Source: Nonlabens ulvanivorans (GTDB lineage: Bacteria > Bacteroidota > Bacteroidia > Flavobacteriales > Flavobacteriaceae). Taken from it: a DNA stretch of 64,000 bases. The position numbers and the translations under genes are program-made. The notes under the pieces were generated by a model that was not told the DNA's origin, searched no databases, and saw only the letters and a program-made list of their open reading frames with translations. The stretch is taken from assembly GCF_000732625.1 (NCBI RefSeq), contig NZ_JPJI01000032.1, positions 1,164,193-1,228,192 of the forward strand, in the 5' to 3' direction. Shown here piece after piece: positions 1 through 64,000 of this stretch; position 1 is the stretch's first letter, and every line of letters starts with the position of its first letter.

Positions 1-762
1 GATTTACCACAGCGCCCTTTGCGTATTGTTTCCTTAGTACCTTCACAAACAGAGCTTCTTGTAGAATTAGGACTTGAAGAATACCTAGTAGGTATTACTA
101 GATTTTGTGAATATCCAACTGGATTAATTGATAAAATAAAAGTGGTAGGTGGTACAAAAAAGGTGATTGCTTCACGTATTTGGGAAGTTCAGCCAGATCT
201 TATCATTTGTAATAAAGAAGAGAACACACAAGAGATTGTTCTAGCTTGTCAAGAAATCGCACCTACATACGTGTCAGATATAGCTCATCTAGATGATGCT
301 ATTGAAATGATTGCAGACATAGGAAAAATGACTGGGACTAGTTTTAAAGCTAAATCGTTAGTGAATAGAATCAAAATAAACTTCAATCATTTTGATAAAG
401 AATCACACAGTGCAGTCAACGCACTATATTTAATATGGAAAAATCCTTACATGACAGTTGGTAGCGATACCTTTATTCATGATATCATGGAGCGTGGTGG
501 TTATAAAAACATCATGGATGGAGCTAGTCGTTATCCAGAATTGACGTTACAAAACATAATTAATTTAAATCCTGAAGTGATTCTGTTCTCATCAGAACCT
601 TATGCTTTTAATGATTTAGATAAGAAGGAAATTGAAGACGCTTTCGCGAAAGCGGAATTAAAAAGTCCCAGATTGTTAACCGTAGATGGGACGTATTTCT
701 CATGGTATGGCAGCCGTTTAAAAGACACACCTAACTATTTCAAACAATTGAATTCTAATTAA
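1..762 (+). CDS. BtuF-like metal-chelate/cobalamin-binding protein, 5'-truncated by the window edge
   Basis: The reading frame is open from base 1 and the residues before position 19 (DLPQRP) continue the usual family N-terminus, so the true start lies upstream of the window and the in-frame TTG at 19 is not a believable start. The protein has the helical-backbone metal receptor fold seen in BtuF and related substrate-binding proteins: RIVSLVPSQTELLVELGL at the N-terminus, the conserved G-T-K region, and a C-terminal lobe with PELTLQNIINLNPEVIL. The family binds corrinoids or iron chelates for an ABC importer; the ligand cannot be told from sequence. No signal peptide is visible because the start is missing. 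Codons 207-213 of the open frame contain a copy of the dispersed palindrome (DAFAKAE). It converges on the next gene with an 8-base overlap. Confidence 0.8.
   Translation, partial: DLPQRPLRIVSLVPSQTELLVELGLEEYLVGITRFCEYPTGLIDKIKVVGGTKKVIASRIWEVQPDLIICNKEENTQEIVLACQEIAPTYVSDIAHLDDAIEMIADIGKMTGTSFKAKSLVNRIKINFNHFDKESHSAVNALYLIWKNPYMTVGSDTFIHDIMERGGYKNIMDGASRYPELTLQNIINLNPEVILFSSEPYAFNDLDKKEIEDAFAKAELKSPRLLTVDGTYFSWYGSRLKDTPNYFKQLNSN
639..654. repeat. Dispersed palindrome copy 1 (AFAKA frame)
   Basis: Perfect 16-base palindrome CGCTTTCGCGAAAGCG inside the BtuF-like gene, read as D-A-F-A-K-A-E near the C-terminus. One of 15 copies of the core GCTTTCGCGAAAGC in the window. Confidence 0.95.
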
Positions 763-925
763 ATAGTGTTTGTTTGAGCTGAATAATTTCTGCTTTAAGC
801 TGTTCTGCTTTTTTAAGAATAACCTGGCTGCGATCTCTATCTTTTAAGGCTACTTGAAACGATTTTCTTATCATAGAACAATACAAACGCTCTTTCTTGT
901 ACAAATCTAAAGTGCGGTCACTCAT
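755..925 (-). CDS. Small hypothetical protein, 56 aa
   Basis: A short, charged, probably helical protein beginning MSDRTLDLYKKERLY and ending in a heptad-like helix (KKAEQLKAEIIQLKQTLF). I do not recognise a named family. An upstream in-frame ATG at 949 would give 8 extra residues, but a perfect TAATTTTG promoter element lies at 947-954, so transcription should start at about 940 and only the ATG at 925 would be in the message. The stop overlaps the end of the convergent BtuF-like gene by 8 bases. A role cannot be assigned. Confidence 0.6.
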   Translation of the reverse strand: MSDRTLDLYKKERLYCSMIRKSFQVALKDRDRSQVILKKAEQLKAEIIQLKQTLFN

Positions 926-946
926 TTTATTTTTTAATTTAGAAAA

Positions 947-954
947 CAAAATTA
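947..954 (-). promoter_or_regulatory. Flavobacterial -7 promoter element TAATTTTG
   Basis: On the minus strand the bases read TAATTTTG, an exact match to the Bacteroidota TAnnTTTG -7 element, 21 bases before the ATG at 925. No convincing -33 TTG at standard spacing. It decides the start of the small downstream gene. Confidence 0.5.
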
Positions 955-1047
955 AATTTAGTCTGTCTATTTATTTCCCCATTTAAAGTTAATAACGGTT
1001 AACAAAATATCAATTGTGAGTTTGTTCACAAATAATATTTCATAAAA

Positions 1048-1079
1048 AAAAAGGCTGCTTCAGTAGAAACAGCCTTTTT
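1048..1079. terminator. Bidirectional hairpin terminator
   Basis: GGCTG (1053-1057) pairs with CAGCC (1070-1074), extended by A-runs and T-runs on the two sides (AAAAA 1048-1052, TTTTT 1075-1079). It lies in the 335-base stretch 950-1284, which holds no ORF I can support: only this hairpin, a second one at 1163-1188 and the promoter of the small gene. Confidence 0.7.
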
Positions 1080-1162
1080 AAAATCCCCTTAATGATGTCG
1101 AAACATACATTTACTAGACGTTAATCTTCTTAAAAGGTTGCGTGAGATTTTAAATAAAAAAA

Positions 1163-1188
1163 AGAAACCATCAAAATAGATGGTTTCT
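1163..1188 (-). terminator. Rho-independent terminator of the DUF4197 gene
   Basis: Perfect 10-base stem AGAAACCATC / GATGGTTTCT with a 6-base loop; on the minus strand it is followed by an 8-T run. It lies about 100 bases past the stop of the DUF4197 gene. Confidence 0.75.
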
Positions 1189-1284
1189 CCTTTCAACTAA
1201 CCCATAATAACGCTCCAATAGCAGGGCAAATTTCAATAAATTTCTTATTAGACGAGTTAACTGATTGTAAAAAGTCTGTTACAT

Positions 1285-1995
1285 TTAATCTTGTAGAGCA
1301 AATACACGTTGTAATAAATCTGTACCTCTGGAAGATACTTTGCTACGTATTTCTATTTCTTCTTGAGCAATCATTTTATAAACTCCTTCAAGTGCCTTTT
1401 GAGTAACATAATCTGTAAGGTCTGGATTTACATCACTAGTTAATGGTAAAGAATTGTATTTATTTATAGCACCAGACCATAGTTCTGTTGCGCCTACTTC
1501 ACCTAATTTATTATTAATAATAGGACTGAATTTTGCATACAACGCCTGTTGTGTTGCATTTTCAAGATAAGAGGTCGCAGCACGCTGATCACCTAATAAA
1601 ATCTGTTTTGCATCATTAAAAGATATTCCTTTTACAGCATCAACAAATATAGGAAGAGCTTCTTTTGTAGCATCCTCGGCAGCACGATTAAGAAGTTTGA
1701 GACCTTCATCTGCAACACTAGATAAACCTATTTTACGTAAACCATCATCTACTTTTTGTAATTCTTCTGGTAATAGAATTTTAACCAGTTCATTTCTATA
1801 GAAACCATCTGTAGCCATGAGTTTAGAAACTTCCTTGTCAATTCCTTGATCAAGAGCTTGTCTAAGTCCATTACCTATATCTGCTTGAGATAAAACACCG
1901 CCACTACCTGATGGTATACTATTAACAATTTCATTGAGACTACCGCAACTGTTAAAACTAATAGCGATGGTTAAAAGGATTATGATCTTTTTCAT
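1285..1995 (-). CDS. DUF4197 domain lipoprotein
   Basis: A 236-residue protein with a lipoprotein signal peptide (MKKIIILLTIAISFNSC, lipobox Cys at 17), so it should be lipid-anchored in the periplasm or outer membrane. The rest matches DUF4197: IGNGLRQALDQGIDKEVSKL, the DGFYRNELVKILLPEEL segment, and a C-terminal YVTQKALEGVYKMIAQEE region. The family is helical and its function is unknown. It is transcribed alone: a TATCTTTG promoter element lies 16-23 bases upstream and a strong terminator follows. The divergent gene on the other side is also a lipoprotein. Confidence 0.85.
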   Translation of the reverse strand: MKKIIILLTIAISFNSCGSLNEIVNSIPSGSGGVLSQADIGNGLRQALDQGIDKEVSKLMATDGFYRNELVKILLPEELQKVDDGLRKIGLSSVADEGLKLLNRAAEDATKEALPIFVDAVKGISFNDAKQILLGDQRAATSYLENATQQALYAKFSPIINNKLGEVGATELWSGAINKYNSLPLTSDVNPDLTDYVTQKALEGVYKMIAQEEIEIRSKVSSRGTDLLQRVFALQD

Positions 1996-2010
1996 TTATA
2001 ATATTTTTCA

Positions 2011-2018
2011 CAAAGATA
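2011..2018 (-). promoter_or_regulatory. -7 promoter element TATCTTTG for the DUF4197 gene
   Basis: Exact TAnnTTTG match on the minus strand, 15 bases before the ATG at 1995. Lies in the 109-base divergent region shared with the lipoprotein gene at 2105. Confidence 0.5.
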
Positions 2019-2104
2019 AAATATATGTTCTGTATCGTGTTTTTTTAATCGTTATTAGTTTAGCATGCTTTTTGATAACAGATGAACAACCAAAAATTAA
2101 TGTT

Positions 2105-2662
2105 ATGAAACAATTTTTCACACTTCTATTAATGACTTTTTTTATTTCTAGTTGTTATACCTCAAATAGTCTAGCTAAAAGAATTAATGAAAATCCAATG
2201 GTACTCACACCTACTGCACTAACTGGATTGTATGAGAATAGAATTGAAGGAGATGATGAGAATAGTCTGTGGAACGACTTATGTCTTCATAATAAAGATA
2301 AAAAGCAAAATATAGCTGAAGGAAATCAAGTCTTTCTATCATATACTAAAGGAAATGAAATCACAGCCGAGCTGTACCAAGGGGAATTTTTAATAGACAC
2401 CATGACATTACCAGGTAAGCCCAAGGATAAATTTTTTACCATAAGAAAAGGAAGCCATTTCTTTTCTTTGATTTTTTTGACTTCAATCCAAAGCAAAAAA
2501 ACGATTTTAGGTAATGATGCAAATGCAGATTTATTAGTAGCGCAAGGTCATTCACACAAAACCATGCTGATGGAAGATGAAGCCATAGATGACGCAGAGA
2601 TTTTCACAGCAGTTTACTTAAGAAGAAGTGAGCAAAGACCTGATAGAAAGGTGTTAAAATAA
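2105..2662 (+). CDS. Hypothetical lipoprotein, 185 aa
   Basis: The open frame extends upstream to 1934, but that part overlaps the divergent DUF4197 gene. The ATG at 2105 starts a proper lipoprotein signal (MKQFFTLLLMTFFISSC, Cys 17), so I use it. The mature part has no family I can name; it contains a short GNQVFLSYTKGNEITAELYQGEFL stretch that looks like beta structure. It ends at a bidirectional terminator shared with the convergent DUF6268 gene. Confidence 0.7.
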   Translation: MKQFFTLLLMTFFISSCYTSNSLAKRINENPMVLTPTALTGLYENRIEGDDENSLWNDLCLHNKDKKQNIAEGNQVFLSYTKGNEITAELYQGEFLIDTMTLPGKPKDKFFTIRKGSHFFSLIFLTSIQSKKTILGNDANADLLVAQGHSHKTMLMEDEAIDDAEIFTAVYLRRSEQRPDRKVLK

Positions 2663-2694
2663 AAACACCTTAAGTTTTTAAGTTTAAGGTGTTT
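2663..2694. terminator. Bidirectional terminator between convergent genes
   Basis: Perfect 11-base stem AAACACCTTAA / TTAAGGTGTTT with a 10-base loop, A/T-rich on both sides, immediately after the stop at 2662 and 23 bases from the stop of the minus-strand gene. Confidence 0.8.
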
Positions 2695-2716
2695 AAATTA
2701 TTTGGTATGTGTCAAA

Positions 2717-3604
2717 TTACAAATTAAGTCTATATATCGCATCAAAACCAAAATATACACTGCTATCAAATTCATTATTTAGTCGTGCTCGATCATCTCC
2801 ATTAACTTGAATCGTTAAGATTTGTGCACCTATCCTGTCACCAGAATTATAAAGACCATAATCTGTAGTATCTAGACCTGCCTTGGCTCTTAATATGAAT
2901 TTATCATCCATTAAAGAGTAAGAGGCATATAAACCACCGCGTATGGATTCTTCTTGTACATAGCGATCAGTTAATCCTAGATTGTATGATTTAACAGATG
3001 TACGTAAATCAGCTCCTAAGCTGAATTTTTTAGTCACGTTATAGTTTGCCTCCATACGTATAGGGAAGGCAGCATCTATGTAAAATTTATTATTAGGCGT
3101 TCTATAATACACTCCAAGCAATGGAGTAATGATTGTACCAAACTCTTCTGAAGAGCTATACAAACCATACTTTGTTCTGAATCTATTTTTATGCCTGTAT
3201 TCCAGTAATGCGATAGCGCCTATTTGAAAATCTTGACTTGCAACTTCATTAAGATTAGAAGCTATTTTAGGTAATAACAGATAGGTTCCAGTCCATTTTT
3301 TAGAATGATAAACTTTTGCGCCTAAATTAATTCGAGTCATTATTAAATTTTCTCTTGATAGTCCATTGCTTAAAACAAGGCTCGAATTCTCGGCTGTAAG
3401 ACCTGTAATTAAAATAGTCTTATCATTAATCGGAGTCGGAAGAAGAAATTCAAGATTGACATTAGTAATGTTAGTCTCGTGAGTTTGTTCTAAATCTTCT
3501 AGGGTAGTATTAGAGATATTAATACGTGCAATGTCCAAATAGTTCTGTGCCGTTGCAATGCTTAATCCTAGAAGAGCAATAATAAAAGTTAATTGATTTT
3601 TCAT
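2717..3604 (-). CDS. DUF6268-type outer-membrane beta-barrel protein
   Basis: A 295-residue protein with a Sec signal peptide (MKNQLTFIIALLGLSIATA, then QN). The mature part alternates short amphipathic strands, for example TRINLGAKVYHSKKWTGTYLLLPK and RGGLYASYSLMDDKFILRAKAG, and it ends in an aromatic/hydrophobic terminal strand (FGFDAIYRLNL), all typical of an outer-membrane barrel. I recognise it as the DUF6268 type found in Flavobacteriia. Substrate or function is unknown. It is monocistronic: -7 element upstream, shared terminator downstream. Confidence 0.75.
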   Translation of the reverse strand: MKNQLTFIIALLGLSIATAQNYLDIARINISNTTLEDLEQTHETNITNVNLEFLLPTPINDKTILITGLTAENSSLVLSNGLSRENLIMTRINLGAKVYHSKKWTGTYLLLPKIASNLNEVASQDFQIGAIALLEYRHKNRFRTKYGLYSSSEEFGTIITPLLGVYYRTPNNKFYIDAAFPIRMEANYNVTKKFSLGADLRTSVKSYNLGLTDRYVQEESIRGGLYASYSLMDDKFILRAKAGLDTTDYGLYNSGDRIGAQILTIQVNGDDRARLNNEFDSSVYFGFDAIYRLNL

Positions 3605-3626
3605 ATAAATAGGGATATGTTAAAAT

Positions 3627-3634
3627 CAAAAATA
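3627..3634 (-). promoter_or_regulatory. -7 promoter element TATTTTTG for the barrel protein gene
   Basis: Exact TAnnTTTG match on the minus strand, 22 bases before the ATG at 3604. No -33 element at normal distance. Confidence 0.4.
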
Positions 3635-3710
3635 TTAAAACAGTAACTAGAAATAACGAAAAACTCATTTTTATTATCAATTTTTTGCTTAATTAATAAT
3701 TTTATAAACA

Positions 3711-3747
3711 AAAAAACCTCAAAACGTTAAGGGTTTTGAGGTTTTTT
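3711..3747 (-). terminator. Strong terminator after DUF6952/thioredoxin genes
   Basis: Perfect 15-base stem AAAAAACCTCAAAAC / GTTTTGAGGTTTTTT with a 7-base loop, 17 bases past the stop of the DUF6952 gene. Confidence 0.85.
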
Positions 3748-3764
3748 AATAATAATTTTAAACG

Positions 3765-4013
3765 TTATTGATCTATAGATCCCATAACTTTTTGTGCGAA
3801 AGCATTTGCGGCTTCTATTCCGCTCATACCTTGTGCAACATTAGCGTGTACTTCTAGAGCACCACATATATTGGTAATTAATTCACCTACTACATCCATT
3901 TCCTCTTCAGTTACAGACCTGTGTTCTGAAAAATGTTCTAGAACCTCTAGAGTTGCTTCTAATTGTTCTGGAGTAGTACCTTTTTGTAAATGTCTAATTA
4001 TTGGTAACTTCAT
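3765..4013 (-). CDS. DUF6952-type small protein, 82 aa
   Basis: A small protein (MKLPIIRHLQKGTTPEQLEATLEVLEHFSEH) that I associate with the flavobacterial DUF6952 family; this is from memory of the family pattern and not a strict motif. It has a single Cys in NICGALEVH. Its start overlaps the thioredoxin-family gene upstream by 20 bases, so the two are co-transcribed and probably translationally coupled. The linkage to a thioredoxin and a peroxiredoxin suggests a role in thiol homeostasis, which is inference only. Confidence 0.65.
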   Translation of the reverse strand: MKLPIIRHLQKGTTPEQLEATLEVLEHFSEHRSVTEEEMDVVGELITNICGALEVHANVAQGMSGIEAANAFAQKVMGSIDQ

Positions 4014-4305
4014 GTACTAAGTCTTTAAGATTTTCAAATTTGTTAGTTTGTACTTGATTTACAAAAGAACCGCCTTTGAAAGTTGCAAACGTAGGTAGGT
4101 TATCTACAGTTGCCATTTTACGTGATTCTGGGAATTTTTCTGCATCTACTAATAAGAATCTAGTATTCTCATTTTCGGCAGCAAGTTTTTTAAATTTAGG
4201 CTTCATTAAGCGGCAGTTACCACACCAGCTAGCCATATATTGTACAACTACAGTATCGTTGTTTGCAACGATTTCCTGTAGGTTATCTTGATCTAAAGTT
4301 TGCAT
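3994..4305 (-). CDS. Thioredoxin-family protein
   Basis: A 103-residue cytoplasmic protein with the thioredoxin fold and the redox-active motif W-C-G-N-C (Cys 28 and 31) followed by RLMKP, and the cis-Pro region NLPTFATFKGG. The GN dipeptide differs from the GP of classical thioredoxin A, as in several thioredoxin-like proteins linked to peroxiredoxins. It likely reduces the adjacent peroxiredoxin, with electrons from a thioredoxin reductase such as the one at 11620. It lies 76 bases downstream of the peroxiredoxin gene, separated from it by a terminator-like hairpin, so it may be read at a lower level. Confidence 0.88.
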   Translation of the reverse strand: MQTLDQDNLQEIVANNDTVVVQYMASWCGNCRLMKPKFKKLAAENENTRFLLVDAEKFPESRKMATVDNLPTFATFKGGSFVNQVQTNKFENLKDLVHEVTNN

Positions 4306-4322
4306 ATGATACTATATTATAA

Positions 4323-4364
4323 AAACACAACAGATCTCTTTTAAAGAAACGACCTGTTGTGTTT
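4323..4364 (-). terminator. Terminator/attenuator between peroxiredoxin and thioredoxin genes
   Basis: Perfect 11-base stem AAACACAACAG / CTGTTGTGTTT with a 20-base loop; on the minus strand it is followed by a short T-rich tail (TTTTTATA). It could end most peroxiredoxin transcripts and let a fraction through to the thioredoxin gene. Confidence 0.6.
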
Positions 4365-4381
4365 CTTAATTAATTTAATAA

Positions 4382-5017
4382 TTAGTTTTGAGAAAGGTAA
4401 GCGGCAGTTCCTTTACGATCTGCACTCATTGCGTCTTTTCCTTCTTCCCAGTTTGCAGGACATACTTCACCATTCTTTTGAACGTGAGTGTAAGCATCAA
4501 TCATTCTTAAGAATTCATTTACGTTACGACCTACTGGCATGTGGTTCACACCTTCATGAAATACGGTACCTTCTTCATCAATAAGATATGTCGCACGGAA
4601 AGTTACGTTATCTCCTTTAAGGATATAACCTTCTAAGTCATCATTGTACTCTTCTTCTACATCTAGGATATCTAGCATGTTTGCAAGGTTACGGTTAGAG
4701 TCTGCAAGAATTGGGTAAGTTACACCTTCAATTCCACCATCATCTTTTGCAGTATTCAACCATGCAAAGTGTACTTCTGGAGTATCACATGAAGCACCAA
4801 TTACGATAGTGTTTCTTTTTTCAAATTCACCTAATGCAGTTTGAAAAGCATGTAATTCAGTAGGGCATACGAAAGTGAAATCTTTAGGATACCAAAAAAG
4901 TAATACTTTCTTATTCTTATTTTTTGCTTCTTCAAGAACGTTTAATTTAAACGTATCTCCCATTTCGTTCATTGCGTCTACATCGATACTTGGAAACTGT
5001 CTTCCTACTATTGCCAT
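4382..5017 (-). CDS. Peroxiredoxin (AhpC/TSA 2-Cys type)
   Basis: A 211-residue thiol peroxidase that reduces hydrogen peroxide and organic peroxides. The peroxidatic Cys 51 is in FTFVCPTELHAF and the resolving Cys 186 in GEVCPANW near the C-terminus; the catalytic Arg region and the PVGRNVNEFLRM segment are conserved. An open frame reaches back to an ATG at 5056, but a TACTTTTG promoter element lies at 5054-5061, so the message should start at about 5047 and the ATG at 5017 (MAIVGRQFPS) is the start. An inverted repeat at 5099-5118 is a candidate peroxide-sensing operator. Part of a redox cluster with the thioredoxin and DUF6952 genes. Confidence 0.93.
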   Translation of the reverse strand: MAIVGRQFPSIDVDAMNEMGDTFKLNVLEEAKNKNKKVLLFWYPKDFTFVCPTELHAFQTALGEFEKRNTIVIGASCDTPEVHFAWLNTAKDDGGIEGVTYPILADSNRNLANMLDILDVEEEYNDDLEGYILKGDNVTFRATYLIDEEGTVFHEGVNHMPVGRNVNEFLRMIDAYTHVQKNGEVCPANWEEGKDAMSADRKGTAAYLSQN

Positions 5018-5053
5018 TGTTGTTAGTTTTAAATTGTGTTGTTTTTCAGGCTG

Positions 5054-5061
5054 CAAAAGTA
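5054..5061 (-). promoter_or_regulatory. -7 promoter element TACTTTTG of the peroxiredoxin gene
   Basis: Exact TAnnTTTG match on the minus strand, 36 bases before the ATG at 5017. Its position rules out the more upstream ATG at 5056. Confidence 0.55.
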
Positions 5062-5098
5062 GTTCAGAGCGACGGTTTTTTAATGTGTTTTACAATCT

Positions 5099-5118
5099 TA
5101 TAACATAATAGTGTTATA
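5099..5118. promoter_or_regulatory. Inverted repeat, candidate operator of the peroxiredoxin gene
   Basis: TATAACA (5099-5105) and TGTTATA (5112-5118) form a perfect 7-6-7 inverted repeat about 37 bases upstream of the -7 element. Placement and AT-rich dyad shape suit a PerR/OxyR-like regulator, but the regulator is not in the window and the link is inference. Confidence 0.35.
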
Positions 5119-5163
5119 GGTTATGATTATAGTAGGTGAAACCTGTAATAGTCTAAGGTTATT

Positions 5164-5661
5164 TTACCAAATGATTTTTACAGAGTTGATCGTGTCATTA
5201 TCAATTACTTGTGGTTGTTCATCAATAGCGATAAACCCATTAGTTTTAATATCTTTCAGATTTACTGTATCCCTAAAAACTTTAGTATAATGGTAATAAA
5301 ATTCATAATTCATTTGATCTGCTGGATATTCTTGATCAGGTTTTTCAATGGAGTGTAGTTCTATGTATTTGAACACTGAACCATGAGGGATTTTAAAAGG
5401 AGCATTTTCCTTGAAAATCATATTAATGCTATCGGCTTTAGACCTGATTTTATGGGCCTCAATAACATCTTTAAATTCGGTACGTATCATTTCCTCATAA
5501 AATAATACTTTACGCATTGTTAAATCTGCTTCGTTTATAGGAGCGTTTGTTTTTACTTCATTAATAAAATCAGAATCATCAATTTCACCTTCTGATGAAT
5601 TATTGTTATTCTTACAGGAAGAAAATAATATTAAAATAAATATTAAGGTCCAATTTCTCAT
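5164..5661 (-). CDS. Hypothetical lipoprotein, 165 aa
   Basis: Lipoprotein signal MRNWTLIFILILFSSC with the lipobox Cys at 16, then an Asn/Ser/acidic linker (KNNNNSSEGEIDDSD) that should extend the protein away from the membrane. The remainder is unfamiliar. Its start codon overlaps the stop of the upstream membrane protein gene by 4 bases (ATGA-type overlap), which indicates one operon and translational coupling, and suggests that the two products act together at the inner face of the periplasm. Confidence 0.7.
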   Translation of the reverse strand: MRNWTLIFILILFSSCKNNNNSSEGEIDDSDFINEVKTNAPINEADLTMRKVLFYEEMIRTEFKDVIEAHKIRSKADSINMIFKENAPFKIPHGSVFKYIELHSIEKPDQEYPADQMNYEFYYHYTKVFRDTVNLKDIKTNGFIAIDEQPQVIDNDTINSVKIIW

Positions 5662-6599
5662 GACTTAATGCGGTATTTTATTTTCTTGATTTGTTCCCCA
5701 GCATATTCAGTATCGACTATTAATAGCTTTTTCAAGCTTTGTGTAGGAGTGGTGAGTTTATCAATAAATTGTTGTTTGTCATAAATAGTTACACCTATTT
5801 CATAAGGTAATAATTCCATAACAATAACGTCATTATGTAATAGTTGGTTAAGTTGTCTTCTTCGGTTTTTTAAACTTCTGATGTCGCCATTAGAATAATA
5901 ATCAAGCATTAAAGCATAATCATCGGGTTTTAAATAAATATCTCTACTTACCAGACGTTCTAGATTAAGGCTTAATGTATCATTTTTATAATATGGAGAT
6001 TCAATAATAAATGTGTTGTTTTTAGAATCACTTTTCCCAGAAAAACAACCATCCTCATTAACCTCAATTCGTTCTTTTTGATTCGTGTTAATTCTGTAAA
6101 TCGTAAATGGGACATTTTTTATAGCCTCTTTTCTATAAAAATCCTTTAAGCAAAAGTTGTAATCATATTCTTTATTACTTAGGACTATATAAGTGATAGC
6201 CATTCCTGCGATTGTGATTATTACTTTTAATAGAATCTTTAAAACATTTTCAATGGAGCTGCTTGTGTCATTCTTTAAAGCTGTACTATAATCGGGCATG
6301 AGGTAGTCTTCATTCGCTTTCGCGAAAGCGGACCAATGATCACATCCTGCATATACAGATAGCATATTGAGAATATCTATTCTAGGTAACTTTTTCGGCT
6401 CGTTTTTTATATAAGTGTAGAACCATTTTTCGCTGACGCTGCTTCCTGTTTTAGACCTCAAATCATCTTGAAAATTGATGATGTCTTGACCTTTCCAATC
6501 TTTCATAATAGACTGTTGAGGGGAATAAGTCTCTCTGAATTTAAGAGAAACCTGTTCTAAGAGCAGATTAAATAATAAGAGGTCTGTTATACTATTCAT
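5658..6599 (-). CDS. Membrane protein with conserved flavobacterial N-terminal domain
   Basis: A 313-residue protein with a cytoplasmic N-terminal region of about 100 residues (KDWKGQDIINFQDDL, SEKWFYTYIKN, LPRIDILNMLSVYAGC), one transmembrane helix at about 121-141 (VLKILLKVIITIAGMAITYIVL), and an extracytoplasmic C-terminal part of about 170 residues. I have seen this N-terminal pattern in other flavobacterial proteins fused to a membrane helix and a variable C-terminus, but do not know a function. A dispersed palindrome copy is read as HWSAFAKANED in the N-terminal domain. It is the first gene of a two-gene operon with a lipoprotein. The divergent intergenic region contains an 11-bp direct-repeat array. 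Confidence 0.65.
   Translation of the reverse strand: MNSITDLLLFNLLLEQVSLKFRETYSPQQSIMKDWKGQDIINFQDDLRSKTGSSVSEKWFYTYIKNEPKKLPRIDILNMLSVYAGCDHWSAFAKANEDYLMPDYSTALKNDTSSSIENVLKILLKVIITIAGMAITYIVLSNKEYDYNFCLKDFYRKEAIKNVPFTIYRINTNQKERIEVNEDGCFSGKSDSKNNTFIIESPYYKNDTLSLNLERLVSRDIYLKPDDYALMLDYYSNGDIRSLKNRRRQLNQLLHNDVIVMELLPYEIGVTIYDKQQFIDKLTTPTQSLKKLLIVDTEYAGEQIKKIKYRIKS
6315..6330. repeat. Dispersed palindrome copy 2 (AFAKA frame)
   Basis: Full 16-base palindrome, read on the minus strand as S-A-F-A-K-A-N in the membrane protein gene. Confidence 0.95.
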
Positions 6600-6635
6600 A
6601 GGTTGTACAGCACTAAAATAGCTCTTGTAATATAG

Positions 6636-6668
6636 TTTACAAAGGTTTTACAAGAGTATTACAAATAG
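6636..6668. promoter_or_regulatory. Three 11-bp direct repeats, candidate response-regulator operator
   Basis: Units TTTACAAAGGT, TTTACAAGAGT and ATTACAAATAG follow each other without gaps, keeping TTACAA at exactly 11-base steps (6637, 6648, 6659). An inverted copy TTGTAA lies at 6625-6630, giving also a 9-base dyad CTCTTGTAA/TTACAAGAG. Eleven-base direct repeats are the hallmark of OmpR/PhoB-type binding sites. It lies between the divergent genes at 6599 and 6716 and could serve either. Confidence 0.45.
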
Positions 6669-6715
6669 ATTTTTACATGGCTCAATAGGTTTGTTAGGAA
6701 TTAAAAAATCATCTT

Positions 6716-7552
6716 ATGAAAAATGTAATTTATGTAACTGCAATAGCGGTAATTCTTAATCTATCATCATGTGCAGAGGCTTATGAAAATCGAGCTGGTT
6801 ATAAAGAAGATGTTATAGCATCTTCTCAAGAATTAAATATCGAGTCTCCTTCCCAAACAGTAGAAAGTAATACCGAAACTTTAGAAAATCTCAAGATTAT
6901 TAAAAATGCTAATTGTCGTTTTAAAGTGACTGATTTAGATAGTGCAAGTACTGCAGCACAAAATATAATTACTGCTCAAAAAGGATATGTAGCAGATATG
7001 AAATACACTCAAAATGATTACAAATTAGAAAATCGTATCATCTTTAAAGTTCCTGCAACACATTTTGAATCTACCATCACACAACTTACTGCGCTAGCCG
7101 ATTTTATCGACTTCAAAAATATATCTACTACTGACGTGAGTGATGAATATGTCGATTTACAAACCAGACTTAAAACTAAAAAAGAAGTCAAATTAAGATA
7201 TGACGAAATCTTAAGAGGTAAAGCAAAAACAGTAGAAGAGGTACTTAAAACTGAAGAGAAATTAAGGATTCTACAAGAAGAAATAGAGAGCGCGGAAGGA
7301 AGATTAAAATTACTAAACCATAAAGTAGGTTATAGTAATATTGAATTACAATTATATCAAACAGTACAGTTTAGAGAGGATCCTGTAGTTTATGAGGTTA
7401 CCTTTAAAGACAAAGCTTTGAGCGGTTTTAAAAATGGATGGTCTATAGTAACAACTTTACTCTTAATTCTAGTAAATATCTGGCCATTACTATTGCTTTT
7501 TATTGCAGCGTTTTTCTTTTATAAAAGATGGAGTAGTAGAGTAAGGAAGTAA
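6716..7552 (+). CDS. DUF4349 domain protein
   Basis: A 278-residue membrane-attached protein: an N-terminal signal (MKNVIYVTAIAVILNLSSC, lipobox Cys 19), the DUF4349 domain at about 60-230 (CRFKVTDLDSASTAAQNII, KVPATHFESTITQL, SDEYVDLQTRLKTKK), a coiled-coil stretch (TVEEVLKTEEKLRILQEEIESAE) and a C-terminal transmembrane helix (WSIVTTLLLILVNIWPLLLLFIAAFFF) ending with positive charges. The family is common in bacteria with unknown function, possibly a membrane-surface sensor or scaffold. Upstream lies the 11-bp repeat array at 6636-6668. Convergent with the patatin gene, 6 bases apart. Confidence 0.88.
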   Translation: MKNVIYVTAIAVILNLSSCAEAYENRAGYKEDVIASSQELNIESPSQTVESNTETLENLKIIKNANCRFKVTDLDSASTAAQNIITAQKGYVADMKYTQNDYKLENRIIFKVPATHFESTITQLTALADFIDFKNISTTDVSDEYVDLQTRLKTKKEVKLRYDEILRGKAKTVEEVLKTEEKLRILQEEIESAEGRLKLLNHKVGYSNIELQLYQTVQFREDPVVYEVTFKDKALSGFKNGWSIVTTLLLILVNIWPLLLLFIAAFFFYKRWSSRVRK

Positions 7553-7558
7553 TTTGCT

Positions 7559-8473
7559 TTATTCTTCTTGAGGTTTGATTTCGCTCGTTTTTTCTGTGGT
7601 GCTTGCGGCATATTTAAATCCGCTATTCCACCAGTTAGTCATTTTTGATTTATTAAAAATGAGCGAATTCGTCGTTAATACCGTAGGTGTGTAATAGAAA
7701 TTAAGAATAGCATCGTGATGGTTTGCTGTAAACTTTCCTATCGCTATATTCTGTTTTTCAATACGATCCATCATAAAACCATGAAGGCTTGTAAGTAGTG
7801 AAAAGACATTAGTCGATGGCAAGCTATTATAGTAAGTAGCTTCTGTTTCTAGTACAATAACATCGACTGTTGTAGCGCCACGTTCTATAGCTTCTTTAAT
7901 AGGTACCATACTACCATAGCCACCATCTGCATACTCGCAATTATCTTTCTTAACCATGCTCATAAAAGGAATATAGTTACAAGAAATCCATATCCAATCA
8001 CAAAAGTCCTCATAACTCACTTCTTGAATCGATTTATATTCGGTTTCATTAAGTGAAAGATTAGATACGGTAACGATGACTTCTTTTTGCGTCGCCTTCA
8101 ACTCGTTAAATTCATCAATGGTAAAAATCTTTTTGATTAGTTTTCTGAGGTTTTTGCTTTCACCAAAGGTTTGATTACCATTTAAAAAATTGCGTAGAAC
8201 ATTCCAGTGATTGATTTTTATTTCCTCAACACCATATTTACTTCTCTTAATTATGAATGGGCAATTGCTGAAAATTGACTTTTGATTTACATTAGTATAG
8301 ACCTCTTTAATCTTTTCTATTTTATGAAGTGCTAGATGAGAAATAAGAAGACTGCCTGTAGATGTTCCTATATAAATATCATAGTCTAGTTTTTTTTCTT
8401 CAATGAGGTATTGAGCAACGCCACCGGCAAATGCACCTTTACTACCACCGCCAGATATGACTAATGCTCTCAT
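7559..8473 (-). CDS. Patatin-like phospholipase
   Basis: A 304-residue cytoplasmic or membrane-peripheral lipid acyl hydrolase. It carries the three patatin signatures: the oxyanion-hole glycine loop SGGGSKGAF (7-15), the nucleophile elbow G-T-S-T-G (Ser 38) and the catalytic Asp in DGGYGS (about 189). No signal peptide. It follows the metallo-hydrolase gene by 20 bases and probably shares a transcript with it and nhaC. The substrate (phospholipid or other lipid ester) is not evident. Confidence 0.88.
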   Translation of the reverse strand: MRALVISGGGSKGAFAGGVAQYLIEEKKLDYDIYIGTSTGSLLISHLALHKIEKIKEVYTNVNQKSIFSNCPFIIKRSKYGVEEIKINHWNVLRNFLNGNQTFGESKNLRKLIKKIFTIDEFNELKATQKEVIVTVSNLSLNETEYKSIQEVSYEDFCDWIWISCNYIPFMSMVKKDNCEYADGGYGSMVPIKEAIERGATTVDVIVLETEATYYNSLPSTNVFSLLTSLHGFMMDRIEKQNIAIGKFTANHHDAILNFYYTPTVLTTNSLIFNKSKMTNWWNSGFKYAASTTEKTSEIKPQEE

Positions 8474-8493
8474 TATTTAAATTATAAAACTAA

Positions 8494-9357
8494 TTATAGA
8501 CCTGTGATGCTCTCGTAAACGGTAGTCCTAAAACGCTCTGCATTAATAAAGCCATCTCCATAACCTTTTGCATCATATGCTGCTGTTATAGTCGTGTCTG
8601 CAATGATATCTTCTTTAGAAACACCTTTCTTAATTTTTGAAGCAATGTTTTCTTTGATATCCGCTAACATTTCAATGTTATTTCTTAAATCTTCATAACT
8701 AGCTAATGTGCCATGTCCTGGTACGATCTTAGTCTCCTCATTAATAGTAGACAAGACTCTTTCTTGAGCAGCGATATAACCATCGATAGAGCCGCCGGAT
8801 TTTAAATCGATATATGGATATTTTGCATTAAAAAATACATCACCCATATGTACCACATTTTCTTGAACAAAAAAGATAAATGTATCACCGTCAGTATGGG
8901 CGTTGTGCACATGAATTAATAAACAGGTTTGAGTAGGTAATTGTAATTCTAACTCTTCCTCTAAAGTCATTTCTGGTATAAAGTTCTCTTCTTTACCTTC
9001 AGCAATTAAGCGTTCTTTTACGTTCACGTGAGCAACGATTGTGGTTTCTTTAGAATTAAAATTTCCATTGCCACCTGTATGATCGCCATGATGATGAGTG
9101 TTAATTAAGTAAGTGATTGGATATTCTGTAATACCTTCAATTGCATCTTTAATTTTATCACTAAGTGGTGCAAATTGATCATCTATCATTACCACTTTCT
9201 CTTTGTCTATGGCAATCATGATATTACCGCCAGCTCCAGTAAGCATAAAAGTGTTTTCGCTTACCTCAGTAGATGTAATTTGAACTTTTGCAAATCGGTC
9301 TTGTGCACCAGCATTAAAAATACTTAAAAGTGCAAATACAGATAATAAATTTTTCAT
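8494..9357 (-). CDS. Secreted metallo-beta-lactamase-fold hydrolase
   Basis: A 287-residue protein with a signal peptide (MKNLLSVFALLSIFNAGA, then QD) and the zinc-binding signature T-H-H-H-G-D-H (HxHxDH), a second His in IHVHNAHTDGD and another in VPGHGT. These are the ligands of a binuclear metal MBL hydrolase. The longer frame back to 9384 would overlap the nhaC stop and put extra residues in front of the signal peptide, so the internal ATG at 9357 is preferred. The reaction is not determined; a beta-lactamase role is possible but nothing specific supports it. Confidence 0.85.
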   Translation of the reverse strand: MKNLLSVFALLSIFNAGAQDRFAKVQITSTEVSENTFMLTGAGGNIMIAIDKEKVVMIDDQFAPLSDKIKDAIEGITEYPITYLINTHHHGDHTGGNGNFNSKETTIVAHVNVKERLIAEGKEENFIPEMTLEEELELQLPTQTCLLIHVHNAHTDGDTFIFFVQENVVHMGDVFFNAKYPYIDLKSGGSIDGYIAAQERVLSTINEETKIVPGHGTLASYEDLRNNIEMLADIKENIASKIKKGVSKEDIIADTTITAAYDAKGYGDGFINAERFRTTVYESITGL

Positions 9358-9373
9358 TGTTAATGTGTTGATA

Positions 9374-10894
9374 TTATTCTTCACCTATAGTATCTAGGGT
9401 AGGTGTTTTAGTAACTAATTGTTTAATCTTAATGCTAAACGCTGCAAAAATAAGCGTCATGATAGGAGATAACCAGCTAAACATAGCATAGATAGCATAA
9501 TCCAATACACTTACACCTAAAGTACCACTGTGGTAAGCACCACAGGTATTCCAAGGTATTAAAACAGATGTAACTGTTCCCGAGTCTTCTAGTGTTCTCG
9601 ATAAATTCTCTGGTGCGAGTCCTTTTTCACGATAAGCTTTCTCATACATTTTACCAGGTACAACCAGTGCTAGATATTGATCACTTGCAGTAAAATTAAT
9701 CGCTATACAACTAGCTACCGTACTAAAGAATAATCCAAAAACACTACTAAATAGATTCAGTAGACTTTTTGAAATCCTGCTCAATGCACCTATAGCATCC
9801 ATGACACCACCAAAGACCATAGCGCAAATAATCAACCATATAGTACCTAGCATCGATTCCATTCCTTTTCCTTCAAATAGTCCTGCTAGTTCTTCAACAA
9901 TTTTAGGATTGTCAGATATCGGGTTAACAGTGGTCTTTACAGTGATGGCATTCATGATTCCTTTATAACCAGCTTCAAAACTCCATTCTTTCATTCCAGA
10001 AACAGCTAGTACAAGATCGGGTTGAAAAATCAATGCAAAAACCGCTGCTAGTAACGTACCAGCCAGTAAAGCGATTAAAGGCGATATCTTTTTAACTATC
10101 ATGGCAATTACAGCAATAGGTACTATAAATAGCCATGGTGTGGTATTAAAGGTAGCATCTATCGCACCTTGATATTGAGAAACATCGGCAGCACCGGTTG
10201 TATCGTTAGTAAATCCTAGTATAATAAAGAATAATAGAGTTACAATAATAGTAGGCACTGTCGTGTAAGTCATATATCTGATATGAGTAAATAAATCAGT
10301 ACCAGCCATAGCAGGAGCAAGGTTAGTGGTGTCACTTAAAGGACTTAATTTATCACCAAAATAGGCACCACTCAATACGGCACCAGCAGTCATTCCAGGA
10401 CTTATCCCTAATGCGCCTGCAATACCTATAAGTGCGATACCTACTGTTGCACTAGTAGTCCAGCTACTACCTGTTGCAACAGAAATCACAGCACAAATAA
10501 TAACACATGCAGCCAGAAAAATAGTTGGGTTTAAGATATCTAGTCCATAATAAATCATGGTAGGTATAATGCCACTGACCAGCCAGGTCCCAGCAAGCGC
10601 ACCTACCATTAAAAGGATAAGAATAGCGCCAGTAGTAGATTTTAAATTTTGAGCAACTTCCTCAACCATGGATTTATAAGAAACTTTGTTTTTAAAGCCT
10701 ACGATAGCTGCAATAGCTGCACCTATAATTAATATAAATTGGTTAGAACCACCTAAAGCGCTATCACCAAAAACGAATACATTATATGCTAGTAGTCCAA
10801 CTAATGCTATTACTGGAATTAGCGCTTCCCAAATGTTTAATTCTTGATTAATGATGATTTTTTCGTCCTCGTGGTTGATATTTTGACTTTCCAT
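9374..10894 (-). CDS. nhaC: NhaC-type Na+/H+ antiporter
   Basis: A 506-residue inner-membrane protein with about eleven hydrophobic helices. It has the NhaC signature regions: TGSSWTTSATVGIALIGI, SGAYFGDKLSPLSDTTNLA (the acidic residues of the transport path) and PWNTCGAYHSGTLGV. NhaC proteins exchange cytoplasmic sodium for protons, which fits a marine organism. The following MBL hydrolase and patatin genes are 16 and 20 bases apart, so the three are probably one transcript. No clear -7 promoter element was found upstream. Confidence 0.9.
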   Translation of the reverse strand: MESQNINHEDEKIIINQELNIWEALIPVIALVGLLAYNVFVFGDSALGGSNQFILIIGAAIAAIVGFKNKVSYKSMVEEVAQNLKSTTGAILILLMVGALAGTWLVSGIIPTMIYYGLDILNPTIFLAACVIICAVISVATGSSWTTSATVGIALIGIAGALGISPGMTAGAVLSGAYFGDKLSPLSDTTNLAPAMAGTDLFTHIRYMTYTTVPTIIVTLLFFIILGFTNDTTGAADVSQYQGAIDATFNTTPWLFIVPIAVIAMIVKKISPLIALLAGTLLAAVFALIFQPDLVLAVSGMKEWSFEAGYKGIMNAITVKTTVNPISDNPKIVEELAGLFEGKGMESMLGTIWLIICAMVFGGVMDAIGALSRISKSLLNLFSSVFGLFFSTVASCIAINFTASDQYLALVVPGKMYEKAYREKGLAPENLSRTLEDSGTVTSVLIPWNTCGAYHSGTLGVSVLDYAIYAMFSWLSPIMTLIFAAFSIKIKQLVTKTPTLDTIGEE

Positions 10895-10952
10895 GTATCG
10901 GGATTATTGAGTGTAATGTTACGATTTTGAAAACGCGTTTGCAAGTACTGCC

Positions 10953-11501
10953 TTAACCTATGACATATTTGTGTAGCAATTTTTTTTCGTATCCCAGCTT
11001 TCGCGAAAGCGTATATAACATCATCAAAACAGGTTTAAATAACTTAAAGAATAAGCTATCTACCTGAGTATCGCCCCATTTAAGTAAAATAATAGCATAG
11101 AATGGATTGAACGGAATCTGGTTCGTTCCAAAAGTTTTACCATCACTAACCAGTCCAAAAAGTGCTGCCATGAAATTTTCAAATCCAGGCTGGCCAGGTT
11201 CTAATTTTGCTCTAAAAACGATAGGTCGATCACCTGGATTATAAAAACGATGATTATCTATTACGGGAACTTTAAATATTTGACCAGGTTTTAAGCGTAT
11301 TTCTTTACCTAAATGATGAACACCTAAAATACCTTCAATAGGTTCAAACTGTTCTGTGAAATATTGATGATAGTGGATAGGATTACCACCACCAGGCTGT
11401 AACTCTACCTCTATATAGGTAAATGCTCCATCAGTTTGTGCGCTAGTCTTAAGTATAGTAGCGCGTTCTTTTGTAATAGGATTGATATAGGTATGGCCCA
11501 T
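10953..11501 (-). CDS. Cupin-domain protein
   Basis: A 182-residue protein with a cupin barrel in its N-terminal half: GGGNPIHYHQYFTEQFEPIEG supplies the metal-binding His residues, and LKPGQIFKVPVIDNHRFYNPGD the second motif. The frame extends to 11609, but the residues before MGHTYINP look non-coding, so the ATG at 11501 is chosen. The C-terminal part (FFKLFKPVLMMLYTLSRKLGYEK) is hydrophobic and includes a palindrome copy read as TLSRKL. Function is unknown; single-domain cupins include dioxygenases, isomerases and binding proteins. Confidence 0.8.
   Translation of the reverse strand: MGHTYINPITKERATILKTSAQTDGAFTYIEVELQPGGGNPIHYHQYFTEQFEPIEGILGVHHLGKEIRLKPGQIFKVPVIDNHRFYNPGDRPIVFRAKLEPGQPGFENFMAALFGLVSDGKTFGTNQIPFNPFYAIILLKWGDTQVDSLFFKLFKPVLMMLYTLSRKLGYEKKLLHKYVIG
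10997..11010. repeat. Dispersed palindrome copy 3 (LSRK frame)
   Basis: 14-base core GCTTTCGCGAAAGC, flanks not symmetrical (A before, G after). Read as T-L-S-R-K-L near the C-terminus of the cupin protein, the only copy in that frame. Confidence 0.95.
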
Positions 11502-11619
11502 GGAGTAAAAATAGAACAGGTTGATATGGTTTTCCTTAATAAAGTGATAATAAATAGTGATAGATGCTTTTGAAAAAAAGCTTATAGTTTGATTATTTTT
11601 ACATTCCAAAGTTTATACA

Positions 11620-12597
11620 ATGTCAGAACAAATTGAAAGAGTTAAGTGTTTGATCATAGGATCAGGACCAGCAGGATATACTGCAGCGATATATGCTGCA
11701 CGTGCAGATATGAAACCATTACTTTATACAGGTATGGAACCAGGTGGACAGTTAACGACCACTACTGAGGTTGATAACTTCCCAGGATATCCAGAAGGTA
11801 TTGATGGACCATCAATGATGGTTGATTTGCAGAAACAAGCAGAGCGTTTCGGCACTGAGGTACGTATAGGAATGGTTACTGAAGTAAATTTTGCCAGTGA
11901 AAAAGGCGGTATTCACACAGCAATTGTAGACGGGAAAACTAAAATTGAGGCGCATACCGTTATCATTTCTACTGGTGCCACGGCAAAGTATTTAGGTTTG
12001 CCTAGTGAACAACGACTACGCGGTGGTGGAGTTAGTGCCTGCGCCGTTTGTGATGGATTCTTTTATAGAGGTCAAGATGTCGCTATTGTAGGTGCTGGAG
12101 ATACAGCTGCTGAAGAGGCTACTTATCTAGCAAATATTTGTTCTAAGGTGACCATGTTAGTACGTAAAGGAGAAATGCGTGCTTCTAAAGCGATGCAACA
12201 TCGTGTTGCTCAAACAGAAAATATAGAAGTTTTATTTAACTCAGAGGTTGATGAAGTACTAGGTGATCAGGTAGTGGAAGGTTTACGTATTGTAAATAAT
12301 CAAACTAATGAAAAGCATGAGATTGCCATCACTGGATTGTTTATTGCGATAGGGCATAAGCCAAATACTGATATCTTTAAAGGACAACTTGATATGGATG
12401 ATGCTGGTTATTTAATAACTAAAGCTGGATCTACTTACACTAACATGCCAGGTGTGTATGCTAGTGGAGATGTACAAGATAAAATATATAGACAGGCAAT
12501 TACCGCTGCAGGAACAGGTTGTATGGCGGCTCTTGATGCTGAGCGCTATCTAGCTGAGGTAGGTATAGTGGAAGAAGTGATAGGAGGAAATTACTAG
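11620..12597 (+). CDS. trxB: Thioredoxin-disulfide reductase
   Basis: A 325-residue flavoprotein that reduces thioredoxin with NADPH. Visible are the FAD-binding GSGPAGYTAAIYAARA loop, the redox-active C-A-V-C motif followed by DG, the NADPH-binding GAGDTAAEEA loop and the C-terminal FAD motif ASGDVQD. Length and start match the family. It probably feeds the thioredoxin-family protein and peroxiredoxin encoded at 3.9-5.0 kb. It is followed by a strong bidirectional terminator. Confidence 0.96.
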   Translation: MSEQIERVKCLIIGSGPAGYTAAIYAARADMKPLLYTGMEPGGQLTTTTEVDNFPGYPEGIDGPSMMVDLQKQAERFGTEVRIGMVTEVNFASEKGGIHTAIVDGKTKIEAHTVIISTGATAKYLGLPSEQRLRGGGVSACAVCDGFFYRGQDVAIVGAGDTAAEEATYLANICSKVTMLVRKGEMRASKAMQHRVAQTENIEVLFNSEVDEVLGDQVVEGLRIVNNQTNEKHEIAITGLFIAIGHKPNTDIFKGQLDMDDAGYLITKAGSTYTNMPGVYASGDVQDKIYRQAITAAGTGCMAALDAERYLAEVGIVEEVIGGNY

Positions 12598-12617
12598 TCA
12601 CTCTCTAGACTCGAAAT

Positions 12618-12647
12618 AAAAAAGCCTCGCATCGCGAGGCTTTTTTT
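12618..12647. terminator. Bidirectional terminator after trxB
   Basis: GCCTCGC (12624-12630) pairs with GCGAGGC (12634-12640), flanked by an A-run and a 7-T run; it serves trxB and the convergent GIN-domain gene. Confidence 0.9.
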
Positions 12648-12700
12648 ATTTAATTAAAATTGAGTTGTTGATTATTCAGTTCAACAAATGCAATCAACGT

Positions 12701-13519
12701 TTATTTTTTTATCAATTGCGTTTTTCCTGTAAATTTTTCTAAGATGACTTTAGGTGAATTGAATAGTTCTACTTTAGAACTATCGCTGGCAGCTAGAGTT
12801 AATTCATCTTTTACATTTACCTCGCAATCGGTATTTTGAGACGCTTTCATATTTAAGTTGTTAAATACTAGGTTATCGCCTTGAAAGCTGGCTTTATTTT
12901 CAAGTAATAAAGTACCTGATTTTACATCTCCTTCTAATTTTGCAACTGTACGACCTTTCATTGTTAGGTTTAAATCTTGAAATTTTAGCAATGCCTTTAC
13001 ATTAGCCTTATCGTCAAAATTAATCTTAGCATCATTACCTCTTAAATTCAACTCAGATCTAGAGTCTCCTTTTAGATTGAGAGTTAAATTACTAATGTTT
13101 GCGGTTAGAAATAATTTTGCATCATCACGTACTTCAATTTCTAACTTGTCCATTTTTAGTTCAGTGATAGCGCTTATCTCTGCCTTTTCTTTAGCAACGA
13201 TTTTAGTTAGTCCAGCAGGATAAATTAAGCGTATCGTCATCTCTTTTTTAGAACGTATGTTTGCGGTAGAGCTAATACTTAAATTGCCATCAACTACAGC
13301 AACTTCTAAAAACTGATGTAGATTTGAATCTGTGGTAATTTCAACTTGAGGAATCACACCTTCTACGATTGCTACTTCATAATCACCACCTATTTCAATA
13401 ACCGTAAATGGATCAACGTCTGTAATAACGGTGCTAGGTTCGCGATTTCCTTTTACCTTTTCTTGTGCTTGAGAAACTGCAGCGGTAAGAATCAAGATTG
13501 CTAGTAATAATTTTTTCAT
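12701..13519 (-). CDS. GIN-domain (DUF2807) secreted protein
   Basis: A 272-residue protein with a Sec signal peptide (MKKLLLAILILTAAVSQA, then QE) followed by a right-handed beta-helix-like GIN domain: FTVIEIGGDYEVAIVEG, GNLSISSTANIRSKKEMTIRL, then repeated short strands such as LTLNLKGDSRSELNLRG. Such proteins commonly follow PadR/PspC genes in Bacteroidota. Here a terminator and a separate TACCTTTG promoter element lie between pspC and this gene, so it appears to be its own transcription unit. Confidence 0.85.
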   Translation of the reverse strand: MKKLLLAILILTAAVSQAQEKVKGNREPSTVITDVDPFTVIEIGGDYEVAIVEGVIPQVEITTDSNLHQFLEVAVVDGNLSISSTANIRSKKEMTIRLIYPAGLTKIVAKEKAEISAITELKMDKLEIEVRDDAKLFLTANISNLTLNLKGDSRSELNLRGNDAKINFDDKANVKALLKFQDLNLTMKGRTVAKLEGDVKSGTLLLENKASFQGDNLVFNNLNMKASQNTDCEVNVKDELTLAASDSSKVELFNSPKVILEKFTGKTQLIKK

Positions 13520-13539
13520 TTGAGAGATAATTTGTTTAA

Positions 13540-13547
13540 CAAAGGTA
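13540..13547 (-). promoter_or_regulatory. -7 promoter element TACCTTTG of the GIN gene
   Basis: Exact TAnnTTTG match on the minus strand, 20 bases before the ATG at 13519 and just downstream of the terminator at 13553-13582. Confidence 0.5.
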
Positions 13548-13552
13548 AAACA

Positions 13553-13582
13553 AAAACCGCTCCAAATGAATGAAGCGGTTTT
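13553..13582 (-). terminator. Terminator of the PspC operon
   Basis: AAAACCGCT (13553-13561) pairs with AGCGGTTTT (13574-13582); on the minus strand a T-rich tail follows. It lies 52 bases past the pspC-domain stop. Confidence 0.7.
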
Positions 13583-13634
13583 CTAGTCAACAAGAATCTC
13601 TTAAAATACAGTTGACATCACATGAATCTTTATT

Positions 13635-15392
13635 CTAGAAACTTTCTTCTGTTTCTATTTCTATAGGTCCTAAGTCTATCGATGTTTTAATAGTTGTAGT
13701 TTCAGATGTTTGATTTTCCTCGTCTTCGTCATCTTCATATTTCCACTCATTATCATCTGTTGATCTAGAAGGTGAATTGATTTCATCTTTTTCAATGTCA
13801 TCTTTACTTTCTTCTACAACAGGACAGTCTAGGCATACTGCTTTGCCATCTTTTACTTGATAAGTATAAGAGTCATTGCTACCTAGAGAGAATGCATCAT
13901 TACTAATGTAATCTCTATAATGGTTTGCAAACTCATCATTCATTCTAGCTTTTGTTCCTTCGGGAAGATTTACAATAATCTCAATTTTGTGGTTATTAAG
14001 GCTACCACTATTAATTTTAAAGAAATCATCTAGTGTGATGATAGAATCTGTAATCACATAATTATATTCTATTTGAGAAGCTTTTTCTTTAGCCTCTTGA
14101 ATAGATGATCCTTTTGCCTTGAGCCTAACGTTTATAGAAGCAACGCTATCAGTAGTAGCAGCAATCGCCGTTTTAATTCCCATTAAACGTATTTCTTTAG
14201 CACCATCAAATTCTCCTATACTAAAATGAGAACCATTTACATAGATATTATCATAGCCTTCTAGAGTGCTATCTTCCATATTAAGTTGAAACACTTTCTC
14301 TTTATTCACAGGGAATTTTTCTAAACTGTTTACGTTCCCATCAAAAGCTTGTGATGTTCCTATAGTTGCGATAATCACACACAGTCCAATTACAGATGCT
14401 ACCCAAAGTAATCCTATAATAACTTTAGCCGTACGACCTATGGAAGCTAGATTAGATACTAACAATCGCAAACCTAAAACAGCAATAATAAAGAATGGAA
14501 TCCCTATTAAGAAAAAGGCTGTTAAATAAATCCACCATGTAGATAGGTTAGAAGGTATGCTCATATTCATAAGTAACATAAAATCATCACTTTGTAATTG
14601 TGCTGTACCTATACCTATCAAGCTAAAGAATAATGCAATTAAACCTGTAGCACCTAGTAGGAACATAAACAGCCCTATGATCTTAGCTATAGCTTTAAAA
14701 ATACCTTTAATAAAACGTCCTAAAAAACTAAAGAAACGTACTGTTCCACGCTTTCCCTTTTGACCTACAATTCGGTAGTCGGCGTCGGTCTGCCCATCGA
14801 CTACATCATCAAAACCCGACTTAAAGTTTTCACCTATGTTTGAGATATTTACTTCTTTACCCATCATCGCTAGACGTTGGTTTGTAGTGACAGCATCTTT
14901 AGCAACGATCCAGAAGATGATGTAAGTCAGTACATTAAACGGGAATGATATAAATGATATGACTACAAAAAAGATTCGTACCCATATGGCATCTATACCT
15001 AGAAAATGACCTAGACCAGCACAAACACCACCTATATAACCGTTTAATGTATCTCTAAACAACGGTCTGCTGAAACGTGATTTCATCTCTTGAGCAGTTG
15101 ATCTTCTCTCACCTTCAAAGATTTCTTCATCTACCTCATAGTCTTCTGGCTGTCCCATTATGGAAATCACATCTTCGACATGAGTGATGGAAATGACTTG
15201 TTGGTCGTTAGCTCTTTTTTCTAAAAAAAGTTCAGCAACACGAGATTCTATGTCTGCCATGATCTCTTCAGATCCTTGCATACCGCTAAATGAGCGGCGC
15301 ACAGCGGCTAGATATTTTTGTAATTTATTATAGGCATCTTCATCGATGTGGAAGAACAGCCCTGCGAGGTTTATATTTATGGTCTTGTTCAT
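13635..15392 (-). CDS. PspC-domain membrane protein
   Basis: A 585-residue membrane protein. After an N-terminal conserved region (INLAGLFFHIDEDAYNKLQKYL) and a DIESRVAELF stretch comes a PspC domain at about 110-167 (RDTLNGYIGGVCAGLGHFLGIDAIWVRIFFVV), then further transmembrane helices (about 230-350), an extracytoplasmic GIN-like part and an acidic C-terminus (EYDDEDEENQ-like). PspC is a phage-shock/envelope-stress module; in Bacteroidota these fusions are usually paired with a PadR regulator, as here (4-base overlap with padR). Confidence 0.88.
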   Translation of the reverse strand: MNKTININLAGLFFHIDEDAYNKLQKYLAAVRRSFSGMQGSEEIMADIESRVAELFLEKRANDQQVISITHVEDVISIMGQPEDYEVDEEIFEGERRSTAQEMKSRFSRPLFRDTLNGYIGGVCAGLGHFLGIDAIWVRIFFVVISFISFPFNVLTYIIFWIVAKDAVTTNQRLAMMGKEVNISNIGENFKSGFDDVVDGQTDADYRIVGQKGKRGTVRFFSFLGRFIKGIFKAIAKIIGLFMFLLGATGLIALFFSLIGIGTAQLQSDDFMLLMNMSIPSNLSTWWIYLTAFFLIGIPFFIIAVLGLRLLVSNLASIGRTAKVIIGLLWVASVIGLCVIIATIGTSQAFDGNVNSLEKFPVNKEKVFQLNMEDSTLEGYDNIYVNGSHFSIGEFDGAKEIRLMGIKTAIAATTDSVASINVRLKAKGSSIQEAKEKASQIEYNYVITDSIITLDDFFKINSGSLNNHKIEIIVNLPEGTKARMNDEFANHYRDYISNDAFSLGSNDSYTYQVKDGKAVCLDCPVVEESKDDIEKDEINSPSRSTDDNEWKYEDDEDEENQTSETTTIKTSIDLGPIEIETEESF

Positions 15393-15730
15393 GATTTCTT
15401 AGTTTTTGTGGTGGTTACCAGGTTAACGGCGTTTTTAAGATCATCCCAGGTACTGGATAATTCTTTAAGGAAAATCTTTCCAGTTTCTGTCAGTCCATAA
15501 TATTTACGTGGTGGACCACTGGTGCTTTCTTCCCATCTATAATTAAGTAAACCTGCATTTTTTAATCGGGTTAATAATGGATAGATTGTTCCTTCTACCA
15601 CTAGTAACTTTGCATCCTTAAGAGTATCGAGAATCTCTGCTACATAAGCATCTTCTTCTTTGAGGATGGATAGAATGCAGTACTCGAGTACTCCTTTACG
15701 CATTTGCGCTTTTGTGTTTTCTATCTTCAT
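15389..15730 (-). CDS. PadR-family transcriptional regulator
   Basis: A 113-residue winged-helix regulator: MRKGVLEYCILSILKEEDAYVAEILDTLKDAKLLVVEGTIYPLLTRL (split here only to describe it) covers the PadR helix-turn-helix, and the wing follows in TSGPPRKYYGLTETGK. Short PadR proteins bind palindromic operators in front of their own operon and respond to envelope or phenolic ligands. It overlaps both neighbours by 4 bases (DUF4870 upstream, PspC downstream), so it probably autoregulates the operon. Confidence 0.92.
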   Translation of the reverse strand: MKIENTKAQMRKGVLEYCILSILKEEDAYVAEILDTLKDAKLLVVEGTIYPLLTRLKNAGLLNYRWEESTSGPPRKYYGLTETGKIFLKELSSTWDDLKNAVNLVTTTKTKKS

Positions 15731-16230
15731 GTTGTTGTGTTATTAGATTCTGTTTTTGTGCTTAAAAACGGGATCGTTAAAGGGTATTTAAAAAGCACCC
15801 CATCATTTGCTTGCATCGCTCCTCTAATAGTATAGACTAAATCTACAATACCGATGAGTAAAAGCGCACCGCCAAAAAGAATCCCTACACCTATCATGGT
15901 AGCAAAAATTCCCATATGTTCACCATGCATCCATTCATCGCCATCCATTCTATCTAGTCCTTCTAAAAATTCAATTCCACCAGATGCAAATGCAACTACC
16001 AGAATAATAGCTGCGATAACAGCTAGAGCTATTGAGTAAAGCGTCATGCTTAATTGAAAGTTGATGACCTGTTTTCCGTGATGATCTACAAAGTCAGATT
16101 TTTTTGAATTCACCATCCATAATAAAATGGGTAAAATGAAATTCCCTAAAGGAAATAACCATTTCCCAAAGCTCAACAAGTGCAAACATGTCGCTAAGTT
16201 TCGATGATTATTTTGTAAAGTATTCTCCAT
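15727..16230 (-). CDS. DUF4870 membrane protein
   Basis: A 167-residue protein with the DUF4870 pattern: an N-terminal RNLATCLHLLSFGKWLFPLGNFILPILLWMV helix pair (positions about 11-41) and SDFVDHHGKQVINFQLSMTLY, followed by two more transmembrane helices with an acidic loop between. The family is an uncharacterised small membrane protein. It is the first gene of the DUF4870-padR-pspC operon, with a promoter at 16250-16281. Confidence 0.88.
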   Translation of the reverse strand: MENTLQNNHRNLATCLHLLSFGKWLFPLGNFILPILLWMVNSKKSDFVDHHGKQVINFQLSMTLYSIALAVIAAIILVVAFASGGIEFLEGLDRMDGDEWMHGEHMGIFATMIGVGILFGGALLLIGIVDLVYTIRGAMQANDGVLFKYPLTIPFLSTKTESNNTTT

Positions 16231-16249
16231 GGCATATTATTTTCTTATG

Positions 16250-16281
16250 CAAATATATATCTAAAAGATAGTATTATGCAA
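16250..16281 (-). promoter_or_regulatory. Promoter of the DUF4870-PadR-PspC operon
   Basis: On the minus strand TTG (16279-16281) is followed after 21 bases by TATATTTG (16250-16257), close to the Bacteroidota -33/-7 arrangement; the -7 element is 19 bases before the ATG. Confidence 0.55.
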
Positions 16282-16326
16282 TACAAAGTACCATATATTT
16301 TTATTTTTTTGAGATATTTTTTATTT

Positions 16327-16342
16327 CGCTTTCGCGAAAGCG
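16327..16342. repeat. Dispersed palindrome copy 4 (intergenic)
   Basis: Full 16-base palindrome in the divergent region between the DUF4870 and DUF4442 genes, 22 bases upstream of the -7 element of the latter. One of only two copies outside coding sequence. Confidence 0.95.
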
Positions 16343-16364
16343 TAACAACAACGCGCCTTTTGAT

Positions 16365-16372
16365 TACATTTG
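16365..16372 (+). promoter_or_regulatory. -7 element TACATTTG immediately before the DUF4442 start (leaderless)
   Basis: Exact TAnnTTTG match followed by only 6 bases before the ATG at 16379, so transcription should begin at or next to the start codon. Confidence 0.5.
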
Positions 16373-16378
16373 TACAAA

Positions 16379-16840
16379 ATGTTAAAAATGATAACTCCTA
16401 AGAAAATAAATGCTTTTACCTTCTTAAAACTGCCTAGTGCATGGTGGGCAGGTGTGCGATGTAAGACCATAAGTGAGGAATCTTGTACGGTAAAAGTGCG
16501 TCACAAGTGGTTCAACCAGAATCCATTCAAGAGTATGTATTTTGCTACTCAAGCAATGGCTGCTGAACTTTCTACAGGAGCATTAGTGATGTCATTTATT
16601 CAAAAAAGCGATGCAAGAGTTTCTATGTTAGTAGCCCGTAATGAGGCTACTTTTACTAAAAAAGCAACGGGCATCATCACATTTACTTGTAATGATGGTA
16701 AAGCTATTCAACAAGCCATAGAAAAAACGGTAGCCACTGGTGAAGGTCAAACCGTATGGATGGAATCTCGTGGTGTGAACCAGGATGGAGTAGAGGTAAG
16801 CCAGTTCAGATTTGAATGGACCGTTAAAAAGAAGGCATAA
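16379..16840 (+). CDS. DUF4442 (hot-dog fold) protein
   Basis: A 153-residue protein of the DUF4442 family, related to hot-dog thioesterases: LPSAWWAGVRCKTISEESCTVKV, HKWFNQNPFKSMYFATQAMAAELSTG (catalytic-region helix) and a C-terminal beta sheet. Some members are thioesterase-like, but no substrate is known. The frame opens earlier at a TTG, which lies inside the promoter; ATG 16379 is preferred and ATG 16388 is the alternative. The message seems leaderless. Confidence 0.82.
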   Translation: MLKMITPKKINAFTFLKLPSAWWAGVRCKTISEESCTVKVRHKWFNQNPFKSMYFATQAMAAELSTGALVMSFIQKSDARVSMLVARNEATFTKKATGIITFTCNDGKAIQQAIEKTVATGEGQTVWMESRGVNQDGVEVSQFRFEWTVKKKA

Positions 16841-16905
16841 TTAAACCTGTCTCACATTATTTAAGTTAGATATTCTAATCTTATTAAATGGTAAGACAGG
16901 TTTAA
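16841..16905. terminator. Inverted repeat between convergent genes, probable terminator
   Basis: TTAAACCTGTCT (16841-16852) and AGACAGGTTTAA (16894-16905) are a perfect 12-base pair enclosing a 41-base loop with an inner small hairpin (TTAGA/TCTAA). It separates the DUF4442 gene from the LRR gene. Confidence 0.5.
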
Positions 16906-16927
16906 AATAGTTAAATTAAAAGAGTAA

Positions 16928-19399
16928 TTACTTTTTAATGAATTTTAAAACTTGAGATTTATTACCAGAAGTAACTCTAATAAAATATACTCCAGTATCT
17001 AAGTTGCTTACGTTAATATCTTTATCAGTTGTTTCTATTAACAACTGTCCTTGAAGATTCATAATTACAGCAAAATCAATTTTTTCTGACGTTTGTAATT
17101 GTACTATGTCTGCTACAGGATTAGGGTAGAGACTTATATTTAGAAATTCTTGATCGCTATTAGAAAGTGTTTGTACAATAGTAGTTGTAGCGGTATTGGT
17201 TATAATAGCTTCATTAAAATCAAAATATATATGAGCAGTGTTATCTATAAAATCACCAATGACTAAATTTTGTTTAGGTTTAATGCGGTAATAAATATAT
17301 CCATGACTTAATGGCTCATTAGTAGTACTATCTGGTAAGTTGATATTAGGAAAGTCAAAGTCGATGAATCTCTTGTTCTCAATATGAATCTCTCCTACAT
17401 TATGACTCATGTCTATAGGTTCAAAGGTATCCCAGTCTAGATTATCAGACAAGGTATCTTTAACGGTAACATTTATCGCGCTAGCAGTACCTGTGTTTTG
17501 AAACCGTATTCTGTAATGTAAGTATTCATCTAACTCTGTAGGTAGTATTTCTGCGCCTTCAAAAACGGTTTTATCATTAGGATCATAAGAGTTAACAATA
17601 TTGTTGTTATAATAGAAAACATTGTCTTGTGGATTTGCGTCACCAGGTATTGGGTTAATCGTCGCTGTCCATGCTTCTGTTTCTCCACCTATTAAAACAG
17701 GTGGTTGAGCTACTAGGAATTCTACATCAATACGTAATCTTTCAAACGGGCCTAAATTATATGACCAGTTCAACATACCCGTGGATACTGTACTGGCTGC
17801 TGGTACACTAGTTTGATAAGTGAAAAGATTACTGTTGTATGGTAATTCAATGGTTCCAGATACCGGTACAGATCCTTTGTTAATGGCTATGAGTTTATAG
17901 CCTGCTGTAAATCCAGGTCTGGTAGCAATAGTTGCTATAAGATCTATAGAGACATCTTGAACCGTATTGGTAGTCTGTGCTTCAAAATCACCACTAGCCA
18001 CATTACCGTATCCTGTAAAGTTGTTATTAAAACCATTTGCTGGTGTAAATGCAAACATGGATAAGTCTTCTACATCTGTATTGATATTACCAGTTCCTAC
18101 ATAATTTGAATAATCGCCATAGGCTTTAGAAAAGGTTGTACTAGTTCCCGTACTGTGTGTGCTAAATACTTTATAGTATGGAACTACTGCATCTGTAGCT
18201 GGTGAATAATCACCACTACCATTAGTGTCATAGTAGATAGTACCACTTATTACATTAAGTTCACATTCATTTGCTATTTCTTGTTCTGAAGCACATCCGG
18301 TTGCATTTCCATTAATAGTAGCTGTAGAAGTGGTGCCACTCAGGTAATTACAAACAACTGGCACATCACAAATGGCTAGCAATGGATTTCCTACAATACG
18401 CATGCCTGTTAAAAAATTAGCATTACTTCCACCTATGGCATTAATATCTGTTAATAATGGATTGTTTTCAATACTGATATAAGTTAAAGTGAGAGCATTT
18501 TGCAATCCATTTAAACTAGTTATAGAATCTACTCGTGTTACACGCAATATTCTTAACTGTAAGATAGTGTTGAAAAAAGATAAATCTTGAGATCCTATCA
18601 TTTGATCTAATTGAATTGTGTCAACAGTTTGTATAGAACTAAAGCCACTAATGTCACTCAAGTTGATGTTTCCTTTTATAATAAGGTTATTTTGTATGAA
18701 TCTCAATGATTGAAACGATTGCGATATCGTTGATAGTTGCGAATTACGTAAAATAGATAGATTATCAATCATTGTCATCGTACCAAAACCGTCTATAGAA
18801 GTCAGGAAGTCATTATCTTTAATAATCATCCATTCTACTTGATCCACAAGGTCAAAGGAGTTGATACTTGTTAAACGAGTATTGTCTAATTCTAAAAAAT
18901 TAAGAATGACTAATTGATTTAATCCTGATAAATCATTGAGAACTGTATCATCTACAATCCATAGTTTATGAACGTCATCAATATTTGATAAACCACTAAA
19001 ATCTGTTACAAAAGATTGTTCTAGTTTAATATCATTAATACTCGTTATCCCTTGAAATCCATTGAAATTGGTGATGCCTGGATTATTAAATAGATAGATA
19101 TCTTCTAATTGTGTAAGTGTTGAAAAAGCGGTGAGATCATTCAGTAGCGGATTGTTAAGGATGTTTAATCCACCATCTAGTTGCACTAATCCTTGTAAAT
19201 TATTAAGATTATTAATATCTGAACTTCCAGTAGCAGGACCTATTTGTAACCCATTTAATATTTGAGTACAGTTAGGATATGTTGATTGAAAGGCATCCAC
19301 ATCTGCTTGTGTTTCTAGTACGATAATACTGGTAGGACATTGTGCATGGCTGCATAAAGAAATGGTAAAGAATAGTAATATGGAGTAAATGTATTTCAT
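16928..19399 (-). CDS. Leucine-rich-repeat T9SS type A cargo protein, copy A
   Basis: An 823-residue secreted protein. Order: signal peptide 1-19 (cleaved before QCPTS), a short conserved cap (ETQADVDAFQSTYPNCTQI), irregular leucine-rich repeats to about 350 (L..I..N..L spaced by 21-24 residues), a Cys-rich LRR cap, an SdrD-B-like strand region (YYDTNGSGDYSP), a domain with SYDPNDKTVFEG and HYRIRFQNTGTA (which I would place in DUF7619), and a C-terminal T9SS type A sorting domain starting LYPNPVADIV and ending QVLKFIKK. It should be exported by T9SS and fixed to or released from the surface, with LRRs for binding. Tandem paralogue of the next gene. Confidence 0.88.
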   Translation of the reverse strand: MKYIYSILLFFTISLCSHAQCPTSIIVLETQADVDAFQSTYPNCTQILNGLQIGPATGSSDINNLNNLQGLVQLDGGLNILNNPLLNDLTAFSTLTQLEDIYLFNNPGITNFNGFQGITSINDIKLEQSFVTDFSGLSNIDDVHKLWIVDDTVLNDLSGLNQLVILNFLELDNTRLTSINSFDLVDQVEWMIIKDNDFLTSIDGFGTMTMIDNLSILRNSQLSTISQSFQSLRFIQNNLIIKGNINLSDISGFSSIQTVDTIQLDQMIGSQDLSFFNTILQLRILRVTRVDSITSLNGLQNALTLTYISIENNPLLTDINAIGGSNANFLTGMRIVGNPLLAICDVPVVCNYLSGTTSTATINGNATGCASEQEIANECELNVISGTIYYDTNGSGDYSPATDAVVPYYKVFSTHSTGTSTTFSKAYGDYSNYVGTGNINTDVEDLSMFAFTPANGFNNNFTGYGNVASGDFEAQTTNTVQDVSIDLIATIATRPGFTAGYKLIAINKGSVPVSGTIELPYNSNLFTYQTSVPAASTVSTGMLNWSYNLGPFERLRIDVEFLVAQPPVLIGGETEAWTATINPIPGDANPQDNVFYYNNNIVNSYDPNDKTVFEGAEILPTELDEYLHYRIRFQNTGTASAINVTVKDTLSDNLDWDTFEPIDMSHNVGEIHIENKRFIDFDFPNINLPDSTTNEPLSHGYIYYRIKPKQNLVIGDFIDNTAHIYFDFNEAIITNTATTTIVQTLSNSDQEFLNISLYPNPVADIVQLQTSEKIDFAVIMNLQGQLLIETTDKDINVSNLDTGVYFIRVTSGNKSQVLKFIKK

Positions 19400-19419
19400 G
19401 ACTTAAGTAGTTTCTTTGG

Positions 19420-21978
19420 TTAGTTTTTTATGAACTTTAGTGACTGAGATTGACTATTTGAATGAATGGTTATAAGGTAAATACCGGAATTTAAATTGTT
19501 AACATTAATGTTTTTGGAATTGGTCTTTATCAATTCCTGTCCTTGAAGATTATAAATTGAAATTGAATCAATCTCTTTATCAGTTTTTAAAACTAGGGTT
19601 TCTTTAACTGGATTAGGATAAATGCTTATTCCTAAAGGTTCTTCATCATTTCCAGAAAGAGTTTGTACTAATGTGGTAACAGTAGTGTTTGTAACAATAG
19701 CTTCATTAAAGTCAAAAAATATGTGAGCCGTATTTTCCATTTGGTCGCCTATCACTATGTTTTGCTTTGGTTTAATGCGGTAATAAATGTATCCATGACT
19801 TAACGCTTCATTTGCAGTACTATCTGGTAAGTTGATATTAGGAAAGTCAAAGTCTATAAATCTTTTGTTTCTAATATGAACCTCACCTACATCGTGACTC
19901 ATATTTATAGGTTCAAAAGTGTCCCAGTCCAAGTTGTTAGAAAGTGTATCGGTAACTTTTACATGAAAAGCACTTGCTGTTCCAGTATTTTGAAAACGAA
20001 TGAGGTAATGTAGATATTCATTTAACTGATTAGGTAGTATCTCATTGCCTTCAAAAACAGTTTTATCATTTGGATCATAAGAATTTACTACAGTTTGAGA
20101 AAGGACGTCATTGTTATTAGTAGCATCTACATCTGTAATTGAAGGTGTTATTTGTGCATTGAAATCTAGAATTTCGCCACCTATTAAGGTAGGTGGTAAG
20201 GCTACATCATATTGTAGCTGTATGATTCTAGTTTCAAATAGGTTGAGGTTGTTATAGTTAAAGGTTATTAACCCAGCAGTTTGATTAATCGCTGTCACAC
20301 TACTGCTGTTAAAAGTTAATTTAGAAGCGTCATAGTTAACGGTTACTACTCCAGATGAATTTTGTGTTCCTTCATTTTTTAAAATTAATCTATAGCGAGC
20401 ATCAAATCCAGGTCTTGCTGCATTAGTAGGAATAATTTGAACAGACACATCATTAAAAGCATTACTAATAGAGCCTTCAAAATTTTTATTTACATCTTGA
20501 TTTCCTACACCACTAAAGTTTGAACTGTGACTGGCTGGCGCAAAAGAAAAGTTGGAAATACCATCTATAGTGGTGTTTATAGCGCCATCATCAGTGAAAT
20601 TATCATAAGAGCCATTCTGACGTGTGTAAGTAGTAAAAGTATCTGTTCCATTATCGCTAGTAATTTTAATATTTTGAACAGGAAGATCGCTTGAGTCAAA
20701 GATGTTATTACCATTTAAATCATAATATGCGGTACCACTAATTATATTTAAGTTACATCCAGTAGCGACTTCTAAAGGAGAATTACATCCTGGAGCGTTA
20801 TCTCTTATCTCAGCATTTGCATTATTAGAATTGATATATTGACATATACTCGTTAGGTTACAAGTTGAGATAAGATCATTATCTACAATTCTCAAACTAT
20901 TCAGCAACGTGAAGTCTGCATTTGTTATCGCGTTGATATCATTTAGAACAGGATGGTTAGATATATTTAAATATTGAAGAGGTCGTATATTTTGAAAAGT
21001 ATTGAATTGCGTCAAAGCTAAGTTTGACGAAACGTTTACTGAGTTTATGTCGATTAGATTATTAAACCCAGTCAAACTTTGAAGACTATTATTGTTAATG
21101 AAAGTGATGCTTTGTATACTAGTTAGTGCATTGAAATCATCAAAAGAAGTCATGCTAAAATTATTACCGATTGTAAGTAAACTATTGATGGTAGTCAGGC
21201 TAGAGAACGCATTATTCATGCTTATCAAGCCATTATCGTATATTCTAATTCTATTGACCTGTATTAAATTACTAAAGTCATTTATAGAAGATAGCATGGG
21301 ATTGCCATTGATTTCTAAATTTGAGAGTACTTGCACATTTTGAAATGCATTTAAGCTGGCTAATACGAGATTATCATCTATTTGTATACTAGGTGTTGTA
21401 AATGGTGGGACACCTGTTAAATTTTGAAAAGCGTTAATACTTGTGAGTTGACGGTTATTGTTTATATCAATAAAATTGATGTTTGTAAAATGATCAAAAC
21501 CACTGAGATCAACTAATACTTCATCAAATGCAATTCTCAATTGATTAAGAGACGTCAGATGATTTAAAGCACTAAAATCACTCGTATGATTATTGAAAAG
21601 CCTTAAATTTTCTAATGCGGTTAGGTTTTGTAAGCCATTTAAACTCGATAAGTAACTCTGTGAGATCCATAATGAATCTAAACTGTTTAAGTTAATTAAA
21701 TCACTTAAATCAATAAGTTGATCTACTTGAGAAATTTGTAGTCTACCTGCTATAGAGGTAATCCCGTTAAGAGCATTTAAATTATTAATGTTGCTAAATG
21801 AGGATGTAGAATAACTACCTATGTATAAATCACCTAATATTTGAGTGCAATTGGGATAGTTAGATTGAAATGCATCTACATCTGCTTGGGTTTCTAATAT
21901 GATATTGCCAGGTGGACATTGAGCCATTGCAACGGTAGCAATACATCCTATTAAAATGACGAGTATTTTTTTGATCAT
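19420..21978 (-). CDS. Leucine-rich-repeat T9SS type A cargo protein, copy B
   Basis: An 852-residue paralogue of the downstream gene with the same order of parts: signal peptide 1-19 (before QCPPGN), the cap ETQADVDAFQSNYPNCTQIL, LRRs to about 375, a Cys cap, a YYDLNGNNIFDSSDLPV strand region, the SYDPNDKTVFEGNEILP domain, and the sorting domain IYPNPVKETLVL ending SQSLKFIKN. The cap, the SYDPNDK domain and the sorting domain are nearly identical between copies, while the LRR parts differ strongly. Twenty bases separate the genes, so they are one operon arising from tandem duplication. Confidence 0.88.
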   Translation of the reverse strand: MIKKILVILIGCIATVAMAQCPPGNIILETQADVDAFQSNYPNCTQILGDLYIGSYSTSSFSNINNLNALNGITSIAGRLQISQVDQLIDLSDLINLNSLDSLWISQSYLSSLNGLQNLTALENLRLFNNHTSDFSALNHLTSLNQLRIAFDEVLVDLSGFDHFTNINFIDINNNRQLTSINAFQNLTGVPPFTTPSIQIDDNLVLASLNAFQNVQVLSNLEINGNPMLSSINDFSNLIQVNRIRIYDNGLISMNNAFSSLTTINSLLTIGNNFSMTSFDDFNALTSIQSITFINNNSLQSLTGFNNLIDINSVNVSSNLALTQFNTFQNIRPLQYLNISNHPVLNDINAITNADFTLLNSLRIVDNDLISTCNLTSICQYINSNNANAEIRDNAPGCNSPLEVATGCNLNIISGTAYYDLNGNNIFDSSDLPVQNIKITSDNGTDTFTTYTRQNGSYDNFTDDGAINTTIDGISNFSFAPASHSSNFSGVGNQDVNKNFEGSISNAFNDVSVQIIPTNAARPGFDARYRLILKNEGTQNSSGVVTVNYDASKLTFNSSSVTAINQTAGLITFNYNNLNLFETRIIQLQYDVALPPTLIGGEILDFNAQITPSITDVDATNNNDVLSQTVVNSYDPNDKTVFEGNEILPNQLNEYLHYLIRFQNTGTASAFHVKVTDTLSNNLDWDTFEPINMSHDVGEVHIRNKRFIDFDFPNINLPDSTANEALSHGYIYYRIKPKQNIVIGDQMENTAHIFFDFNEAIVTNTTVTTLVQTLSGNDEEPLGISIYPNPVKETLVLKTDKEIDSISIYNLQGQELIKTNSKNINVNNLNSGIYLITIHSNSQSQSLKFIKN

Positions 21979-22108
21979 GGCTTTTTTGATTGGTTATCAA
22001 ATAGATGCATAACTACTCGATAGGTTGCGTGATGAAAATTTTAAATCACAGTATTAAATTTTATTAAAGCAATAGGTAACTCCATATTATGATGTTTATA
22101 TTGCAGGA

Positions 22109-23152
22109 ATGCAAGCTCAATTTAAAAAGTATACTTTAGAATTTAAGCGTCCGGCTGGTACCTCTCGAGGTGTTTTACGCATTAAAGAAACCTATTTTTT
22201 GTATCTATCAAATGGCGATAAATATGGCATCGGAGAATGTAATTTATTTAAAGGATTATCTATAGATGATCGACCTGGCTATGAAGGTAAGTTACAATGG
22301 TTATGTGATAACATTCATCTAAATCCGGCAGATTTATATCATAGCTTAATGGAATGGCCATCTATTTTATTTGGCTATGAAATGGCGCTCAAATCCCTGC
22401 AATCATCAGATGTATTTACACTTTTTCCATCGCTATTTACAGAAGGTATGGATACCATTAATATTAATGGATTAGTATGGATGGGCGATCAAGATTTTAT
22501 GATGCGACAGCTTGAAGAAAAGTTAGCTAGTGGTTTTAACTGTATAAAATTTAAGATAGGAGCCATAGATTTTAATAAAGAATTAGAATTGCTGGATGCT
22601 GTACGGTCTCGCTTTCGCGAAAGCGAGATAACTATAAGAGTAGATGCAAATGGAGCCTTTACACCTGAAAATGCCATGGGGAAATTAGATGCACTTGCTA
22701 AGTATCAAGTGCATAGTATTGAACAGCCTATAAAGCAAGGACAATGGCAAGAGATGGCGTCACTTTGTCAACAATCACCTATAGATATTGCCCTAGATGA
22801 AGAGCTTATAGGTTTATATCATACCGAAGAAAAACAACGTTGTTTAGAAACCATAAAACCACAGTATATCATTTTAAAACCAGCGCTAGTAGGTGGATTT
22901 CAAAGTTGTAGAGAATGGATTAACATTGCTGGAAATAATAATGCTGGCTGGTGGATGACCAGTGCACTAGAATCTAATGTAGGGCTTAATGCCATCGCTC
23001 AATTTACTTATACTTTAGGTAATTTGATGCCGCAAGGATTAGGGACTGGTGGATTGTTTACTAATAATATTGAAGCGCCATTAGAAATAAAAAATGGCAC
23101 TTTAAAATGTAACGATATCTCAATATGGGATACTAAGAGTTTAAAATTATAA
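22109..23152 (+). CDS. menC: o-Succinylbenzoate synthase
   Basis: A 347-residue enolase-superfamily enzyme that dehydrates SHCHC to o-succinylbenzoate in menaquinone synthesis. The barrel motifs are visible: the catalytic Lys in FNCIKFKIGA, metal ligands in RVDANGAF, EQPIKQG and ALDEEL, and the second Lys in YIILKPALVGG. The GECNLFKGL segment belongs to the capping domain. It leads a co-transcribed trio with a CPBP protease and menE, spaced 2 and 0 bases. A palindrome copy is read as RFRES in the loop before the ITIRVDANG strand. Confidence 0.93.
   Translation: MQAQFKKYTLEFKRPAGTSRGVLRIKETYFLYLSNGDKYGIGECNLFKGLSIDDRPGYEGKLQWLCDNIHLNPADLYHSLMEWPSILFGYEMALKSLQSSDVFTLFPSLFTEGMDTININGLVWMGDQDFMMRQLEEKLASGFNCIKFKIGAIDFNKELELLDAVRSRFRESEITIRVDANGAFTPENAMGKLDALAKYQVHSIEQPIKQGQWQEMASLCQQSPIDIALDEELIGLYHTEEKQRCLETIKPQYIILKPALVGGFQSCREWINIAGNNNAGWWMTSALESNVGLNAIAQFTYTLGNLMPQGLGTGGLFTNNIEAPLEIKNGTLKCNDISIWDTKSLKL
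22607..22628. repeat. Dispersed palindrome copy 5, extended to 22 bases (RFRES frame)
   Basis: The 16-base palindrome with three further symmetric base pairs on each side (flanks TCT/AGA), the longest perfect dyad together with copy 14. Read as R-S-R-F-R-E-S-E in menC. Confidence 0.95.
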
Positions 23153-23154
23153 GA

Positions 23155-24090
23155 ATGTATATAGAACAAGGATACAAAGGCAATCTAGGCGTGTGGAATT
23201 TCTTTTTAATTCCGGTAGGCTTCATGCTGTTTATGGTGTTTAATTATTTTTCTACTCAAATGCTTGTGGAAGAGCAAGGTCAATCTGTAGAAGAGATTAT
23301 GGCGCAAATGATAGAAATGATGGGGAAAATGCCTTTTCTTATTGTGAACCTATTGACTTTTGTAGTTGGTTTAGTCTCCATATTTGTTTGGGTTAAGTAT
23401 ATACATCAACAATCAATAACATCGTTAACAACGAGCAGAAAAAAAATAGATTGGAAGCGTATTGGCTTTATGTTTCTCTTTTGGGCAACTATCTCTGTCG
23501 CAACCATGTTATTGAGCGTTTATAGTGCGCCAGAGAATTTTGAATATAATTTAAATTGGTCAAAGTTTATACCACTAGTTGTAGTGTCGTTTTTATTGTT
23601 TCCATTTCAAACTAGTTTTGAAGAGTATTTATTTCGTGGTCAGCTTTTACAAGGCCTAGGGATACTAACTAAAACGAGATGGGTTCCATTTATACTTACT
23701 TCTGTATTATTTGGTGTTATGCATGCTGCAAATCCAGAGGTAGAAAAACTAGGTATGGAGGTAATGGTGTTTTATATAGGTACAGGTTTATTACTAGGTG
23801 CCATGACTTTAATGGATGAAGGTCTTGAGCTTGCTTTAGGTTTCCATGCGGCAAATAACATTATTGCTGCACTTATGGTAACATCAACTTGGACAGCTAT
23901 ACAAACAGACTCTGTTTTCTTAGATGTTTCACAACCTAGTTTTGGTCTTGCAGATATGTTACCTATCGTTATAGGTTATCCAATAATTTTGTTGATTTTA
24001 GCTAAGATTTATAAATGGTCTAATTGGAAAGAAAAGCTTTTTGGCAAAGTGCTTTCTAAAGAAGAATTTGATAATTTAAACGCATCATAA
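23155..24090 (+). CDS. CPBP-family intramembrane metalloprotease
   Basis: A 311-residue integral membrane protein with the Abi/CPBP (CAAX-like) motifs: motif 1 E-E-Y-L-F-R-G, motif 2 F-G-V-M-H and motif 3 H-A-A-N-N, on about eight transmembrane helices. Members cleave or process membrane-linked substrates, and some have lost catalysis. It sits between menC and menE with a 2-base gap and direct stop-start adjacency, so it is expressed with menaquinone synthesis; whether it acts in that pathway is open. Confidence 0.9.
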   Translation: MYIEQGYKGNLGVWNFFLIPVGFMLFMVFNYFSTQMLVEEQGQSVEEIMAQMIEMMGKMPFLIVNLLTFVVGLVSIFVWVKYIHQQSITSLTTSRKKIDWKRIGFMFLFWATISVATMLLSVYSAPENFEYNLNWSKFIPLVVVSFLLFPFQTSFEEYLFRGQLLQGLGILTKTRWVPFILTSVLFGVMHAANPEVEKLGMEVMVFYIGTGLLLGAMTLMDEGLELALGFHAANNIIAALMVTSTWTAIQTDSVFLDVSQPSFGLADMLPIVIGYPIILLILAKIYKWSNWKEKLFGKVLSKEEFDNLNAS

Positions 24091-25140
24091 ATGATTCCTA
24101 AAATACATCCAACGTTTAAGCTTAATGGTCGTCATCTTGATCATCAAGGAGTTATGATTGTCGCTTATTCTTATGTAAAAGAAGGCACAGAATGGGAGAA
24201 AGAAGTAGGCGATTTTCTATTAAACTGGTTGGATGATTTTGATGTGATGACTGTTTTCACAAGTGGTTCTACAGGTTCACCTAGACAATATAAGTTGAAC
24301 AAACAGCACATGATTAATAGTGCAATAATGACTGGTGAACATTTTGATCTAGGTCCAGGAACAGAGGCTTTATGTTGTCTACCATTAAGTTATATCGCTG
24401 GTAAAATGATGATGGTACGTGCGTTAATGTTGGGATGGGAAATAGACTTAGTGAAACCTAATTCAAATCCACTGAAAAAGGCAGAAAAACGTTATGATTT
24501 TACAGCAATGACACCTATGCAGGTGAAAAAATCATTAAAGAATATCCATAAAACTAAAATGGTATTAATAGGTGGAGCTGCAATAAGGTCTCAACTTATT
24601 GATGACTTACAACACAAACATACTAAAGCATTTCACTCTTATGGAATGACAGAGACAGCTTCTCATGTAGCGATTAAACAGTTGTATCCAAAATTTGAGA
24701 ACGAATATACCGCAGTCGGTGATATTAGTTTTTTACAAGATAATAGAGATTGTTTAGTCATTAATGCACCGTCGTTAGGAACTAATAATTTGGTTACTAA
24801 TGATATTGTTGAATTGATTGATGAGCATAAATTTAAAATACTAGGCCGTATTGATGATGTCATCAATACTGGTGGAATTAAAATTCATCCAGATATGGTG
24901 GAGCAGAAGCTTGCAGCACACATCGCTCAACGCTTTTTTATCACTGGAATGAATGATGAAGACCTAGGTGAAAAAGTCATTTTGATAGTAGAAGGTAAGG
25001 AGTCTGATGTACAACAGGCTTTTACGGCACTAGATAAATATGAAATACCTAAAGAGGTCTATTTCATCAATTCTTTTGAAGAAACACACACTAAAAAAGT
25101 GGATAAACGATCTACGTTAGAGCGTTTGTTTAGGAAGTAA
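24091..25140 (+). CDS. menE: o-Succinylbenzoate-CoA ligase-type AMP-binding enzyme
   Basis: A 349-residue adenylate-forming enzyme that activates o-succinylbenzoate with ATP and CoA. Motifs: the P-loop-like TSGSTGSPRQYKL, YGMTETASHVAI, the Asp-containing ILGRIDDVINTGGIKIHP hinge and the C-terminal catalytic Lys in KVDKRSTLERL. It is shorter than proteobacterial MenE because the N-terminal subdomain is reduced, as in other Flavobacteriia. The start codon follows the CPBP stop directly. Confidence 0.92.
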   Translation: MIPKIHPTFKLNGRHLDHQGVMIVAYSYVKEGTEWEKEVGDFLLNWLDDFDVMTVFTSGSTGSPRQYKLNKQHMINSAIMTGEHFDLGPGTEALCCLPLSYIAGKMMMVRALMLGWEIDLVKPNSNPLKKAEKRYDFTAMTPMQVKKSLKNIHKTKMVLIGGAAIRSQLIDDLQHKHTKAFHSYGMTETASHVAIKQLYPKFENEYTAVGDISFLQDNRDCLVINAPSLGTNNLVTNDIVELIDEHKFKILGRIDDVINTGGIKIHPDMVEQKLAAHIAQRFFITGMNDEDLGEKVILIVEGKESDVQQAFTALDKYEIPKEVYFINSFEETHTKKVDKRSTLERLFRK

Positions 25141-25160
25141 ATTTTTGCAATTATCTAGGA

Positions 25161-25649
25161 ATGAATTATTACAAACTAATACTGTTATTTCTTGTTTTGC
25201 CTTTTGAGTCAGATTATTGTACTTGTCCACCTCCAAGACATTGGGAAAAAGCAGCTTCTATTGAATATGAATATTCAGAAGTAGTATTTGTTGGTGACGT
25301 GAAATCGTTTTCTAATGATAAAAACAAATTTACTATTGAAGTATGTGAAGTTTTCAAGGGAGATTTGAAGTCTGGACAAATAATTTTAGGTAAAAATTTA
25401 AGATCATGTTACCCTTATATAGATAGAGGTGGATCGTGGCTTTTATTTGGAAATCATTCTCAAATATTTGAGGTTAATGAATGTGGAATTTCTTCAAATA
25501 TTGAAAAGCCAAGACAACTTATGATTCCAATAAAATCACTAAGTGTTATTAGTAAAAATAGAAGAATCGAAGAAAAAACACAAAGAGAAAATGATGCCAA
25601 GGAAGCTATGCAAAATCTTTTAACGCAATTGCGAAATATTGTTCTTTAG
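25161..25649 (+). CDS. Secreted hypothetical protein with TIMP/netrin-like start
   Basis: A 162-residue protein with a weak signal peptide (MNYYKLILLFLVLPFESDY) after which the mature part starts C-T-C-P-P-P, the pattern of bacterial TIMP/NTR-like proteins, followed by YSEVVFVGDVKSF and FTIEVCEVFKGDLKSGQIIL strands. Four or more Cys residues (CTC, EVCEVF, RSCYP, NECG) could form disulfides. Functions of the bacterial forms are unknown. It overlaps the convergent phosphatase gene by 4 bases. Confidence 0.6.
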   Translation: MNYYKLILLFLVLPFESDYCTCPPPRHWEKAASIEYEYSEVVFVGDVKSFSNDKNKFTIEVCEVFKGDLKSGQIILGKNLRSCYPYIDRGGSWLLFGNHSQIFEVNECGISSNIEKPRQLMIPIKSLSVISKNRRIEEKTQRENDAKEAMQNLLTQLRNIVL

Positions 25650-26119
25650 AGGTTTGTTAAAGAATCTAACTTCTTAGCAATAACATTACTCACATGATCG
25701 AGCATGCGATAAACGTTTTCAAAACCGCTATCTCCTCCATAATATGGATCTGGTACGTCTAAATCTTCATTAGGAAAAGCCCAATCCATTATTTTATGAA
25801 CTTTAGCCCGTTGCTCGTCGTTTTGTGCAAGAGCTATTACATCTCTGTAGTTAGAATTATCCATTACAAAGATGTAATCAAATTTAACTAAATCTTCAGC
25901 AACTAACTTGCGACTAGCTTGGCTAGAAATATCTAGGCCATTCTTTTTTGCAACGGCTATAGATCTTTTATCTGGAGCTTGTCCACGATGGCTGCCACTA
26001 GTTCCGGCGCTATCAATACTGAACTTAGTAAAATTAAGTTTAGAACGCATGATACCTTCTGCAAGTGGAGACCTACAAATGTTACCCAAGCATACCATTA
26101 AAATGGACGTCTTACTCAT
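25646..26119 (-). CDS. Low-molecular-weight protein tyrosine phosphatase
   Basis: A 157-residue cytoplasmic phosphatase with the P-loop C-L-G-N-I-C-R-S (catalytic Cys 10, CX5R) and the general-acid DPYYGG loop. It follows dnaA by 9 bases, which suggests co-transcription. In other bacteria such enzymes dephosphorylate tyrosine kinases of polysaccharide export; no such kinase is in this window. Confidence 0.93.
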   Translation of the reverse strand: MSKTSILMVCLGNICRSPLAEGIMRSKLNFTKFSIDSAGTSGSHRGQAPDKRSIAVAKKNGLDISSQASRKLVAEDLVKFDYIFVMDNSNYRDVIALAQNDEQRAKVHKIMDWAFPNEDLDVPDPYYGGDSGFENVYRMLDHVSNVIAKKLDSLTNL

Positions 26120-26128
26120 TACTAGTTC

Positions 26129-27556
26129 TTAGTTGGTCAGCTTTTTACTTAAGTCTTCAACATACTTGTTGAATTGCTTATCTGTTGAAGCAAGGTTGTC
26201 TACTGTTTTACAAGCATGTAAAACTGTGGCATGATCACGTTTTCCTATTTGAGAACCTATGCTTGCTAGTGAAGCTTTAGTCATTTTCTTAGAGAAGTAC
26301 ATAGCCAACTGTCTAGCTTGAACAATATGGCGCTTACGTGTTTTAGACTGTAAAGTTTCAACATCCATCTGGAAATAATCACTTACGACTTGCTGTATTT
26401 GATCTATAGAAATCTCACGTTTAGTATTCTTAACATAGTTTTCTACAATCTTACGGGCAAGATCAATAGTAATGTCTTTACGGTTAAAAGAAGAATGAGC
26501 AATTAATGAAATAATAGCACCTTCTAATTCACGTATATTGGTTTTTATGTTGTCAGCTAGGTAATGTATAATATCATCATCCATTTCTACACCATCGCGA
26601 TATAGTTTGTTCTTGATAATAGAAACTCTAGTTTCATAATCTGGATGATTAAGCTCTGCGCTAAGTCCCCATTTGAAACGAGAAAGCAAACGCTGCTCAA
26701 TATCCTGCATGTCCACAGGTTTCTTATCACTAGTAAGAATAACCTGTTTACCATTTTGATGTAAATGGTTGAAAATATGGAAGAAAACATCTTGTGTACT
26801 CGCTTTTCCAGCAAAGAACTGTATGTCGTCAACGATAAGCACATCTACAATCTGATAGAAGTGTATAAAATCGTTTCTATTATTCTTACGGACAGACTCA
26901 ATATATTGTTGTGTAAACTTTTCAGCACTGATATAAAGAGCTGTTTTGTCCGGATAATTTTCTTTAATTCCTACACCAATTGCATGAGCAAGGTGAGTTT
27001 TACCTAATCCTACACCACCAAAAATTAGTAAAGGATTGAAAGAGGTTCCACCAGGTTTATTTGCAACAGCCATACCAGCACTACGTGCTAATCTGTTAGA
27101 ATCACCTTCTAGGAAACTATCAAAGTTATACGATGGATTTAATTGAGACTCTATTTTCACATTTCTTATTCCAGGAATAATAAATGGATTCTTTAATTCA
27201 GGGCTTTTGCTTCTTACTGGCGCATCTACAGATTGGGAAGACTGTATAGAGCGATTACTACTAGGTATTTTTTCAGTAAATGGTTCCATACCTTTTAAAG
27301 TATTTTCCATTTTTATGGCATAAATTAATTTTGCGCCTTCACCTAGCTCTCGTGTAAGAGCTGTTTTTAATAATTTAATATAATGTTCTTCTAACCATTC
27401 ATAGAAAAAACGACTAGGAACCTGTATACTTAATGCAGTCTCAGTTAATTTAACAGGTTTAATAGGTTCAAACCACGTTTTGTAGGCTTGAGGATTTATA
27501 TTATCTTTTATAAATAGTAGGCAATTTTCCCATACCGATGCTGCCGTCGATGCCAT
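26129..27556 (-). CDS. dnaA: Chromosomal replication initiator DnaA
   Basis: A 475-residue initiator: domain I at the N-terminus (VWENCLLFIKDNINPQAYKTWF), a Ser-rich linker at about 95-125, the AAA+ domain with Walker A GGVGLGKT (180-187), Walker B VLIVDDIQF, sensor and arginine-finger region, and the C-terminal DNA-binding domain with IGKRDHATVLHACKTV. It opens oriC by binding 9-base boxes. Only one box-like site is seen upstream (27646-27654), so the gene is probably not beside the origin; the site rather suggests autoregulation. Confidence 0.97.
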   Translation of the reverse strand: MASTAASVWENCLLFIKDNINPQAYKTWFEPIKPVKLTETALSIQVPSRFFYEWLEEHYIKLLKTALTRELGEGAKLIYAIKMENTLKGMEPFTEKIPSSNRSIQSSQSVDAPVRSKSPELKNPFIIPGIRNVKIESQLNPSYNFDSFLEGDSNRLARSAGMAVANKPGGTSFNPLLIFGGVGLGKTHLAHAIGVGIKENYPDKTALYISAEKFTQQYIESVRKNNRNDFIHFYQIVDVLIVDDIQFFAGKASTQDVFFHIFNHLHQNGKQVILTSDKKPVDMQDIEQRLLSRFKWGLSAELNHPDYETRVSIIKNKLYRDGVEMDDDIIHYLADNIKTNIRELEGAIISLIAHSSFNRKDITIDLARKIVENYVKNTKREISIDQIQQVVSDYFQMDVETLQSKTRKRHIVQARQLAMYFSKKMTKASLASIGSQIGKRDHATVLHACKTVDNLASTDKQFNKYVEDLSKKLTN

Positions 27557-27639
27557 AAAATAAATTACTTTTAAAAATTAAGATTGTTGGGATTAAAAAA
27601 GTGGAAAATGAGGACAAAATGCTTCTTTCTAATCGATGA

Positions 27640-27654
27640 CAAATATGTGAATAA
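27640..27654 (-). promoter_or_regulatory. DnaA-box-like site overlapping a candidate dnaA promoter
   Basis: On the minus strand TTATTCACA (27646-27654, the TTATNCACA form) runs into CATATTTG (27640-27647, one mismatch to TAnnTTTG), 83 bases before the ATG. The 205-base gap 27557-27761 holds no other feature I can support. Confidence 0.35.
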
Positions 27655-27761
27655 AAAACCTTAAAAAAAACTAGAAAAGTGTTTGATTTATCTAAAATAT
27701 TGTTGCAAGTAAATCGGCCTTTTTTCTTCTTACTGAATATACAATAATTATTATTAATAGA

Positions 27762-28175
27762 ATGAAGAGTACACTTACAAAAATTACTACCAGATATGTA
27801 GAAACAGATCAAATGGGAATTATTCATCATTCTAACTATTTGATTTACATGGAGCAAGCAAGACTCGAATGGTTGGACACTCTAGGTTTCTCCTATAAAC
27901 GAATGGAGGAAAATAAAGTCCTTTTACCGGTTTATCAAATCGATATCAAGTATAAAAATCCGATGAAGTTTGGAGAAGAAATTACCGTCAAAACCACCCT
28001 TAAGAAACCTCCTACAACTAGAGTGGAATTTGAGTACGAAATTGTAAATCAAGATGGTGTAATCTGTGCTACAGCAGATTTAACTCTGGTGTTTACAAAT
28101 GCATTAAATTTTAGACCAATGAAACCTCTTCCTGATTTTCTTAAAGCATGTGAATTATTGTTCGATGGGAGATAG
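27762..28175 (+). CDS. Acyl-CoA thioesterase (4HBT, YbgC type)
   Basis: A 137-residue hot-dog thioesterase. The signature Y-V-E-T-D-Q-M-G-I-I-H-H-S-N-Y contains the catalytic Asp and the following HHSNYLIYMEQARLEWL helix is typical of the YbgC/FadM group. It likely hydrolyses short- or medium-chain acyl-CoAs. It sits divergently from dnaA. Confidence 0.9.
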   Translation: MKSTLTKITTRYVETDQMGIIHHSNYLIYMEQARLEWLDTLGFSYKRMEENKVLLPVYQIDIKYKNPMKFGEEITVKTTLKKPPTTRVEFEYEIVNQDGVICATADLTLVFTNALNFRPMKPLPDFLKACELLFDGR

Positions 28176-28225
28176 GTGCTCTAAAAAAACACAATTTATT
28201 ACTCTTTACTATTTAAGCTATTGTG

Positions 28226-28771
28226 ATGTTAAATAATTTTTTTGAAGAATTGAAAGCCGAATTTAAAAGTGCTCTCTCAAAACGCAATCATCCTTTCAAA
28301 TACATAACGTTATCAACAATAGATGGTGATTTAAAACCGCAATCGAGAACGGTTGTTTTGAGAGAGATACATGATAATTTAGATTGCATCATATTTACAG
28401 ACTCACGCACTGATAAAGTAAAACAGTTAAATGATAATGCACAAGCTTGTCTTCTAGCTTATCATCCTAAAAAATTATTGCAACTTAAACTCAATGGTAA
28501 ACTGTATCCGATTGAAGATTCCATTGAAACTAAAAGGCTATTTCAAAAAGTTGGTGAAAAAGCCATTAAAGACTATACCACTATACAAGCTCCTGGTACA
28601 TCTATCTTAAATCCAGACCATGTTGATTATAGAGAGCGCAATGAAAATCATTTTCTGGCACTAAAATTTGTTCCAGACCAGTGGGAAGCATTGAAGCTTA
28701 AAAGGCCTCATCATTTAAGAGCTATTTTTGATAAGGATAACGATTGGAAAGGTCAATGGTTAGTACCTTAG
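28226..28771 (+). CDS. Pyridoxamine 5'-phosphate oxidase-like flavoprotein
   Basis: A 181-residue split-barrel FMN-binding protein: TLSTIDGDLKPQSRTVVLREI, IIFTDSRTDKVKQL and CLLAYHPKKLLQLKLNGK are the usual strands. It resembles the Alr4036-like branch of the PNPOx family, not true PdxH, because it lacks the complete C-terminal substrate segment of PdxH. A GTG precedes the ATG by one codon; ATG 28226 is used. It ends in a 4-base overlap with the convergent YigZ gene. Confidence 0.8.
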   Translation: MLNNFFEELKAEFKSALSKRNHPFKYITLSTIDGDLKPQSRTVVLREIHDNLDCIIFTDSRTDKVKQLNDNAQACLLAYHPKKLLQLKLNGKLYPIEDSIETKRLFQKVGEKAIKDYTTIQAPGTSILNPDHVDYRERNENHFLALKFVPDQWEALKLKRPHHLRAIFDKDNDWKGQWLVP

Positions 28772-29373
28772 TCTAGTGCTTTAGCCTTAATAGGATACAT
28801 TTTATTTATAACTTCGGTAATAGATTCTTGCTGTGATTGTGGTACTGCAATCGTTATAATACAACTAACAGTTAAGTTTTGAGAGATTATATTGTATTTA
28901 CCTTCATCAATAAATCGCATGACTTGACTCATTTGTGGATATTCAAAGCTAATTTCTACAGCAGCCGTAATGGTTCTTAACCTTATATCTGCAGTATCTA
29001 ATGTTAATTTGGCAGTTTCTCTATAAGCACTAATCAATCCGCCTACACCTAGCTTTGTACCTCCAAAGATTCTTGAAACCACCACTAATATGTCGCTCAA
29101 GTCATAAGAGTTGATTTGTCCTAATATAGGATCACCTGCACTATGACTAGGTTCTCCATCATCATTTGCTCTATAATTGTGATCATCGGCACCTAGTTTC
29201 CATGCATAACAATGATGTCCAGCTTTGGGATGTCTATTGCGCAATGGTGCGATTAACTCATTAACCTCGTGATCACTCTTTAAGGGAAAAGCATAGCCAT
29301 AAAACTTACTTCCCTTTTCTTTAAAAAGAATTTCCTCGGTAGGTTTTATAATAGTTTTGTAAGAATCTGCCAA
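28768..29373 (-). CDS. YigZ/IMPACT-family protein
   Basis: A 201-residue protein of the UPF0029/IMPACT family: the N-terminal domain contains KGSKFYGYAFPLKSD, HHCYAWKLG and the signature DDGEPSHSAGDPILGQI, and the second domain follows. Eukaryotic IMPACT inhibits the kinase GCN2; the bacterial role is not settled. Transcribed divergently from the lipoprotein at 29459. Confidence 0.9.
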   Translation of the reverse strand: MADSYKTIIKPTEEILFKEKGSKFYGYAFPLKSDHEVNELIAPLRNRHPKAGHHCYAWKLGADDHNYRANDDGEPSHSAGDPILGQINSYDLSDILVVVSRIFGGTKLGVGGLISAYRETAKLTLDTADIRLRTITAAVEISFEYPQMSQVMRFIDEGKYNIISQNLTVSCIITIAVPQSQQESITEVINKMYPIKAKALD

Positions 29374-29458
29374 TGTTAAAGTTTTGGTAAAGAATTAGTG
29401 AATGTAAGTTTTATCAAGAGAATCTATTTCATTTGCAATGTAACCTAAAAACCAAAAA

Positions 29459-30019
29459 ATGAAAAAGTTATTTATCATCTTAATTTCAGTTGTAGCCTTA
29501 ACTAGTTGTGAAACAGAGGCTCTTGATCCAGGATTAAATCCTGTTGCTGGTGGTACTGGTGGTGGTAATGTAGATACTGCATTGTTAGTAGGTAACTGGT
29601 TATATACAGATGTAGAAACTAATACAACAACGACTACTACTGTTTCTGGGACACCAGTATCGATAACAGGATCGGTAGAATATGTAAGTTCAAACGCTAT
29701 AATGACTTTTAATGCAGACGGAACATACGCTATAACGGGTGATCTAGAGTTTGAAGTGATTAATCAAGGTGTTTCTCAAGGTAATCAAACTAATACTTTT
29801 AACGACTTAGGAACCTATACCGTTACAGGTGACATATTAAGATTCAATAGCGCATCACCTAGTAATGTGACTCCTTTTGATGATACTACAACACTAACTA
29901 TTACCACTTTAAATACCACAGATTTATCAATTGATATCAATGGGTTATCTACGCAAACTACTGGTGGTGCTTCCATAGAGATTTTAATTGATGGGTTTGC
30001 AGATTTTGAAAGACAATAA
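29459..30019 (+). CDS. Lipocalin-like lipoprotein
   Basis: A 186-residue lipoprotein (MKKLFIILISVVALTSC, lipobox Cys 17). After a Gly-rich linker (VAGGTGGGNVD) come VGNWLYTDVET, SNAIMTFNADGTYAIT, LGTYTVTGDILRF and TTLNTTDLSIDING, the recurring W-x-Y start and strand pattern of flavobacterial lipocalin-like lipoproteins. Ligand unknown. It ends at a terminator that runs into the stop of the convergent EamA gene. Confidence 0.7.
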   Translation: MKKLFIILISVVALTSCETEALDPGLNPVAGGTGGGNVDTALLVGNWLYTDVETNTTTTTTVSGTPVSITGSVEYVSSNAIMTFNADGTYAITGDLEFEVINQGVSQGNQTNTFNDLGTYTVTGDILRFNSASPSNVTPFDDTTTLTITTLNTTDLSIDINGLSTQTTGGASIEILIDGFADFERQ

Positions 30020-30041
30020 GCAATACCAACTTTATTATATT

Positions 30042-30074
30042 AAAAGCTTTTCTTAACAGGGAAGCTTTTTTTTT
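30042..30074 (+). terminator. Terminator of the lipocalin-like gene
   Basis: AAGCTTTTC (30044-30052) pairs with GGGAAGCTT (30059-30067, two wobble pairs), followed by a 9-T run ending at the stop codon of the convergent EamA gene and then directly by palindrome copy 6. Confidence 0.7.
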
Positions 30075-30939
30075 ACGCTTTCGCGAAAGCAATCATCACA
30101 ATAGCTACAATGGCTACCACTATTCCTATATAATTTTTAGGAATCAGTTTTTCCTTAAAAATGACAATACCTAACAAAGATGTGAAGAGTACTGTTCCCA
30201 CGTGATTTATAGGATAAACCACGCTACTTTCCATTCCGTTTTTAAGAGTTTTAATGATAAAATAAATAGAAAAATAGTTAGGTATTCCTAAAGCAATTCC
30301 GCCAATTATACTGCGCATAGTCAATAAACGTTTTTGAGAAGCTTCATAAATAAGAACTATAATTCCTATTATAAAAGCCATTGCAAAACACATCGCACTA
30401 AAAAGAGGTTCTTCGCCATCTGGCACATGCATCTTTTCGGCATACTTAAGTGTGGTGTCTATTATACCGCTACCTAGGAATAATATGATTGGAAATATAA
30501 GTAATCGTTTATCTAGCTGTATGCCATCTTTTGTTTTAACAGAGGTCAAGTAAACAGAGATTAGAGCAAGTAAGATTCCGATTATTTTCATCCAGCCTAT
30601 GGACTCGTCATAGAGCCATATGCCTGCAATAACCGGTATAACCAGTGACATTTTACCTGCGACGGCAGCTACCGACAGTCCATTTTTTTGACTGGTAAGT
30701 GCCATAATATTGAAGATGAAGATAAACAGAGCTCCTAAAAATAGGGCATAATACAACCAGTCTGCATTTATAATTTGCTCAAAATTTGGTACACTACCAT
30801 AAGCAACAAAACCAGTAATACAAGCCACTATATAATTAATGATTATAGCATGTAGTGTGTTGATTTTAAATACTTCAAAGTATTTAAAAATCACATATAG
30901 AAAACTAGATGTGGTAATACTTAAAACGAGCCAAATCAT
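30073..30939 (-). CDS. EamA/DMT-family transporter
   Basis: A 288-residue integral membrane protein with ten predicted helices arranged as two EamA halves (GALFIFIFNIMALTSQKNGLSVAA in the first; PINHVGTVLFTSLLGIVIFKEKL in the second). Such drug/metabolite transporters export or import small metabolites; the substrate is unknown. The C-terminus is MIAFAKA, produced by a palindrome copy at the very end of the gene, so the element supplies the last five codons. It overlaps ribD by 4 bases and is probably translated from the same message. Confidence 0.85.
   Translation of the reverse strand: MIWLVLSITTSSFLYVIFKYFEVFKINTLHAIIINYIVACITGFVAYGSVPNFEQIINADWLYYALFLGALFIFIFNIMALTSQKNGLSVAAVAGKMSLVIPVIAGIWLYDESIGWMKIIGILLALISVYLTSVKTKDGIQLDKRLLIFPIILFLGSGIIDTTLKYAEKMHVPDGEEPLFSAMCFAMAFIIGIIVLIYEASQKRLLTMRSIIGGIALGIPNYFSIYFIIKTLKNGMESSVVYPINHVGTVLFTSLLGIVIFKEKLIPKNYIGIVVAIVAIVMIAFAKA
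30077..30090. repeat. Dispersed palindrome copy 6 (AFAKA frame, C-terminus of EamA)
   Basis: 14-base core with C before and A after. It directly follows a 9-T terminator run plus A, the same context as copy 14 at 53174. It encodes the last residues A-F-A-K-A. Confidence 0.95.
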
Positions 30940-31949
30940 TTTTTTCTATATATTTTAAGCACATCGTTTGCTAATACTTTTCTAGAAAGCATAGAGTAAT
31001 CACCACTTAAAACAGGAGCTTGTAAACCTTGATGAAAAAGAACATCAGTTCCCATAAATTGATACGCTTCATCCCATAAACCAGCATCAATAAATGATTG
31101 AATGGTAGTAGTTCCTCCTTCTATAATAATAGATTGAATGTCATTTTGATAAAGACTATTGAGAATCTCTAGCGTGTCAGAAGAACTGAGTTCAAGTTTT
31201 AAAGTGACCGCAGCATCATCCATAACCTGATAGTCAGGTGTGATGTTATTTCTAGAATCTAGAACAACTCGCAAAGGGTTTTCTCCATTCCAGTCTCGAC
31301 AGGTAAGCGATGGGTTGTCATCGATAACTGTTTTAGCGCCTACTAAAATGGCATTTTCTTGGGCTCTCAGTTGATGCGATACTTGTCTAGAATATGGATT
31401 AGTAATCCATACTGGTTTCTGCTCGTTCTTAGTTACTGGTGCAATAAATCCATCAGAGGTTTCAGCCCATTTTAAGATGATGTAGGGACGTTGTTTTCTG
31501 TGAAACGTGAAGAATCGTTTATTGAGTTCGTTACATTCATTTTCTAAGACGCCTACTACAACTTCAATTCCAGCTTCTTTTAATAAGGCAACACCTTTTC
31601 CCGCTACCTTATCGTGCGGATCTAGCGTTCCTACGACTACTTTTTTAAAGCCTTTTTGCACAATCATTGATGCACAAGGTGGTGTTTTACCAGTATGTGA
31701 GCATGGTTCTAGATTGACGTATATTGTCGCTTTCGCGAAAGCGTCTCCATCATAGCCCTTTTTTTCTGCATCGCTTACAGCGTTTACCTCAGCATGCGGT
31801 TCTCCAGATTTGAGATGCCATCCTTCACCTATAATCTCATCATTTTCTGAAACAATCACGCTTCCTACTAGCGGATTAGGATACGTCGTTCCCAATCCAT
31901 TTTGCGCCAGTTGCAAGCAGCGTTGCATGTATTTTTCTTCTGTAGTCAT
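30936..31949 (-). CDS. ribD: Riboflavin biosynthesis deaminase/reductase RibD
   Basis: A 337-residue bifunctional enzyme for the second and third steps of riboflavin synthesis. The N-terminal deaminase has the zinc ligands HAEVNA and PCSHTGKTPPC; the C-terminal reductase has GGTTTIQSFIDAGLWDE and the NADPH-binding region. A palindrome copy is read as GDAFAKATIYV exactly before the strand YVNLEPCSH, where most RibD proteins have a shorter linker. The promoter element TACCTTTG is only 6 bases before the ATG, so the mRNA looks leaderless. Overlaps the EamA gene by 4 bases. Confidence 0.94.
   Translation of the reverse strand: MTTEEKYMQRCLQLAQNGLGTTYPNPLVGSVIVSENDEIIGEGWHLKSGEPHAEVNAVSDAEKKGYDGDAFAKATIYVNLEPCSHTGKTPPCASMIVQKGFKKVVVGTLDPHDKVAGKGVALLKEAGIEVVVGVLENECNELNKRFFTFHRKQRPYIILKWAETSDGFIAPVTKNEQKPVWITNPYSRQVSHQLRAQENAILVGAKTVIDDNPSLTCRDWNGENPLRVVLDSRNNITPDYQVMDDAAVTLKLELSSSDTLEILNSLYQNDIQSIIIEGGTTTIQSFIDAGLWDEAYQFMGTDVLFHQGLQAPVLSGDYSMLSRKVLANDVLKIYRKK
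31728..31743. repeat. Dispersed palindrome copy 7 (AFAKA frame)
   Basis: Full 16-base palindrome in ribD, read as D-A-F-A-K-A-T, in the linker before the conserved deaminase strand. Confidence 0.95.
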
Positions 31950-31955
31950 CTATAG

Positions 31956-31963
31956 CAAAGGTA
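31956..31963 (-). promoter_or_regulatory. -7 element TACCTTTG of ribD (leaderless)
   Basis: Exact TAnnTTTG on the minus strand, 6 bases before the ATG at 31949, the same spacing as at 16365. The 272-base gap 31950-32221 otherwise holds only AT-rich sequence and a degenerate stretch near 32049 that recalls the element at 33740. Confidence 0.55.
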
Positions 31964-32221
31964 AGTGACTAATAAAAATATAAACTTATAGTTAAACTTA
32001 AATTTAAAGCTCAGTATTAAACATTTAGATTGAGTAGAGTGCTGTCACATTGAGCATGTCCATGTGTAGTCAAAGTTCAGTTTTCAAAATTTAAATAAAT
32101 ACGATTAATTACACCTAGCACTTTCATAAATTCAGGGCAAACTTGTCTAATTAATTTCTAGGGCTAAAATCTTTTAGAAATTATTAAATAAAATTGAAAC
32201 TCATATTTCTAACTTCGCTTT

Positions 32222-32698
32222 ATGAAAATTCGCAAAATTCTTCCTGAAGATAATCAAGCTATAAAAGAGATTATCCAAACCTCTATTTTAGAACATGGTG
32301 CACCTAAAATAGGAACTGCATACAGCGATGCGGCAACGCAAGCGATGTATGAACAATACCAAAAACCTCGCAGAACTTATTATGTAGTAGAAATTGATGG
32401 AGTAGTGGTAGGTGGCGCAGGAATCGCACCACTAGATAATTACAACGGTAATGTGAGCGAACTTCAAAAAATGTACTTTAAACCACAAGCTCGTGGTAAA
32501 GGTTACGGTAAAAAACTGATGATGACTTGCCTAGAACGCGCCAAAGAATTCAAATTTGAAAGCGTTTACCTAGAGACTATGGATAATATGTACGATGCGC
32601 AAGGCTTATATAAACACGTAGGTTTTAAATTACTCGATGGACCACTGGGTGATACAGGTCATTTCTCTTGTCCGGTGCAAATGCTTTTAAAATCCTGA
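32222..32698 (+). CDS. GNAT-family N-acetyltransferase
   Basis: A 158-residue acetyl-CoA-dependent acyltransferase. The acetyl-CoA binding motif is LQKMYFKPQARGKGYGKKLM (R-G-K-G-Y-G), preceded by GAGIAPLD and followed by FKFESVYLETMDNMYDAQGLYKHVGF. This pattern is typical of small GNAT enzymes; the acceptor is unknown. Confidence 0.9.
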   Translation: MKIRKILPEDNQAIKEIIQTSILEHGAPKIGTAYSDAATQAMYEQYQKPRRTYYVVEIDGVVVGGAGIAPLDNYNGNVSELQKMYFKPQARGKGYGKKLMMTCLERAKEFKFESVYLETMDNMYDAQGLYKHVGFKLLDGPLGDTGHFSCPVQMLLKS

Positions 32699-32699
32699 T

Positions 32700-32727
32700 A
32701 TTCCGCACTTGATGCGGAATCTGCTTT
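32700..32727 (+). repeat. 28-base direct repeat, copy upstream of prmC (contains a hairpin)
   Basis: ATTCCGCA and TGCGGAAT form an 8-base dyad followed by CTGCTTTTTT, so this copy may act as the GNAT gene terminator. It matches the copy at 33686-33713 at about 25 of 28 positions. Confidence 0.7.
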
Positions 32728-32771
32728 TTTCATCACAATGTTTTTGTTAATGACATTCCTATCTTTACCAA

Positions 32772-32831
32772 ATGAATTCGAGTTCGAATTCGAGTTCAAA
32801 TTCAAATTCAAATTCGAAGCATGACGCTTAA
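32772..32831 (+). CDS. Possible 19-residue leader ORF overlapping the prmC start
   Basis: An ATG at 32772 opens a frame rich in Asn and Ser, written by the hexamer repeat, and ends at TAA (32829-32831), 11 bases inside prmC in another frame. A near-consensus -7 element (TATCTTTA, 32760-32767) ends 4 bases before this ATG. Translation of this frame could couple to prmC initiation. No independent evidence of expression. Confidence 0.3.
   Translation: MNSSSNSSSNSNSNSKHDA
32777..32818 (+). repeat. Hexamer tandem repeat (TTCRAR)7 before prmC
   Basis: Seven consecutive units: TTCGAG, TTCGAA, TTCGAG, TTCAAA, TTCAAA, TTCAAA, TTCGAA. It ends 2 bases before the prmC ATG and is one of the few simple repeats in the window. 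Confidence 0.9.
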
Positions 32832-33666
32832 CCAATTCAAGCTCCTTTACCAAGAACAACTCAAACCTCTTTATCCAGAAAATGAGATTCATAGCATTCT
32901 ACAAATCGTTTGTGAAGACCTATTGAACTGGTCACGCTCTGATTTCATGATAAAGGATCGAGAAGAACTGAGTCATCTTCAAGAAGAAATATTACAAAAG
33001 TCTTTAAGAGAACTGCGTACTTCAAAACCAGTACAATACATCACAGGAAAAGCCCATTTCTACGGACACGAGTTTGCTGTTAATGAACATACCTTGATTC
33101 CGCGTCAGGAAACAGAAGAACTGGTTGATATGATCATCAAAGATCATAAAGCAGAAACTTATTTGAATATTATAGACATAGGAACAGGAACTGGATGTAT
33201 AGGATTATCACTTAAAGCAGCAAAGCCTGATTGTATAATCACATTGATGGATGTTTCTGAAGAAGCACTCGTTATTGCTCAATCAAATGCAAATCATTTA
33301 AAAACTCCAGTAAAAACGATTCTGCAAGATGTCTTGGCTTTAGATGAATTGCCTGAGAAATATGATATCATCGTGAGCAATCCTCCGTATGTGAGGAATT
33401 TAGAGAAGAAAGAGATACATGATAATGTGTTAGAAAATGAACCACATCTAGCGCTTTTTGTAGAAGATGATAATGCATTAATTTTCTATCGTAAAATCAT
33501 GGAGCTATCTAAAAACGCTTTACAACCTAACGGAATACTATACTTTGAAATCAATCAATACTTACCAGAAGAAATGAAAGCACTCGCCACAGAGTTAGGT
33601 TTTGAATCTGAAGTTTATAAAGATTTGAATGGAAATTATAGAATGATGAAGTGTTGGAGAGAATGA
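32821..33666 (+). CDS. prmC: Release factor glutamine N5-methyltransferase
   Basis: A 281-residue enzyme that methylates the GGQ glutamine of RF1/RF2 using S-adenosylmethionine. Motifs: the N-terminal helical domain, PVQYITGKAHFYGHEFAVNEHTLIPR, the SAM-binding DIGTGTGCIGLSL, and the substrate-binding V-S-N-P-P-Y-V. The start ATG is directly after the hexamer repeat. The gene is flanked by two 28-base direct repeats about 990 bases apart. Confidence 0.93.
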   Translation: MTLNQFKLLYQEQLKPLYPENEIHSILQIVCEDLLNWSRSDFMIKDREELSHLQEEILQKSLRELRTSKPVQYITGKAHFYGHEFAVNEHTLIPRQETEELVDMIIKDHKAETYLNIIDIGTGTGCIGLSLKAAKPDCIITLMDVSEEALVIAQSNANHLKTPVKTILQDVLALDELPEKYDIIVSNPPYVRNLEKKEIHDNVLENEPHLALFVEDDNALIFYRKIMELSKNALQPNGILYFEINQYLPEEMKALATELGFESEVYKDLNGNYRMMKCWRE

Positions 33667-33685
33667 ACTTCAACTTGAATTTGAA

Positions 33686-33713
33686 ATTCCGCACTCGATC
33701 CGGAAGCTGCTTT
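33686..33713 (+). repeat. 28-base direct repeat, copy downstream of prmC
   Basis: Matches 32700-32727 at about 25 of 28 positions (ATTCCGCACT, GAT, CGGAA and CTGCTTT shared). The dyad is less perfect here. Confidence 0.7.
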
Positions 33714-33739
33714 AACAATCGTAGTGCTTTTTAAATCGT

Positions 33740-33759
33740 CTTCGACAAGCTCAGACTGA
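33740..33759 (+). repeat. CTTCGACAAGCTCAG-type dispersed element
   Basis: The 20 bases CTTCGACAAGCTCAGACTGA match an intergenic motif I remember from many Bacteroidota genomes; a degenerate inverse relative is near 32049. It lies just past the GH2 stop, on the side of prmC. Confidence 0.4.
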
Positions 33760-33762
33760 AAT

Positions 33763-36249
33763 TTATTGGGTTATTAATCCATTCAACATTTTAAAATTAA
33801 ATGCAGCTTCTTCCTTGCTCTCTGTTTTAAATAGGATAACCTTATCTTTTTGAGGTTGTAAATCAAAAAAGTTATCTGAAAAATGGCCATCTACATTGGA
33901 ATAGAAAAACACATCTTTAGTAAACGCATCAGATGTTATAGTTAATTGGTAACCTTGATCTGTCTTTTCACTAATCCATTCTAGGTTTTCATTGGGTAAA
34001 TTCAATTCCTTGGGTCTTACTAAAACATCTGTAATTTGGCTAGTATGAAATTCTACAAATACATAAACACTACTAAGATCAAAATCTAATTTTTCTAAAT
34101 TGAGTTGATGAAACTCATTACTTGAATTCATTCCGGCAGTTCCTACGAAAGATTCATTATACAATTCTTTACCATAAAAATCACTTATCGCTATCGTAAA
34201 GCCGCTTGTAATATCCTCCATTCCATCATTCACCACATAAGTTTTCAACGTATCATTCTCTACGACATTACTAATCATTACATTTTCAAAATCACGTTTC
34301 ACTTGATAATGCAAGGCTTTCCAGTTACCGAAATAATCGATACTGGACCAGCTTACTGCAGGCCAGCAATCGTTGAGTTGCCAGTAAAGCGTTCCCATAT
34401 TATAAGGTTTAGCTCGACGGTGCGCTTGGATACCTTTTGAGATTCCATAAGCTTGTAAAAGTTGGCTTACATAAACGTAATCTTCGTCATTTGTAGGAAC
34501 TGGGAAATCACGTTCCATATATTCTCTTATCAATTCATTTCCACGAGCGTGTTTTTGATGTGAGGAATAATCTTCTGACTTGATATTAATAGTTCCGTCA
34601 TTATTGATATATCGTATCGCCTCATAAGATGGATGCGATTGAAAACCAAACTCACTCATAAATCGCGGTATGTGTTCTTCAAAATGTTCAAATGGGTATG
34701 CGTCATGCCACACACGCCAGTCGTGCGCGTCGCCTTCAAATTCATATTTAGGATTTCCACGACCGTATTCTGGCGAGCTTTCCCAGTAAGGTTCGTTGGT
34801 GAGTTCGCTCACGTATTTAGGCATTGCGATTTGAAATATGGCTCGATAATCTTCCCAAATACTATCGCGTTCGGCTTGAGATCTTCCTTCTTGCCAGCCC
34901 CAATTGTGCCACGCCTCACTAGTTTCATTATTACCACACCACAGCGCAATACTACTGTGATTTCTCAACCTAGTGATTTGTTGAGTAATTTCATTGGTTA
35001 CGCTTTCGCGAAAGCGTGCATCACCGGGATACATCGCACAGGCAAACATAAAGTCTTGCCAAATAAGGATGCCTTTCTCATCACATTTCTCATAAAAAAT
35101 ATCTTTCTCATAAATGCCGCCGCCCCAAACGCGTAGCATGTTCATGTTAGCTTCCTTGACATCACTCAGCAATTTTTCATAATGATTATCAGTAACCAGA
35201 TCTTGCATCGAGTTTTGCGGAATGTAATTAGCACCTTTCATATAAACAGGAACGTCGTTTACCTTAAAAAAGAAACTAGTTCCATGTTCGTCGAGCTCGT
35301 TAACAAGTTCAATAGTACGTATTCCAGTTTTTAACTTTTGAGAATCGATAAGTTTTCCTTCTTTAGAAACTAAAACTTCTATATCGTATAAATAAGGTTC
35401 ACCGATGTTGTGCGGCCACCACAGTTGCACTTGCGGAATTTCAAAATGGATTTCAAACTCATCTTCTTGAGCCTTGGGCTGGTAATCTTGTTCCCAGTAA
35501 AGGCTATCGTTGACTTTAATTTTATAATGCAGTAATTCTGTGCGCTTGTCTGAGAGCTTGATTTGTGCGGTAAGATTTGCTATAGAATCTTGTACAAAAT
35601 TCTGTTTGATGTAAACATCATCTATTTTAAAATCATCATAAGCCTCAAGATAAACCGGTTTCCATATTCCCATGGTGTTGAGTTTTGGTCCCCAATCCCA
35701 GCCGTATTGATATTGTGCTTTACGCGTGTAAACTCGGTTACCTTCTGGTAAGGTATATGGATTTGCAGCGGCTTTTTGTTCTTCAATTTCTATAGGTGAT
35801 TTTATAGTAATGTAAAGCTCATTTTCTTCTTCAAGAAATGCTTTTACATCTACTTGCCAGTTGAGAAAAGCATTGTCTGTTTCAAGAATTTCATGACCAT
35901 TCAATTCTATACTGGCATAAGTGTCTATACCTTCAAAATGCAACTCGATATTCTCTTTTTGCAAGGTTTGTTGGTCCAGTTCAAAGTAAGTTTTATAAAC
36001 CCAATTTTCTTCAGTAATCCATTGCAAACTGTCTTCGTTATTGCCTTGAAAAGGATGTTTGATCAAAGGCAGTAACTCTTTATGAACGGTAGAAGGCACT
36101 TGAACCGAATCTGATATCAAACTATAGTCGGCTTCTTTTAATAGCGACCAGTTGCTCTCTAAATACTGGCGTTCTACATTAGGACGTTCTTCTTTACAAG
36201 AGCTTATGAATATCACTAAAACTAATAATAAACTAATCCTCATTTTCAA
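33763..36249 (-). CDS. GH2 beta-mannosidase (lipoprotein)
   Basis: An 828-residue glycoside hydrolase of family 2 with the beta-mannosidase hallmarks: RKAQYQYGWDWGP, MLRVWGGGIYE, the acid/base Glu in LWCGNNETSEAW and the nucleophile Glu in RFMSEFGFQSHP. It carries a lipoprotein signal (SLLLVLVIFISSC), so it acts at the periplasm or outer membrane. It removes beta-linked mannose and is the last gene of an operon with GH20 and cutC, suiting the trimming of Man-beta-1,4-GlcNAc after N-glycan breakdown. A palindrome copy gives ARFRES. The start overlaps cutC by 17 bases. Confidence 0.93.
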   Translation of the reverse strand: MKMRISLLLVLVIFISSCKEERPNVERQYLESNWSLLKEADYSLISDSVQVPSTVHKELLPLIKHPFQGNNEDSLQWITEENWVYKTYFELDQQTLQKENIELHFEGIDTYASIELNGHEILETDNAFLNWQVDVKAFLEEENELYITIKSPIEIEEQKAAANPYTLPEGNRVYTRKAQYQYGWDWGPKLNTMGIWKPVYLEAYDDFKIDDVYIKQNFVQDSIANLTAQIKLSDKRTELLHYKIKVNDSLYWEQDYQPKAQEDEFEIHFEIPQVQLWWPHNIGEPYLYDIEVLVSKEGKLIDSQKLKTGIRTIELVNELDEHGTSFFFKVNDVPVYMKGANYIPQNSMQDLVTDNHYEKLLSDVKEANMNMLRVWGGGIYEKDIFYEKCDEKGILIWQDFMFACAMYPGDARFRESVTNEITQQITRLRNHSSIALWCGNNETSEAWHNWGWQEGRSQAERDSIWEDYRAIFQIAMPKYVSELTNEPYWESSPEYGRGNPKYEFEGDAHDWRVWHDAYPFEHFEEHIPRFMSEFGFQSHPSYEAIRYINNDGTINIKSEDYSSHQKHARGNELIREYMERDFPVPTNDEDYVYVSQLLQAYGISKGIQAHRRAKPYNMGTLYWQLNDCWPAVSWSSIDYFGNWKALHYQVKRDFENVMISNVVENDTLKTYVVNDGMEDITSGFTIAISDFYGKELYNESFVGTAGMNSSNEFHQLNLEKLDFDLSSVYVFVEFHTSQITDVLVRPKELNLPNENLEWISEKTDQGYQLTITSDAFTKDVFFYSNVDGHFSDNFFDLQPQKDKVILFKTESKEEAAFNFKMLNGLITQ
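35000..35017. repeat. Dispersed palindrome copy 8 (RFRES frame)
   Basis: 16-base palindrome plus one more symmetric pair (A/T). Read as D-A-R-F-R-E-S-V in the beta-mannosidase. Confidence 0.95.
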
Positions 36250-36964
36250 GGTTTTTAAAGATAGCCGTTATATTCTCTGAATTAGAAATCACTTCTATGT
36301 TTTCTTGAAGAAATTTAGGCGAATTCATAGGAACTTTTTCTTCGTTTGCTTGCTCAATGATTTCTGTGGCGCTGGCGTGAACTTCTTTGAAATTCGCTTT
36401 CGCGAAAGCGGAACTATTACCACCATTAATCCCACCACCAGGCATGACGATTAAATCATTACCTGCAATTTCTTGATAACGCTTTAAGTTTTCAATTCCG
36501 TCTATGGCTTTAGAATACTGTCCAGAAGTAAGGATACGTTTTGCGCCTAAATTCACTAAATCCACAACGGCTTGTTCTGGATTTGTGATATGATCAAAAG
36601 CTCTGTGAAAGGTAAACGGTAATGGTCTGGCGAGTTCTATCAATTCACTCGTACGTCTGATGTCTATTTTGAAATCTGCAGTCAATACACCAGAAACAAT
36701 TCCTGCGCAACCTAATTCTTTAGATAGCTCTATATCACGTTTCATGATATCAAAATCGGCATCACTATACACAAAATTCCCAGAACGTGGACGTATCAAT
36801 ACCATGACTGGAATAGTCAATTCTTCCATTACTTTTTTAAGCAATCCATAACTAGGTGTAATGCCACCAGTACCTAACTCACTGCATAATTCTATGCGGT
36901 GCGCACCAGCTTTTTGAGCGTTGAGAGCACTTTGATAATTGGATGCGCAGATTTCTAGAAGCAT
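36233..36964 (-). CDS. cutC: CutC-family TIM-barrel protein
   Basis: A 243-residue CutC-family protein (LLEICASNYQSALNAQKAGAHRIELCSEL, split only for description; IRPRSGNFVYSD; FHRAFD; ILTSGQ; MPGGGIN). The long frame back to 37078 lies over the GH20 gene; ATG 36964 comes one base after the GH20 stop and is the natural start. CutC was named for copper homeostasis, but this position between a hexosaminidase and a mannosidase points to sugar metabolism. A palindrome copy is read as SSAFAKANFKEVHASA before the last barrel strand. Confidence 0.88.
   Translation of the reverse strand: MLLEICASNYQSALNAQKAGAHRIELCSELGTGGITPSYGLLKKVMEELTIPVMVLIRPRSGNFVYSDADFDIMKRDIELSKELGCAGIVSGVLTADFKIDIRRTSELIELARPLPFTFHRAFDHITNPEQAVVDLVNLGAKRILTSGQYSKAIDGIENLKRYQEIAGNDLIVMPGGGINGGNSSAFAKANFKEVHASATEIIEQANEEKVPMNSPKFLQENIEVISNSENITAIFKNLENED
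36395..36410. repeat. Dispersed palindrome copy 9 (AFAKA frame)
   Basis: Full 16-base palindrome in cutC, read as S-A-F-A-K-A-N just before the EVHASA strand. Confidence 0.95.
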
Positions 36965-36965
36965 A

Positions 36966-39227
36966 CTATTTGATGATGATTTCGTCGATGAATGTCCAAG
37001 CTTTATTTCCAGCGCCTTGATGGCCGTCTGGAATTGTACCGTAGTTTGGGACGAGTAAAATGAAAGCACTGCTAGCAACTTTTAAATCTATTTTGTAATT
37101 ATAAAAATTACCAGATTTGCTTACTGGTTTAATCTTACTAAAGGGAGCATGTGGATCTGAACTAATTTTTAAATCATTTGGCGCATAGATCCATTGACCA
37201 GGTGCATGATAAAATCGTAATTCAATTTCATTTACTCCAAATTCTTGCTCAAAATCAACTCTAATTTTTAAGTCTTCTCCCCAAAATCCTAACCATTCAC
37301 TATCGCCATATCGAGAGTCACTTCCTTTAATTCCGTTAACCAATCCATTAGCGCCACTTCCAGGATAAGATTTATGTGGCTCTTTATTGATACTAATTGT
37401 CGCTCCTACACCTTTATGGTAAAGGAATTCTTGAGTAAATAAACGACCGAGTGGTTCATCATCATCAAAAACTTGAGCTTTTAAAGTCATATCTGCCGTA
37501 AAAGGAATAGGAGCTTCATAAACCGTAGAAGATGAGTCAGGTTCAGATCCATCAGTTGTAAATCTTATTTCTTTTCCGATAGTTTTGGTGCTTAACTCAT
37601 ATGCTTGATTTTCATTTAAGGTTCCTTCAATTTCATATAAATGGTTGGCATAGTTGATATCCATCTCATCTAATCGTTTATGAAAATATTCCACGCGATT
37701 TATAAAACTGTCATAGTTTTTATTTTCGTCTGCACTCCATGCAACTTCGCTCATCGCCAGCATGCGTGGAAAAGCCATGTATTCTACTTGCTCACTGGTC
37801 GTCATATATTCTGTCCATACATTTCCTTGAACTCCTAAAACACGAATAGCTTCTTCATCGTTTAGTTCTTGAGGAATAGGATTAAAGTTATAGACTTTTT
37901 CTAGTGGTAAAAATCCGCCTATCGCTAGTGGTTCATCATCATTTTCACTTTGATAATAGTCAAAATAAGCGTGCGATGTCGGCGTCATGATCACGTCATG
38001 CCTAGCTTTTGCAGCTTCGACAGCTCCATTGGTGCCACGCCAGCTCATTACTGTAGCATTAGGTGCGAGTCCACCTTCTAAAATCTCGTCCCATCCTATG
38101 ATTTGTCGACCTTTTGAGTTCAAATATTTTTCCATGCGCTGGATAAAATAGGATTGCAATTCATGCTCGTCTTTTAATCCATTTTCTTTAATCACTTGTT
38201 GAGCGACATCGCTTGTTTTCCATTGGGTTTTCGGTGCTTCATCGCCACCTATGTGAATGTATTTTGACGGGAATAATTCCATCACTTCGTCTAGTACATT
38301 TTCTAGGAATGTAAAAGTTTCTTCGCTAGGGCAGTAGATGTCTTCAAAAACGCCCCATTTCATAGCAACTTGGACATTTTCTCCAGTACAACCCAATTCT
38401 GGATAGGCAGCGATAGCGGCTTGTGCATGACCAGGCATTTCTATTTCTGGAATGACGTTGATGTGTCTCGCTTTCGCGAAAGCGATCACCTCGTGAACTT
38501 CTTCTTGTGTATAAAAACCACCGTACTTTTTACCGTCATATTGATGTGGTGTGTCGTTGTAATGACCCAATAAAGTGCTGTCACGATAAGCGGCTACTTC
38601 TTGTAATCGCGGATATTTCTTAATCTCAATGCGCCAGCCTTGATCATCTGTAAAGTGCCAGTGAAAGTTATTCATCTTGAGCATGGCCATCGCGTTGATG
38701 TATTTTTTGATAAATTCTACATCGTACATATGTCGTGACACATCGAGGTGCATACCACGATATTTAAAACGTGGTTCATCTTTTATCGTGATTGCTGGAA
38801 TATGAATTTCGGTTGTGTTATTTAGATCTACCGGCATTAATTGTAGGAGAGATTGTACTGCGTAGAACGCACCTGCATCGGTACTGGCTTTAATAGTTAT
38901 ATTATGCTCGTTACTTTCAATCGAATATCCTTCTTTTGATGAAATACTGTCATCGTATTCCAGAATTATTGAGTTAGTCTCGCTGTATTTTGTTTTCCAA
39001 GTGCGACCTGATGCGTGTTCTAGAAAGTTGTTCAGGAAGTTATAGGAAGCTGTAAAGTCATCATTATTACTCAGTGTAGTTTCTTCATTAATAGTGAAGT
39101 GCCCAGCATTTACTTGTAAGGATTGAGGTGCAGGAATAATGGACGGACTTAATAATTTTACCTGAGGTTCAGCACATGAAAACAGTGTTAATATCAAACT
39201 ACAAAGAATTAGAAATCTAGCGCTCAT
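36966..39227 (-). CDS. GH20 beta-N-acetylhexosaminidase (lipoprotein)
   Basis: A 753-residue exo-hydrolase of family 20: lipoprotein signal (LILCSLILTLFSC), an N-terminal GH20b domain (about 30-150), the catalytic barrel with MLKMNNFHWHFTDDQGWR and the catalytic pair in HIGGDEAPKTQW (Asp-Glu), then a chitobiase-type C-terminal domain (TKTIGKEIRFTTDGSEP) and a C-terminal F5/8-like carbohydrate-binding domain. It removes terminal GlcNAc/GalNAc from glycans or chito-oligomers. First gene of the glycan operon GH20-cutC-GH2. A palindrome copy is read as IAFAKARHINVIPEI in the barrel. Confidence 0.94.
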   Translation of the reverse strand: MSARFLILCSLILTLFSCAEPQVKLLSPSIIPAPQSLQVNAGHFTINEETTLSNNDDFTASYNFLNNFLEHASGRTWKTKYSETNSIILEYDDSISSKEGYSIESNEHNITIKASTDAGAFYAVQSLLQLMPVDLNNTTEIHIPAITIKDEPRFKYRGMHLDVSRHMYDVEFIKKYINAMAMLKMNNFHWHFTDDQGWRIEIKKYPRLQEVAAYRDSTLLGHYNDTPHQYDGKKYGGFYTQEEVHEVIAFAKARHINVIPEIEMPGHAQAAIAAYPELGCTGENVQVAMKWGVFEDIYCPSEETFTFLENVLDEVMELFPSKYIHIGGDEAPKTQWKTSDVAQQVIKENGLKDEHELQSYFIQRMEKYLNSKGRQIIGWDEILEGGLAPNATVMSWRGTNGAVEAAKARHDVIMTPTSHAYFDYYQSENDDEPLAIGGFLPLEKVYNFNPIPQELNDEEAIRVLGVQGNVWTEYMTTSEQVEYMAFPRMLAMSEVAWSADENKNYDSFINRVEYFHKRLDEMDINYANHLYEIEGTLNENQAYELSTKTIGKEIRFTTDGSEPDSSSTVYEAPIPFTADMTLKAQVFDDDEPLGRLFTQEFLYHKGVGATISINKEPHKSYPGSGANGLVNGIKGSDSRYGDSEWLGFWGEDLKIRVDFEQEFGVNEIELRFYHAPGQWIYAPNDLKISSDPHAPFSKIKPVSKSGNFYNYKIDLKVASSAFILLVPNYGTIPDGHQGAGNKAWTFIDEIIIK
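38468..38485. repeat. Dispersed palindrome copy 10 (AFAKA frame)
   Basis: 16-base palindrome plus one symmetric pair (T/A). Read as I-A-F-A-K-A-R in a helix of the GH20 barrel, just before the HINVIPEIEMPGH strand. Confidence 0.95.
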
Positions 39228-39255
39228 TATTGTATTTTAGAATCTTAAAATTTGA

Positions 39256-41331
<2,076 letters not shown>

Positions 41332-41334
41332 AAT

Positions 41335-42138
41335 ATGAAAAAGGTATTGGTATTTGTGGTGTTGTTAAGTTTCGCTTTCGCGAAAGCGCAAACTTATTCT
41401 TCAAAAATCATCCCTAATAATACTATGTTATTACATGGGTTTATCGATGAATATCCCATAACTATGTATGTGGAAAGCAACGGTTATTGTGAATATGAGC
41501 AAGAATTCTCAGGCTGGTATAAATATGATAATAGTACAGAGTCTATTCCTATCCTTTTTTATTACTCAACATATCCTGAAGAAGATTCTTTTAAAATTTA
41601 TGCCAAATATGATGGTGATTTTGAAACTGAAGTTGATGAAGAGTATGCTTGTCAAGTATTAAATTATGATGAGGTCTTTGAAACTACTGCAGTGAACGGT
41701 ATTTTCAATGATTTAAAATGGCATAAAAGCAATTCTAATACGATATTAAAAACTTGGTTTGAAGATAATCCACAAGAGCAATTTTGGGAACTAGGAAGTC
41801 AAGAGGTTTATCTAACTAGAGATGAACAAATTGTTTTAGATCTAGATGCTTTAGATTTCTCCTATGCTTATGCTGTTGATGTTATAGGTCATAAAGTAGT
41901 AGACGATGTCAATCATCTACTATTAGATATTTCGGTACCGTCTAAACCTGGTGGCAATGGCCGAGGAATGTGCGGTGGTGGCGAGGAAATTTACATTTTA
42001 TACATCAGACTTGATGAGAATGATAAGTTGATTTATAGTGATCAAGCCAAGGTGATAAGCTGTTTTACAGAAATAGATGAATCTGCATTCATCTATGATG
42101 CAGCTTTTCCCGAAAAAGGTATCACTAGATCTAACTAA
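41335..42138 (+). CDS. Secreted hypothetical protein, 267 aa
   Basis: A protein with a Sec signal peptide MKKVLVFVVLLSFAFAKAQ whose h-region end and cleavage site (AFAKA, then Q) are written by a palindrome copy. The mature part is unfamiliar; it contains repeated aspartate-rich strands, a DVNHLLLDISVPSKPGGNGRGMC segment and four Cys. It is 3 bases after ligA and overlaps the convergent amt gene by 8 bases. Confidence 0.7.
   Translation: MKKVLVFVVLLSFAFAKAQTYSSKIIPNNTMLLHGFIDEYPITMYVESNGYCEYEQEFSGWYKYDNSTESIPILFYYSTYPEEDSFKIYAKYDGDFETEVDEEYACQVLNYDEVFETTAVNGIFNDLKWHKSNSNTILKTWFEDNPQEQFWELGSQEVYLTRDEQIVLDLDALDFSYAYAVDVIGHKVVDDVNHLLLDISVPSKPGGNGRGMCGGGEEIYILYIRLDENDKLIYSDQAKVISCFTEIDESAFIYDAAFPEKGITRSN
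41373..41388. repeat. Dispersed palindrome copy 11 (AFAKA frame, signal peptide)
   Basis: Full 16-base palindrome that encodes the end of a signal peptide: S-F-A-F-A-K-A followed by Q at the probable cleavage point. Confidence 0.95.
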
Positions 42139-43414
42139 CTTCTTCACCGTGTTGACTGGCATCTAGTCCGCGCTCTTCTTGATCGTCTCTTACTCTTATA
42201 GGTATCAATATATCAACCAGTTTGTAGAATAGCAAACTACCACCGAAGGTAAATACAGAAACTCCTATAAGTGCTATGATATGCCACATAAAGGTTTCTG
42301 TTTCGCCATGCACAAGTCCAACATCTTTTGCAAAAACAGCAGTCAGAATCATACCTACTATTCCGCCAACTCCATGACTAGGGAAAACGTCTAGTGTATC
42401 GTCAATACCGGTTTTAGAAAATAATGAAATAGCGATATTACTAGTAATCGCAGTAGCAAATCCTATAAATATACTTTGTGAAATAGTAACAAACCCAGCT
42501 GCTGGAGTAATGGCAACCAGTCCGACAATAGCACCGATACATGCGCCTACAGCACTCATTTTGCGATTTGAGAAACGTTCATAAAACATCCAGGTGATCA
42601 TGGCGGTGGCACTAGCGATATTCGTATTGGCAAAGGCTATGGCGGCATCTGCATTTGCGGCTAGCGCACTACCAGCGTTAAAACCGAACCATCCAAACCA
42701 TAGCAATCCAGTTCCTAAAATAATGTACGGCACATTTGCTGGATCATGGGTGATTTTTTTGCGTTTTCCTAAATAAACTGCTCCTGCAAGTGCTGCAAAT
42801 CCTGCACTCATGTGAACTACTGTTCCACCGGCAAAGTCTAGCACTCCTAGATTGCGCAATAGTCCATCTGGATGCCAAGTCATGTGTGCTAAAGGCGTGT
42901 AGATGAAAATAGTAAACAATACCATAAATAAGATATAGCTTCTAAAACGGACACGTTCTGCAAAGCTACCTGTGATTAAGGCAGGTGTGATAATGGCAAA
43001 CTTGAGCTGGAATAAAGCAAATACTAAAAAAGGTACAGTTCCTGCAAAATCTGGGTTAGGAGCAAGACCTACATCTTTAAAATTAAAATAAGTCATTGGG
43101 TTTCCTATGATTCCATAATAGCTTTCTCCAAAGGCAAGTGAGAAACCTACAATTACCCATATTATACTTACTACTCCTAAAGCTACAAAGCTTTGCAGCA
43201 TCGTGGAAATCATGGATTTTTTATTCACCATACCACCATAGAAAAAGGCAAGTCCTGGCGTCATTAGTAATACAAATGCCGATGCTATCAACATCCATGC
43301 AGTATCGCCACTATCAATGGCGCTCATATCACCATTTTCGGTATAGGGATTACTAAACGTTAAACTGATAAGTACTAAAACAGCTAAAACTATAAAATTG
43401 ACCTTTTTGCCCAT
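42131..43414 (-). CDS. amt: Ammonium transporter
   Basis: A 427-residue Amt/MEP/Rh channel with eleven helices after an N-terminal signal: DTAWMLIASAFVLLMTPGLAFFYGG, the conserved FAGGTVVHMSAGFAAL (pore His) and HGVGGIVGMI (second His). It moves ammonium/ammonia into the cell. No glnK/glnB is adjacent, unlike the common arrangement. A TATATTTG element lies 23 bases upstream of the start. Confidence 0.95.
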   Translation of the reverse strand: MGKKVNFIVLAVLVLISLTFSNPYTENGDMSAIDSGDTAWMLIASAFVLLMTPGLAFFYGGMVNKKSMISTMLQSFVALGVVSIIWVIVGFSLAFGESYYGIIGNPMTYFNFKDVGLAPNPDFAGTVPFLVFALFQLKFAIITPALITGSFAERVRFRSYILFMVLFTIFIYTPLAHMTWHPDGLLRNLGVLDFAGGTVVHMSAGFAALAGAVYLGKRKKITHDPANVPYIILGTGLLWFGWFGFNAGSALAANADAAIAFANTNIASATAMITWMFYERFSNRKMSAVGACIGAIVGLVAITPAAGFVTISQSIFIGFATAITSNIAISLFSKTGIDDTLDVFPSHGVGGIVGMILTAVFAKDVGLVHGETETFMWHIIALIGVSVFTFGGSLLFYKLVDILIPIRVRDDQEERGLDASQHGEEVS

Positions 43415-43437
43415 TGGAAAAATTTTAAATTATTTTT

Positions 43438-43445
43438 CAAATATA
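43438..43445 (-). promoter_or_regulatory. -7 promoter element TATATTTG of amt
   Basis: Exact TAnnTTTG match on the minus strand in the 178-base gap 43415-43592, which holds nothing else I can support. Confidence 0.5.
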
Positions 43446-43592
43446 GGGTATGTGTTTTAGAATTATATAAAATTTATAGTTTAACCCTATAAAATTAGGG
43501 GCTTATGGTTTTTAAAATGTAATAATTGATGTTGTTTCGGCAATATTTTTGGGGTGTTGAGGTATAAATTACACTTTGGTTTTTCGGTGGTT

Positions 43593-43991
43593 TTATTTGG
43601 ATTTCATGAGTTTGATGAAAACATAACCAAAAAATACCATGAAGAGAAAGTCATTTAAACCATAGATAGAGTAAAAAATTCCAGCAATTTTATCTTTATC
43701 ATAAACCTCTTGAACGCTATTATTAGCGAACCAATATCCATAAGCAATGACATAGCACAATTTTTCAATTGCAAATACAGCAACAAGCCATTTCACTTTT
43801 TCAAAAACTTTAGCTACGGCAATAAAAGCGAGACCCCAAACCATAATCATAAGTAGTCCAAAATAGGACATCACTACTGGATCTGTTTCTGGAATAACAT
43901 CATTGGTAAAGCCTTTAGAGAAGAATAGAATTCCTAAGGTGTTTATAATTCCTGAAAGTATGAATCCTTTAGTGATGGTTGATTTGGTCAT
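43593..43991 (-). CDS. Four-helix membrane protein of unknown function
   Basis: A 132-residue protein with four hydrophobic helices (GFILSGIINTLGILFFSKGF; SYFGLLMIMVWGLAFIAVA; VAVFAIEKLCYVIAYGYWF; GLNDFLFMVFFGYVFIKL) and a Lys-rich C-terminus. I do not recognise a characterised family. It is 23 bases downstream of the metallophosphatase gene and may share its transcript. Confidence 0.6.
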   Translation of the reverse strand: MTKSTITKGFILSGIINTLGILFFSKGFTNDVIPETDPVVMSYFGLLMIMVWGLAFIAVAKVFEKVKWLVAVFAIEKLCYVIAYGYWFANNSVQEVYDKDKIAGIFYSIYGLNDFLFMVFFGYVFIKLMKSK

Positions 43992-44014
43992 AATTATTTT
44001 ATAATTTGATTGAA

Positions 44015-44941
44015 TTAAATCTCATAAACTACATCAACGCCTTTATCGATCTTTCCTTCTTTTAAGTAAAAGTCAATACGACCGAGATTGATCCCATAAC
44101 AACCTACTTGGTTCACCATAACATCTTTTCCAGTAGCATTTTTTACGATTTCTGGGGCATCGAGAAAAGTATGAGTGTGACCACCTATGATAAGATCTAT
44201 GCCTGATGTTGCTGCTGCAAGTGATAGGTCAGATACTCTGTCACCTCTATATGAATAACCTAAATGCGACATGCAGATTACTAGATCACATTTCTCTGTT
44301 TCACGCAGTGTTTTAATTTGGTCTTTTGCGACTTCTATAGGGTCATTGTAAACGGTTTCCTTATACATTTTTGGGTCTACTAATCCGTCTAGTTTTATTC
44401 CTACACCGAATAGCCCGATGCGCACACCATCTTTGACCATTACTTTATAGGGTTTAGTGTGTCCATCCATGATGGTGTTTGAGAAGTCGTAATTGGAGAT
44501 CACAAAGTCAAAATCTGCATTAGGTAATTGCTTATACAGGCCTTCTATACTGTTATCAAAATCGTGATTCCCTATGGTGGCAGCATCATATCCCATCATA
44601 GACATCAATTTAATCTCAAGCTCACCGCCATAGAAATTGAAATATGGAGTACCTTGAAATATGTCACCGCAGTCCAGCAATAAAGTATTGGGGTTTTCTG
44701 TCCGTACTTTATTAATCACAGCAGCCCTGCGAGCAACGCCACCACGACCGTCATTGCGACCACCAGAAATAGGTTCAATGTGTGAGTGTGTATCGTTAGT
44801 ATGTAAAATGGTGATTTTCTTAGTTCCAGGCTCTAATTCTGGTCCTGTAAGAATACCATTTGCAAGAGCGTAGTTAGACCATAGAGCCGCACCAGCTACC
44901 ATTCCAGCACTTGTATTGCGTATAAATTTTCTTCTTTCCAT
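44015..44941 (-). CDS. Metallophosphatase (5'-nucleotidase N-terminal half)
   Basis: A 308-residue calcineurin-like phosphoesterase that has a Tat-like leader (MERRKFIRNTSAGMVAGAALW, with the RRKF pair). Metal-binding motifs: HTNDTHSHIEP, LLDCGDIFQGT, GNHDFD, and GGHTHT. This is the catalytic domain of UshA-type 5'-nucleotidases without the C-terminal domain, which is encoded by the gene upstream (11 bases away). Together they should hydrolyse nucleotides in the periplasm. Confidence 0.9.
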   Translation of the reverse strand: MERRKFIRNTSAGMVAGAALWSNYALANGILTGPELEPGTKKITILHTNDTHSHIEPISGGRNDGRGGVARRAAVINKVRTENPNTLLLDCGDIFQGTPYFNFYGGELEIKLMSMMGYDAATIGNHDFDNSIEGLYKQLPNADFDFVISNYDFSNTIMDGHTKPYKVMVKDGVRIGLFGVGIKLDGLVDPKMYKETVYNDPIEVAKDQIKTLRETEKCDLVICMSHLGYSYRGDRVSDLSLAAATSGIDLIIGGHTHTFLDAPEIVKNATGKDVMVNQVGCYGINLGRIDFYLKEGKIDKGVDVVYEI

Positions 44942-44952
44942 TTTCTTGCTTA

Positions 44953-45738
44953 TTAATCGAGAACCTCAAATCGGTTGTCATGTTCAAATTTAATTGTGTC
45001 CACTTTCTTGAAGTAATCTATAGTTGCATTACGTATTTTGTAATCTATTTTCACCATAGGCGCATCTTTAAAAAAGCTCATATCATCACCACCGCTATAC
45101 AAGTAATCGCTAGTTGCTACGGTATATATTTTATCTTTATCTAGCGGCTTGTTTTGTATAGTAACCATATTAACGCTGTTGTCTGCGTTTAAAATAATTT
45201 GCATTCCGTCAAATGGATGGGCTTTTTTACGATCGATGATGTAATTGATTAATTCATTCATCTTTTCGCCAGTAAGTTCAACGATGGTTATTTCATTGTC
45301 AAATGGCATGATTTCATAAGCCCTTCTCATTGTTACTGGTCCGGCAGGCATTCCTGCTCTAATACCACCATGATTTAGTAAAACTACATCTATGTCTTTT
45401 CCCGTACGAGATTTATAAATAGGAGCTCCTTGTTCACGTACGATTGCTGCGAGCATGTTACCGATAGGAGTGTTGTACTTATAATCGTTTTTATTCATGG
45501 AAGCAGGATTGAAGCTTAATTGTTCATCCATTTGAGCGTCTAACGATTTTTTGAACGGTGCGATGTACTCATCTATTTGTACGACGCTTTGTAGCGTGCT
45601 GTCGATATGAGTCTGCGAGCTCGATATTTTAGTAAGTTGTAAATGGTCTGATTTGCAAGAGGTTGTGATTAATAACGCTTTCGCGAAAGCGAGATAGAAA
45701 AAAGCCTTTCCCAGTCGCTTATAAATAGATGTTTTCAT
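44953..45738 (-). CDS. 5'-Nucleotidase C-terminal-domain lipoprotein
   Basis: A 261-residue lipoprotein (signal ending LLITTSC) that consists of only the 5'-nucleotidase C-terminal, substrate-binding domain: TPIGNMLAAIVREQ, VVLLNHGGIRAGMPAGPVTMRRAYEIMPFDNEI (in sections) and VATSDYLYSGGDDMSFF. It is the partner of the next gene downstream, which supplies the metallophosphatase domain. In UshA the catalytic domain comes first; here its gene comes second. A palindrome copy is read as YLAFAKALL in the signal peptide. Confidence 0.88.
   Translation of the reverse strand: MKTSIYKRLGKAFFYLAFAKALLITTSCKSDHLQLTKISSSQTHIDSTLQSVVQIDEYIAPFKKSLDAQMDEQLSFNPASMNKNDYKYNTPIGNMLAAIVREQGAPIYKSRTGKDIDVVLLNHGGIRAGMPAGPVTMRRAYEIMPFDNEITIVELTGEKMNELINYIIDRKKAHPFDGMQIILNADNSVNMVTIQNKPLDKDKIYTVATSDYLYSGGDDMSFFKDAPMVKIDYKIRNATIDYFKKVDTIKFEHDNRFEVLD
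45676..45691. repeat. Dispersed palindrome copy 12 (AFAKA frame, lipoprotein signal)
   Basis: Full 16-base palindrome, read as L-A-F-A-K-A-L inside the hydrophobic part of the lipoprotein signal, placing a Lys in the h-region. Confidence 0.95.
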
Positions 45739-45750
45739 GTCCTATTGTGC

Positions 45751-45758
45751 TACATTTG
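45751..45758 (+). promoter_or_regulatory. -7 promoter element TACATTTG of the DUF6913/dapA pair
   Basis: Exact TAnnTTTG match 18 bases before the ATG at 45777, in the short divergent region. Confidence 0.5.
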
Positions 45759-45776
45759 TACAGTTAGTAAAAGTAC

Positions 45777-46289
45777 ATGATTTTTAACGGAATTAAGCGC
45801 CGCTGGTTGCGCAAAGAACTGCAGAAATTGCAAAAGGAGCAAGTTAGGCCGTCTATTAAATGGCCTCAATCGCTTGTGGTGATATATGACGGTCAGCAGG
45901 TTTCTGACATAAGTCCTTTTTTAAAATGGGCAGAAGAGTTAGGGATAAAAGAAGATGCGGTAACATGTATAGCTTACGTAAATGATAAAAAGAAATCTAC
46001 TATAACCGACGCTCATTTAATTGATCGAAAATTAATCAAATGGTCTGGTGGTATTACTGATTCTGAAACAAAGGAATTATTAAGTAAAACGTTTGATTTA
46101 CAGATCAATCATTTTAATACTGAAAATGATTTGATAGACTATGTGAGTCTGGCGTTGCCGTCTGGTTTAAAGGTGGCTTATGGTAGTGATAATGAATCTC
46201 TTTTTGATCTTTCCATAAGTGTTGATCTTAAGGATTATAAAGGATTAATAATAGAATTAAAAAAGTATTTAAAAATATTAACTCAATAA
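45777..46289 (+). CDS. DUF6913-type protein
   Basis: A 170-residue soluble protein: basic N-terminus ([17 protein letters not shown]), then [29 protein letters not shown] and a C-terminal [28 protein letters not shown] associate it with the flavobacterial DUF6913 family, which has no known role. It lies 1 base before dapA, so they share a transcript and the promoter at 45751. Confidence 0.7.
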
Positions 46290-46290
46290 A

Positions 46291-47172
46291 ATGCAAGATT
46301 TAATAGGAACTGGTGTAGCATTGATTACACCTTTTACTGCCGCTGGTGAGGTAGATCACAGCGCATTAGAGCAAGTGGTGAATTATCAAATTGATAATGG
46401 AATTGATTATTTAGTAGTATTAGGTACTACCGGAGAGAGTGCAACTTTAACTCTTGAAGAAAAAGAGGCTGTAAAATCAACGATAACTAGAGCAAATGCT
46501 GGAAGATTGCCTATGGTATTGGGTATAGGTGGTAGTAATACGGCTGCTGTAGTTGAAGAAGTTAAAAACACAGATTTAAACGATTATATAGCCATCTTGT
46601 CTGTTTCGCCAGCTTACAATAAGCCTACGCAAGAAGGTATTTACCAGCATTTTAAAGCTGTGGCAACAGCTACAGAAAAAGCAATTATTTTGTATAACGT
46701 GCCTGGTAGAACGGCGTCTAACATGGCGGTTGAAACAGTTGTTAGACTTGCACATGATTTTGATAATATATTGGGAATCAAGGAAGCAGCTGGAGATATT
46801 GTACAAGCCATGAAATTAATTCAATATACTCCTAAAGATTTTCTAGTGATATCTGGTGATGATATGATTACATTGTCCATGGTGCTTGCTGGTGGAGCTG
46901 GAGTTATATCAGTGATAGGTCAAGGATTGCCTCAAGGTTTTAGTGATATGGTACGTTACGGTCTTAATGGTGATGTTGAAGAGGCGTTTGAATTGCATTA
47001 TAAAATTGCTGCAAGTATCGATATGATTTTTGAGCAAGGTAATCCTGGCGGAATTAAATCTTTGCTAGCTTCTCTAGGGTTGATCGAAGAGTATCTTAGG
47101 TTGCCATTGGTGCCTGTAAATGAAAACTTAAAGTCTAGAATAGATACATTCTTAAAGCAGTATGAGGCTTAA
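46291..47172 (+). CDS. dapA: 4-Hydroxy-tetrahydrodipicolinate synthase
   Basis: A 293-residue aldolase-type enzyme that condenses pyruvate with aspartate semialdehyde for lysine and peptidoglycan (meso-DAP) synthesis. Motifs: [10 protein letters not shown], the Tyr in ILYNVPGRT and the Schiff-base Lys 164 in LGIKEAAGD. Length is normal. The stop is in a dyad (GCTTAAG/CTTAAGC, 47167-47194) that might act as a weak terminator. Confidence 0.95.
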
Positions 47173-47220
47173 GGTAGATTAATTAATCTTAAGCATTATA
47201 CTTCATTTCAATTATATGCG

Positions 47221-47240
47221 TTAGTTGCATAGACAACTAA
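47221..47240. promoter_or_regulatory. Inverted repeat upstream of bamD
   Basis: TTAGTTG (47221-47227) and CAACTAA (47234-47240) form a perfect 7-6-7 dyad, about 20 bases upstream of the -7 element at 47261. Could be an operator; no regulator is identified. Confidence 0.3.
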
Positions 47241-47260
47241 GAAAATATGTATAAAAATTG

Positions 47261-47268
47261 TACTTTTG
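47261..47268 (+). promoter_or_regulatory. -7 promoter element TACTTTTG of bamD
   Basis: Exact TAnnTTTG match 20 bases before the ATG at 47289. It rules out the upstream ATG at 47247. Confidence 0.55.
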
Positions 47269-47288
47269 CAAACCATTTAAAATTGAGT

Positions 47289-48083
47289 ATGAAAAACTAT
47301 ATTGTTTTACTTCTTTTAGCGATTATGGCAGTAAGCTGTGGACCTTATCAGACTGCTTTAAAGTCTACCGATAATGAGGTGAAGCTAGCTATGATTGATA
47401 CACTTCTTAAAAGAGAGAAGTATAGCAAGGCTGTTAATCTTTTTGATCAAATCATACCGCAGTATCGAGGAACAGATAAAGCTGAAGCGTTGTCTATTAA
47501 ATATGCAAAGGCTCTCTATGAAACTAGAGATTACCCTAATAGTGCATATCAATACGAGCGATTTGTGCAATCACATCCTGCGAGTGATAATAGGGAATAC
47601 GCCGCTTTTATGGGAGCAAAAAGTCATTATCATATGTCTGCTGTTTATTCAAAAAGTCAGGTGAATACGGATCGGGCTTTGGCAAAATTGCAAGACTATA
47701 TCAATTTATATCCAGATGGAGAGTATGCAGAACAGGCAAACGGTTTAGTATCTGAATTGAGATTTAAATTAGATCGAAAGGCTTATGAGATTGCAAAGAA
47801 TTATCATCACCGTAATAGATATATACCAGCGATCAAGAGTTTTGAAAACTTCATTGTACAACATCCTGGTTCTGAATTTATGGATGATGCACAATTTTAT
47901 CTGATAGATTCACAATATTTATATGCTTTAAAGAGTAGAAATGAGCTAGTTCCAGAAAGATTAGAGCTTGCTACAAAATATTATAATACCTTTGTCTCTC
48001 GTTTTCCAACCAGTGAGTATCGTGAGGATGCAGATGAGATCATGGAAAACATCAACGATTATAAAATAAAGAATAACATCTAA
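47289..48083 (+). CDS. bamD: Outer-membrane assembly factor BamD
   Basis: A 264-residue lipoprotein (MKNYIVLLLLAIMAVSC, lipobox Cys 17) made of TPR-like helices: KAVNLFDQIIPQYRGTDKAEALSIKYAKALYET and later EFMDDAQFYLIDSQYLYALKS-type repeats. BamD is the essential lipoprotein of the BAM complex that folds barrels into the outer membrane. The start at 47289 is chosen by the lipobox distance and by the promoter at 47261. It starts a run of co-oriented essential genes. Confidence 0.92.
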   Translation: MKNYIVLLLLAIMAVSCGPYQTALKSTDNEVKLAMIDTLLKREKYSKAVNLFDQIIPQYRGTDKAEALSIKYAKALYETRDYPNSAYQYERFVQSHPASDNREYAAFMGAKSHYHMSAVYSKSQVNTDRALAKLQDYINLYPDGEYAEQANGLVSELRFKLDRKAYEIAKNYHHRNRYIPAIKSFENFIVQHPGSEFMDDAQFYLIDSQYLYALKSRNELVPERLELATKYYNTFVSRFPTSEYREDADEIMENINDYKIKNNI

Positions 48084-48091
48084 TTTCAGTT

Positions 48092-48418
48092 ATGGATACT
48101 AAAAACATAAAAGCGCCAGCAAGTACTATTACTTATAATAGGGATAATTTAACTAATCCTACAGGTAATATGTATGAGGCTATTTCAATCATAGCTAAGC
48201 GTGCTGAACAAATTAATACCGATGTAAAGGAAGAGCTAATTGAAAAGTTAGAAGAATTTGCTACCTATAATGATTCTCTTGAAGAAGTTTTTGAGAACAA
48301 AGAGCAAATTGAAGTTTCTAAATTTTATGAGCGTCTACCTAAGCCTCACCAGATTGCTGTTCAAGAATGGTTAGACGGTAAAATATATTTTAGAGATACT
48401 TCTAAATCAGAAGAGTAA
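48092..48418 (+). CDS. rpoZ: RNA polymerase omega subunit
   Basis: A 108-residue protein with the Rpb6/omega pattern in Bacteroidota form: TGNMYEAISIIAKRAEQIN corresponds to the conserved helix of omega, followed by a longer acidic extension (EEVFENKEQIEVSKF). It helps RNA polymerase assembly. It lies 8 bases after bamD and 4 bases before coaBC, as in related genomes. Confidence 0.85.
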   Translation: MDTKNIKAPASTITYNRDNLTNPTGNMYEAISIIAKRAEQINTDVKEELIEKLEEFATYNDSLEEVFENKEQIEVSKFYERLPKPHQIAVQEWLDGKIYFRDTSKSEE

Positions 48419-48422
48419 TCTA

Positions 48423-49634
48423 ATGATTTCGGTTCTAAGTGGTAAAAATATATTGCTAGGTATAACCGGTGGTATTGCTGCTTATAAAACAACTTACCTT
48501 GTGCGCCTGCTTATAAAAGCGGGCGCCACTGTTAAGGTGGTGATGACTCCATCTTCTAGAGAATTTGTCACGCCATTAACACTTTCTACATTATCTAAAA
48601 ATCCTGTTTTATCATCTTTTACTAATGAAGATGATGAAAATGATACATGGAATAATCATGTTGAGTTAGGTTTATGGGCAGATTATATGATCATCGCACC
48701 AGCAACTGCAAATACCATGAGTAAAATGGTTTCGGGAAATATTGATAATTTCCTGTTAGCTGTTTATTGTAGTGCAAAATGTCCGGTTTACTTCGCTCCG
48801 GCGATGGACCTTGATATGTATAAGCATCCTTCTACACAATATAATTTTGAGCAGCTATCTAGTTATGGCAATAAAATGGTGCCTGCGGGCACTGGAGAGC
48901 TTGCTAGTGGTTTGACTGGTGAAGGTCGTATGGCTGAACCAGAAGATATCGTAGCTTTTATTGAAAAAGATATCGAATCACAATTGCCGTTAGTGGGAAA
49001 AATATGTCTTATTACGGCTGGCCCTACCTATGAAGCAATTGATCCAGTAAGATTTATAGGAAATCATAGTAGTGGTAAGATGGGAGCTGCACTGGCTATG
49101 GAGATGGCTTCTAAAGGTGCGCAGGTCATTCTAATCATGGGACCTAGCCACGTATTAACTGACCACCATTTAATTCATAGAATTAACGTTAAGACTGCTC
49201 AAGAAATGTACGATCATGTGCATGAAAATATCAATGAAGCAGATTATGCTATATTTAGTGCTGCAGTGGCTGATTATAAACCTATAAATCCTGCTGATCA
49301 GAAAATAAAAAAGAAGTCGGAAACGTTAACAATTCAGTTGGTTAAAAATCCTGACATATTAGCTAGTGTTGGTGCTATGAAAAATCGCCCTTATCTAGTC
49401 GGTTTTGCTCTAGAGACGGAAAATGAGCTGGAGCACGCTTTCGCGAAAGCGGAAAAGAAAAATACAGACTTACTTGTATTAAACTCTACTCGTGATAAAG
49501 GTGCAGGATTTGGTAAAGACACAAATAAAATTACACTGATTGATAGGAATCAAAAAACATTTGTTTTTGATACGAAACCTAAAACAGAAGTGGCAAAAGA
49601 CATCGTTAATGAAATTATTAAAAGAACTCTTTAA
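48423..49634 (+). CDS. coaBC: CoaBC, phosphopantothenoylcysteine synthetase/decarboxylase
   Basis: A 403-residue bifunctional enzyme of coenzyme A synthesis. The N-terminal CoaC flavoprotein shows GITGGIAAYK, the YFAPAMDLDMY loop and the GTGELASGLTGEGRM flap; the C-terminal CoaB shows RFIGNHSSGKMG and NKITLIDR. A palindrome copy is read as HAFAKAEKKN in CoaB. The 3' end overlaps porD by 26 bases. Confidence 0.95.
   Translation: MISVLSGKNILLGITGGIAAYKTTYLVRLLIKAGATVKVVMTPSSREFVTPLTLSTLSKNPVLSSFTNEDDENDTWNNHVELGLWADYMIIAPATANTMSKMVSGNIDNFLLAVYCSAKCPVYFAPAMDLDMYKHPSTQYNFEQLSSYGNKMVPAGTGELASGLTGEGRMAEPEDIVAFIEKDIESQLPLVGKICLITAGPTYEAIDPVRFIGNHSSGKMGAALAMEMASKGAQVILIMGPSHVLTDHHLIHRINVKTAQEMYDHVHENINEADYAIFSAAVADYKPINPADQKIKKKSETLTIQLVKNPDILASVGAMKNRPYLVGFALETENELEHAFAKAEKKNTDLLVLNSTRDKGAGFGKDTNKITLIDRNQKTFVFDTKPKTEVAKDIVNEIIKRTL
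49436..49451. repeat. Dispersed palindrome copy 13 (AFAKA frame)
   Basis: Full 16-base palindrome in the CoaB part, read as H-A-F-A-K-A-E in a helix between ETENELE and NTDLLVLN. Confidence 0.95.
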
Positions 49635-50514
49635 AGTATTGCCCTTATTCTTCTTGCTAGTTATGGGGACTTCTCATGCGCAAGAGTTCAACGCAGTGGT
49701 ACAGGTTAATGCGCAGAATGTTGCGCAACCTAATCAGACTATTTTTAGAACCTTAGAGACTTCTATGCAGGAGTTTATTAATAATACGGAGTGGACTGAT
49801 CAAGATTATAGAGATGAAGAAAAGATTAATTGTTCTATTGTTTTTGTAATTACTGATTATGACAATGATCGGTTCAAAGGGAATGTTCAAATATCCCTTT
49901 CTAGACCTGTTTTTAACTCTTCTTATTCATCTCCTATATTTAATTTTAAAGATTCAAATATTGAATTTGAATATCTAGAGTATGCACCGTTTTTTTATAA
50001 TGCAAATCAGTATGAAAATAACTTAACATCATTGATCTCATTCTATATTTATACTATGTTGGGGATTGATGGGGATACGTTTGCTCTTAACGGTGGTCAA
50101 CAGTATCATATTGAAGCGCAACGTATTGTTAGTCTGGCACAGCAAAGTAATTCTGTAGGATGGAAGGCCACAGATGGGCAGGGAACTCGTTTTCAATTAA
50201 ACGATGATATGCTTTCTCAAACTTTTAAAGAATATCGTGAAGTGTTGTATGGATATCACAGTAAGGGTATGGATACTTTTGCAGAGGATCAAAAGAAGGC
50301 TAAGTTACTCATCAGTGCTGAGATTTTAAAATTAAAAGCTCTTAACAGCCGAAGGCCCAATAGTTTAATACAGAGGTTATTCTTTGATGCTAAGGCAGAT
50401 GAGATTTTAAGTATATTTTCTGGAGGACCAGCTGTCGATATTAGAGAGCTCAAAACTACTTTACAACAATTAGCGCCTAATCAGTCCTCAAAATGGCGTA
50501 ATATTAAGGTCTAG
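49609..50514 (+). CDS. porD: T9SS-associated protein PorD (DUF4835)
   Basis: A 301-residue protein with a signal peptide (LFKVLPLFFLLVMGTSHA, then QEFNA) and the DUF4835 pattern: VVQVNAQNV, FRTLETSMQEFINNTEWTD, INCSIVFVITDY, SYSSPIFNFKDSNIEFEY and LISFYIYTMLGIDGD. DUF4835 is called PorD and is linked to type IX secretion. The ATG at 49609 (MKLLKEL) is chosen because it begins the signal peptide; it overlaps coaBC by 26 bases. PorD complements the T9SS cargo genes in this window. Confidence 0.9.
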   Translation: MKLLKELFKVLPLFFLLVMGTSHAQEFNAVVQVNAQNVAQPNQTIFRTLETSMQEFINNTEWTDQDYRDEEKINCSIVFVITDYDNDRFKGNVQISLSRPVFNSSYSSPIFNFKDSNIEFEYLEYAPFFYNANQYENNLTSLISFYIYTMLGIDGDTFALNGGQQYHIEAQRIVSLAQQSNSVGWKATDGQGTRFQLNDDMLSQTFKEYREVLYGYHSKGMDTFAEDQKKAKLLISAEILKLKALNSRRPNSLIQRLFFDAKADEILSIFSGGPAVDIRELKTTLQQLAPNQSSKWRNIKV

Positions 50515-50599
50515 AGCTTTGGTAAGATGTTTTAAATTATCTAGATTTAAACATTGTAACGTAGTACAGTTTTTGTACTTCTTAATGTCTTAAAATCAA

Positions 50600-52279
50600 T
50601 TGCTTAAACATATTCACATTGAGAATTTTGCTCTGATCGACAGCCTCGATTTGAACTTAAAGAATGGGCTTACCATGATTACTGGTGAGACTGGTGCTGG
50701 TAAATCTATTTTATTAGGTGCGCTTGGGTTAGTTCAAGGTAAAAGGGCGGATTTAAGCGCTGTGAGAGATACAACACGTAAATGTGTTGTGGAGGCTCAC
50801 GTGGAGATGTCTAGTTTAGCATTAGATGAATTATTAGAATCATATGACCTAGATGTTGAGCCGGTTTGTTTTTTAAGACGCGAAATTTTACCATCAGGTA
50901 AAAGCCGTGCTTTTATTAATGATACACCAGTTACACTTGCTACAATGAGTGAAGTTGGTAATCGTTTAATTGATATTCATTCTCAACATCAAACTTTACA
51001 ACTAGCTTCTGATGATTTTCAAATAGATGTTTTACAATCATTTGTCAATAAACTAACTGAGAAGGCTAAAGAACCAGCCTCATTTCTATTAGACTCTTTT
51101 AGAATTGAATGGAGTCAGTACAAGGCTCTTAAAACACAACTCAATAAATGGGTTGAAGAAGAGCAATTGTTATCTAAAGAAGCAGATTATAATAATTTTT
51201 TATTAGAAGAATTAGATAATGCTCAACTAGATCAGCTTGATATTACAGCGCTAGAGCAAGAAAATGAACAGTTAAGTAATGTAGAGGAGATTCAACTTGT
51301 ATTACAGGAATTTCAATCTATGATGGATCAGGATGATAATGGATTGTTGGATCAGTTAAGGTTACTTAAAAACAGATTTACCCAAATTTCAAAATATGAT
51401 TCTGATTTTGAGAATGCTAATCAACGGCTTCATACCACTTTTTTAGAATTAGAAGACCTCAGTGAAGAAATGTCCCGTAAAGCGGATAGTGTCGAGGCTG
51501 ATCCAGCTAGATTAGAAATCATTAATCAGCGCCTAGTCTTAATTGAGCAACTGCTGAAGAAGCATCATCAAGAGGATGTTAATGGACTTATCGTATTGAG
51601 AGATGAGTTAGCAGATAAGGTTTTTACCACTCAAAACATCTCTAAAAAGATTAAACAGGCAAGAGTTCAACTAGATTCAGCTCATAAATCTTTAGAGAAA
51701 CTAGGAGATAAGATACATCAACAACGTGTTCAACAATCAACCTTATTAGAAGAAGAGGTTCTTGTTATTATCAAGCAGCTAGGGATGCCGGAAGCGTCTT
51801 TTAAAGTCAACATCGAAAAAAAAGACAGCTTTAATTCTTACGGTATGGATGAAGTAGAATTTAGATTTACCGCAAATAAAGGAACTGCGCTGTTACCATT
51901 AAATAAAGCAGCCTCTGGTGGTGAATTGTCTAGATTGATGCTTGCTATAAAGGCATTGCTATCTAATTATAAGAATTTACCAACGATCATTTTTGACGAG
52001 ATAGATACAGGTGTAAGTGGTGCTATTGCAGAGAAAATGGCGATTATAATGCAACAAATGAGTACTAGCTTACAGGTGATTACTATCACACATTTACCTC
52101 AAATTGCAAGTGCAGGTAATGATCATCTAGTTGTTAAAAAAGCAGTTAAAGACGAACAAACAATTTCAAACATTTACAGATTAAATATAGAAGAAAGAGT
52201 AGAAGAAATAGCGCAAATGTTAAGCGGTGGAAAAATATCTGATGCCGCAAGGGAAAATGCACGTGTATTACTTCAATAA
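50600..52279 (+). CDS. recN: DNA repair protein RecN, TTG start
   Basis: A 559-residue SMC-like ATPase for double-strand-break repair: Walker A GETGAGKS, a long coiled-coil centre (about 150-370), the ABC signature SGGELSRLMLAI and Walker B TIIFDEIDTGVSG. The only start giving the usual N-terminus (MLKHIHIENFALIDSL) is TTG at 50600; the in-frame codon 9 bases upstream is a stop, and the first ATG lies within the Walker region. So TTG is probably the true start. Confidence 0.94.
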   Translation: MLKHIHIENFALIDSLDLNLKNGLTMITGETGAGKSILLGALGLVQGKRADLSAVRDTTRKCVVEAHVEMSSLALDELLESYDLDVEPVCFLRREILPSGKSRAFINDTPVTLATMSEVGNRLIDIHSQHQTLQLASDDFQIDVLQSFVNKLTEKAKEPASFLLDSFRIEWSQYKALKTQLNKWVEEEQLLSKEADYNNFLLEELDNAQLDQLDITALEQENEQLSNVEEIQLVLQEFQSMMDQDDNGLLDQLRLLKNRFTQISKYDSDFENANQRLHTTFLELEDLSEEMSRKADSVEADPARLEIINQRLVLIEQLLKKHHQEDVNGLIVLRDELADKVFTTQNISKKIKQARVQLDSAHKSLEKLGDKIHQQRVQQSTLLEEEVLVIIKQLGMPEASFKVNIEKKDSFNSYGMDEVEFRFTANKGTALLPLNKAASGGELSRLMLAIKALLSNYKNLPTIIFDEIDTGVSGAIAEKMAIIMQQMSTSLQVITITHLPQIASAGNDHLVVKKAVKDEQTISNIYRLNIEERVEEIAQMLSGGKISDAARENARVLLQ

Positions 52280-52285
52280 GAATTT

Positions 52286-52293
52286 TATATTTG
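52286..52293 (+). promoter_or_regulatory. -7 promoter element TATATTTG of fabI
   Basis: Exact TAnnTTTG match 17 bases before the ATG at 52311 and just past the recN stop. Confidence 0.5.
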
Positions 52294-52310
52294 TCACTTA
52301 TATTTAAGAT

Positions 52311-53117
52311 ATGTCATACAACTTACTAAAAGGAAAAAGAGGAATTATATTTGGCGCACTAGATGAGAACTCTATTGCCTGGAAAACAGCTGAGCTTGCT
52401 CATGCCGAAGGTGCAACCTTTGTGCTTACCAATGCACCAATCGCAATGCGTATGGGGACCATTAATGAGCTAGCAGAGAAAACAGGTAGTCAAATTATAC
52501 CGGCCGATGCTACTAGTCTCGAAGATCTTCAAAACTTAGTGTCTCAATCAGTAGAGATTCTAGGTGGGAAGCTTGACTTTGTTTTACACTCTATAGGAAT
52601 GTCTGTAAACGTGAGAAAAGGAAAAGCCTACACAGATCAAAATTATGATTGGACTCAAAAAGGTTGGGACGTTAGTGCTGTATCTTTTCATAAGGTAATG
52701 CAAACCTTGTATAAGCAAGATGCTATGAGTGAATGGGGTAGTATCCTAGCTTTAACTTATATGGCTGCACAAAGAACATTTCCAGATTACAATGACATGG
52801 CAGATAATAAAGCTTATCTAGAATCTATTGCTAGAAGCTTTGGTTATTTCTTTGGTAAAGATAAAAAGGTACGTGTTAACACCATTTCACAATCTCCTAC
52901 ACCTACCACAGCTGGACAAGGAGTTAAAGGGTTTGATGGTTTCATAAGTTATGCTGAAAAAATGAGTCCTTTAGGTAATGCTACGGCGCAAGAATGTGCA
53001 GAGTATTCCATAACGTTATTCTCGGACTACACTAAAAAAGTTACGATGCAAAACCTCTTTCATGATGGTGGATTCTCAAATACAGGAGTAAGTCAAGAAG
53101 TTATTGAAAAGTTCTAA
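52311..53117 (+). CDS. fabI: Enoyl-[acyl-carrier-protein] reductase (NADH)
   Basis: A 268-residue short-chain reductase for the last step of the fatty acid elongation cycle. The N-terminal KRGIIFGALDENSIAW and the LHSIGMS loop bind NADH, the catalytic Y-x6-K pair is in PDYNDMADNKAYLES, and the substrate loop is SQSPTPTTAG. It has a strong terminator with a palindrome copy directly behind it. Confidence 0.95.
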   Translation: MSYNLLKGKRGIIFGALDENSIAWKTAELAHAEGATFVLTNAPIAMRMGTINELAEKTGSQIIPADATSLEDLQNLVSQSVEILGGKLDFVLHSIGMSVNVRKGKAYTDQNYDWTQKGWDVSAVSFHKVMQTLYKQDAMSEWGSILALTYMAAQRTFPDYNDMADNKAYLESIARSFGYFFGKDKKVRVNTISQSPTPTTAGQGVKGFDGFISYAEKMSPLGNATAQECAEYSITLFSDYTKKVTMQNLFHDGGFSNTGVSQEVIEKF

Positions 53118-53141
53118 GTATCTACTTTAGTTATCGTTAAT

Positions 53142-53172
53142 AAGCCTCTGTATTTACAGGGGCTTTTTTTTT
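53142..53172 (+). terminator. Terminator of fabI
   Basis: AAGCCTCTGT pairs with ACAGGGGCTT (one T-G wobble) around a 4-base loop, followed by nine Ts, then directly by palindrome copy 14. Confidence 0.8.
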
Positions 53173-53192
53173 ACGCTTTCGCGAAAGCGTAA
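53171..53192. repeat. Dispersed palindrome copy 14, extended to 22 bases (intergenic)
   Basis: 16-base palindrome with three more symmetric pairs (TTA before, TAA after) in the gap between fabI and the giant gene at 53300, directly behind the fabI terminator. Confidence 0.95.
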
Positions 53193-53299
53193 TTAATTTA
53201 ATATTGTGTTGCTATGCTTCCTTACAACATTTGAAATTTAACAGTGTTAATTGATTCTAAAATATTATATTCGACATTATTAAATCAAACTACTAACTC

Positions 53300-56200
53300 A
53301 TGTTAAAAAAACTACTTTCAATTGCATTGTTGTTTACTGTAGCATTAGCTTCAGCACAATGTAATTACTCTCTTGAAATGAGAGACGCTTTCGGTGACGG
53401 ATGGGGAAATGGTGCACAAATTACAGTTACCATTAATGGTACTCCTGCTGTGTATACAGTCCCTAATCCTCCTGGTAATCAAAATACTGTTTCCCTAACT
53501 GTTAATGATGGAGATACATTAGTTCTAGACTATATCGCAGATGCGGTAACACCTGGAGATAATGAATTTACCCTTTTTGATTCTGAAGGAATAATTGTAA
53601 TTGATTCTGGATTTTCACCGGCAACAGGTAATTACTTCAATGGATCAGCCTCATGTCCTACATGTCCTGCGGTAACTACTATAACTGTAAATAATGTGGT
53701 TGCTGATGCAGCTGAAATCGGTTGGACCCAAGTAGGAACCGAAGTTGAATGGGAAATAGAAGTAGGACCAGCAGGTTTTACAGTAGGTTCAGGTGTGGTT
53801 ACTACAGCAACTACGAATCCTGCAACCGTTAACGGCTTAAGTGCAATTACGAATTATGATGTTTATGTAAGAGCTAAATGTTCTGCTACAGATTTAAGTA
53901 ATTCTCAAGGACCTGCAAGTTTTACTACTACAGAGTCTTGTCCTACGCCTTCTAATTTTGCTCCTGTAACTCAAACAGCTACGAGTGTATCATTTATATG
54001 GGACGCAAATGGAAACCCTAGTACTATTGCAGATATTGAATATGGGCCTGCTGGTTTTACTCAAGGTTCAGGTACAATGGTACAGCAATTCACAGCGCCT
54101 TTTGCAGATGTAACAGGTCTTGCGGCAAATACTACTTATGATTTTTATGTGCGTATTGATTGCGGGATGGGTGATTTAAGTCTTTGGGCTGGTCCTTATA
54201 CTGCTACTACAGCACAATCATGTCCAGATATTTCTGGTATTACATTTTCTAACGTTAGTCAAACATCTGTTGATGTTGCCTGGACTGCAGGTGGAACAGA
54301 GACAGAATGGAGTATAGAATATGGTCCTGCAGGATTTGTTGCTGGAACTGGAACTACCGTTACTTCAATGACTAATAATCCATTTACTCTTACTGGGTTG
54401 TCATCTGGTGTGAATTATGACGTTTGTGTAACTGCTGTTTGTGGTCCTATGGATTTATCTACACCTGTTTGCGCAAGTGTTTTAACGCCGGCAGATTATT
54501 GTGCAGGTGATTTACTAGTAGATTCTGGTGGAGTAGCAGGCGACTATGGCGCAAGTGAAAACTTTACATACACTGTTTGTCCAGATAACGCTGGCGATGT
54601 TGTTTATGTAGATTTTACTGCTTTTGAATTGGAAACTTCCTTTGCTGGTTGTTGGGATAGTTTAACGGTATACGACGGACCAGATACATTGTCTCCTACC
54701 ATTAATCCTCCTGGTGGTGGAACAGAATGGTGTTGGGACGCAGGTTCTGGAACTGGAGATTTAGTTCAGGAATTATTAATAGGTAAATTACCTTCTGGTT
54801 GTTTGACATTTGTTTTTGAATCTGATGGTGGTGGACAACGAGCTGGATTTGAAGCTGCAGTTACTTGTGCGGCTCCGCCTACATGTCCAGTAGTATTTGG
54901 TCAAATGATTGATCTTTCTTCTGCAACATCTTTAGATCTTTCTTGGACTGCTGGTGGTACAGAAACCGAGTGGAGAGTTGAATATGGTGCTCCTGGATTC
55001 GCAATTGGGTCTGGAACACTAGTAACACCTAACCCAACAATGGCTAGTACGTCAATAACAGGTTTAACGAGTGATACTGCTTACGAATTTTATATAACGG
55101 CTTTATGTGGGCCTGGTGATGAATCTATCCCGGTTTCATTAACTGGTTCTACTACAAAGGATTATTGTGCAGGAGATGCTTTTACTGATGCTGGTGGAAC
55201 AACTGCTGGCTATAATGCTAGCGAGAATACAACATATACAATTTGTCCAGATAACGCTGGAGATGTAGTTTATGTAGATTTTACAGCATTTGATACTGAG
55301 GAACGTGGGTTTTCTAATGATTGTTATGACGGATTGACTATTTACGCAGGTCCAGATGACACCTTCCCAGTAATCAGTCCTCCTAATGGAGTTGGAGATG
55401 TATGGTGTTGGGATCCTGCTAGTACAGCGGCGTTCCAAGGTACTGGTGATTTAACGCAAGTTATGTTAATTGGTGCTCTTCCTTCTGGATGTATTACGTT
55501 TGTATTTACATCTGATGGTTCTGTTCAAGAATCTGGATGGGAAGCAGCTGTTACTTGTGCGGCTCCGCCAGCTTGTCCAGTGCCTAGTGCCTTTGCAGTT
55601 GATTCTTCAACTAGCGATACTATTAACTTATCATGGACGGTAGGATCGACAGAGACCGAATGGGATATAGAATATGGTCCAGTAGGTTTCGTGCCTGGTA
55701 CTGGAACTGTGGTCACAGTAACAACTAATCCATATGCAGTTTCTGGTCTTACAGAAAATACAGAATATGATTTCTATATCACAGGTAATTGTAGTGCGAC
55801 TAATGTAAGTGCACAGGTTGGTCCATTAGCAGGTCGTACTACTTGTCTTGCGTTTACAGTACCATTCTCTGAAGGGTTCAACTCTTCAAGTTCAACTCAA
55901 GATTGCTGGACTGTAGTTGATGCTAATGGTGATGGAGATGCGTGGGATATGGATTATGCATCAAACCCTAGTGAAGGTGATGAAGTAGCAGCTATATCTA
56001 CTGACTTTAATGGTGGAGCTGACGATGATTATTTGATCTCTCCAGCGATTACATTAACGGGTAATGAAAGAGTTCGTTATGATTACAGAGTACAAAGTGC
56101 AGGTGAACCTAATGATATGGAAGTTCTAATATCAACAGCGACAAATGCCCCAGCAGATTTTACTACTCAATTGTTACCGGTAACTAACTTTGCAAATGTT

Positions 56201-59014
56201 ACTTACATGACAGAGTCTATCGACTTATCAGCTTATACTGGTGATGTATATATTGCTTGGAGAATACCGCCGGGAACAACTGACGGATGGAGAATGTATA
56301 TTGATAATGTTAGGTTTGAAACAATACCTAATTGTGATGAACCGTTGATGTTATCCACTTCAAACATAACAACTACAGATGTTGATATCGCATGGACAGA
56401 GCAAGGAGCGTCTACAGCATGGGAAATTGAATATGGAGCTGTTGGTTTTTTACCAGGTACTGGTGTTGGAACAATAGTTTCTGCAACTACTAACCCTTTT
56501 ACATTAACTGGATTATCTCCTAATCAATGTTTTGATTACTATGTAAGGTCAGTATGTAGTACTACTGGTTTTAGTCCGTGGTCTTCAACTGGTACTTTCT
56601 GTACGGCATGTGTCGCGTTTAACGTGCCATTCCAAGAAGGGTTTAATACTGCGAGTACAACAGAGCAATGCTGGACTGTATTAGATGCAAATGGTGATGG
56701 TGATCAATGGAATATTGATTATAGCACTAATCCATTTGAAGGTGATCAAGTAGCTGCAATAACGACAGACTTTAATGGTGGAGCAGATGATGATTATTTA
56801 ATTTCTCCACAATTAAACTTAACAGGTGCGCAGCGTTTGAAATATCAGTATAGAGTACAAAGTGCAGGTGAGCCTAACAATATGGAAGTGTTACTTTCTA
56901 CAACAGGTTCAAATGCTGCAGATTTTACAAACACTTTACTTCCCGCTACTTTATTTAGTAACGTGACTTATGTAGAAGAGATTATTGACTTATCTGCTTA
57001 TACTGGGCCAGTTTATATTGCATTTAGAATTCCGCCATCAACAACTGATGGATGGAGAATGTTTATTGATGACGTGGTAGTTGAAGATCAACCTACATGT
57101 CCAGATCCTTTGATGGTCGCAATTGATTCATTCACTAATGATTCGGCTACTGTTTCTTGGACTGCAGAGCCACTTGCAACGGCAGTAAATATTGAATATG
57201 GACCTTGTGGATTTACACAAGGTACAGGAACTACTGTTGTAGCAACTGGAAATCCATATACAATTACAGGTTTAACAGATAATACTTGTTATGATGTTTA
57301 TGTAACATTTGATTGTTCTGGTGCTCCTAGTGTTGCTTCTGATGTTAGAACATTTACGACAGTATGTAATCCTTTAACGGCGCCATATACAGAAGATTTT
57401 GAAACTTTTACAACGACTACTAGTGGTTTCCCTGGTGCTGCAGATTTCTTTAATATAGAGAACTGCTGGTCTGCTGTAAATACAGCTAGTTTAGGTTGGG
57501 TTGCTGCGCCATCAACTTTAACAGCCTCTGGAGGAACAGGTCCTGCACCTGCAATCAATACAGGAAATTATATGTATGTTGAAACGTCGAGTGGTGTACC
57601 AGGTGAAATAGCAGAATTATATTCTCCTATCGTAGATATATCTAGTTTGACGAATCCAGCATTGACATTCTCTTACCACATGTTTGGTGTTAATATGGGT
57701 AATTTACATGTAGATGTAAATGACGGTACAGGTTTCGTTAATGATGTACTAGTTATTAATGGACAACAGCAAACAGCAGAAGGTGATGCTTATTTAAATT
57801 CAACATTAGGATTAACTCCTTTTGGTGGAGGAACGGTTCAAATTAGATTTAGAGGTGAGCGTGGAGCTGGTTTTGAATCAGATATAGCCATTGATAATTT
57901 TATTATTGAAGAATTTACAGGATGTCTATCGCCTAATTCATTAGTATTAAATTCGGTTACAGCAACTGGAGTTGATTTTGGATGGAATGCTGGTGGTACA
58001 GAAACAGCGTGGGAATATGTAGTTCAAGCTGCAGGTACTGGTGTGCCAACAGCAGTAGGGACGCCTGTAACTGTTACTGGTGCAGTAGAAGCAGGTTTAA
58101 CAGCAATAACTTCGTATGAAGTTTATGTAAGAGCTGATTGTGGAATGGGTAATCTAAGTGATTGGGTTGGACCACTAAACTTTACTACTCCTTGTGATGT
58201 TTTACCAACTCCGTATGGTGCAATATCAGGTGCTGCTGGAAATGACTTTACTACTTTCCCTGGAACATGTTGGGAAGAAGGTGATGATACTGCTGTAGCT
58301 TTAGGGCCAAATGGAAGTGATGGAGCATGGCAAACAGATGATTATGCAAATGTTTTTGGTGGTGCTAATGGATCTGCTGCAAAAATTAATATATGGGCTA
58401 CTGGCGCAATTAACGATTGGTTAGTAACTCCTGATTTTGATTTAGGAGCTACAGGTCATAATATGAGTGCGTTGTTTGATATCGCTCTAACAGAATTTGG
58501 TGACGATACAGGGATTCAGGCTAGTTTAGGAAGTGATGATGAAGTTCAGTTCTTAATTTCTGATGATGCTGGGCTTACTTGGACAGCACTTCAAGTATGG
58601 AACAATTCTTCTGTGATAGCGCCTACAGGTCAAAATATTGAAATCGATCTTTCAGCCTATTCTGGTGTAGTAAGATTAGCGTTCTGGGGAACTAACGGTG
58701 TTACACCTGATTCAGAAGATAATGATTTCTTTGTAGACAATTTTACTATTGATGCAACAGCTAGTAATGGAGACGCTTTCGCGAAAGCAGGTCTTAAATT
58801 ATTCCCTAACCCTTCAACAGGTATTGTGAATATTAATGGAACTGTAGTCATCGATAGTGTTACCGTAACAAACTTATTAGGACAACAATTGAAAACAATT
58901 TTTGTTAATAATGAGAATGCAGTAATTGACATTTCTGATTTAGCGACTGGATTGTATCTATTTGAAATTCAATCAGGTTCGAGTAGTGCTACTAGAAGAG
59001 TAGTTAAGAAATAA
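53300..59014 (+). CDS. Giant FnIII/CUB/anchor-J multidomain T9SS cargo protein
   Basis: A 1904-residue secreted protein. Approximate order: signal peptide 1-20; a Cys-starting N-terminal module (about 21-121, CNYSLEMRDAFGDGWGNG); FnIII-like domains at about 122-215, 214-309 and 309-400; CUB-like domain 400-527; FnIII; a second CUB-like domain 621-753; FnIII; choice-of-anchor-J/MAM-like domain 851-1011; FnIII; a second such domain 1104-1264; FnIII; MAM-like 1359-1540; FnIII; a third anchor-J-like domain 1634-1821; then a T9SS type A sorting domain starting LFPNPSTG at about 1834. Repeats such as the two CUB-like and two anchor-J domains are closely similar even at DNA level. It is a surface or released adhesin-like protein; ligand unknown. 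A palindrome copy precedes the sorting domain. Confidence 0.9.
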   Translation: MLKKLLSIALLFTVALASAQCNYSLEMRDAFGDGWGNGAQITVTINGTPAVYTVPNPPGNQNTVSLTVNDGDTLVLDYIADAVTPGDNEFTLFDSEGIIVIDSGFSPATGNYFNGSASCPTCPAVTTITVNNVVADAAEIGWTQVGTEVEWEIEVGPAGFTVGSGVVTTATTNPATVNGLSAITNYDVYVRAKCSATDLSNSQGPASFTTTESCPTPSNFAPVTQTATSVSFIWDANGNPSTIADIEYGPAGFTQGSGTMVQQFTAPFADVTGLAANTTYDFYVRIDCGMGDLSLWAGPYTATTAQSCPDISGITFSNVSQTSVDVAWTAGGTETEWSIEYGPAGFVAGTGTTVTSMTNNPFTLTGLSSGVNYDVCVTAVCGPMDLSTPVCASVLTPADYCAGDLLVDSGGVAGDYGASENFTYTVCPDNAGDVVYVDFTAFELETSFAGCWDSLTVYDGPDTLSPTINPPGGGTEWCWDAGSGTGDLVQELLIGKLPSGCLTFVFESDGGGQRAGFEAAVTCAAPPTCPVVFGQMIDLSSATSLDLSWTAGGTETEWRVEYGAPGFAIGSGTLVTPNPTMASTSITGLTSDTAYEFYITALCGPGDESIPVSLTGSTTKDYCAGDAFTDAGGTTAGYNASENTTYTICPDNAGDVVYVDFTAFDTEERGFSNDCYDGLTIYAGPDDTFPVISPPNGVGDVWCWDPASTAAFQGTGDLTQVMLIGALPSGCITFVFTSDGSVQESGWEAAVTCAAPPACPVPSAFAVDSSTSDTINLSWTVGSTETEWDIEYGPVGFVPGTGTVVTVTTNPYAVSGLTENTEYDFYITGNCSATNVSAQVGPLAGRTTCLAFTVPFSEGFNSSSSTQDCWTVVDANGDGDAWDMDYASNPSEGDEVAAISTDFNGGADDDYLISPAITLTGNERVRYDYRVQSAGEPNDMEVLISTATNAPADFTTQLLPVTNFANVTYMTESIDLSAYTGDVYIAWRIPPGTTDGWRMYIDNVRFETIPNCDEPLMLSTSNITTTDVDIAWTEQGASTAWEIEYGAVGFLPGTGVGTIVSATTNPFTLTGLSPNQCFDYYVRSVCSTTGFSPWSSTGTFCTACVAFNVPFQEGFNTASTTEQCWTVLDANGDGDQWNIDYSTNPFEGDQVAAITTDFNGGADDDYLISPQLNLTGAQRLKYQYRVQSAGEPNNMEVLLSTTGSNAADFTNTLLPATLFSNVTYVEEIIDLSAYTGPVYIAFRIPPSTTDGWRMFIDDVVVEDQPTCPDPLMVAIDSFTNDSATVSWTAEPLATAVNIEYGPCGFTQGTGTTVVATGNPYTITGLTDNTCYDVYVTFDCSGAPSVASDVRTFTTVCNPLTAPYTEDFETFTTTTSGFPGAADFFNIENCWSAVNTASLGWVAAPSTLTASGGTGPAPAINTGNYMYVETSSGVPGEIAELYSPIVDISSLTNPALTFSYHMFGVNMGNLHVDVNDGTGFVNDVLVINGQQQTAEGDAYLNSTLGLTPFGGGTVQIRFRGERGAGFESDIAIDNFIIEEFTGCLSPNSLVLNSVTATGVDFGWNAGGTETAWEYVVQAAGTGVPTAVGTPVTVTGAVEAGLTAITSYEVYVRADCGMGNLSDWVGPLNFTTPCDVLPTPYGAISGAAGNDFTTFPGTCWEEGDDTAVALGPNGSDGAWQTDDYANVFGGANGSAAKINIWATGAINDWLVTPDFDLGATGHNMSALFDIALTEFGDDTGIQASLGSDDEVQFLISDDAGLTWTALQVWNNSSVIAPTGQNIEIDLSAYSGVVRLAFWGTNGVTPDSEDNDFFVDNFTIDATASNGDAFAKAGLKLFPNPSTGIVNINGTVVIDSVTVTNLLGQQLKTIFVNNENAVIDISDLATGLYLFEIQSGSSSATRRVVKK
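58775..58788. repeat. Dispersed palindrome copy 15 (AFAKA frame)
   Basis: 14-base core with C before and A after, read as D-A-F-A-K-A-G at the junction just before the T9SS sorting domain of the giant protein. Confidence 0.95.
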
Positions 59015-59035
59015 ATTAATAAATTCATTTTTGTT

Positions 59036-59065
59036 AAAGAGCTGCCGAAAGGCAGCTCTTTTTTT
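59036..59065 (+). terminator. Strong terminator after the giant gene
   Basis: Perfect 11-base stem AAAGAGCTGCC / GGCAGCTCTTT with a GAAA tetraloop and a T-run (59059-59065), 21 bases past the stop. Confidence 0.9.
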
Positions 59066-59163
59066 GTCTAGATATTTATCAGTTTATCGATTAAAAGCTT
59101 TTCTATTATTTTATGATAATATTAAGTGTTATTTTGAGCGTTAAATAACCTTTAAATTTTACT

Positions 59164-62100
59164 ATGAAACATTTTTATGCTACTCTTTTAGCTTTATTCA
59201 CTGTTTCTATGATGGTTGCCCAGTGTAACTATTCATTAGAAATGCTGGATAACTTCGGTGATGGTTGGGGTAATGGTTCACAGATTTCTGTGACTATTAA
59301 TGGTGGTACACCTCAGGTGTATACAGTTCCTAATCCTCCAGGAAACATTAACACAGTATCTATTACTGTAAATGATGGTGATACGATATCATTAGATTAT
59401 GTCGCTGACTCAGTGACACCTGGTGATAATGAATTTACACTTTATGATTCTGAAGGAATTGTTGTGGCAACTTCAGGCTTTTCACCAGCAACTGGTAACT
59501 TTTTTAGTGGTGCTGCATCATGTCCTTCATGTCCAGCAGTTACTAATATAACCTCAAACAATGTAGTTGCAGATTCTGCTGAGATTGCTTGGGTTAATGG
59601 TGGTACTGAAACACAATGGATTATTGAGTATGGTGTTGCACCATATACTTGTGGTTCTGGTGGTACTCAGGTTACAGCAAGTTCAAATCCATTCACAATT
59701 ACAGGTTTAAGTTCTATAACTACATATGATGTATATGTTATAGCTGTTTGTGGAGCAATGGATCAAAGTGCTTGTCAAGGTCCAATTCAGTTAACAACGA
59801 CTGAATCTTGTCCAAGCCCATCTAATTTTGCGCCAGTAACACAGACTTCTAATAGTATTTCATTTGTATGGGATGCAAATGGAAATCCAAATCCTACTTT
59901 TGAAGTAGAGTATGGACCTTCTCCTTATACTCAAGGCTCTGGTGGAACTACAGTTCAACAATTTACGGCACCTTTTGCAGATGTTACTGGGTTAGCTTCA
60001 GATACTAGTTATGATTTTTATATCCGCATAGACTGTGGAATGGGTGACTTTAGTTTATGGGTAGGTCCTTATACGGCTCAAACTCTTATATCTTGTTTTC
60101 CAGTTAGTGCTTTACAAGCTGATTTTGTAGGTTCTGATTTAGCTGACATTTCTTGGTTAGCAGGTCAAACGGAAACAGAATGGGAACTTGAGTGGGCGTT
60201 AGCAGGAACAATTACTACACCTTTCTCTACACCTTCTCAAGGTACAGTAGTAAATGTGATGACTAATCCATCTACACAACTTACAGGTTTAACAGATGAT
60301 ACTGCTTATGATATTTATGTAAGAGCAGTTTGTGATCCTGTAGCTCCAGATTATAGCTCTGTTCAAAATATTTCGATTGCGACACAATGTCTGCCATTAG
60401 CTGCAACGACAGCTATGCCTTATTCTGAGGATTTTGAGACTTTTACTGCAAACACAGACTTTGAAAGAGAAAATTGCTGGTCTGCAACATTTATGGGGAC
60501 TAATAACTTCAGTGAGTATGACTGGAATGTAACTACAACTGGTGTAACTCCATCTGGAGGTACAGGTCCTGATGCTGCAAATTCTGGTACAGGATACATG
60601 TATATAGAAACATTAGGTAATAATGGTGACACAGCAACTTTGTTTTCTCCAATTATTAATGTTGATGGTTTAACAGAGCCTTCGGTACAATTCTATTACC
60701 ACTTATTTGGTCCTAACATGGGAGACTTAAGTGTTGATGTGTATGATGGTACAACTTGGCAAACTGGCTTGTTTACAAGTTCTGGTCAAGTTCAAACGGC
60801 GGGTAATGATCCTTTTGAACAAGCGATTATTAATTTAGCTGGTTATACAGGTGATATTCAAGTACGTTTTGTTTCCACTAGAGTTGGTTTTACCTCTGGT
60901 GATATGGCTATTGATGATTTTAGTGTTGAAGAAGCACCAGCTTGTGCTCCTGTTTCTTTATTAAATACAGGTGTCCTTAACGCAAATGATGCCGAAATTA
61001 CATGGCAAAGTCAAGGTTCTGAAACAACTTGGATTGTTGAATATGGTCCAACAGGTTTTGTTCCTGGTACTTCGGCAACTGATCCAGATGTATTTGAGGT
61101 TTCAGTAACAACCAATCCATACACTATTACAGGATTAGATGATACTACGACATATGATTTTTATGTAACTGCAGATTGTGGTATGAGTACATTAAGTACT
61201 CAAACAGGACCAGATACTTTTACTACAGCATTCTTACCACCGTCAGGTGTAAGTTGTCCTGGTATGGATAATGTCTTCGTGTTCCAAGAAGAATTTGAAA
61301 CTAATGATAATGGGTGGACAGGAGATATTGGTGTAGGTACTACAACAGCTGCTTTGTGGAATTTTAATAGAGCTATATCGCCAGGTTCTACAAATACAGG
61401 TCCGGACGCACCATTTAGTGGTGGTGGATTTGCTTATTTAGAGACATCGGGTACGGTAACAACACCTGCTGAAATTGTTTCTCCAGCAATTGATTTAAGT
61501 TTTGCAACGGATGGCGCAGAATTAAGTTTCTATTATTTTGCATACGGTGCAGAAATTGATGAATTTACAGTAAATGTAGGTACTTCTCCTACAGGTCCTT
61601 GGACAAATGAATTCACAGCTATTGGTCAACTTCAAACCGCTGGTAGTGATCCTTGGGCACCAGTAGGTGTCAACTTGGATGCTTACGTAGGTCAAGTTAT
61701 TTACCTGCAAATAACTGGTAAAGAAAGTGCGACAAATGGATTTACCGCAGATATTGCGATTGATCTGTTGAGAGTAGAGACTTGTGGTGCTTTTTGTTCA
61801 CCACCTAGTATGTTAGCTGCTTTGAATATTACAGATACTACGGTTGATGTAGATTTTGCAGATACTAATGCTACGGCTGCAACTAGTTATGAAGTTTTAG
61901 TACAACCGGCAGGCGATCCTGCTCCAGATGCTACTACAACTGGGATTCAACAAACTGCAACAGCTAATCCTTATAACTGGACAGGTTTAACAGCTTTCAC
62001 TAATTATGATGTTTATGTTAGAACTGATTGTATGGGTGCTGCAGGATTCTCTGTTTGGTCTGGGCCAATTTCTTTCCAAACTGCTTGTGCTGTTTTTACA

Positions 62101-64000
62101 GCACCTTACTCTGAGAACTTTGAGACGTTCACTGCTACAACAAATTTCTTAGAAGAGAATTGTTGGTCAGCTGATGCAGACGGTACTTATGATTGGAATG
62201 TAGATAATAACGGGTCAACGCCAAGTACTGGTACAGGTCCTTTAATGGCCTTTAGTGGTACCAATTATTTCTATACAGAGGCTTCATCTACCGGTGCTGA
62301 GGCTCGTTTAGTTTCTCCTATTATAGATTATTCAACTTTAACTACGCCTTCTATTCAATTCTATTATCACATGTTCGGTGCACAAATAGGTACTCTTCAT
62401 GTTGATGTTAATGATGGTACAGGATGGATTAATGATGTAGATATGATTGTTGGTGCACAACAAACAGCGCAAGCTGATGATTGGATTCAAAGAATCGTTG
62501 ATATTAGTGCTATAACTGGTTTAACAGGAACAGAGTTGTCAGTACGATTAAGAGCTGAGTCTAATGGTACTTTTGCAGGTGATATTTCAATTGACGATTT
62601 TAGAGTTGATGAAATACCTACTTGTCCAGCACCTTCTGCGTTAATGGTTGATGATACGTCAATTACTATTACTGATGCAACCATAGATTGGACTGAAAAT
62701 GGAACAGCTACAACATATGATGTAGAATGGGGACCAATAGGTTACACTCAAGGTATGCCACCTGCTGCGCCTCTTGGAGGAACAGCAACTGGAGTAACTA
62801 AGCCTTATACTGTTACAGGTTTACAAGGAAGTACACAATATGATTTCTATGTTAGAGCTATTTGTGGGGCAACTGATACATCGGTATGGGTTGGTCCAGT
62901 TAGCTTTCAAACGTTATGTGATGCTATTGCTGCGCCATACTTTGAAGACTTTGAAACATTTGCTCCAAATACTTCATTTGTAGAAGAATTGTGTTGGACA
63001 GCATCTTCAGTAGATGCTTATGATTGGAATGTTGACGGAGTAGGTAGTACGCCTTCAACTGGAACTGGTCCTGCAAATGCAAATAGTGGTGTGAATTACT
63101 TCTATACTGAAGCTAGTTCTGGTACATCAGGTACTAGTGTTGCTACTCTAGTCTCTCCATTAGTAGACCTTAGTCCTTTGACAACTCCTTCTGTAGAGTT
63201 CTTCTACCATATGTTTGGTGGTCAAATAGGGACTTTAGATCTTGAAATAAATGATGGTTCAGGTTGGGTTAATGTCATAACAATAGGTCCTGGACAAATT
63301 CAAACAGCGCAAGCTGATCCTTGGGCATCGCAAATCAGTGATTTATCTGCTTATGCAAGTTCAACAGTTCAATTTAGATTTGTTGCTACAAGTGCAGGTA
63401 CTTTTGAAGGAGATATAAGTCTAGATGATTTTAGAGTAGATGAGCTACCTGCTTGTCCTAACCCTAGTTTCTTAAGTGTGTCTAACTTGACAGATACTAC
63501 AGCTGATTTATCTTGGACAGAGAATGGTGGTTCAACCGTTTGGACAGTTGAAGTACAGCCTCAAGGTGTTGCTCAAGGAACTATGCCAGCTGCATATTTA
63601 AATGCTGCAGCTACTAATGCGGAAACTGCATCTGGTCTTATGCCAGATACACTTTATGATTTCTATGTAACTTCAGATTGTGGTGCTGGTGCATTTAGTA
63701 ATACTGTAGGGCCATTCTCATTTAAAACTGAATGTGCGCCATTAACAGCTCCTTATATTGAGGATTTTGAAACCTTTACTGCTAATCTTGACTTCGCTGA
63801 AGAAAATTGCTGGAAAGGAAGTTTCGATTCTACAAGTTTTACAGCTTGGGATTGGAATCTAGATGATGCTGGTGGTACACCTACAACTAATACAGGACCT
63901 AACTTGGCTTTTAATGGCTCATCTTACTTCTATATTGAAGGTAATGGAGGTGCTGCTGGTAATGAAGCGACATTATTATCTCCTTTAGTAGATGTGTCTA
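59164..64000 (+). CDS. Second giant FnIII/MAM multidomain secreted protein, 3'-truncated by the window edge
   Basis: An open frame from ATG 59164 to the window end with no stop, at least 1612 residues. It has a signal peptide (MKHFYATLLALFTVSMMVA, then QCNYS), the same N-terminal module as the preceding giant (CNYSLEMLDNFGDGWGNG, about 20-120), three FnIII-like domains to about 410, then alternating MAM-like and FnIII-like domains of about 275 residues per pair (MAM-like starts near 413, 698, 976, 1253 and 1525). Motifs recur: ENCWSA, TGP, YFYTEASS, TLVSPLVDLS, FYYHMFG, GDISIDDFRVDE. I infer a C-terminal T9SS sorting domain outside the window. Tandem paralogue of the 53300 gene, with 149 bases between them. 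Confidence 0.85.
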   Translation, partial: MKHFYATLLALFTVSMMVAQCNYSLEMLDNFGDGWGNGSQISVTINGGTPQVYTVPNPPGNINTVSITVNDGDTISLDYVADSVTPGDNEFTLYDSEGIVVATSGFSPATGNFFSGAASCPSCPAVTNITSNNVVADSAEIAWVNGGTETQWIIEYGVAPYTCGSGGTQVTASSNPFTITGLSSITTYDVYVIAVCGAMDQSACQGPIQLTTTESCPSPSNFAPVTQTSNSISFVWDANGNPNPTFEVEYGPSPYTQGSGGTTVQQFTAPFADVTGLASDTSYDFYIRIDCGMGDFSLWVGPYTAQTLISCFPVSALQADFVGSDLADISWLAGQTETEWELEWALAGTITTPFSTPSQGTVVNVMTNPSTQLTGLTDDTAYDIYVRAVCDPVAPDYSSVQNISIATQCLPLAATTAMPYSEDFETFTANTDFERENCWSATFMGTNNFSEYDWNVTTTGVTPSGGTGPDAANSGTGYMYIETLGNNGDTATLFSPIINVDGLTEPSVQFYYHLFGPNMGDLSVDVYDGTTWQTGLFTSSGQVQTAGNDPFEQAIINLAGYTGDIQVRFVSTRVGFTSGDMAIDDFSVEEAPACAPVSLLNTGVLNANDAEITWQSQGSETTWIVEYGPTGFVPGTSATDPDVFEVSVTTNPYTITGLDDTTTYDFYVTADCGMSTLSTQTGPDTFTTAFLPPSGVSCPGMDNVFVFQEEFETNDNGWTGDIGVGTTTAALWNFNRAISPGSTNTGPDAPFSGGGFAYLETSGTVTTPAEIVSPAIDLSFATDGAELSFYYFAYGAEIDEFTVNVGTSPTGPWTNEFTAIGQLQTAGSDPWAPVGVNLDAYVGQVIYLQITGKESATNGFTADIAIDLLRVETCGAFCSPPSMLAALNITDTTVDVDFADTNATAATSYEVLVQPAGDPAPDATTTGIQQTATANPYNWTGLTAFTNYDVYVRTDCMGAAGFSVWSGPISFQTACAVFTAPYSENFETFTATTNFLEENCWSADADGTYDWNVDNNGSTPSTGTGPLMAFSGTNYFYTEASSTGAEARLVSPIIDYSTLTTPSIQFYYHMFGAQIGTLHVDVNDGTGWINDVDMIVGAQQTAQADDWIQRIVDISAITGLTGTELSVRLRAESNGTFAGDISIDDFRVDEIPTCPAPSALMVDDTSITITDATIDWTENGTATTYDVEWGPIGYTQGMPPAAPLGGTATGVTKPYTVTGLQGSTQYDFYVRAICGATDTSVWVGPVSFQTLCDAIAAPYFEDFETFAPNTSFVEELCWTASSVDAYDWNVDGVGSTPSTGTGPANANSGVNYFYTEASSGTSGTSVATLVSPLVDLSPLTTPSVEFFYHMFGGQIGTLDLEINDGSGWVNVITIGPGQIQTAQADPWASQISDLSAYASSTVQFRFVATSAGTFEGDISLDDFRVDELPACPNPSFLSVSNLTDTTADLSWTENGGSTVWTVEVQPQGVAQGTMPAAYLNAAATNAETASGLMPDTLYDFYVTSDCGAGAFSNTVGPFSFKTECAPLTAPYIEDFETFTANLDFAEENCWKGSFDSTSFTAWDWNLDDAGGTPTTNTGPNLAFNGSSYFYIEGNGGAAGNEATLLSPLVDVS

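Follow-up and report, generated by a model that had tools for sequence, protein, structure and literature searches.

A highly iterated palindrome conserved within one group of Flavobacteriaceae and its possible role as a self-DNA sequence

The palindrome in the window and across genomes

The window analysed here, a 64-kb stretch of Nonlabens ulvanivorans DNA that contains both dnaA and ligA, carries 15 copies of the palindrome GCTTTCGCGAAAGC, and an exact-match scan found each of them where the original prediction had put it (Table 1). No further copies with one or two mismatches are present in the 64 kb. The expectation that such a 14-mer should hardly ever occur by chance was borne out by dinucleotide shuffles of the window, which average 0.11 matches. 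The intervals between copies range from 1,394 to 7,466 bp with a coefficient of variation (CV) of 0.435, compared with a mean CV of 0.94 for random placement (P 0.0008). That no gene has two copies is true of the ORF list of the window but not in general, since an efflux gene elsewhere has two, 933 bp apart. A separate 10-mer, ACAGGTTTAA, is dispersed in nine copies over the window, where 0.36 would be expected.

Table 1. Copies of GCTTTCGCGAAAGC in the window, their surroundings and their state in the Nonlabens sequences compared
Copy	Coordinates	Location	State in relatives
1	640..653	within ORF 19..762 (+)	
2	6316..6329	within ORF 5658..6599 (-)	
3	10997..11010	close to 3' end of ORF 10953..11609 (-)	aligned position in G242 and G010 also has site
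4	16328..16341	intergenic, ORFs 15727..16230 (-) / 16370..16840 (+)	common to G242, G010
5	22611..22624	within ORF 22109..23152 (+)	common to G242, G010
6	30077..30090	final codons of EamA-like ORF 30073..30939 (-), directly past T-run	common to G242, G010
7	31729..31742	within RibD-like ORF 30936..31949 (-)	G242 and G010 without site via central C>T/G>A
8	35002..35015	within glycoside hydrolase 2 ORF 33763..36249 (-)	common to G394
9	36396..36409	in or beside ORF 36233..37078 (-), uncertain gene call	common to G394
10	38470..38483	within ORF 36966..39227 (-)	G394 has one C>T; N. tegetincola intact
11	41374..41387	within ORF 41335..42138 (+)	N. tegetincola without site (substitutions and 3-bp gap)
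12	45677..45690	within 5'-nucleotidase-like ORF 44953..45738 (-)	common to G394
13	49437..49450	within dfp/coaBC-like ORF 48423..49634 (+)	common to G394, G242, G010
14	53175..53188	intergenic, enoyl-ACP-reductase-like ORF 52311..53117 (+) / ORF 53300..59014 (+), past T-run	common to G394, G242, G010
15	58775..58788	within ORF 53300..59014 (+)	

The prediction of a highly iterated sequence with few near misses also held for the whole assembly from which the window comes (G000; 3,211,390 bp in 45 contigs), which contains 566 exact copies, 108 with one mismatch and 40 with two (cumulatively 674 and 714 at up to one and two mismatches); a reversed-pattern control gave 0, 0 and 22, respectively. 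In 717,777 bp of Nonlabens DNA, 143 copies of the 14-mer stand against a first-order Markov expectation printed as 0.00. At least one copy occurs in 80 of 397 genomes of the family and hundreds of copies in six only, the next highest count being 19. The six comprise four genomes from the window's genus (566, 578, 664 and 609 copies), G190 (408) and G206 (857). In an order-wide sample of 395 genomes the maximum outside the family was 2 copies. Around ligA, four of 80 named loci (6-23 kb each) carry the site and 76 have none; the carriers are N. tegetincola, with 3 copies, and three Dokdonia, with 5 each. The LigA of the window is nearest to that of Nonlabens tegetincola (82%) among the named matches listed, and the ten high-copy rows of an 89-row LigA tree, named Nonlabens and Dokdonia included, fall into one group (SH-aLRT 89), G190 being a long branch of unsure placement. 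One group of Flavobacteriaceae carries the dyad at about one copy per 4-8 kb, near-exact and at conserved positions. Stretches of G190 (L172, L191, L274-L293; about 46% GC) have looser sites, with an excess of copies at one to three mismatches that includes GCTTTCGCGGAAGC.

Extent of the element

A C precedes GCTTTCGCGAAAGC in 14 of the 15 window copies and a G follows it in 13, so the core is better described as the 16-mer CGCTTTCGCGAAAGCG. Fifteen of the 16 occurrences of GCGAAAGC in the window are explained by the palindrome. The initial description of varying flanks, with only the dyad kept, did not survive closer inspection: a weaker constraint reaches about 18 nt on each side. C is avoided 5' of the core and G 3' of it; positions -3, -4 and -7 to -13 are rich in T, and position -15 has a G. 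Both genic and intergenic copies show this bias, which is also present in Dokdonia and G206 and is weaker in G190. Left and right flanks show no complementarity beyond their composition (6.66 of 18 positions match, against 6.64 when shuffled), and a DNA hairpin or extended stem was rejected on this ground; biased flanks without complementarity suggest that a protein with a footprint of about 50 bp, not a hairpin, is involved. Selection at the level of the peptide was also rejected, as the motif DNA accounts for 28 of 31 occurrences of AFAKA, 18 of 18 of FRES and 8 of 13 of LSRK in the ORFs of G000. The AFAKA peptide has no occurrence in the 489,745 residues of 76 low-copy loci.

Conservation between relatives

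The comparison of orthologous genes for gain or loss of copies, proposed in the original prediction, came out in favour of retention. In alignable DNA of five Nonlabens sequences, whose ten pairs are not independent of one another, 48 of 54 pairwise site comparisons found the site shared, at 71-90% DNA identity in the ortholog pairs compared; random aligned 14-mers were kept in 2-5%, and in 32% in the closest pair (G242/G010). Substitutions alone account for five of the six unshared comparisons, four of them showing only the central C>T/G>A change, and the sixth has a 3-bp gap as well; two of the six record the same change in G394. In the fetched syntenic blocks a blastn or tblastx match in a relative covers 65 of the 66 sites, and the remaining one falls in about 46 kb matched by neither program. 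With blastn on its own the figure is 53 of 66, and DNA unmatched by blastn has roughly one site per 6 kb. This bias towards shared DNA does not separate the hypotheses, because new DNA may simply have no sites yet.

A mobile mini-element, one of the roles first considered, or the footprint of an insertion could account for a sequence in several hundred copies. However, most comparisons show orthologous sharing between species, the flanks are unrelated in sequence, and site-less alleles differ by substitutions, with a gap of 3 bp in one of the six; empty sites lacking a whole element were not seen in the Nonlabens comparisons. We regard the probability of this explanation as negligible.

The central C>T/G>A changes, which make up four of the six unshared comparisons (the repeated G394 change counting twice), would fit a site that an orphan DNA methylase, together with repair linked to methylation, creates and maintains, in the manner of the highly iterated palindromes (HIPs) of cyanobacteria. 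In its accessible part, the HIP literature describes sequences that are exact, iterated and palindromic like ours (PMC4390886), and the likeness to HIP1 noted at the outset stands as far as behaviour goes: HIP1 and the alternate HIPs are highly iterated palindromes found clade-wide in genes and spacers, as is the exact sequence described here. It does not extend to membership. HIP1 measures 8 bp (up to 10 with extensions), is present at 300-2700 copies per Mb and has cognate methylases in most carriers, according to the portion of that paper available (PMC4390886), whereas the palindrome here is a longer dyad of 14-16 bp at a lower density of about 130-240 per Mb, and neither of two methylase families looked for is common to the high-copy genomes. 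The C5 methylase family (PF00145) was not found in G242 or G190, and the N4/N6 family (PF01555) was found only in G010 and G190 among the six high-copy genomes; the proposal of a methylase target was thus not supported for a shared enzyme of these two families. A local mutational process does not predict even spacing. Of 31 one-mismatch copies from sampled high-copy DNA, 10 show T>C at position 5, the most frequent change there, and 4 show C>T at position 6. In other genera C>T at position 6 is the most frequent change (7 of 26 examined), so it needs no methylation. Maintenance by a methylase is in our judgement unlikely.

Copies in other genera, islands and phages

Outside the high-copy group the palindrome is less exact. 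The six high-copy genomes have 660 one-mismatch to 3682 exact copies, and 20 low-copy genomes, a subset of those with at least four exact copies, have 142 to 153 (Fisher P 5e-37, or 9e-32 without 12 control matches); across single genomes the ratio ranges from 0.11 to 0.31 and from 0.14 to 3.2, respectively. Relative to exact copies, one-mismatch copies are thus fivefold commoner in other genera, in which the palindrome is located on metal-efflux islands. We read the copies there as having been transferred from the clade and having then decayed without a reader, although old imports would lose exactness anyway. The looser copies in other genera point to a reader encoded by the host in the high-copy group, and we infer that a sequence-specific reader protein of this kind keeps the site exact and conserved.

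Twenty-four copies were examined in six low-copy genomes, and all ten of the holding ORFs that were tested match efflux or related families, namely ACR_tran pumps, an outer-membrane efflux protein, an E1-E2 ATPase with heavy-metal domains, a CusB-like HlyD protein and FUR. The pair of copies 933 bp apart recurs in six genera. At the start of the outer-membrane efflux gene (L167:3661, L168:4432) the site reads ...LFVSAFAKAQQ..., by eye the end of a signal peptide, and the second copy follows 933 bp on. A stretch of about 55 kb in G076 has 12 exact copies, 6 with one mismatch and 1 with two, compared with 89 exact to 9 one-mismatch copies in sampled G000 DNA (Fisher P 0.013). This stretch (G076:C3, about 32-86 kb; L333-L336) is apparently imported, and the palindrome may trace its donor clade.

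A scan of viral sequences found the site in at least 120 stretches, mostly as single copies and many of them of high GC, from which no rate can be derived. One phage lineage (L101, L122, L125 and two further contigs, counted once) has a 30.6-kb contig with four exact and two one-mismatch sites 3.1-6.1 kb apart, and genes for terminase, portal, capsid, tape-measure protein and integrase were found among its members. A second phage contig (L067), with a head-protease gene, has three sites in 11 kb. On these two lineages site density is similar to that of the high-copy genomes. The Nonlabens phage P12024L has no site in its 35.7 kb.

Chi is a short, orientation-dependent sequence. Copies on phages and islands would also be compatible with a Chi-like recombination or repair signal, at which a nuclease or helicase is halted or loaded, and about one copy per 5 kb is near the density of E. 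coli Chi, given as 1008 in 4.64 Mb in the part of the source available (PMC1939737). Chi, however, is shorter, non-palindromic and, on the same partial source, only mildly over-represented (1008 observed against 151 expected; PMC1939737), and a 16-bp dyad recognised in duplex DNA does not resemble it. Being a palindrome, the site here also lacks any orientation. A Chi-like signal seems to us quite improbable.

Placement and spacing

Gene calls were made by a simple longest-ORF scheme, so that all coding fractions are rough. In 464 kb of G000, of which about 92% is called coding and about 8% non-coding, 54 of 89 copies lie in called ORFs and 35 outside. The copies inside ORFs number 38 of 54 in other Nonlabens, 11 of 18 in G206 and 7 of 15 in Dokdonia; in G190 they are 49 of 58, with 9 outside, at about 90% coding, so the intergenic excess there is weak. 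A part of a terminator or promoter was rejected as an explanation, the intergenic copies of G000 occurring in all gene orientations.

The spacing of the sites is more even than random. Three 80-kb Nonlabens blocks, many of whose site positions are common to the blocks, gave CVs of 0.27-0.41 (P printed as 0.0000), and two G206 blocks gave P values for evenness of 0.053 and 0.009. The 55 listed intervals of G000 (from sites listed for the window and contigs C3-C5; six listed for C12 were left out) have a CV of 0.56, the longest being 19.7 kb and none under 1 kb against a simulated mean of 9.3. For G190 the 51 intervals among the first 52 listed sites have a CV of 0.76 (P 0.023) and again none is under 1 kb (P 0.00035), while their distribution, taken by itself, does not differ clearly from an exponential one (KS P 0.063). 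None of the 106 intervals of the two genomes is under 1 kb. Density ranged from 1 to 6 copies per 20 kb, both in the 22 G190 stretches sampled and in the 20 taken from the first 1.12 Mb of G000 C32, and no regional depletion of the kind expected from an ori or ter bias was seen in these samples, in which a narrow gap could be missed.

Noc sites, parS, SlmA sites and matS are palindromic or near-palindromic sequences scattered on the chromosome in far fewer copies, and nucleoid-occlusion sites are depleted in a chromosome region. A homodimeric chromosome-organising protein with a role like that of MatP, Noc or SlmA, and unrelated to them as a protein, could anchor or mark domains of about 5 kb, and integrated elements would then have to acquire sites. 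The perfect dyad, the symmetric flank preferences to about 18 nt, which lack left-right complementarity and resemble a protein footprint, the lack of an empty region in the G190 and G000 C32 samples, the absence of intervals under 1 kb, and the 3.1-6.1 kb spacing of sites on the integrase-bearing phage contig are all in keeping with such a protein. However, no candidate protein was found; each of the six high-copy genomes has one ParB_N protein and so no Noc paralogue, and no parS-like site within three mismatches of the consensus lies in the window. The palindrome also has many times more copies than Noc, parS, SlmA or matS sites, and no depleted chromosome region was seen in the samples. We consider a chromosome organiser possible but somewhat doubtful.

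Comparison with uptake sequences and the competence genes

A nucleoid or segregation-protein site and an uptake-type tag, both among the first candidates, are both possible, and the uptake-type tag fits somewhat better. The palindrome could plausibly, if short of probably, be a self-DNA sequence resembling the USS of Pasteurellaceae and the DUS of Neisseriaceae that serves a pilus-free natural transformation as in Riemerella, a proposal by analogy. Uptake or processing would favour fragments that bear the site, so that alleles with it would win, and sites would thereby stay exact, scattered and mainly within shared DNA. On this view the palindrome would consist of two overlapping, opposed copies of an asymmetric unit, a T-rich flank plus CGCTTTCGCG, and such overlapping units would account for the one-sided form found in two Olleya loci (described below).

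This self-DNA reading is our first choice because exactness, conservation, shared-DNA bias, permissive placement, AT-rich flanks and possible dialects match the published pattern of uptake sequences. As far as the available parts of the papers go, DUS and USS occur in many exact copies, are in excess in non-coding DNA, conserved, biased to the core genome and relatively evenly spread (PMC2397512, PMC1939737, PMC7811141); copies run from hundreds to thousands for DUS and USS, the DUS being conserved, core-biased and permissively placed (PMC2397512, in part); the flanking parts of the USS are AT-rich, as here (PMC1939737, PMC7811141, in part), and the DUS has dialects between species (PMC3630211, in part). 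Hundreds of exact copies with a non-coding excess (weak in G190), conservation and a location mainly in shared DNA are thus found here too, whereas the non-palindromic unit of uptake sequences is not seen in the high-copy genomes, and the motor of their type IV pilus machinery is over the cut-off in only one of the six. The palindrome further differs in its 16-bp dyad core, lower density and rarer near misses.

The competence genes give a mixed answer. DUF5689 is the family of a component reported to be essential for transformation of Riemerella. In that genus no pilus homologues were found, as far as the accessible part of the paper goes (PMC8459023). In G000 and G190 (L416, L417) a DUF5689 protein adjoins a CarboxypepD_reg outer-membrane protein and an Exo_endo_phos_3 nuclease, and the adjacent CarboxypepD_reg/DUF5689 pair was also found by blastp in G206 and G242; the presence of this gene pair of the Riemerella machinery in four high-copy genomes favours the uptake reading. 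R. columbina prefers its own DNA, the sequence responsible not being established in the part of the report available (PMC7965970). The pilus motor T2SSE, however, is over the cut-off in only one of the six high-copy genomes (G242), and DUF5689 occurs in all six but also in 13 of the 14 low-copy genomes examined for it; because low-copy genomes have DUF5689 too, the competence genes do not explain which genomes carry the site. The DUF5689 protein diverges very fast within the genus. Identity to that of G000 is 39% in G242, 41% in G010 and 82% in G394, while LigA is 91% identical in G242 and 89% in G010. As a specific reader DUF5689 is disfavoured by the 39-41% identity between G000 and G242 or G010, which have the same site.

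Several observations stand against the uptake reading. The palindrome is a perfect dyad, and known uptake sequences are not palindromes in the accessible text of PMC1939737, which also gives them as less evenly spaced than a role in compaction would require. Many USS have a neighbour no more than 100 bp away, a share of 23% in one strain in the available part of that study (PMC7811141), in contrast to the absence of any interval under 1 kb among the 106 here. To these are added the missing pilus motor in five of the six genomes, competence genes that do not track the site, the small intergenic excess in G190, and the phage copies, whose density is explained at least as well by an intracellular role. 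A dimeric chromosome protein acting inside the cell would account nearly as well for the palindrome, for its strict conservation and strict lower limit on distance, and for the copies on integrase-bearing phage.

We did not find GCTTTCGCGAAAGC in the literature searched, a search mostly outside subscription journals. Papers containing TTTCGCGAAA concern other subjects, judging by their titles and the starts of their abstracts, and literature on Nonlabens or Dokdonia palindromes, iterated or over-represented palindromes and uptake sequences contained nothing on the site, which may be described in subscription papers. The cyanobacterial HIP paper makes no mention of Flavobacteria, Bacteroidetes, Dokdonia or Nonlabens (PMC4390886). 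A long palindrome that is near-exact at several hundred places and looser after moving between genera points to a DNA-reading system not previously described, and copies of the palindrome can mark, like a fingerprint, the hosts in which mobile DNA has resided. An uptake code would be the first self-DNA sequence in Bacteroidota and would offer a way to the DNA receptor behind pilus-free competence; a chromosome organiser of this density would be unusual among sequence-specific ones.

Related motifs in other genera

Other iterated motifs were sought by a scan for dispersed 10-mers, in which AT-rich groups gave A/T-run artefacts that were not used. Two Olleya loci (L263, L273) contain CGCTT[TA]CGCGGAAA with a T-rich upstream flank in 8 copies in 44 kb, some of them orthologous; the left half of this one-sided form is the Nonlabens half-site with the same T-rich side, and 2 of 5 sites are shared, where 14-mers are kept in 6%. 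Exact CGCTTTCGCGGAAA is present in 101 of 397 genomes. Counted over both strands, several genera have 10-39 copies per genome and the six high-copy genomes 0-4. In 100 kb each of G209, G294 and G335, which represent three genera, no dominant motif was found, so the CGCTTTCGCGGAAA copies there may be imports.

Three Psychroserpens/Arcticiflavibacter loci (L211, L214, L223) contain iterated TNNCTTCGGAAAT, CTTCGGAA at about 0.65 per kb, and ATTTCCGAAG in 6-8 copies in 22 kb against 0.03-0.04 expected. The Psychroserpens motif is shorter and less conserved than the palindrome, occurs in several frames and on both strands, and is not intergenic; 8 of 19, 9 of 20 and 11 of 19 sites are conserved, compared with 20-25% for random 8-mers. 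It is strong in only three of the eight loci of its group and weak or absent in the others. In the Cochleicola locus L257, GCTTCAGAAA has 7 copies against 0.14 expected.

The one-sided Olleya relative and the Psychroserpens and Cochleicola motifs recall the dialects of the DUS, as these appear in the available part of PMC3630211, and to that extent favour the uptake reading. The motifs of other genera are leads, not proof of dialects, and may be a different phenomenon. We tentatively suggest, as a rather speculative extension, a pilus-free self-DNA code with genus dialects, GCTTTCGCGAAAGC in Nonlabens-Dokdonia, CGCTTTCGCGGAAA in Olleya and CTTCGGAAAT in some Psychroserpens, which would be the first uptake-type sequences in Bacteroidota, the dialect being adopted by temperate phages and metal-efflux islands that live in the group. 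Both GCTTCAGAAA in the Cochleicola locus and, separately, TTTCAGAAA in G101 (L389-L392) are over-represented and dispersed.
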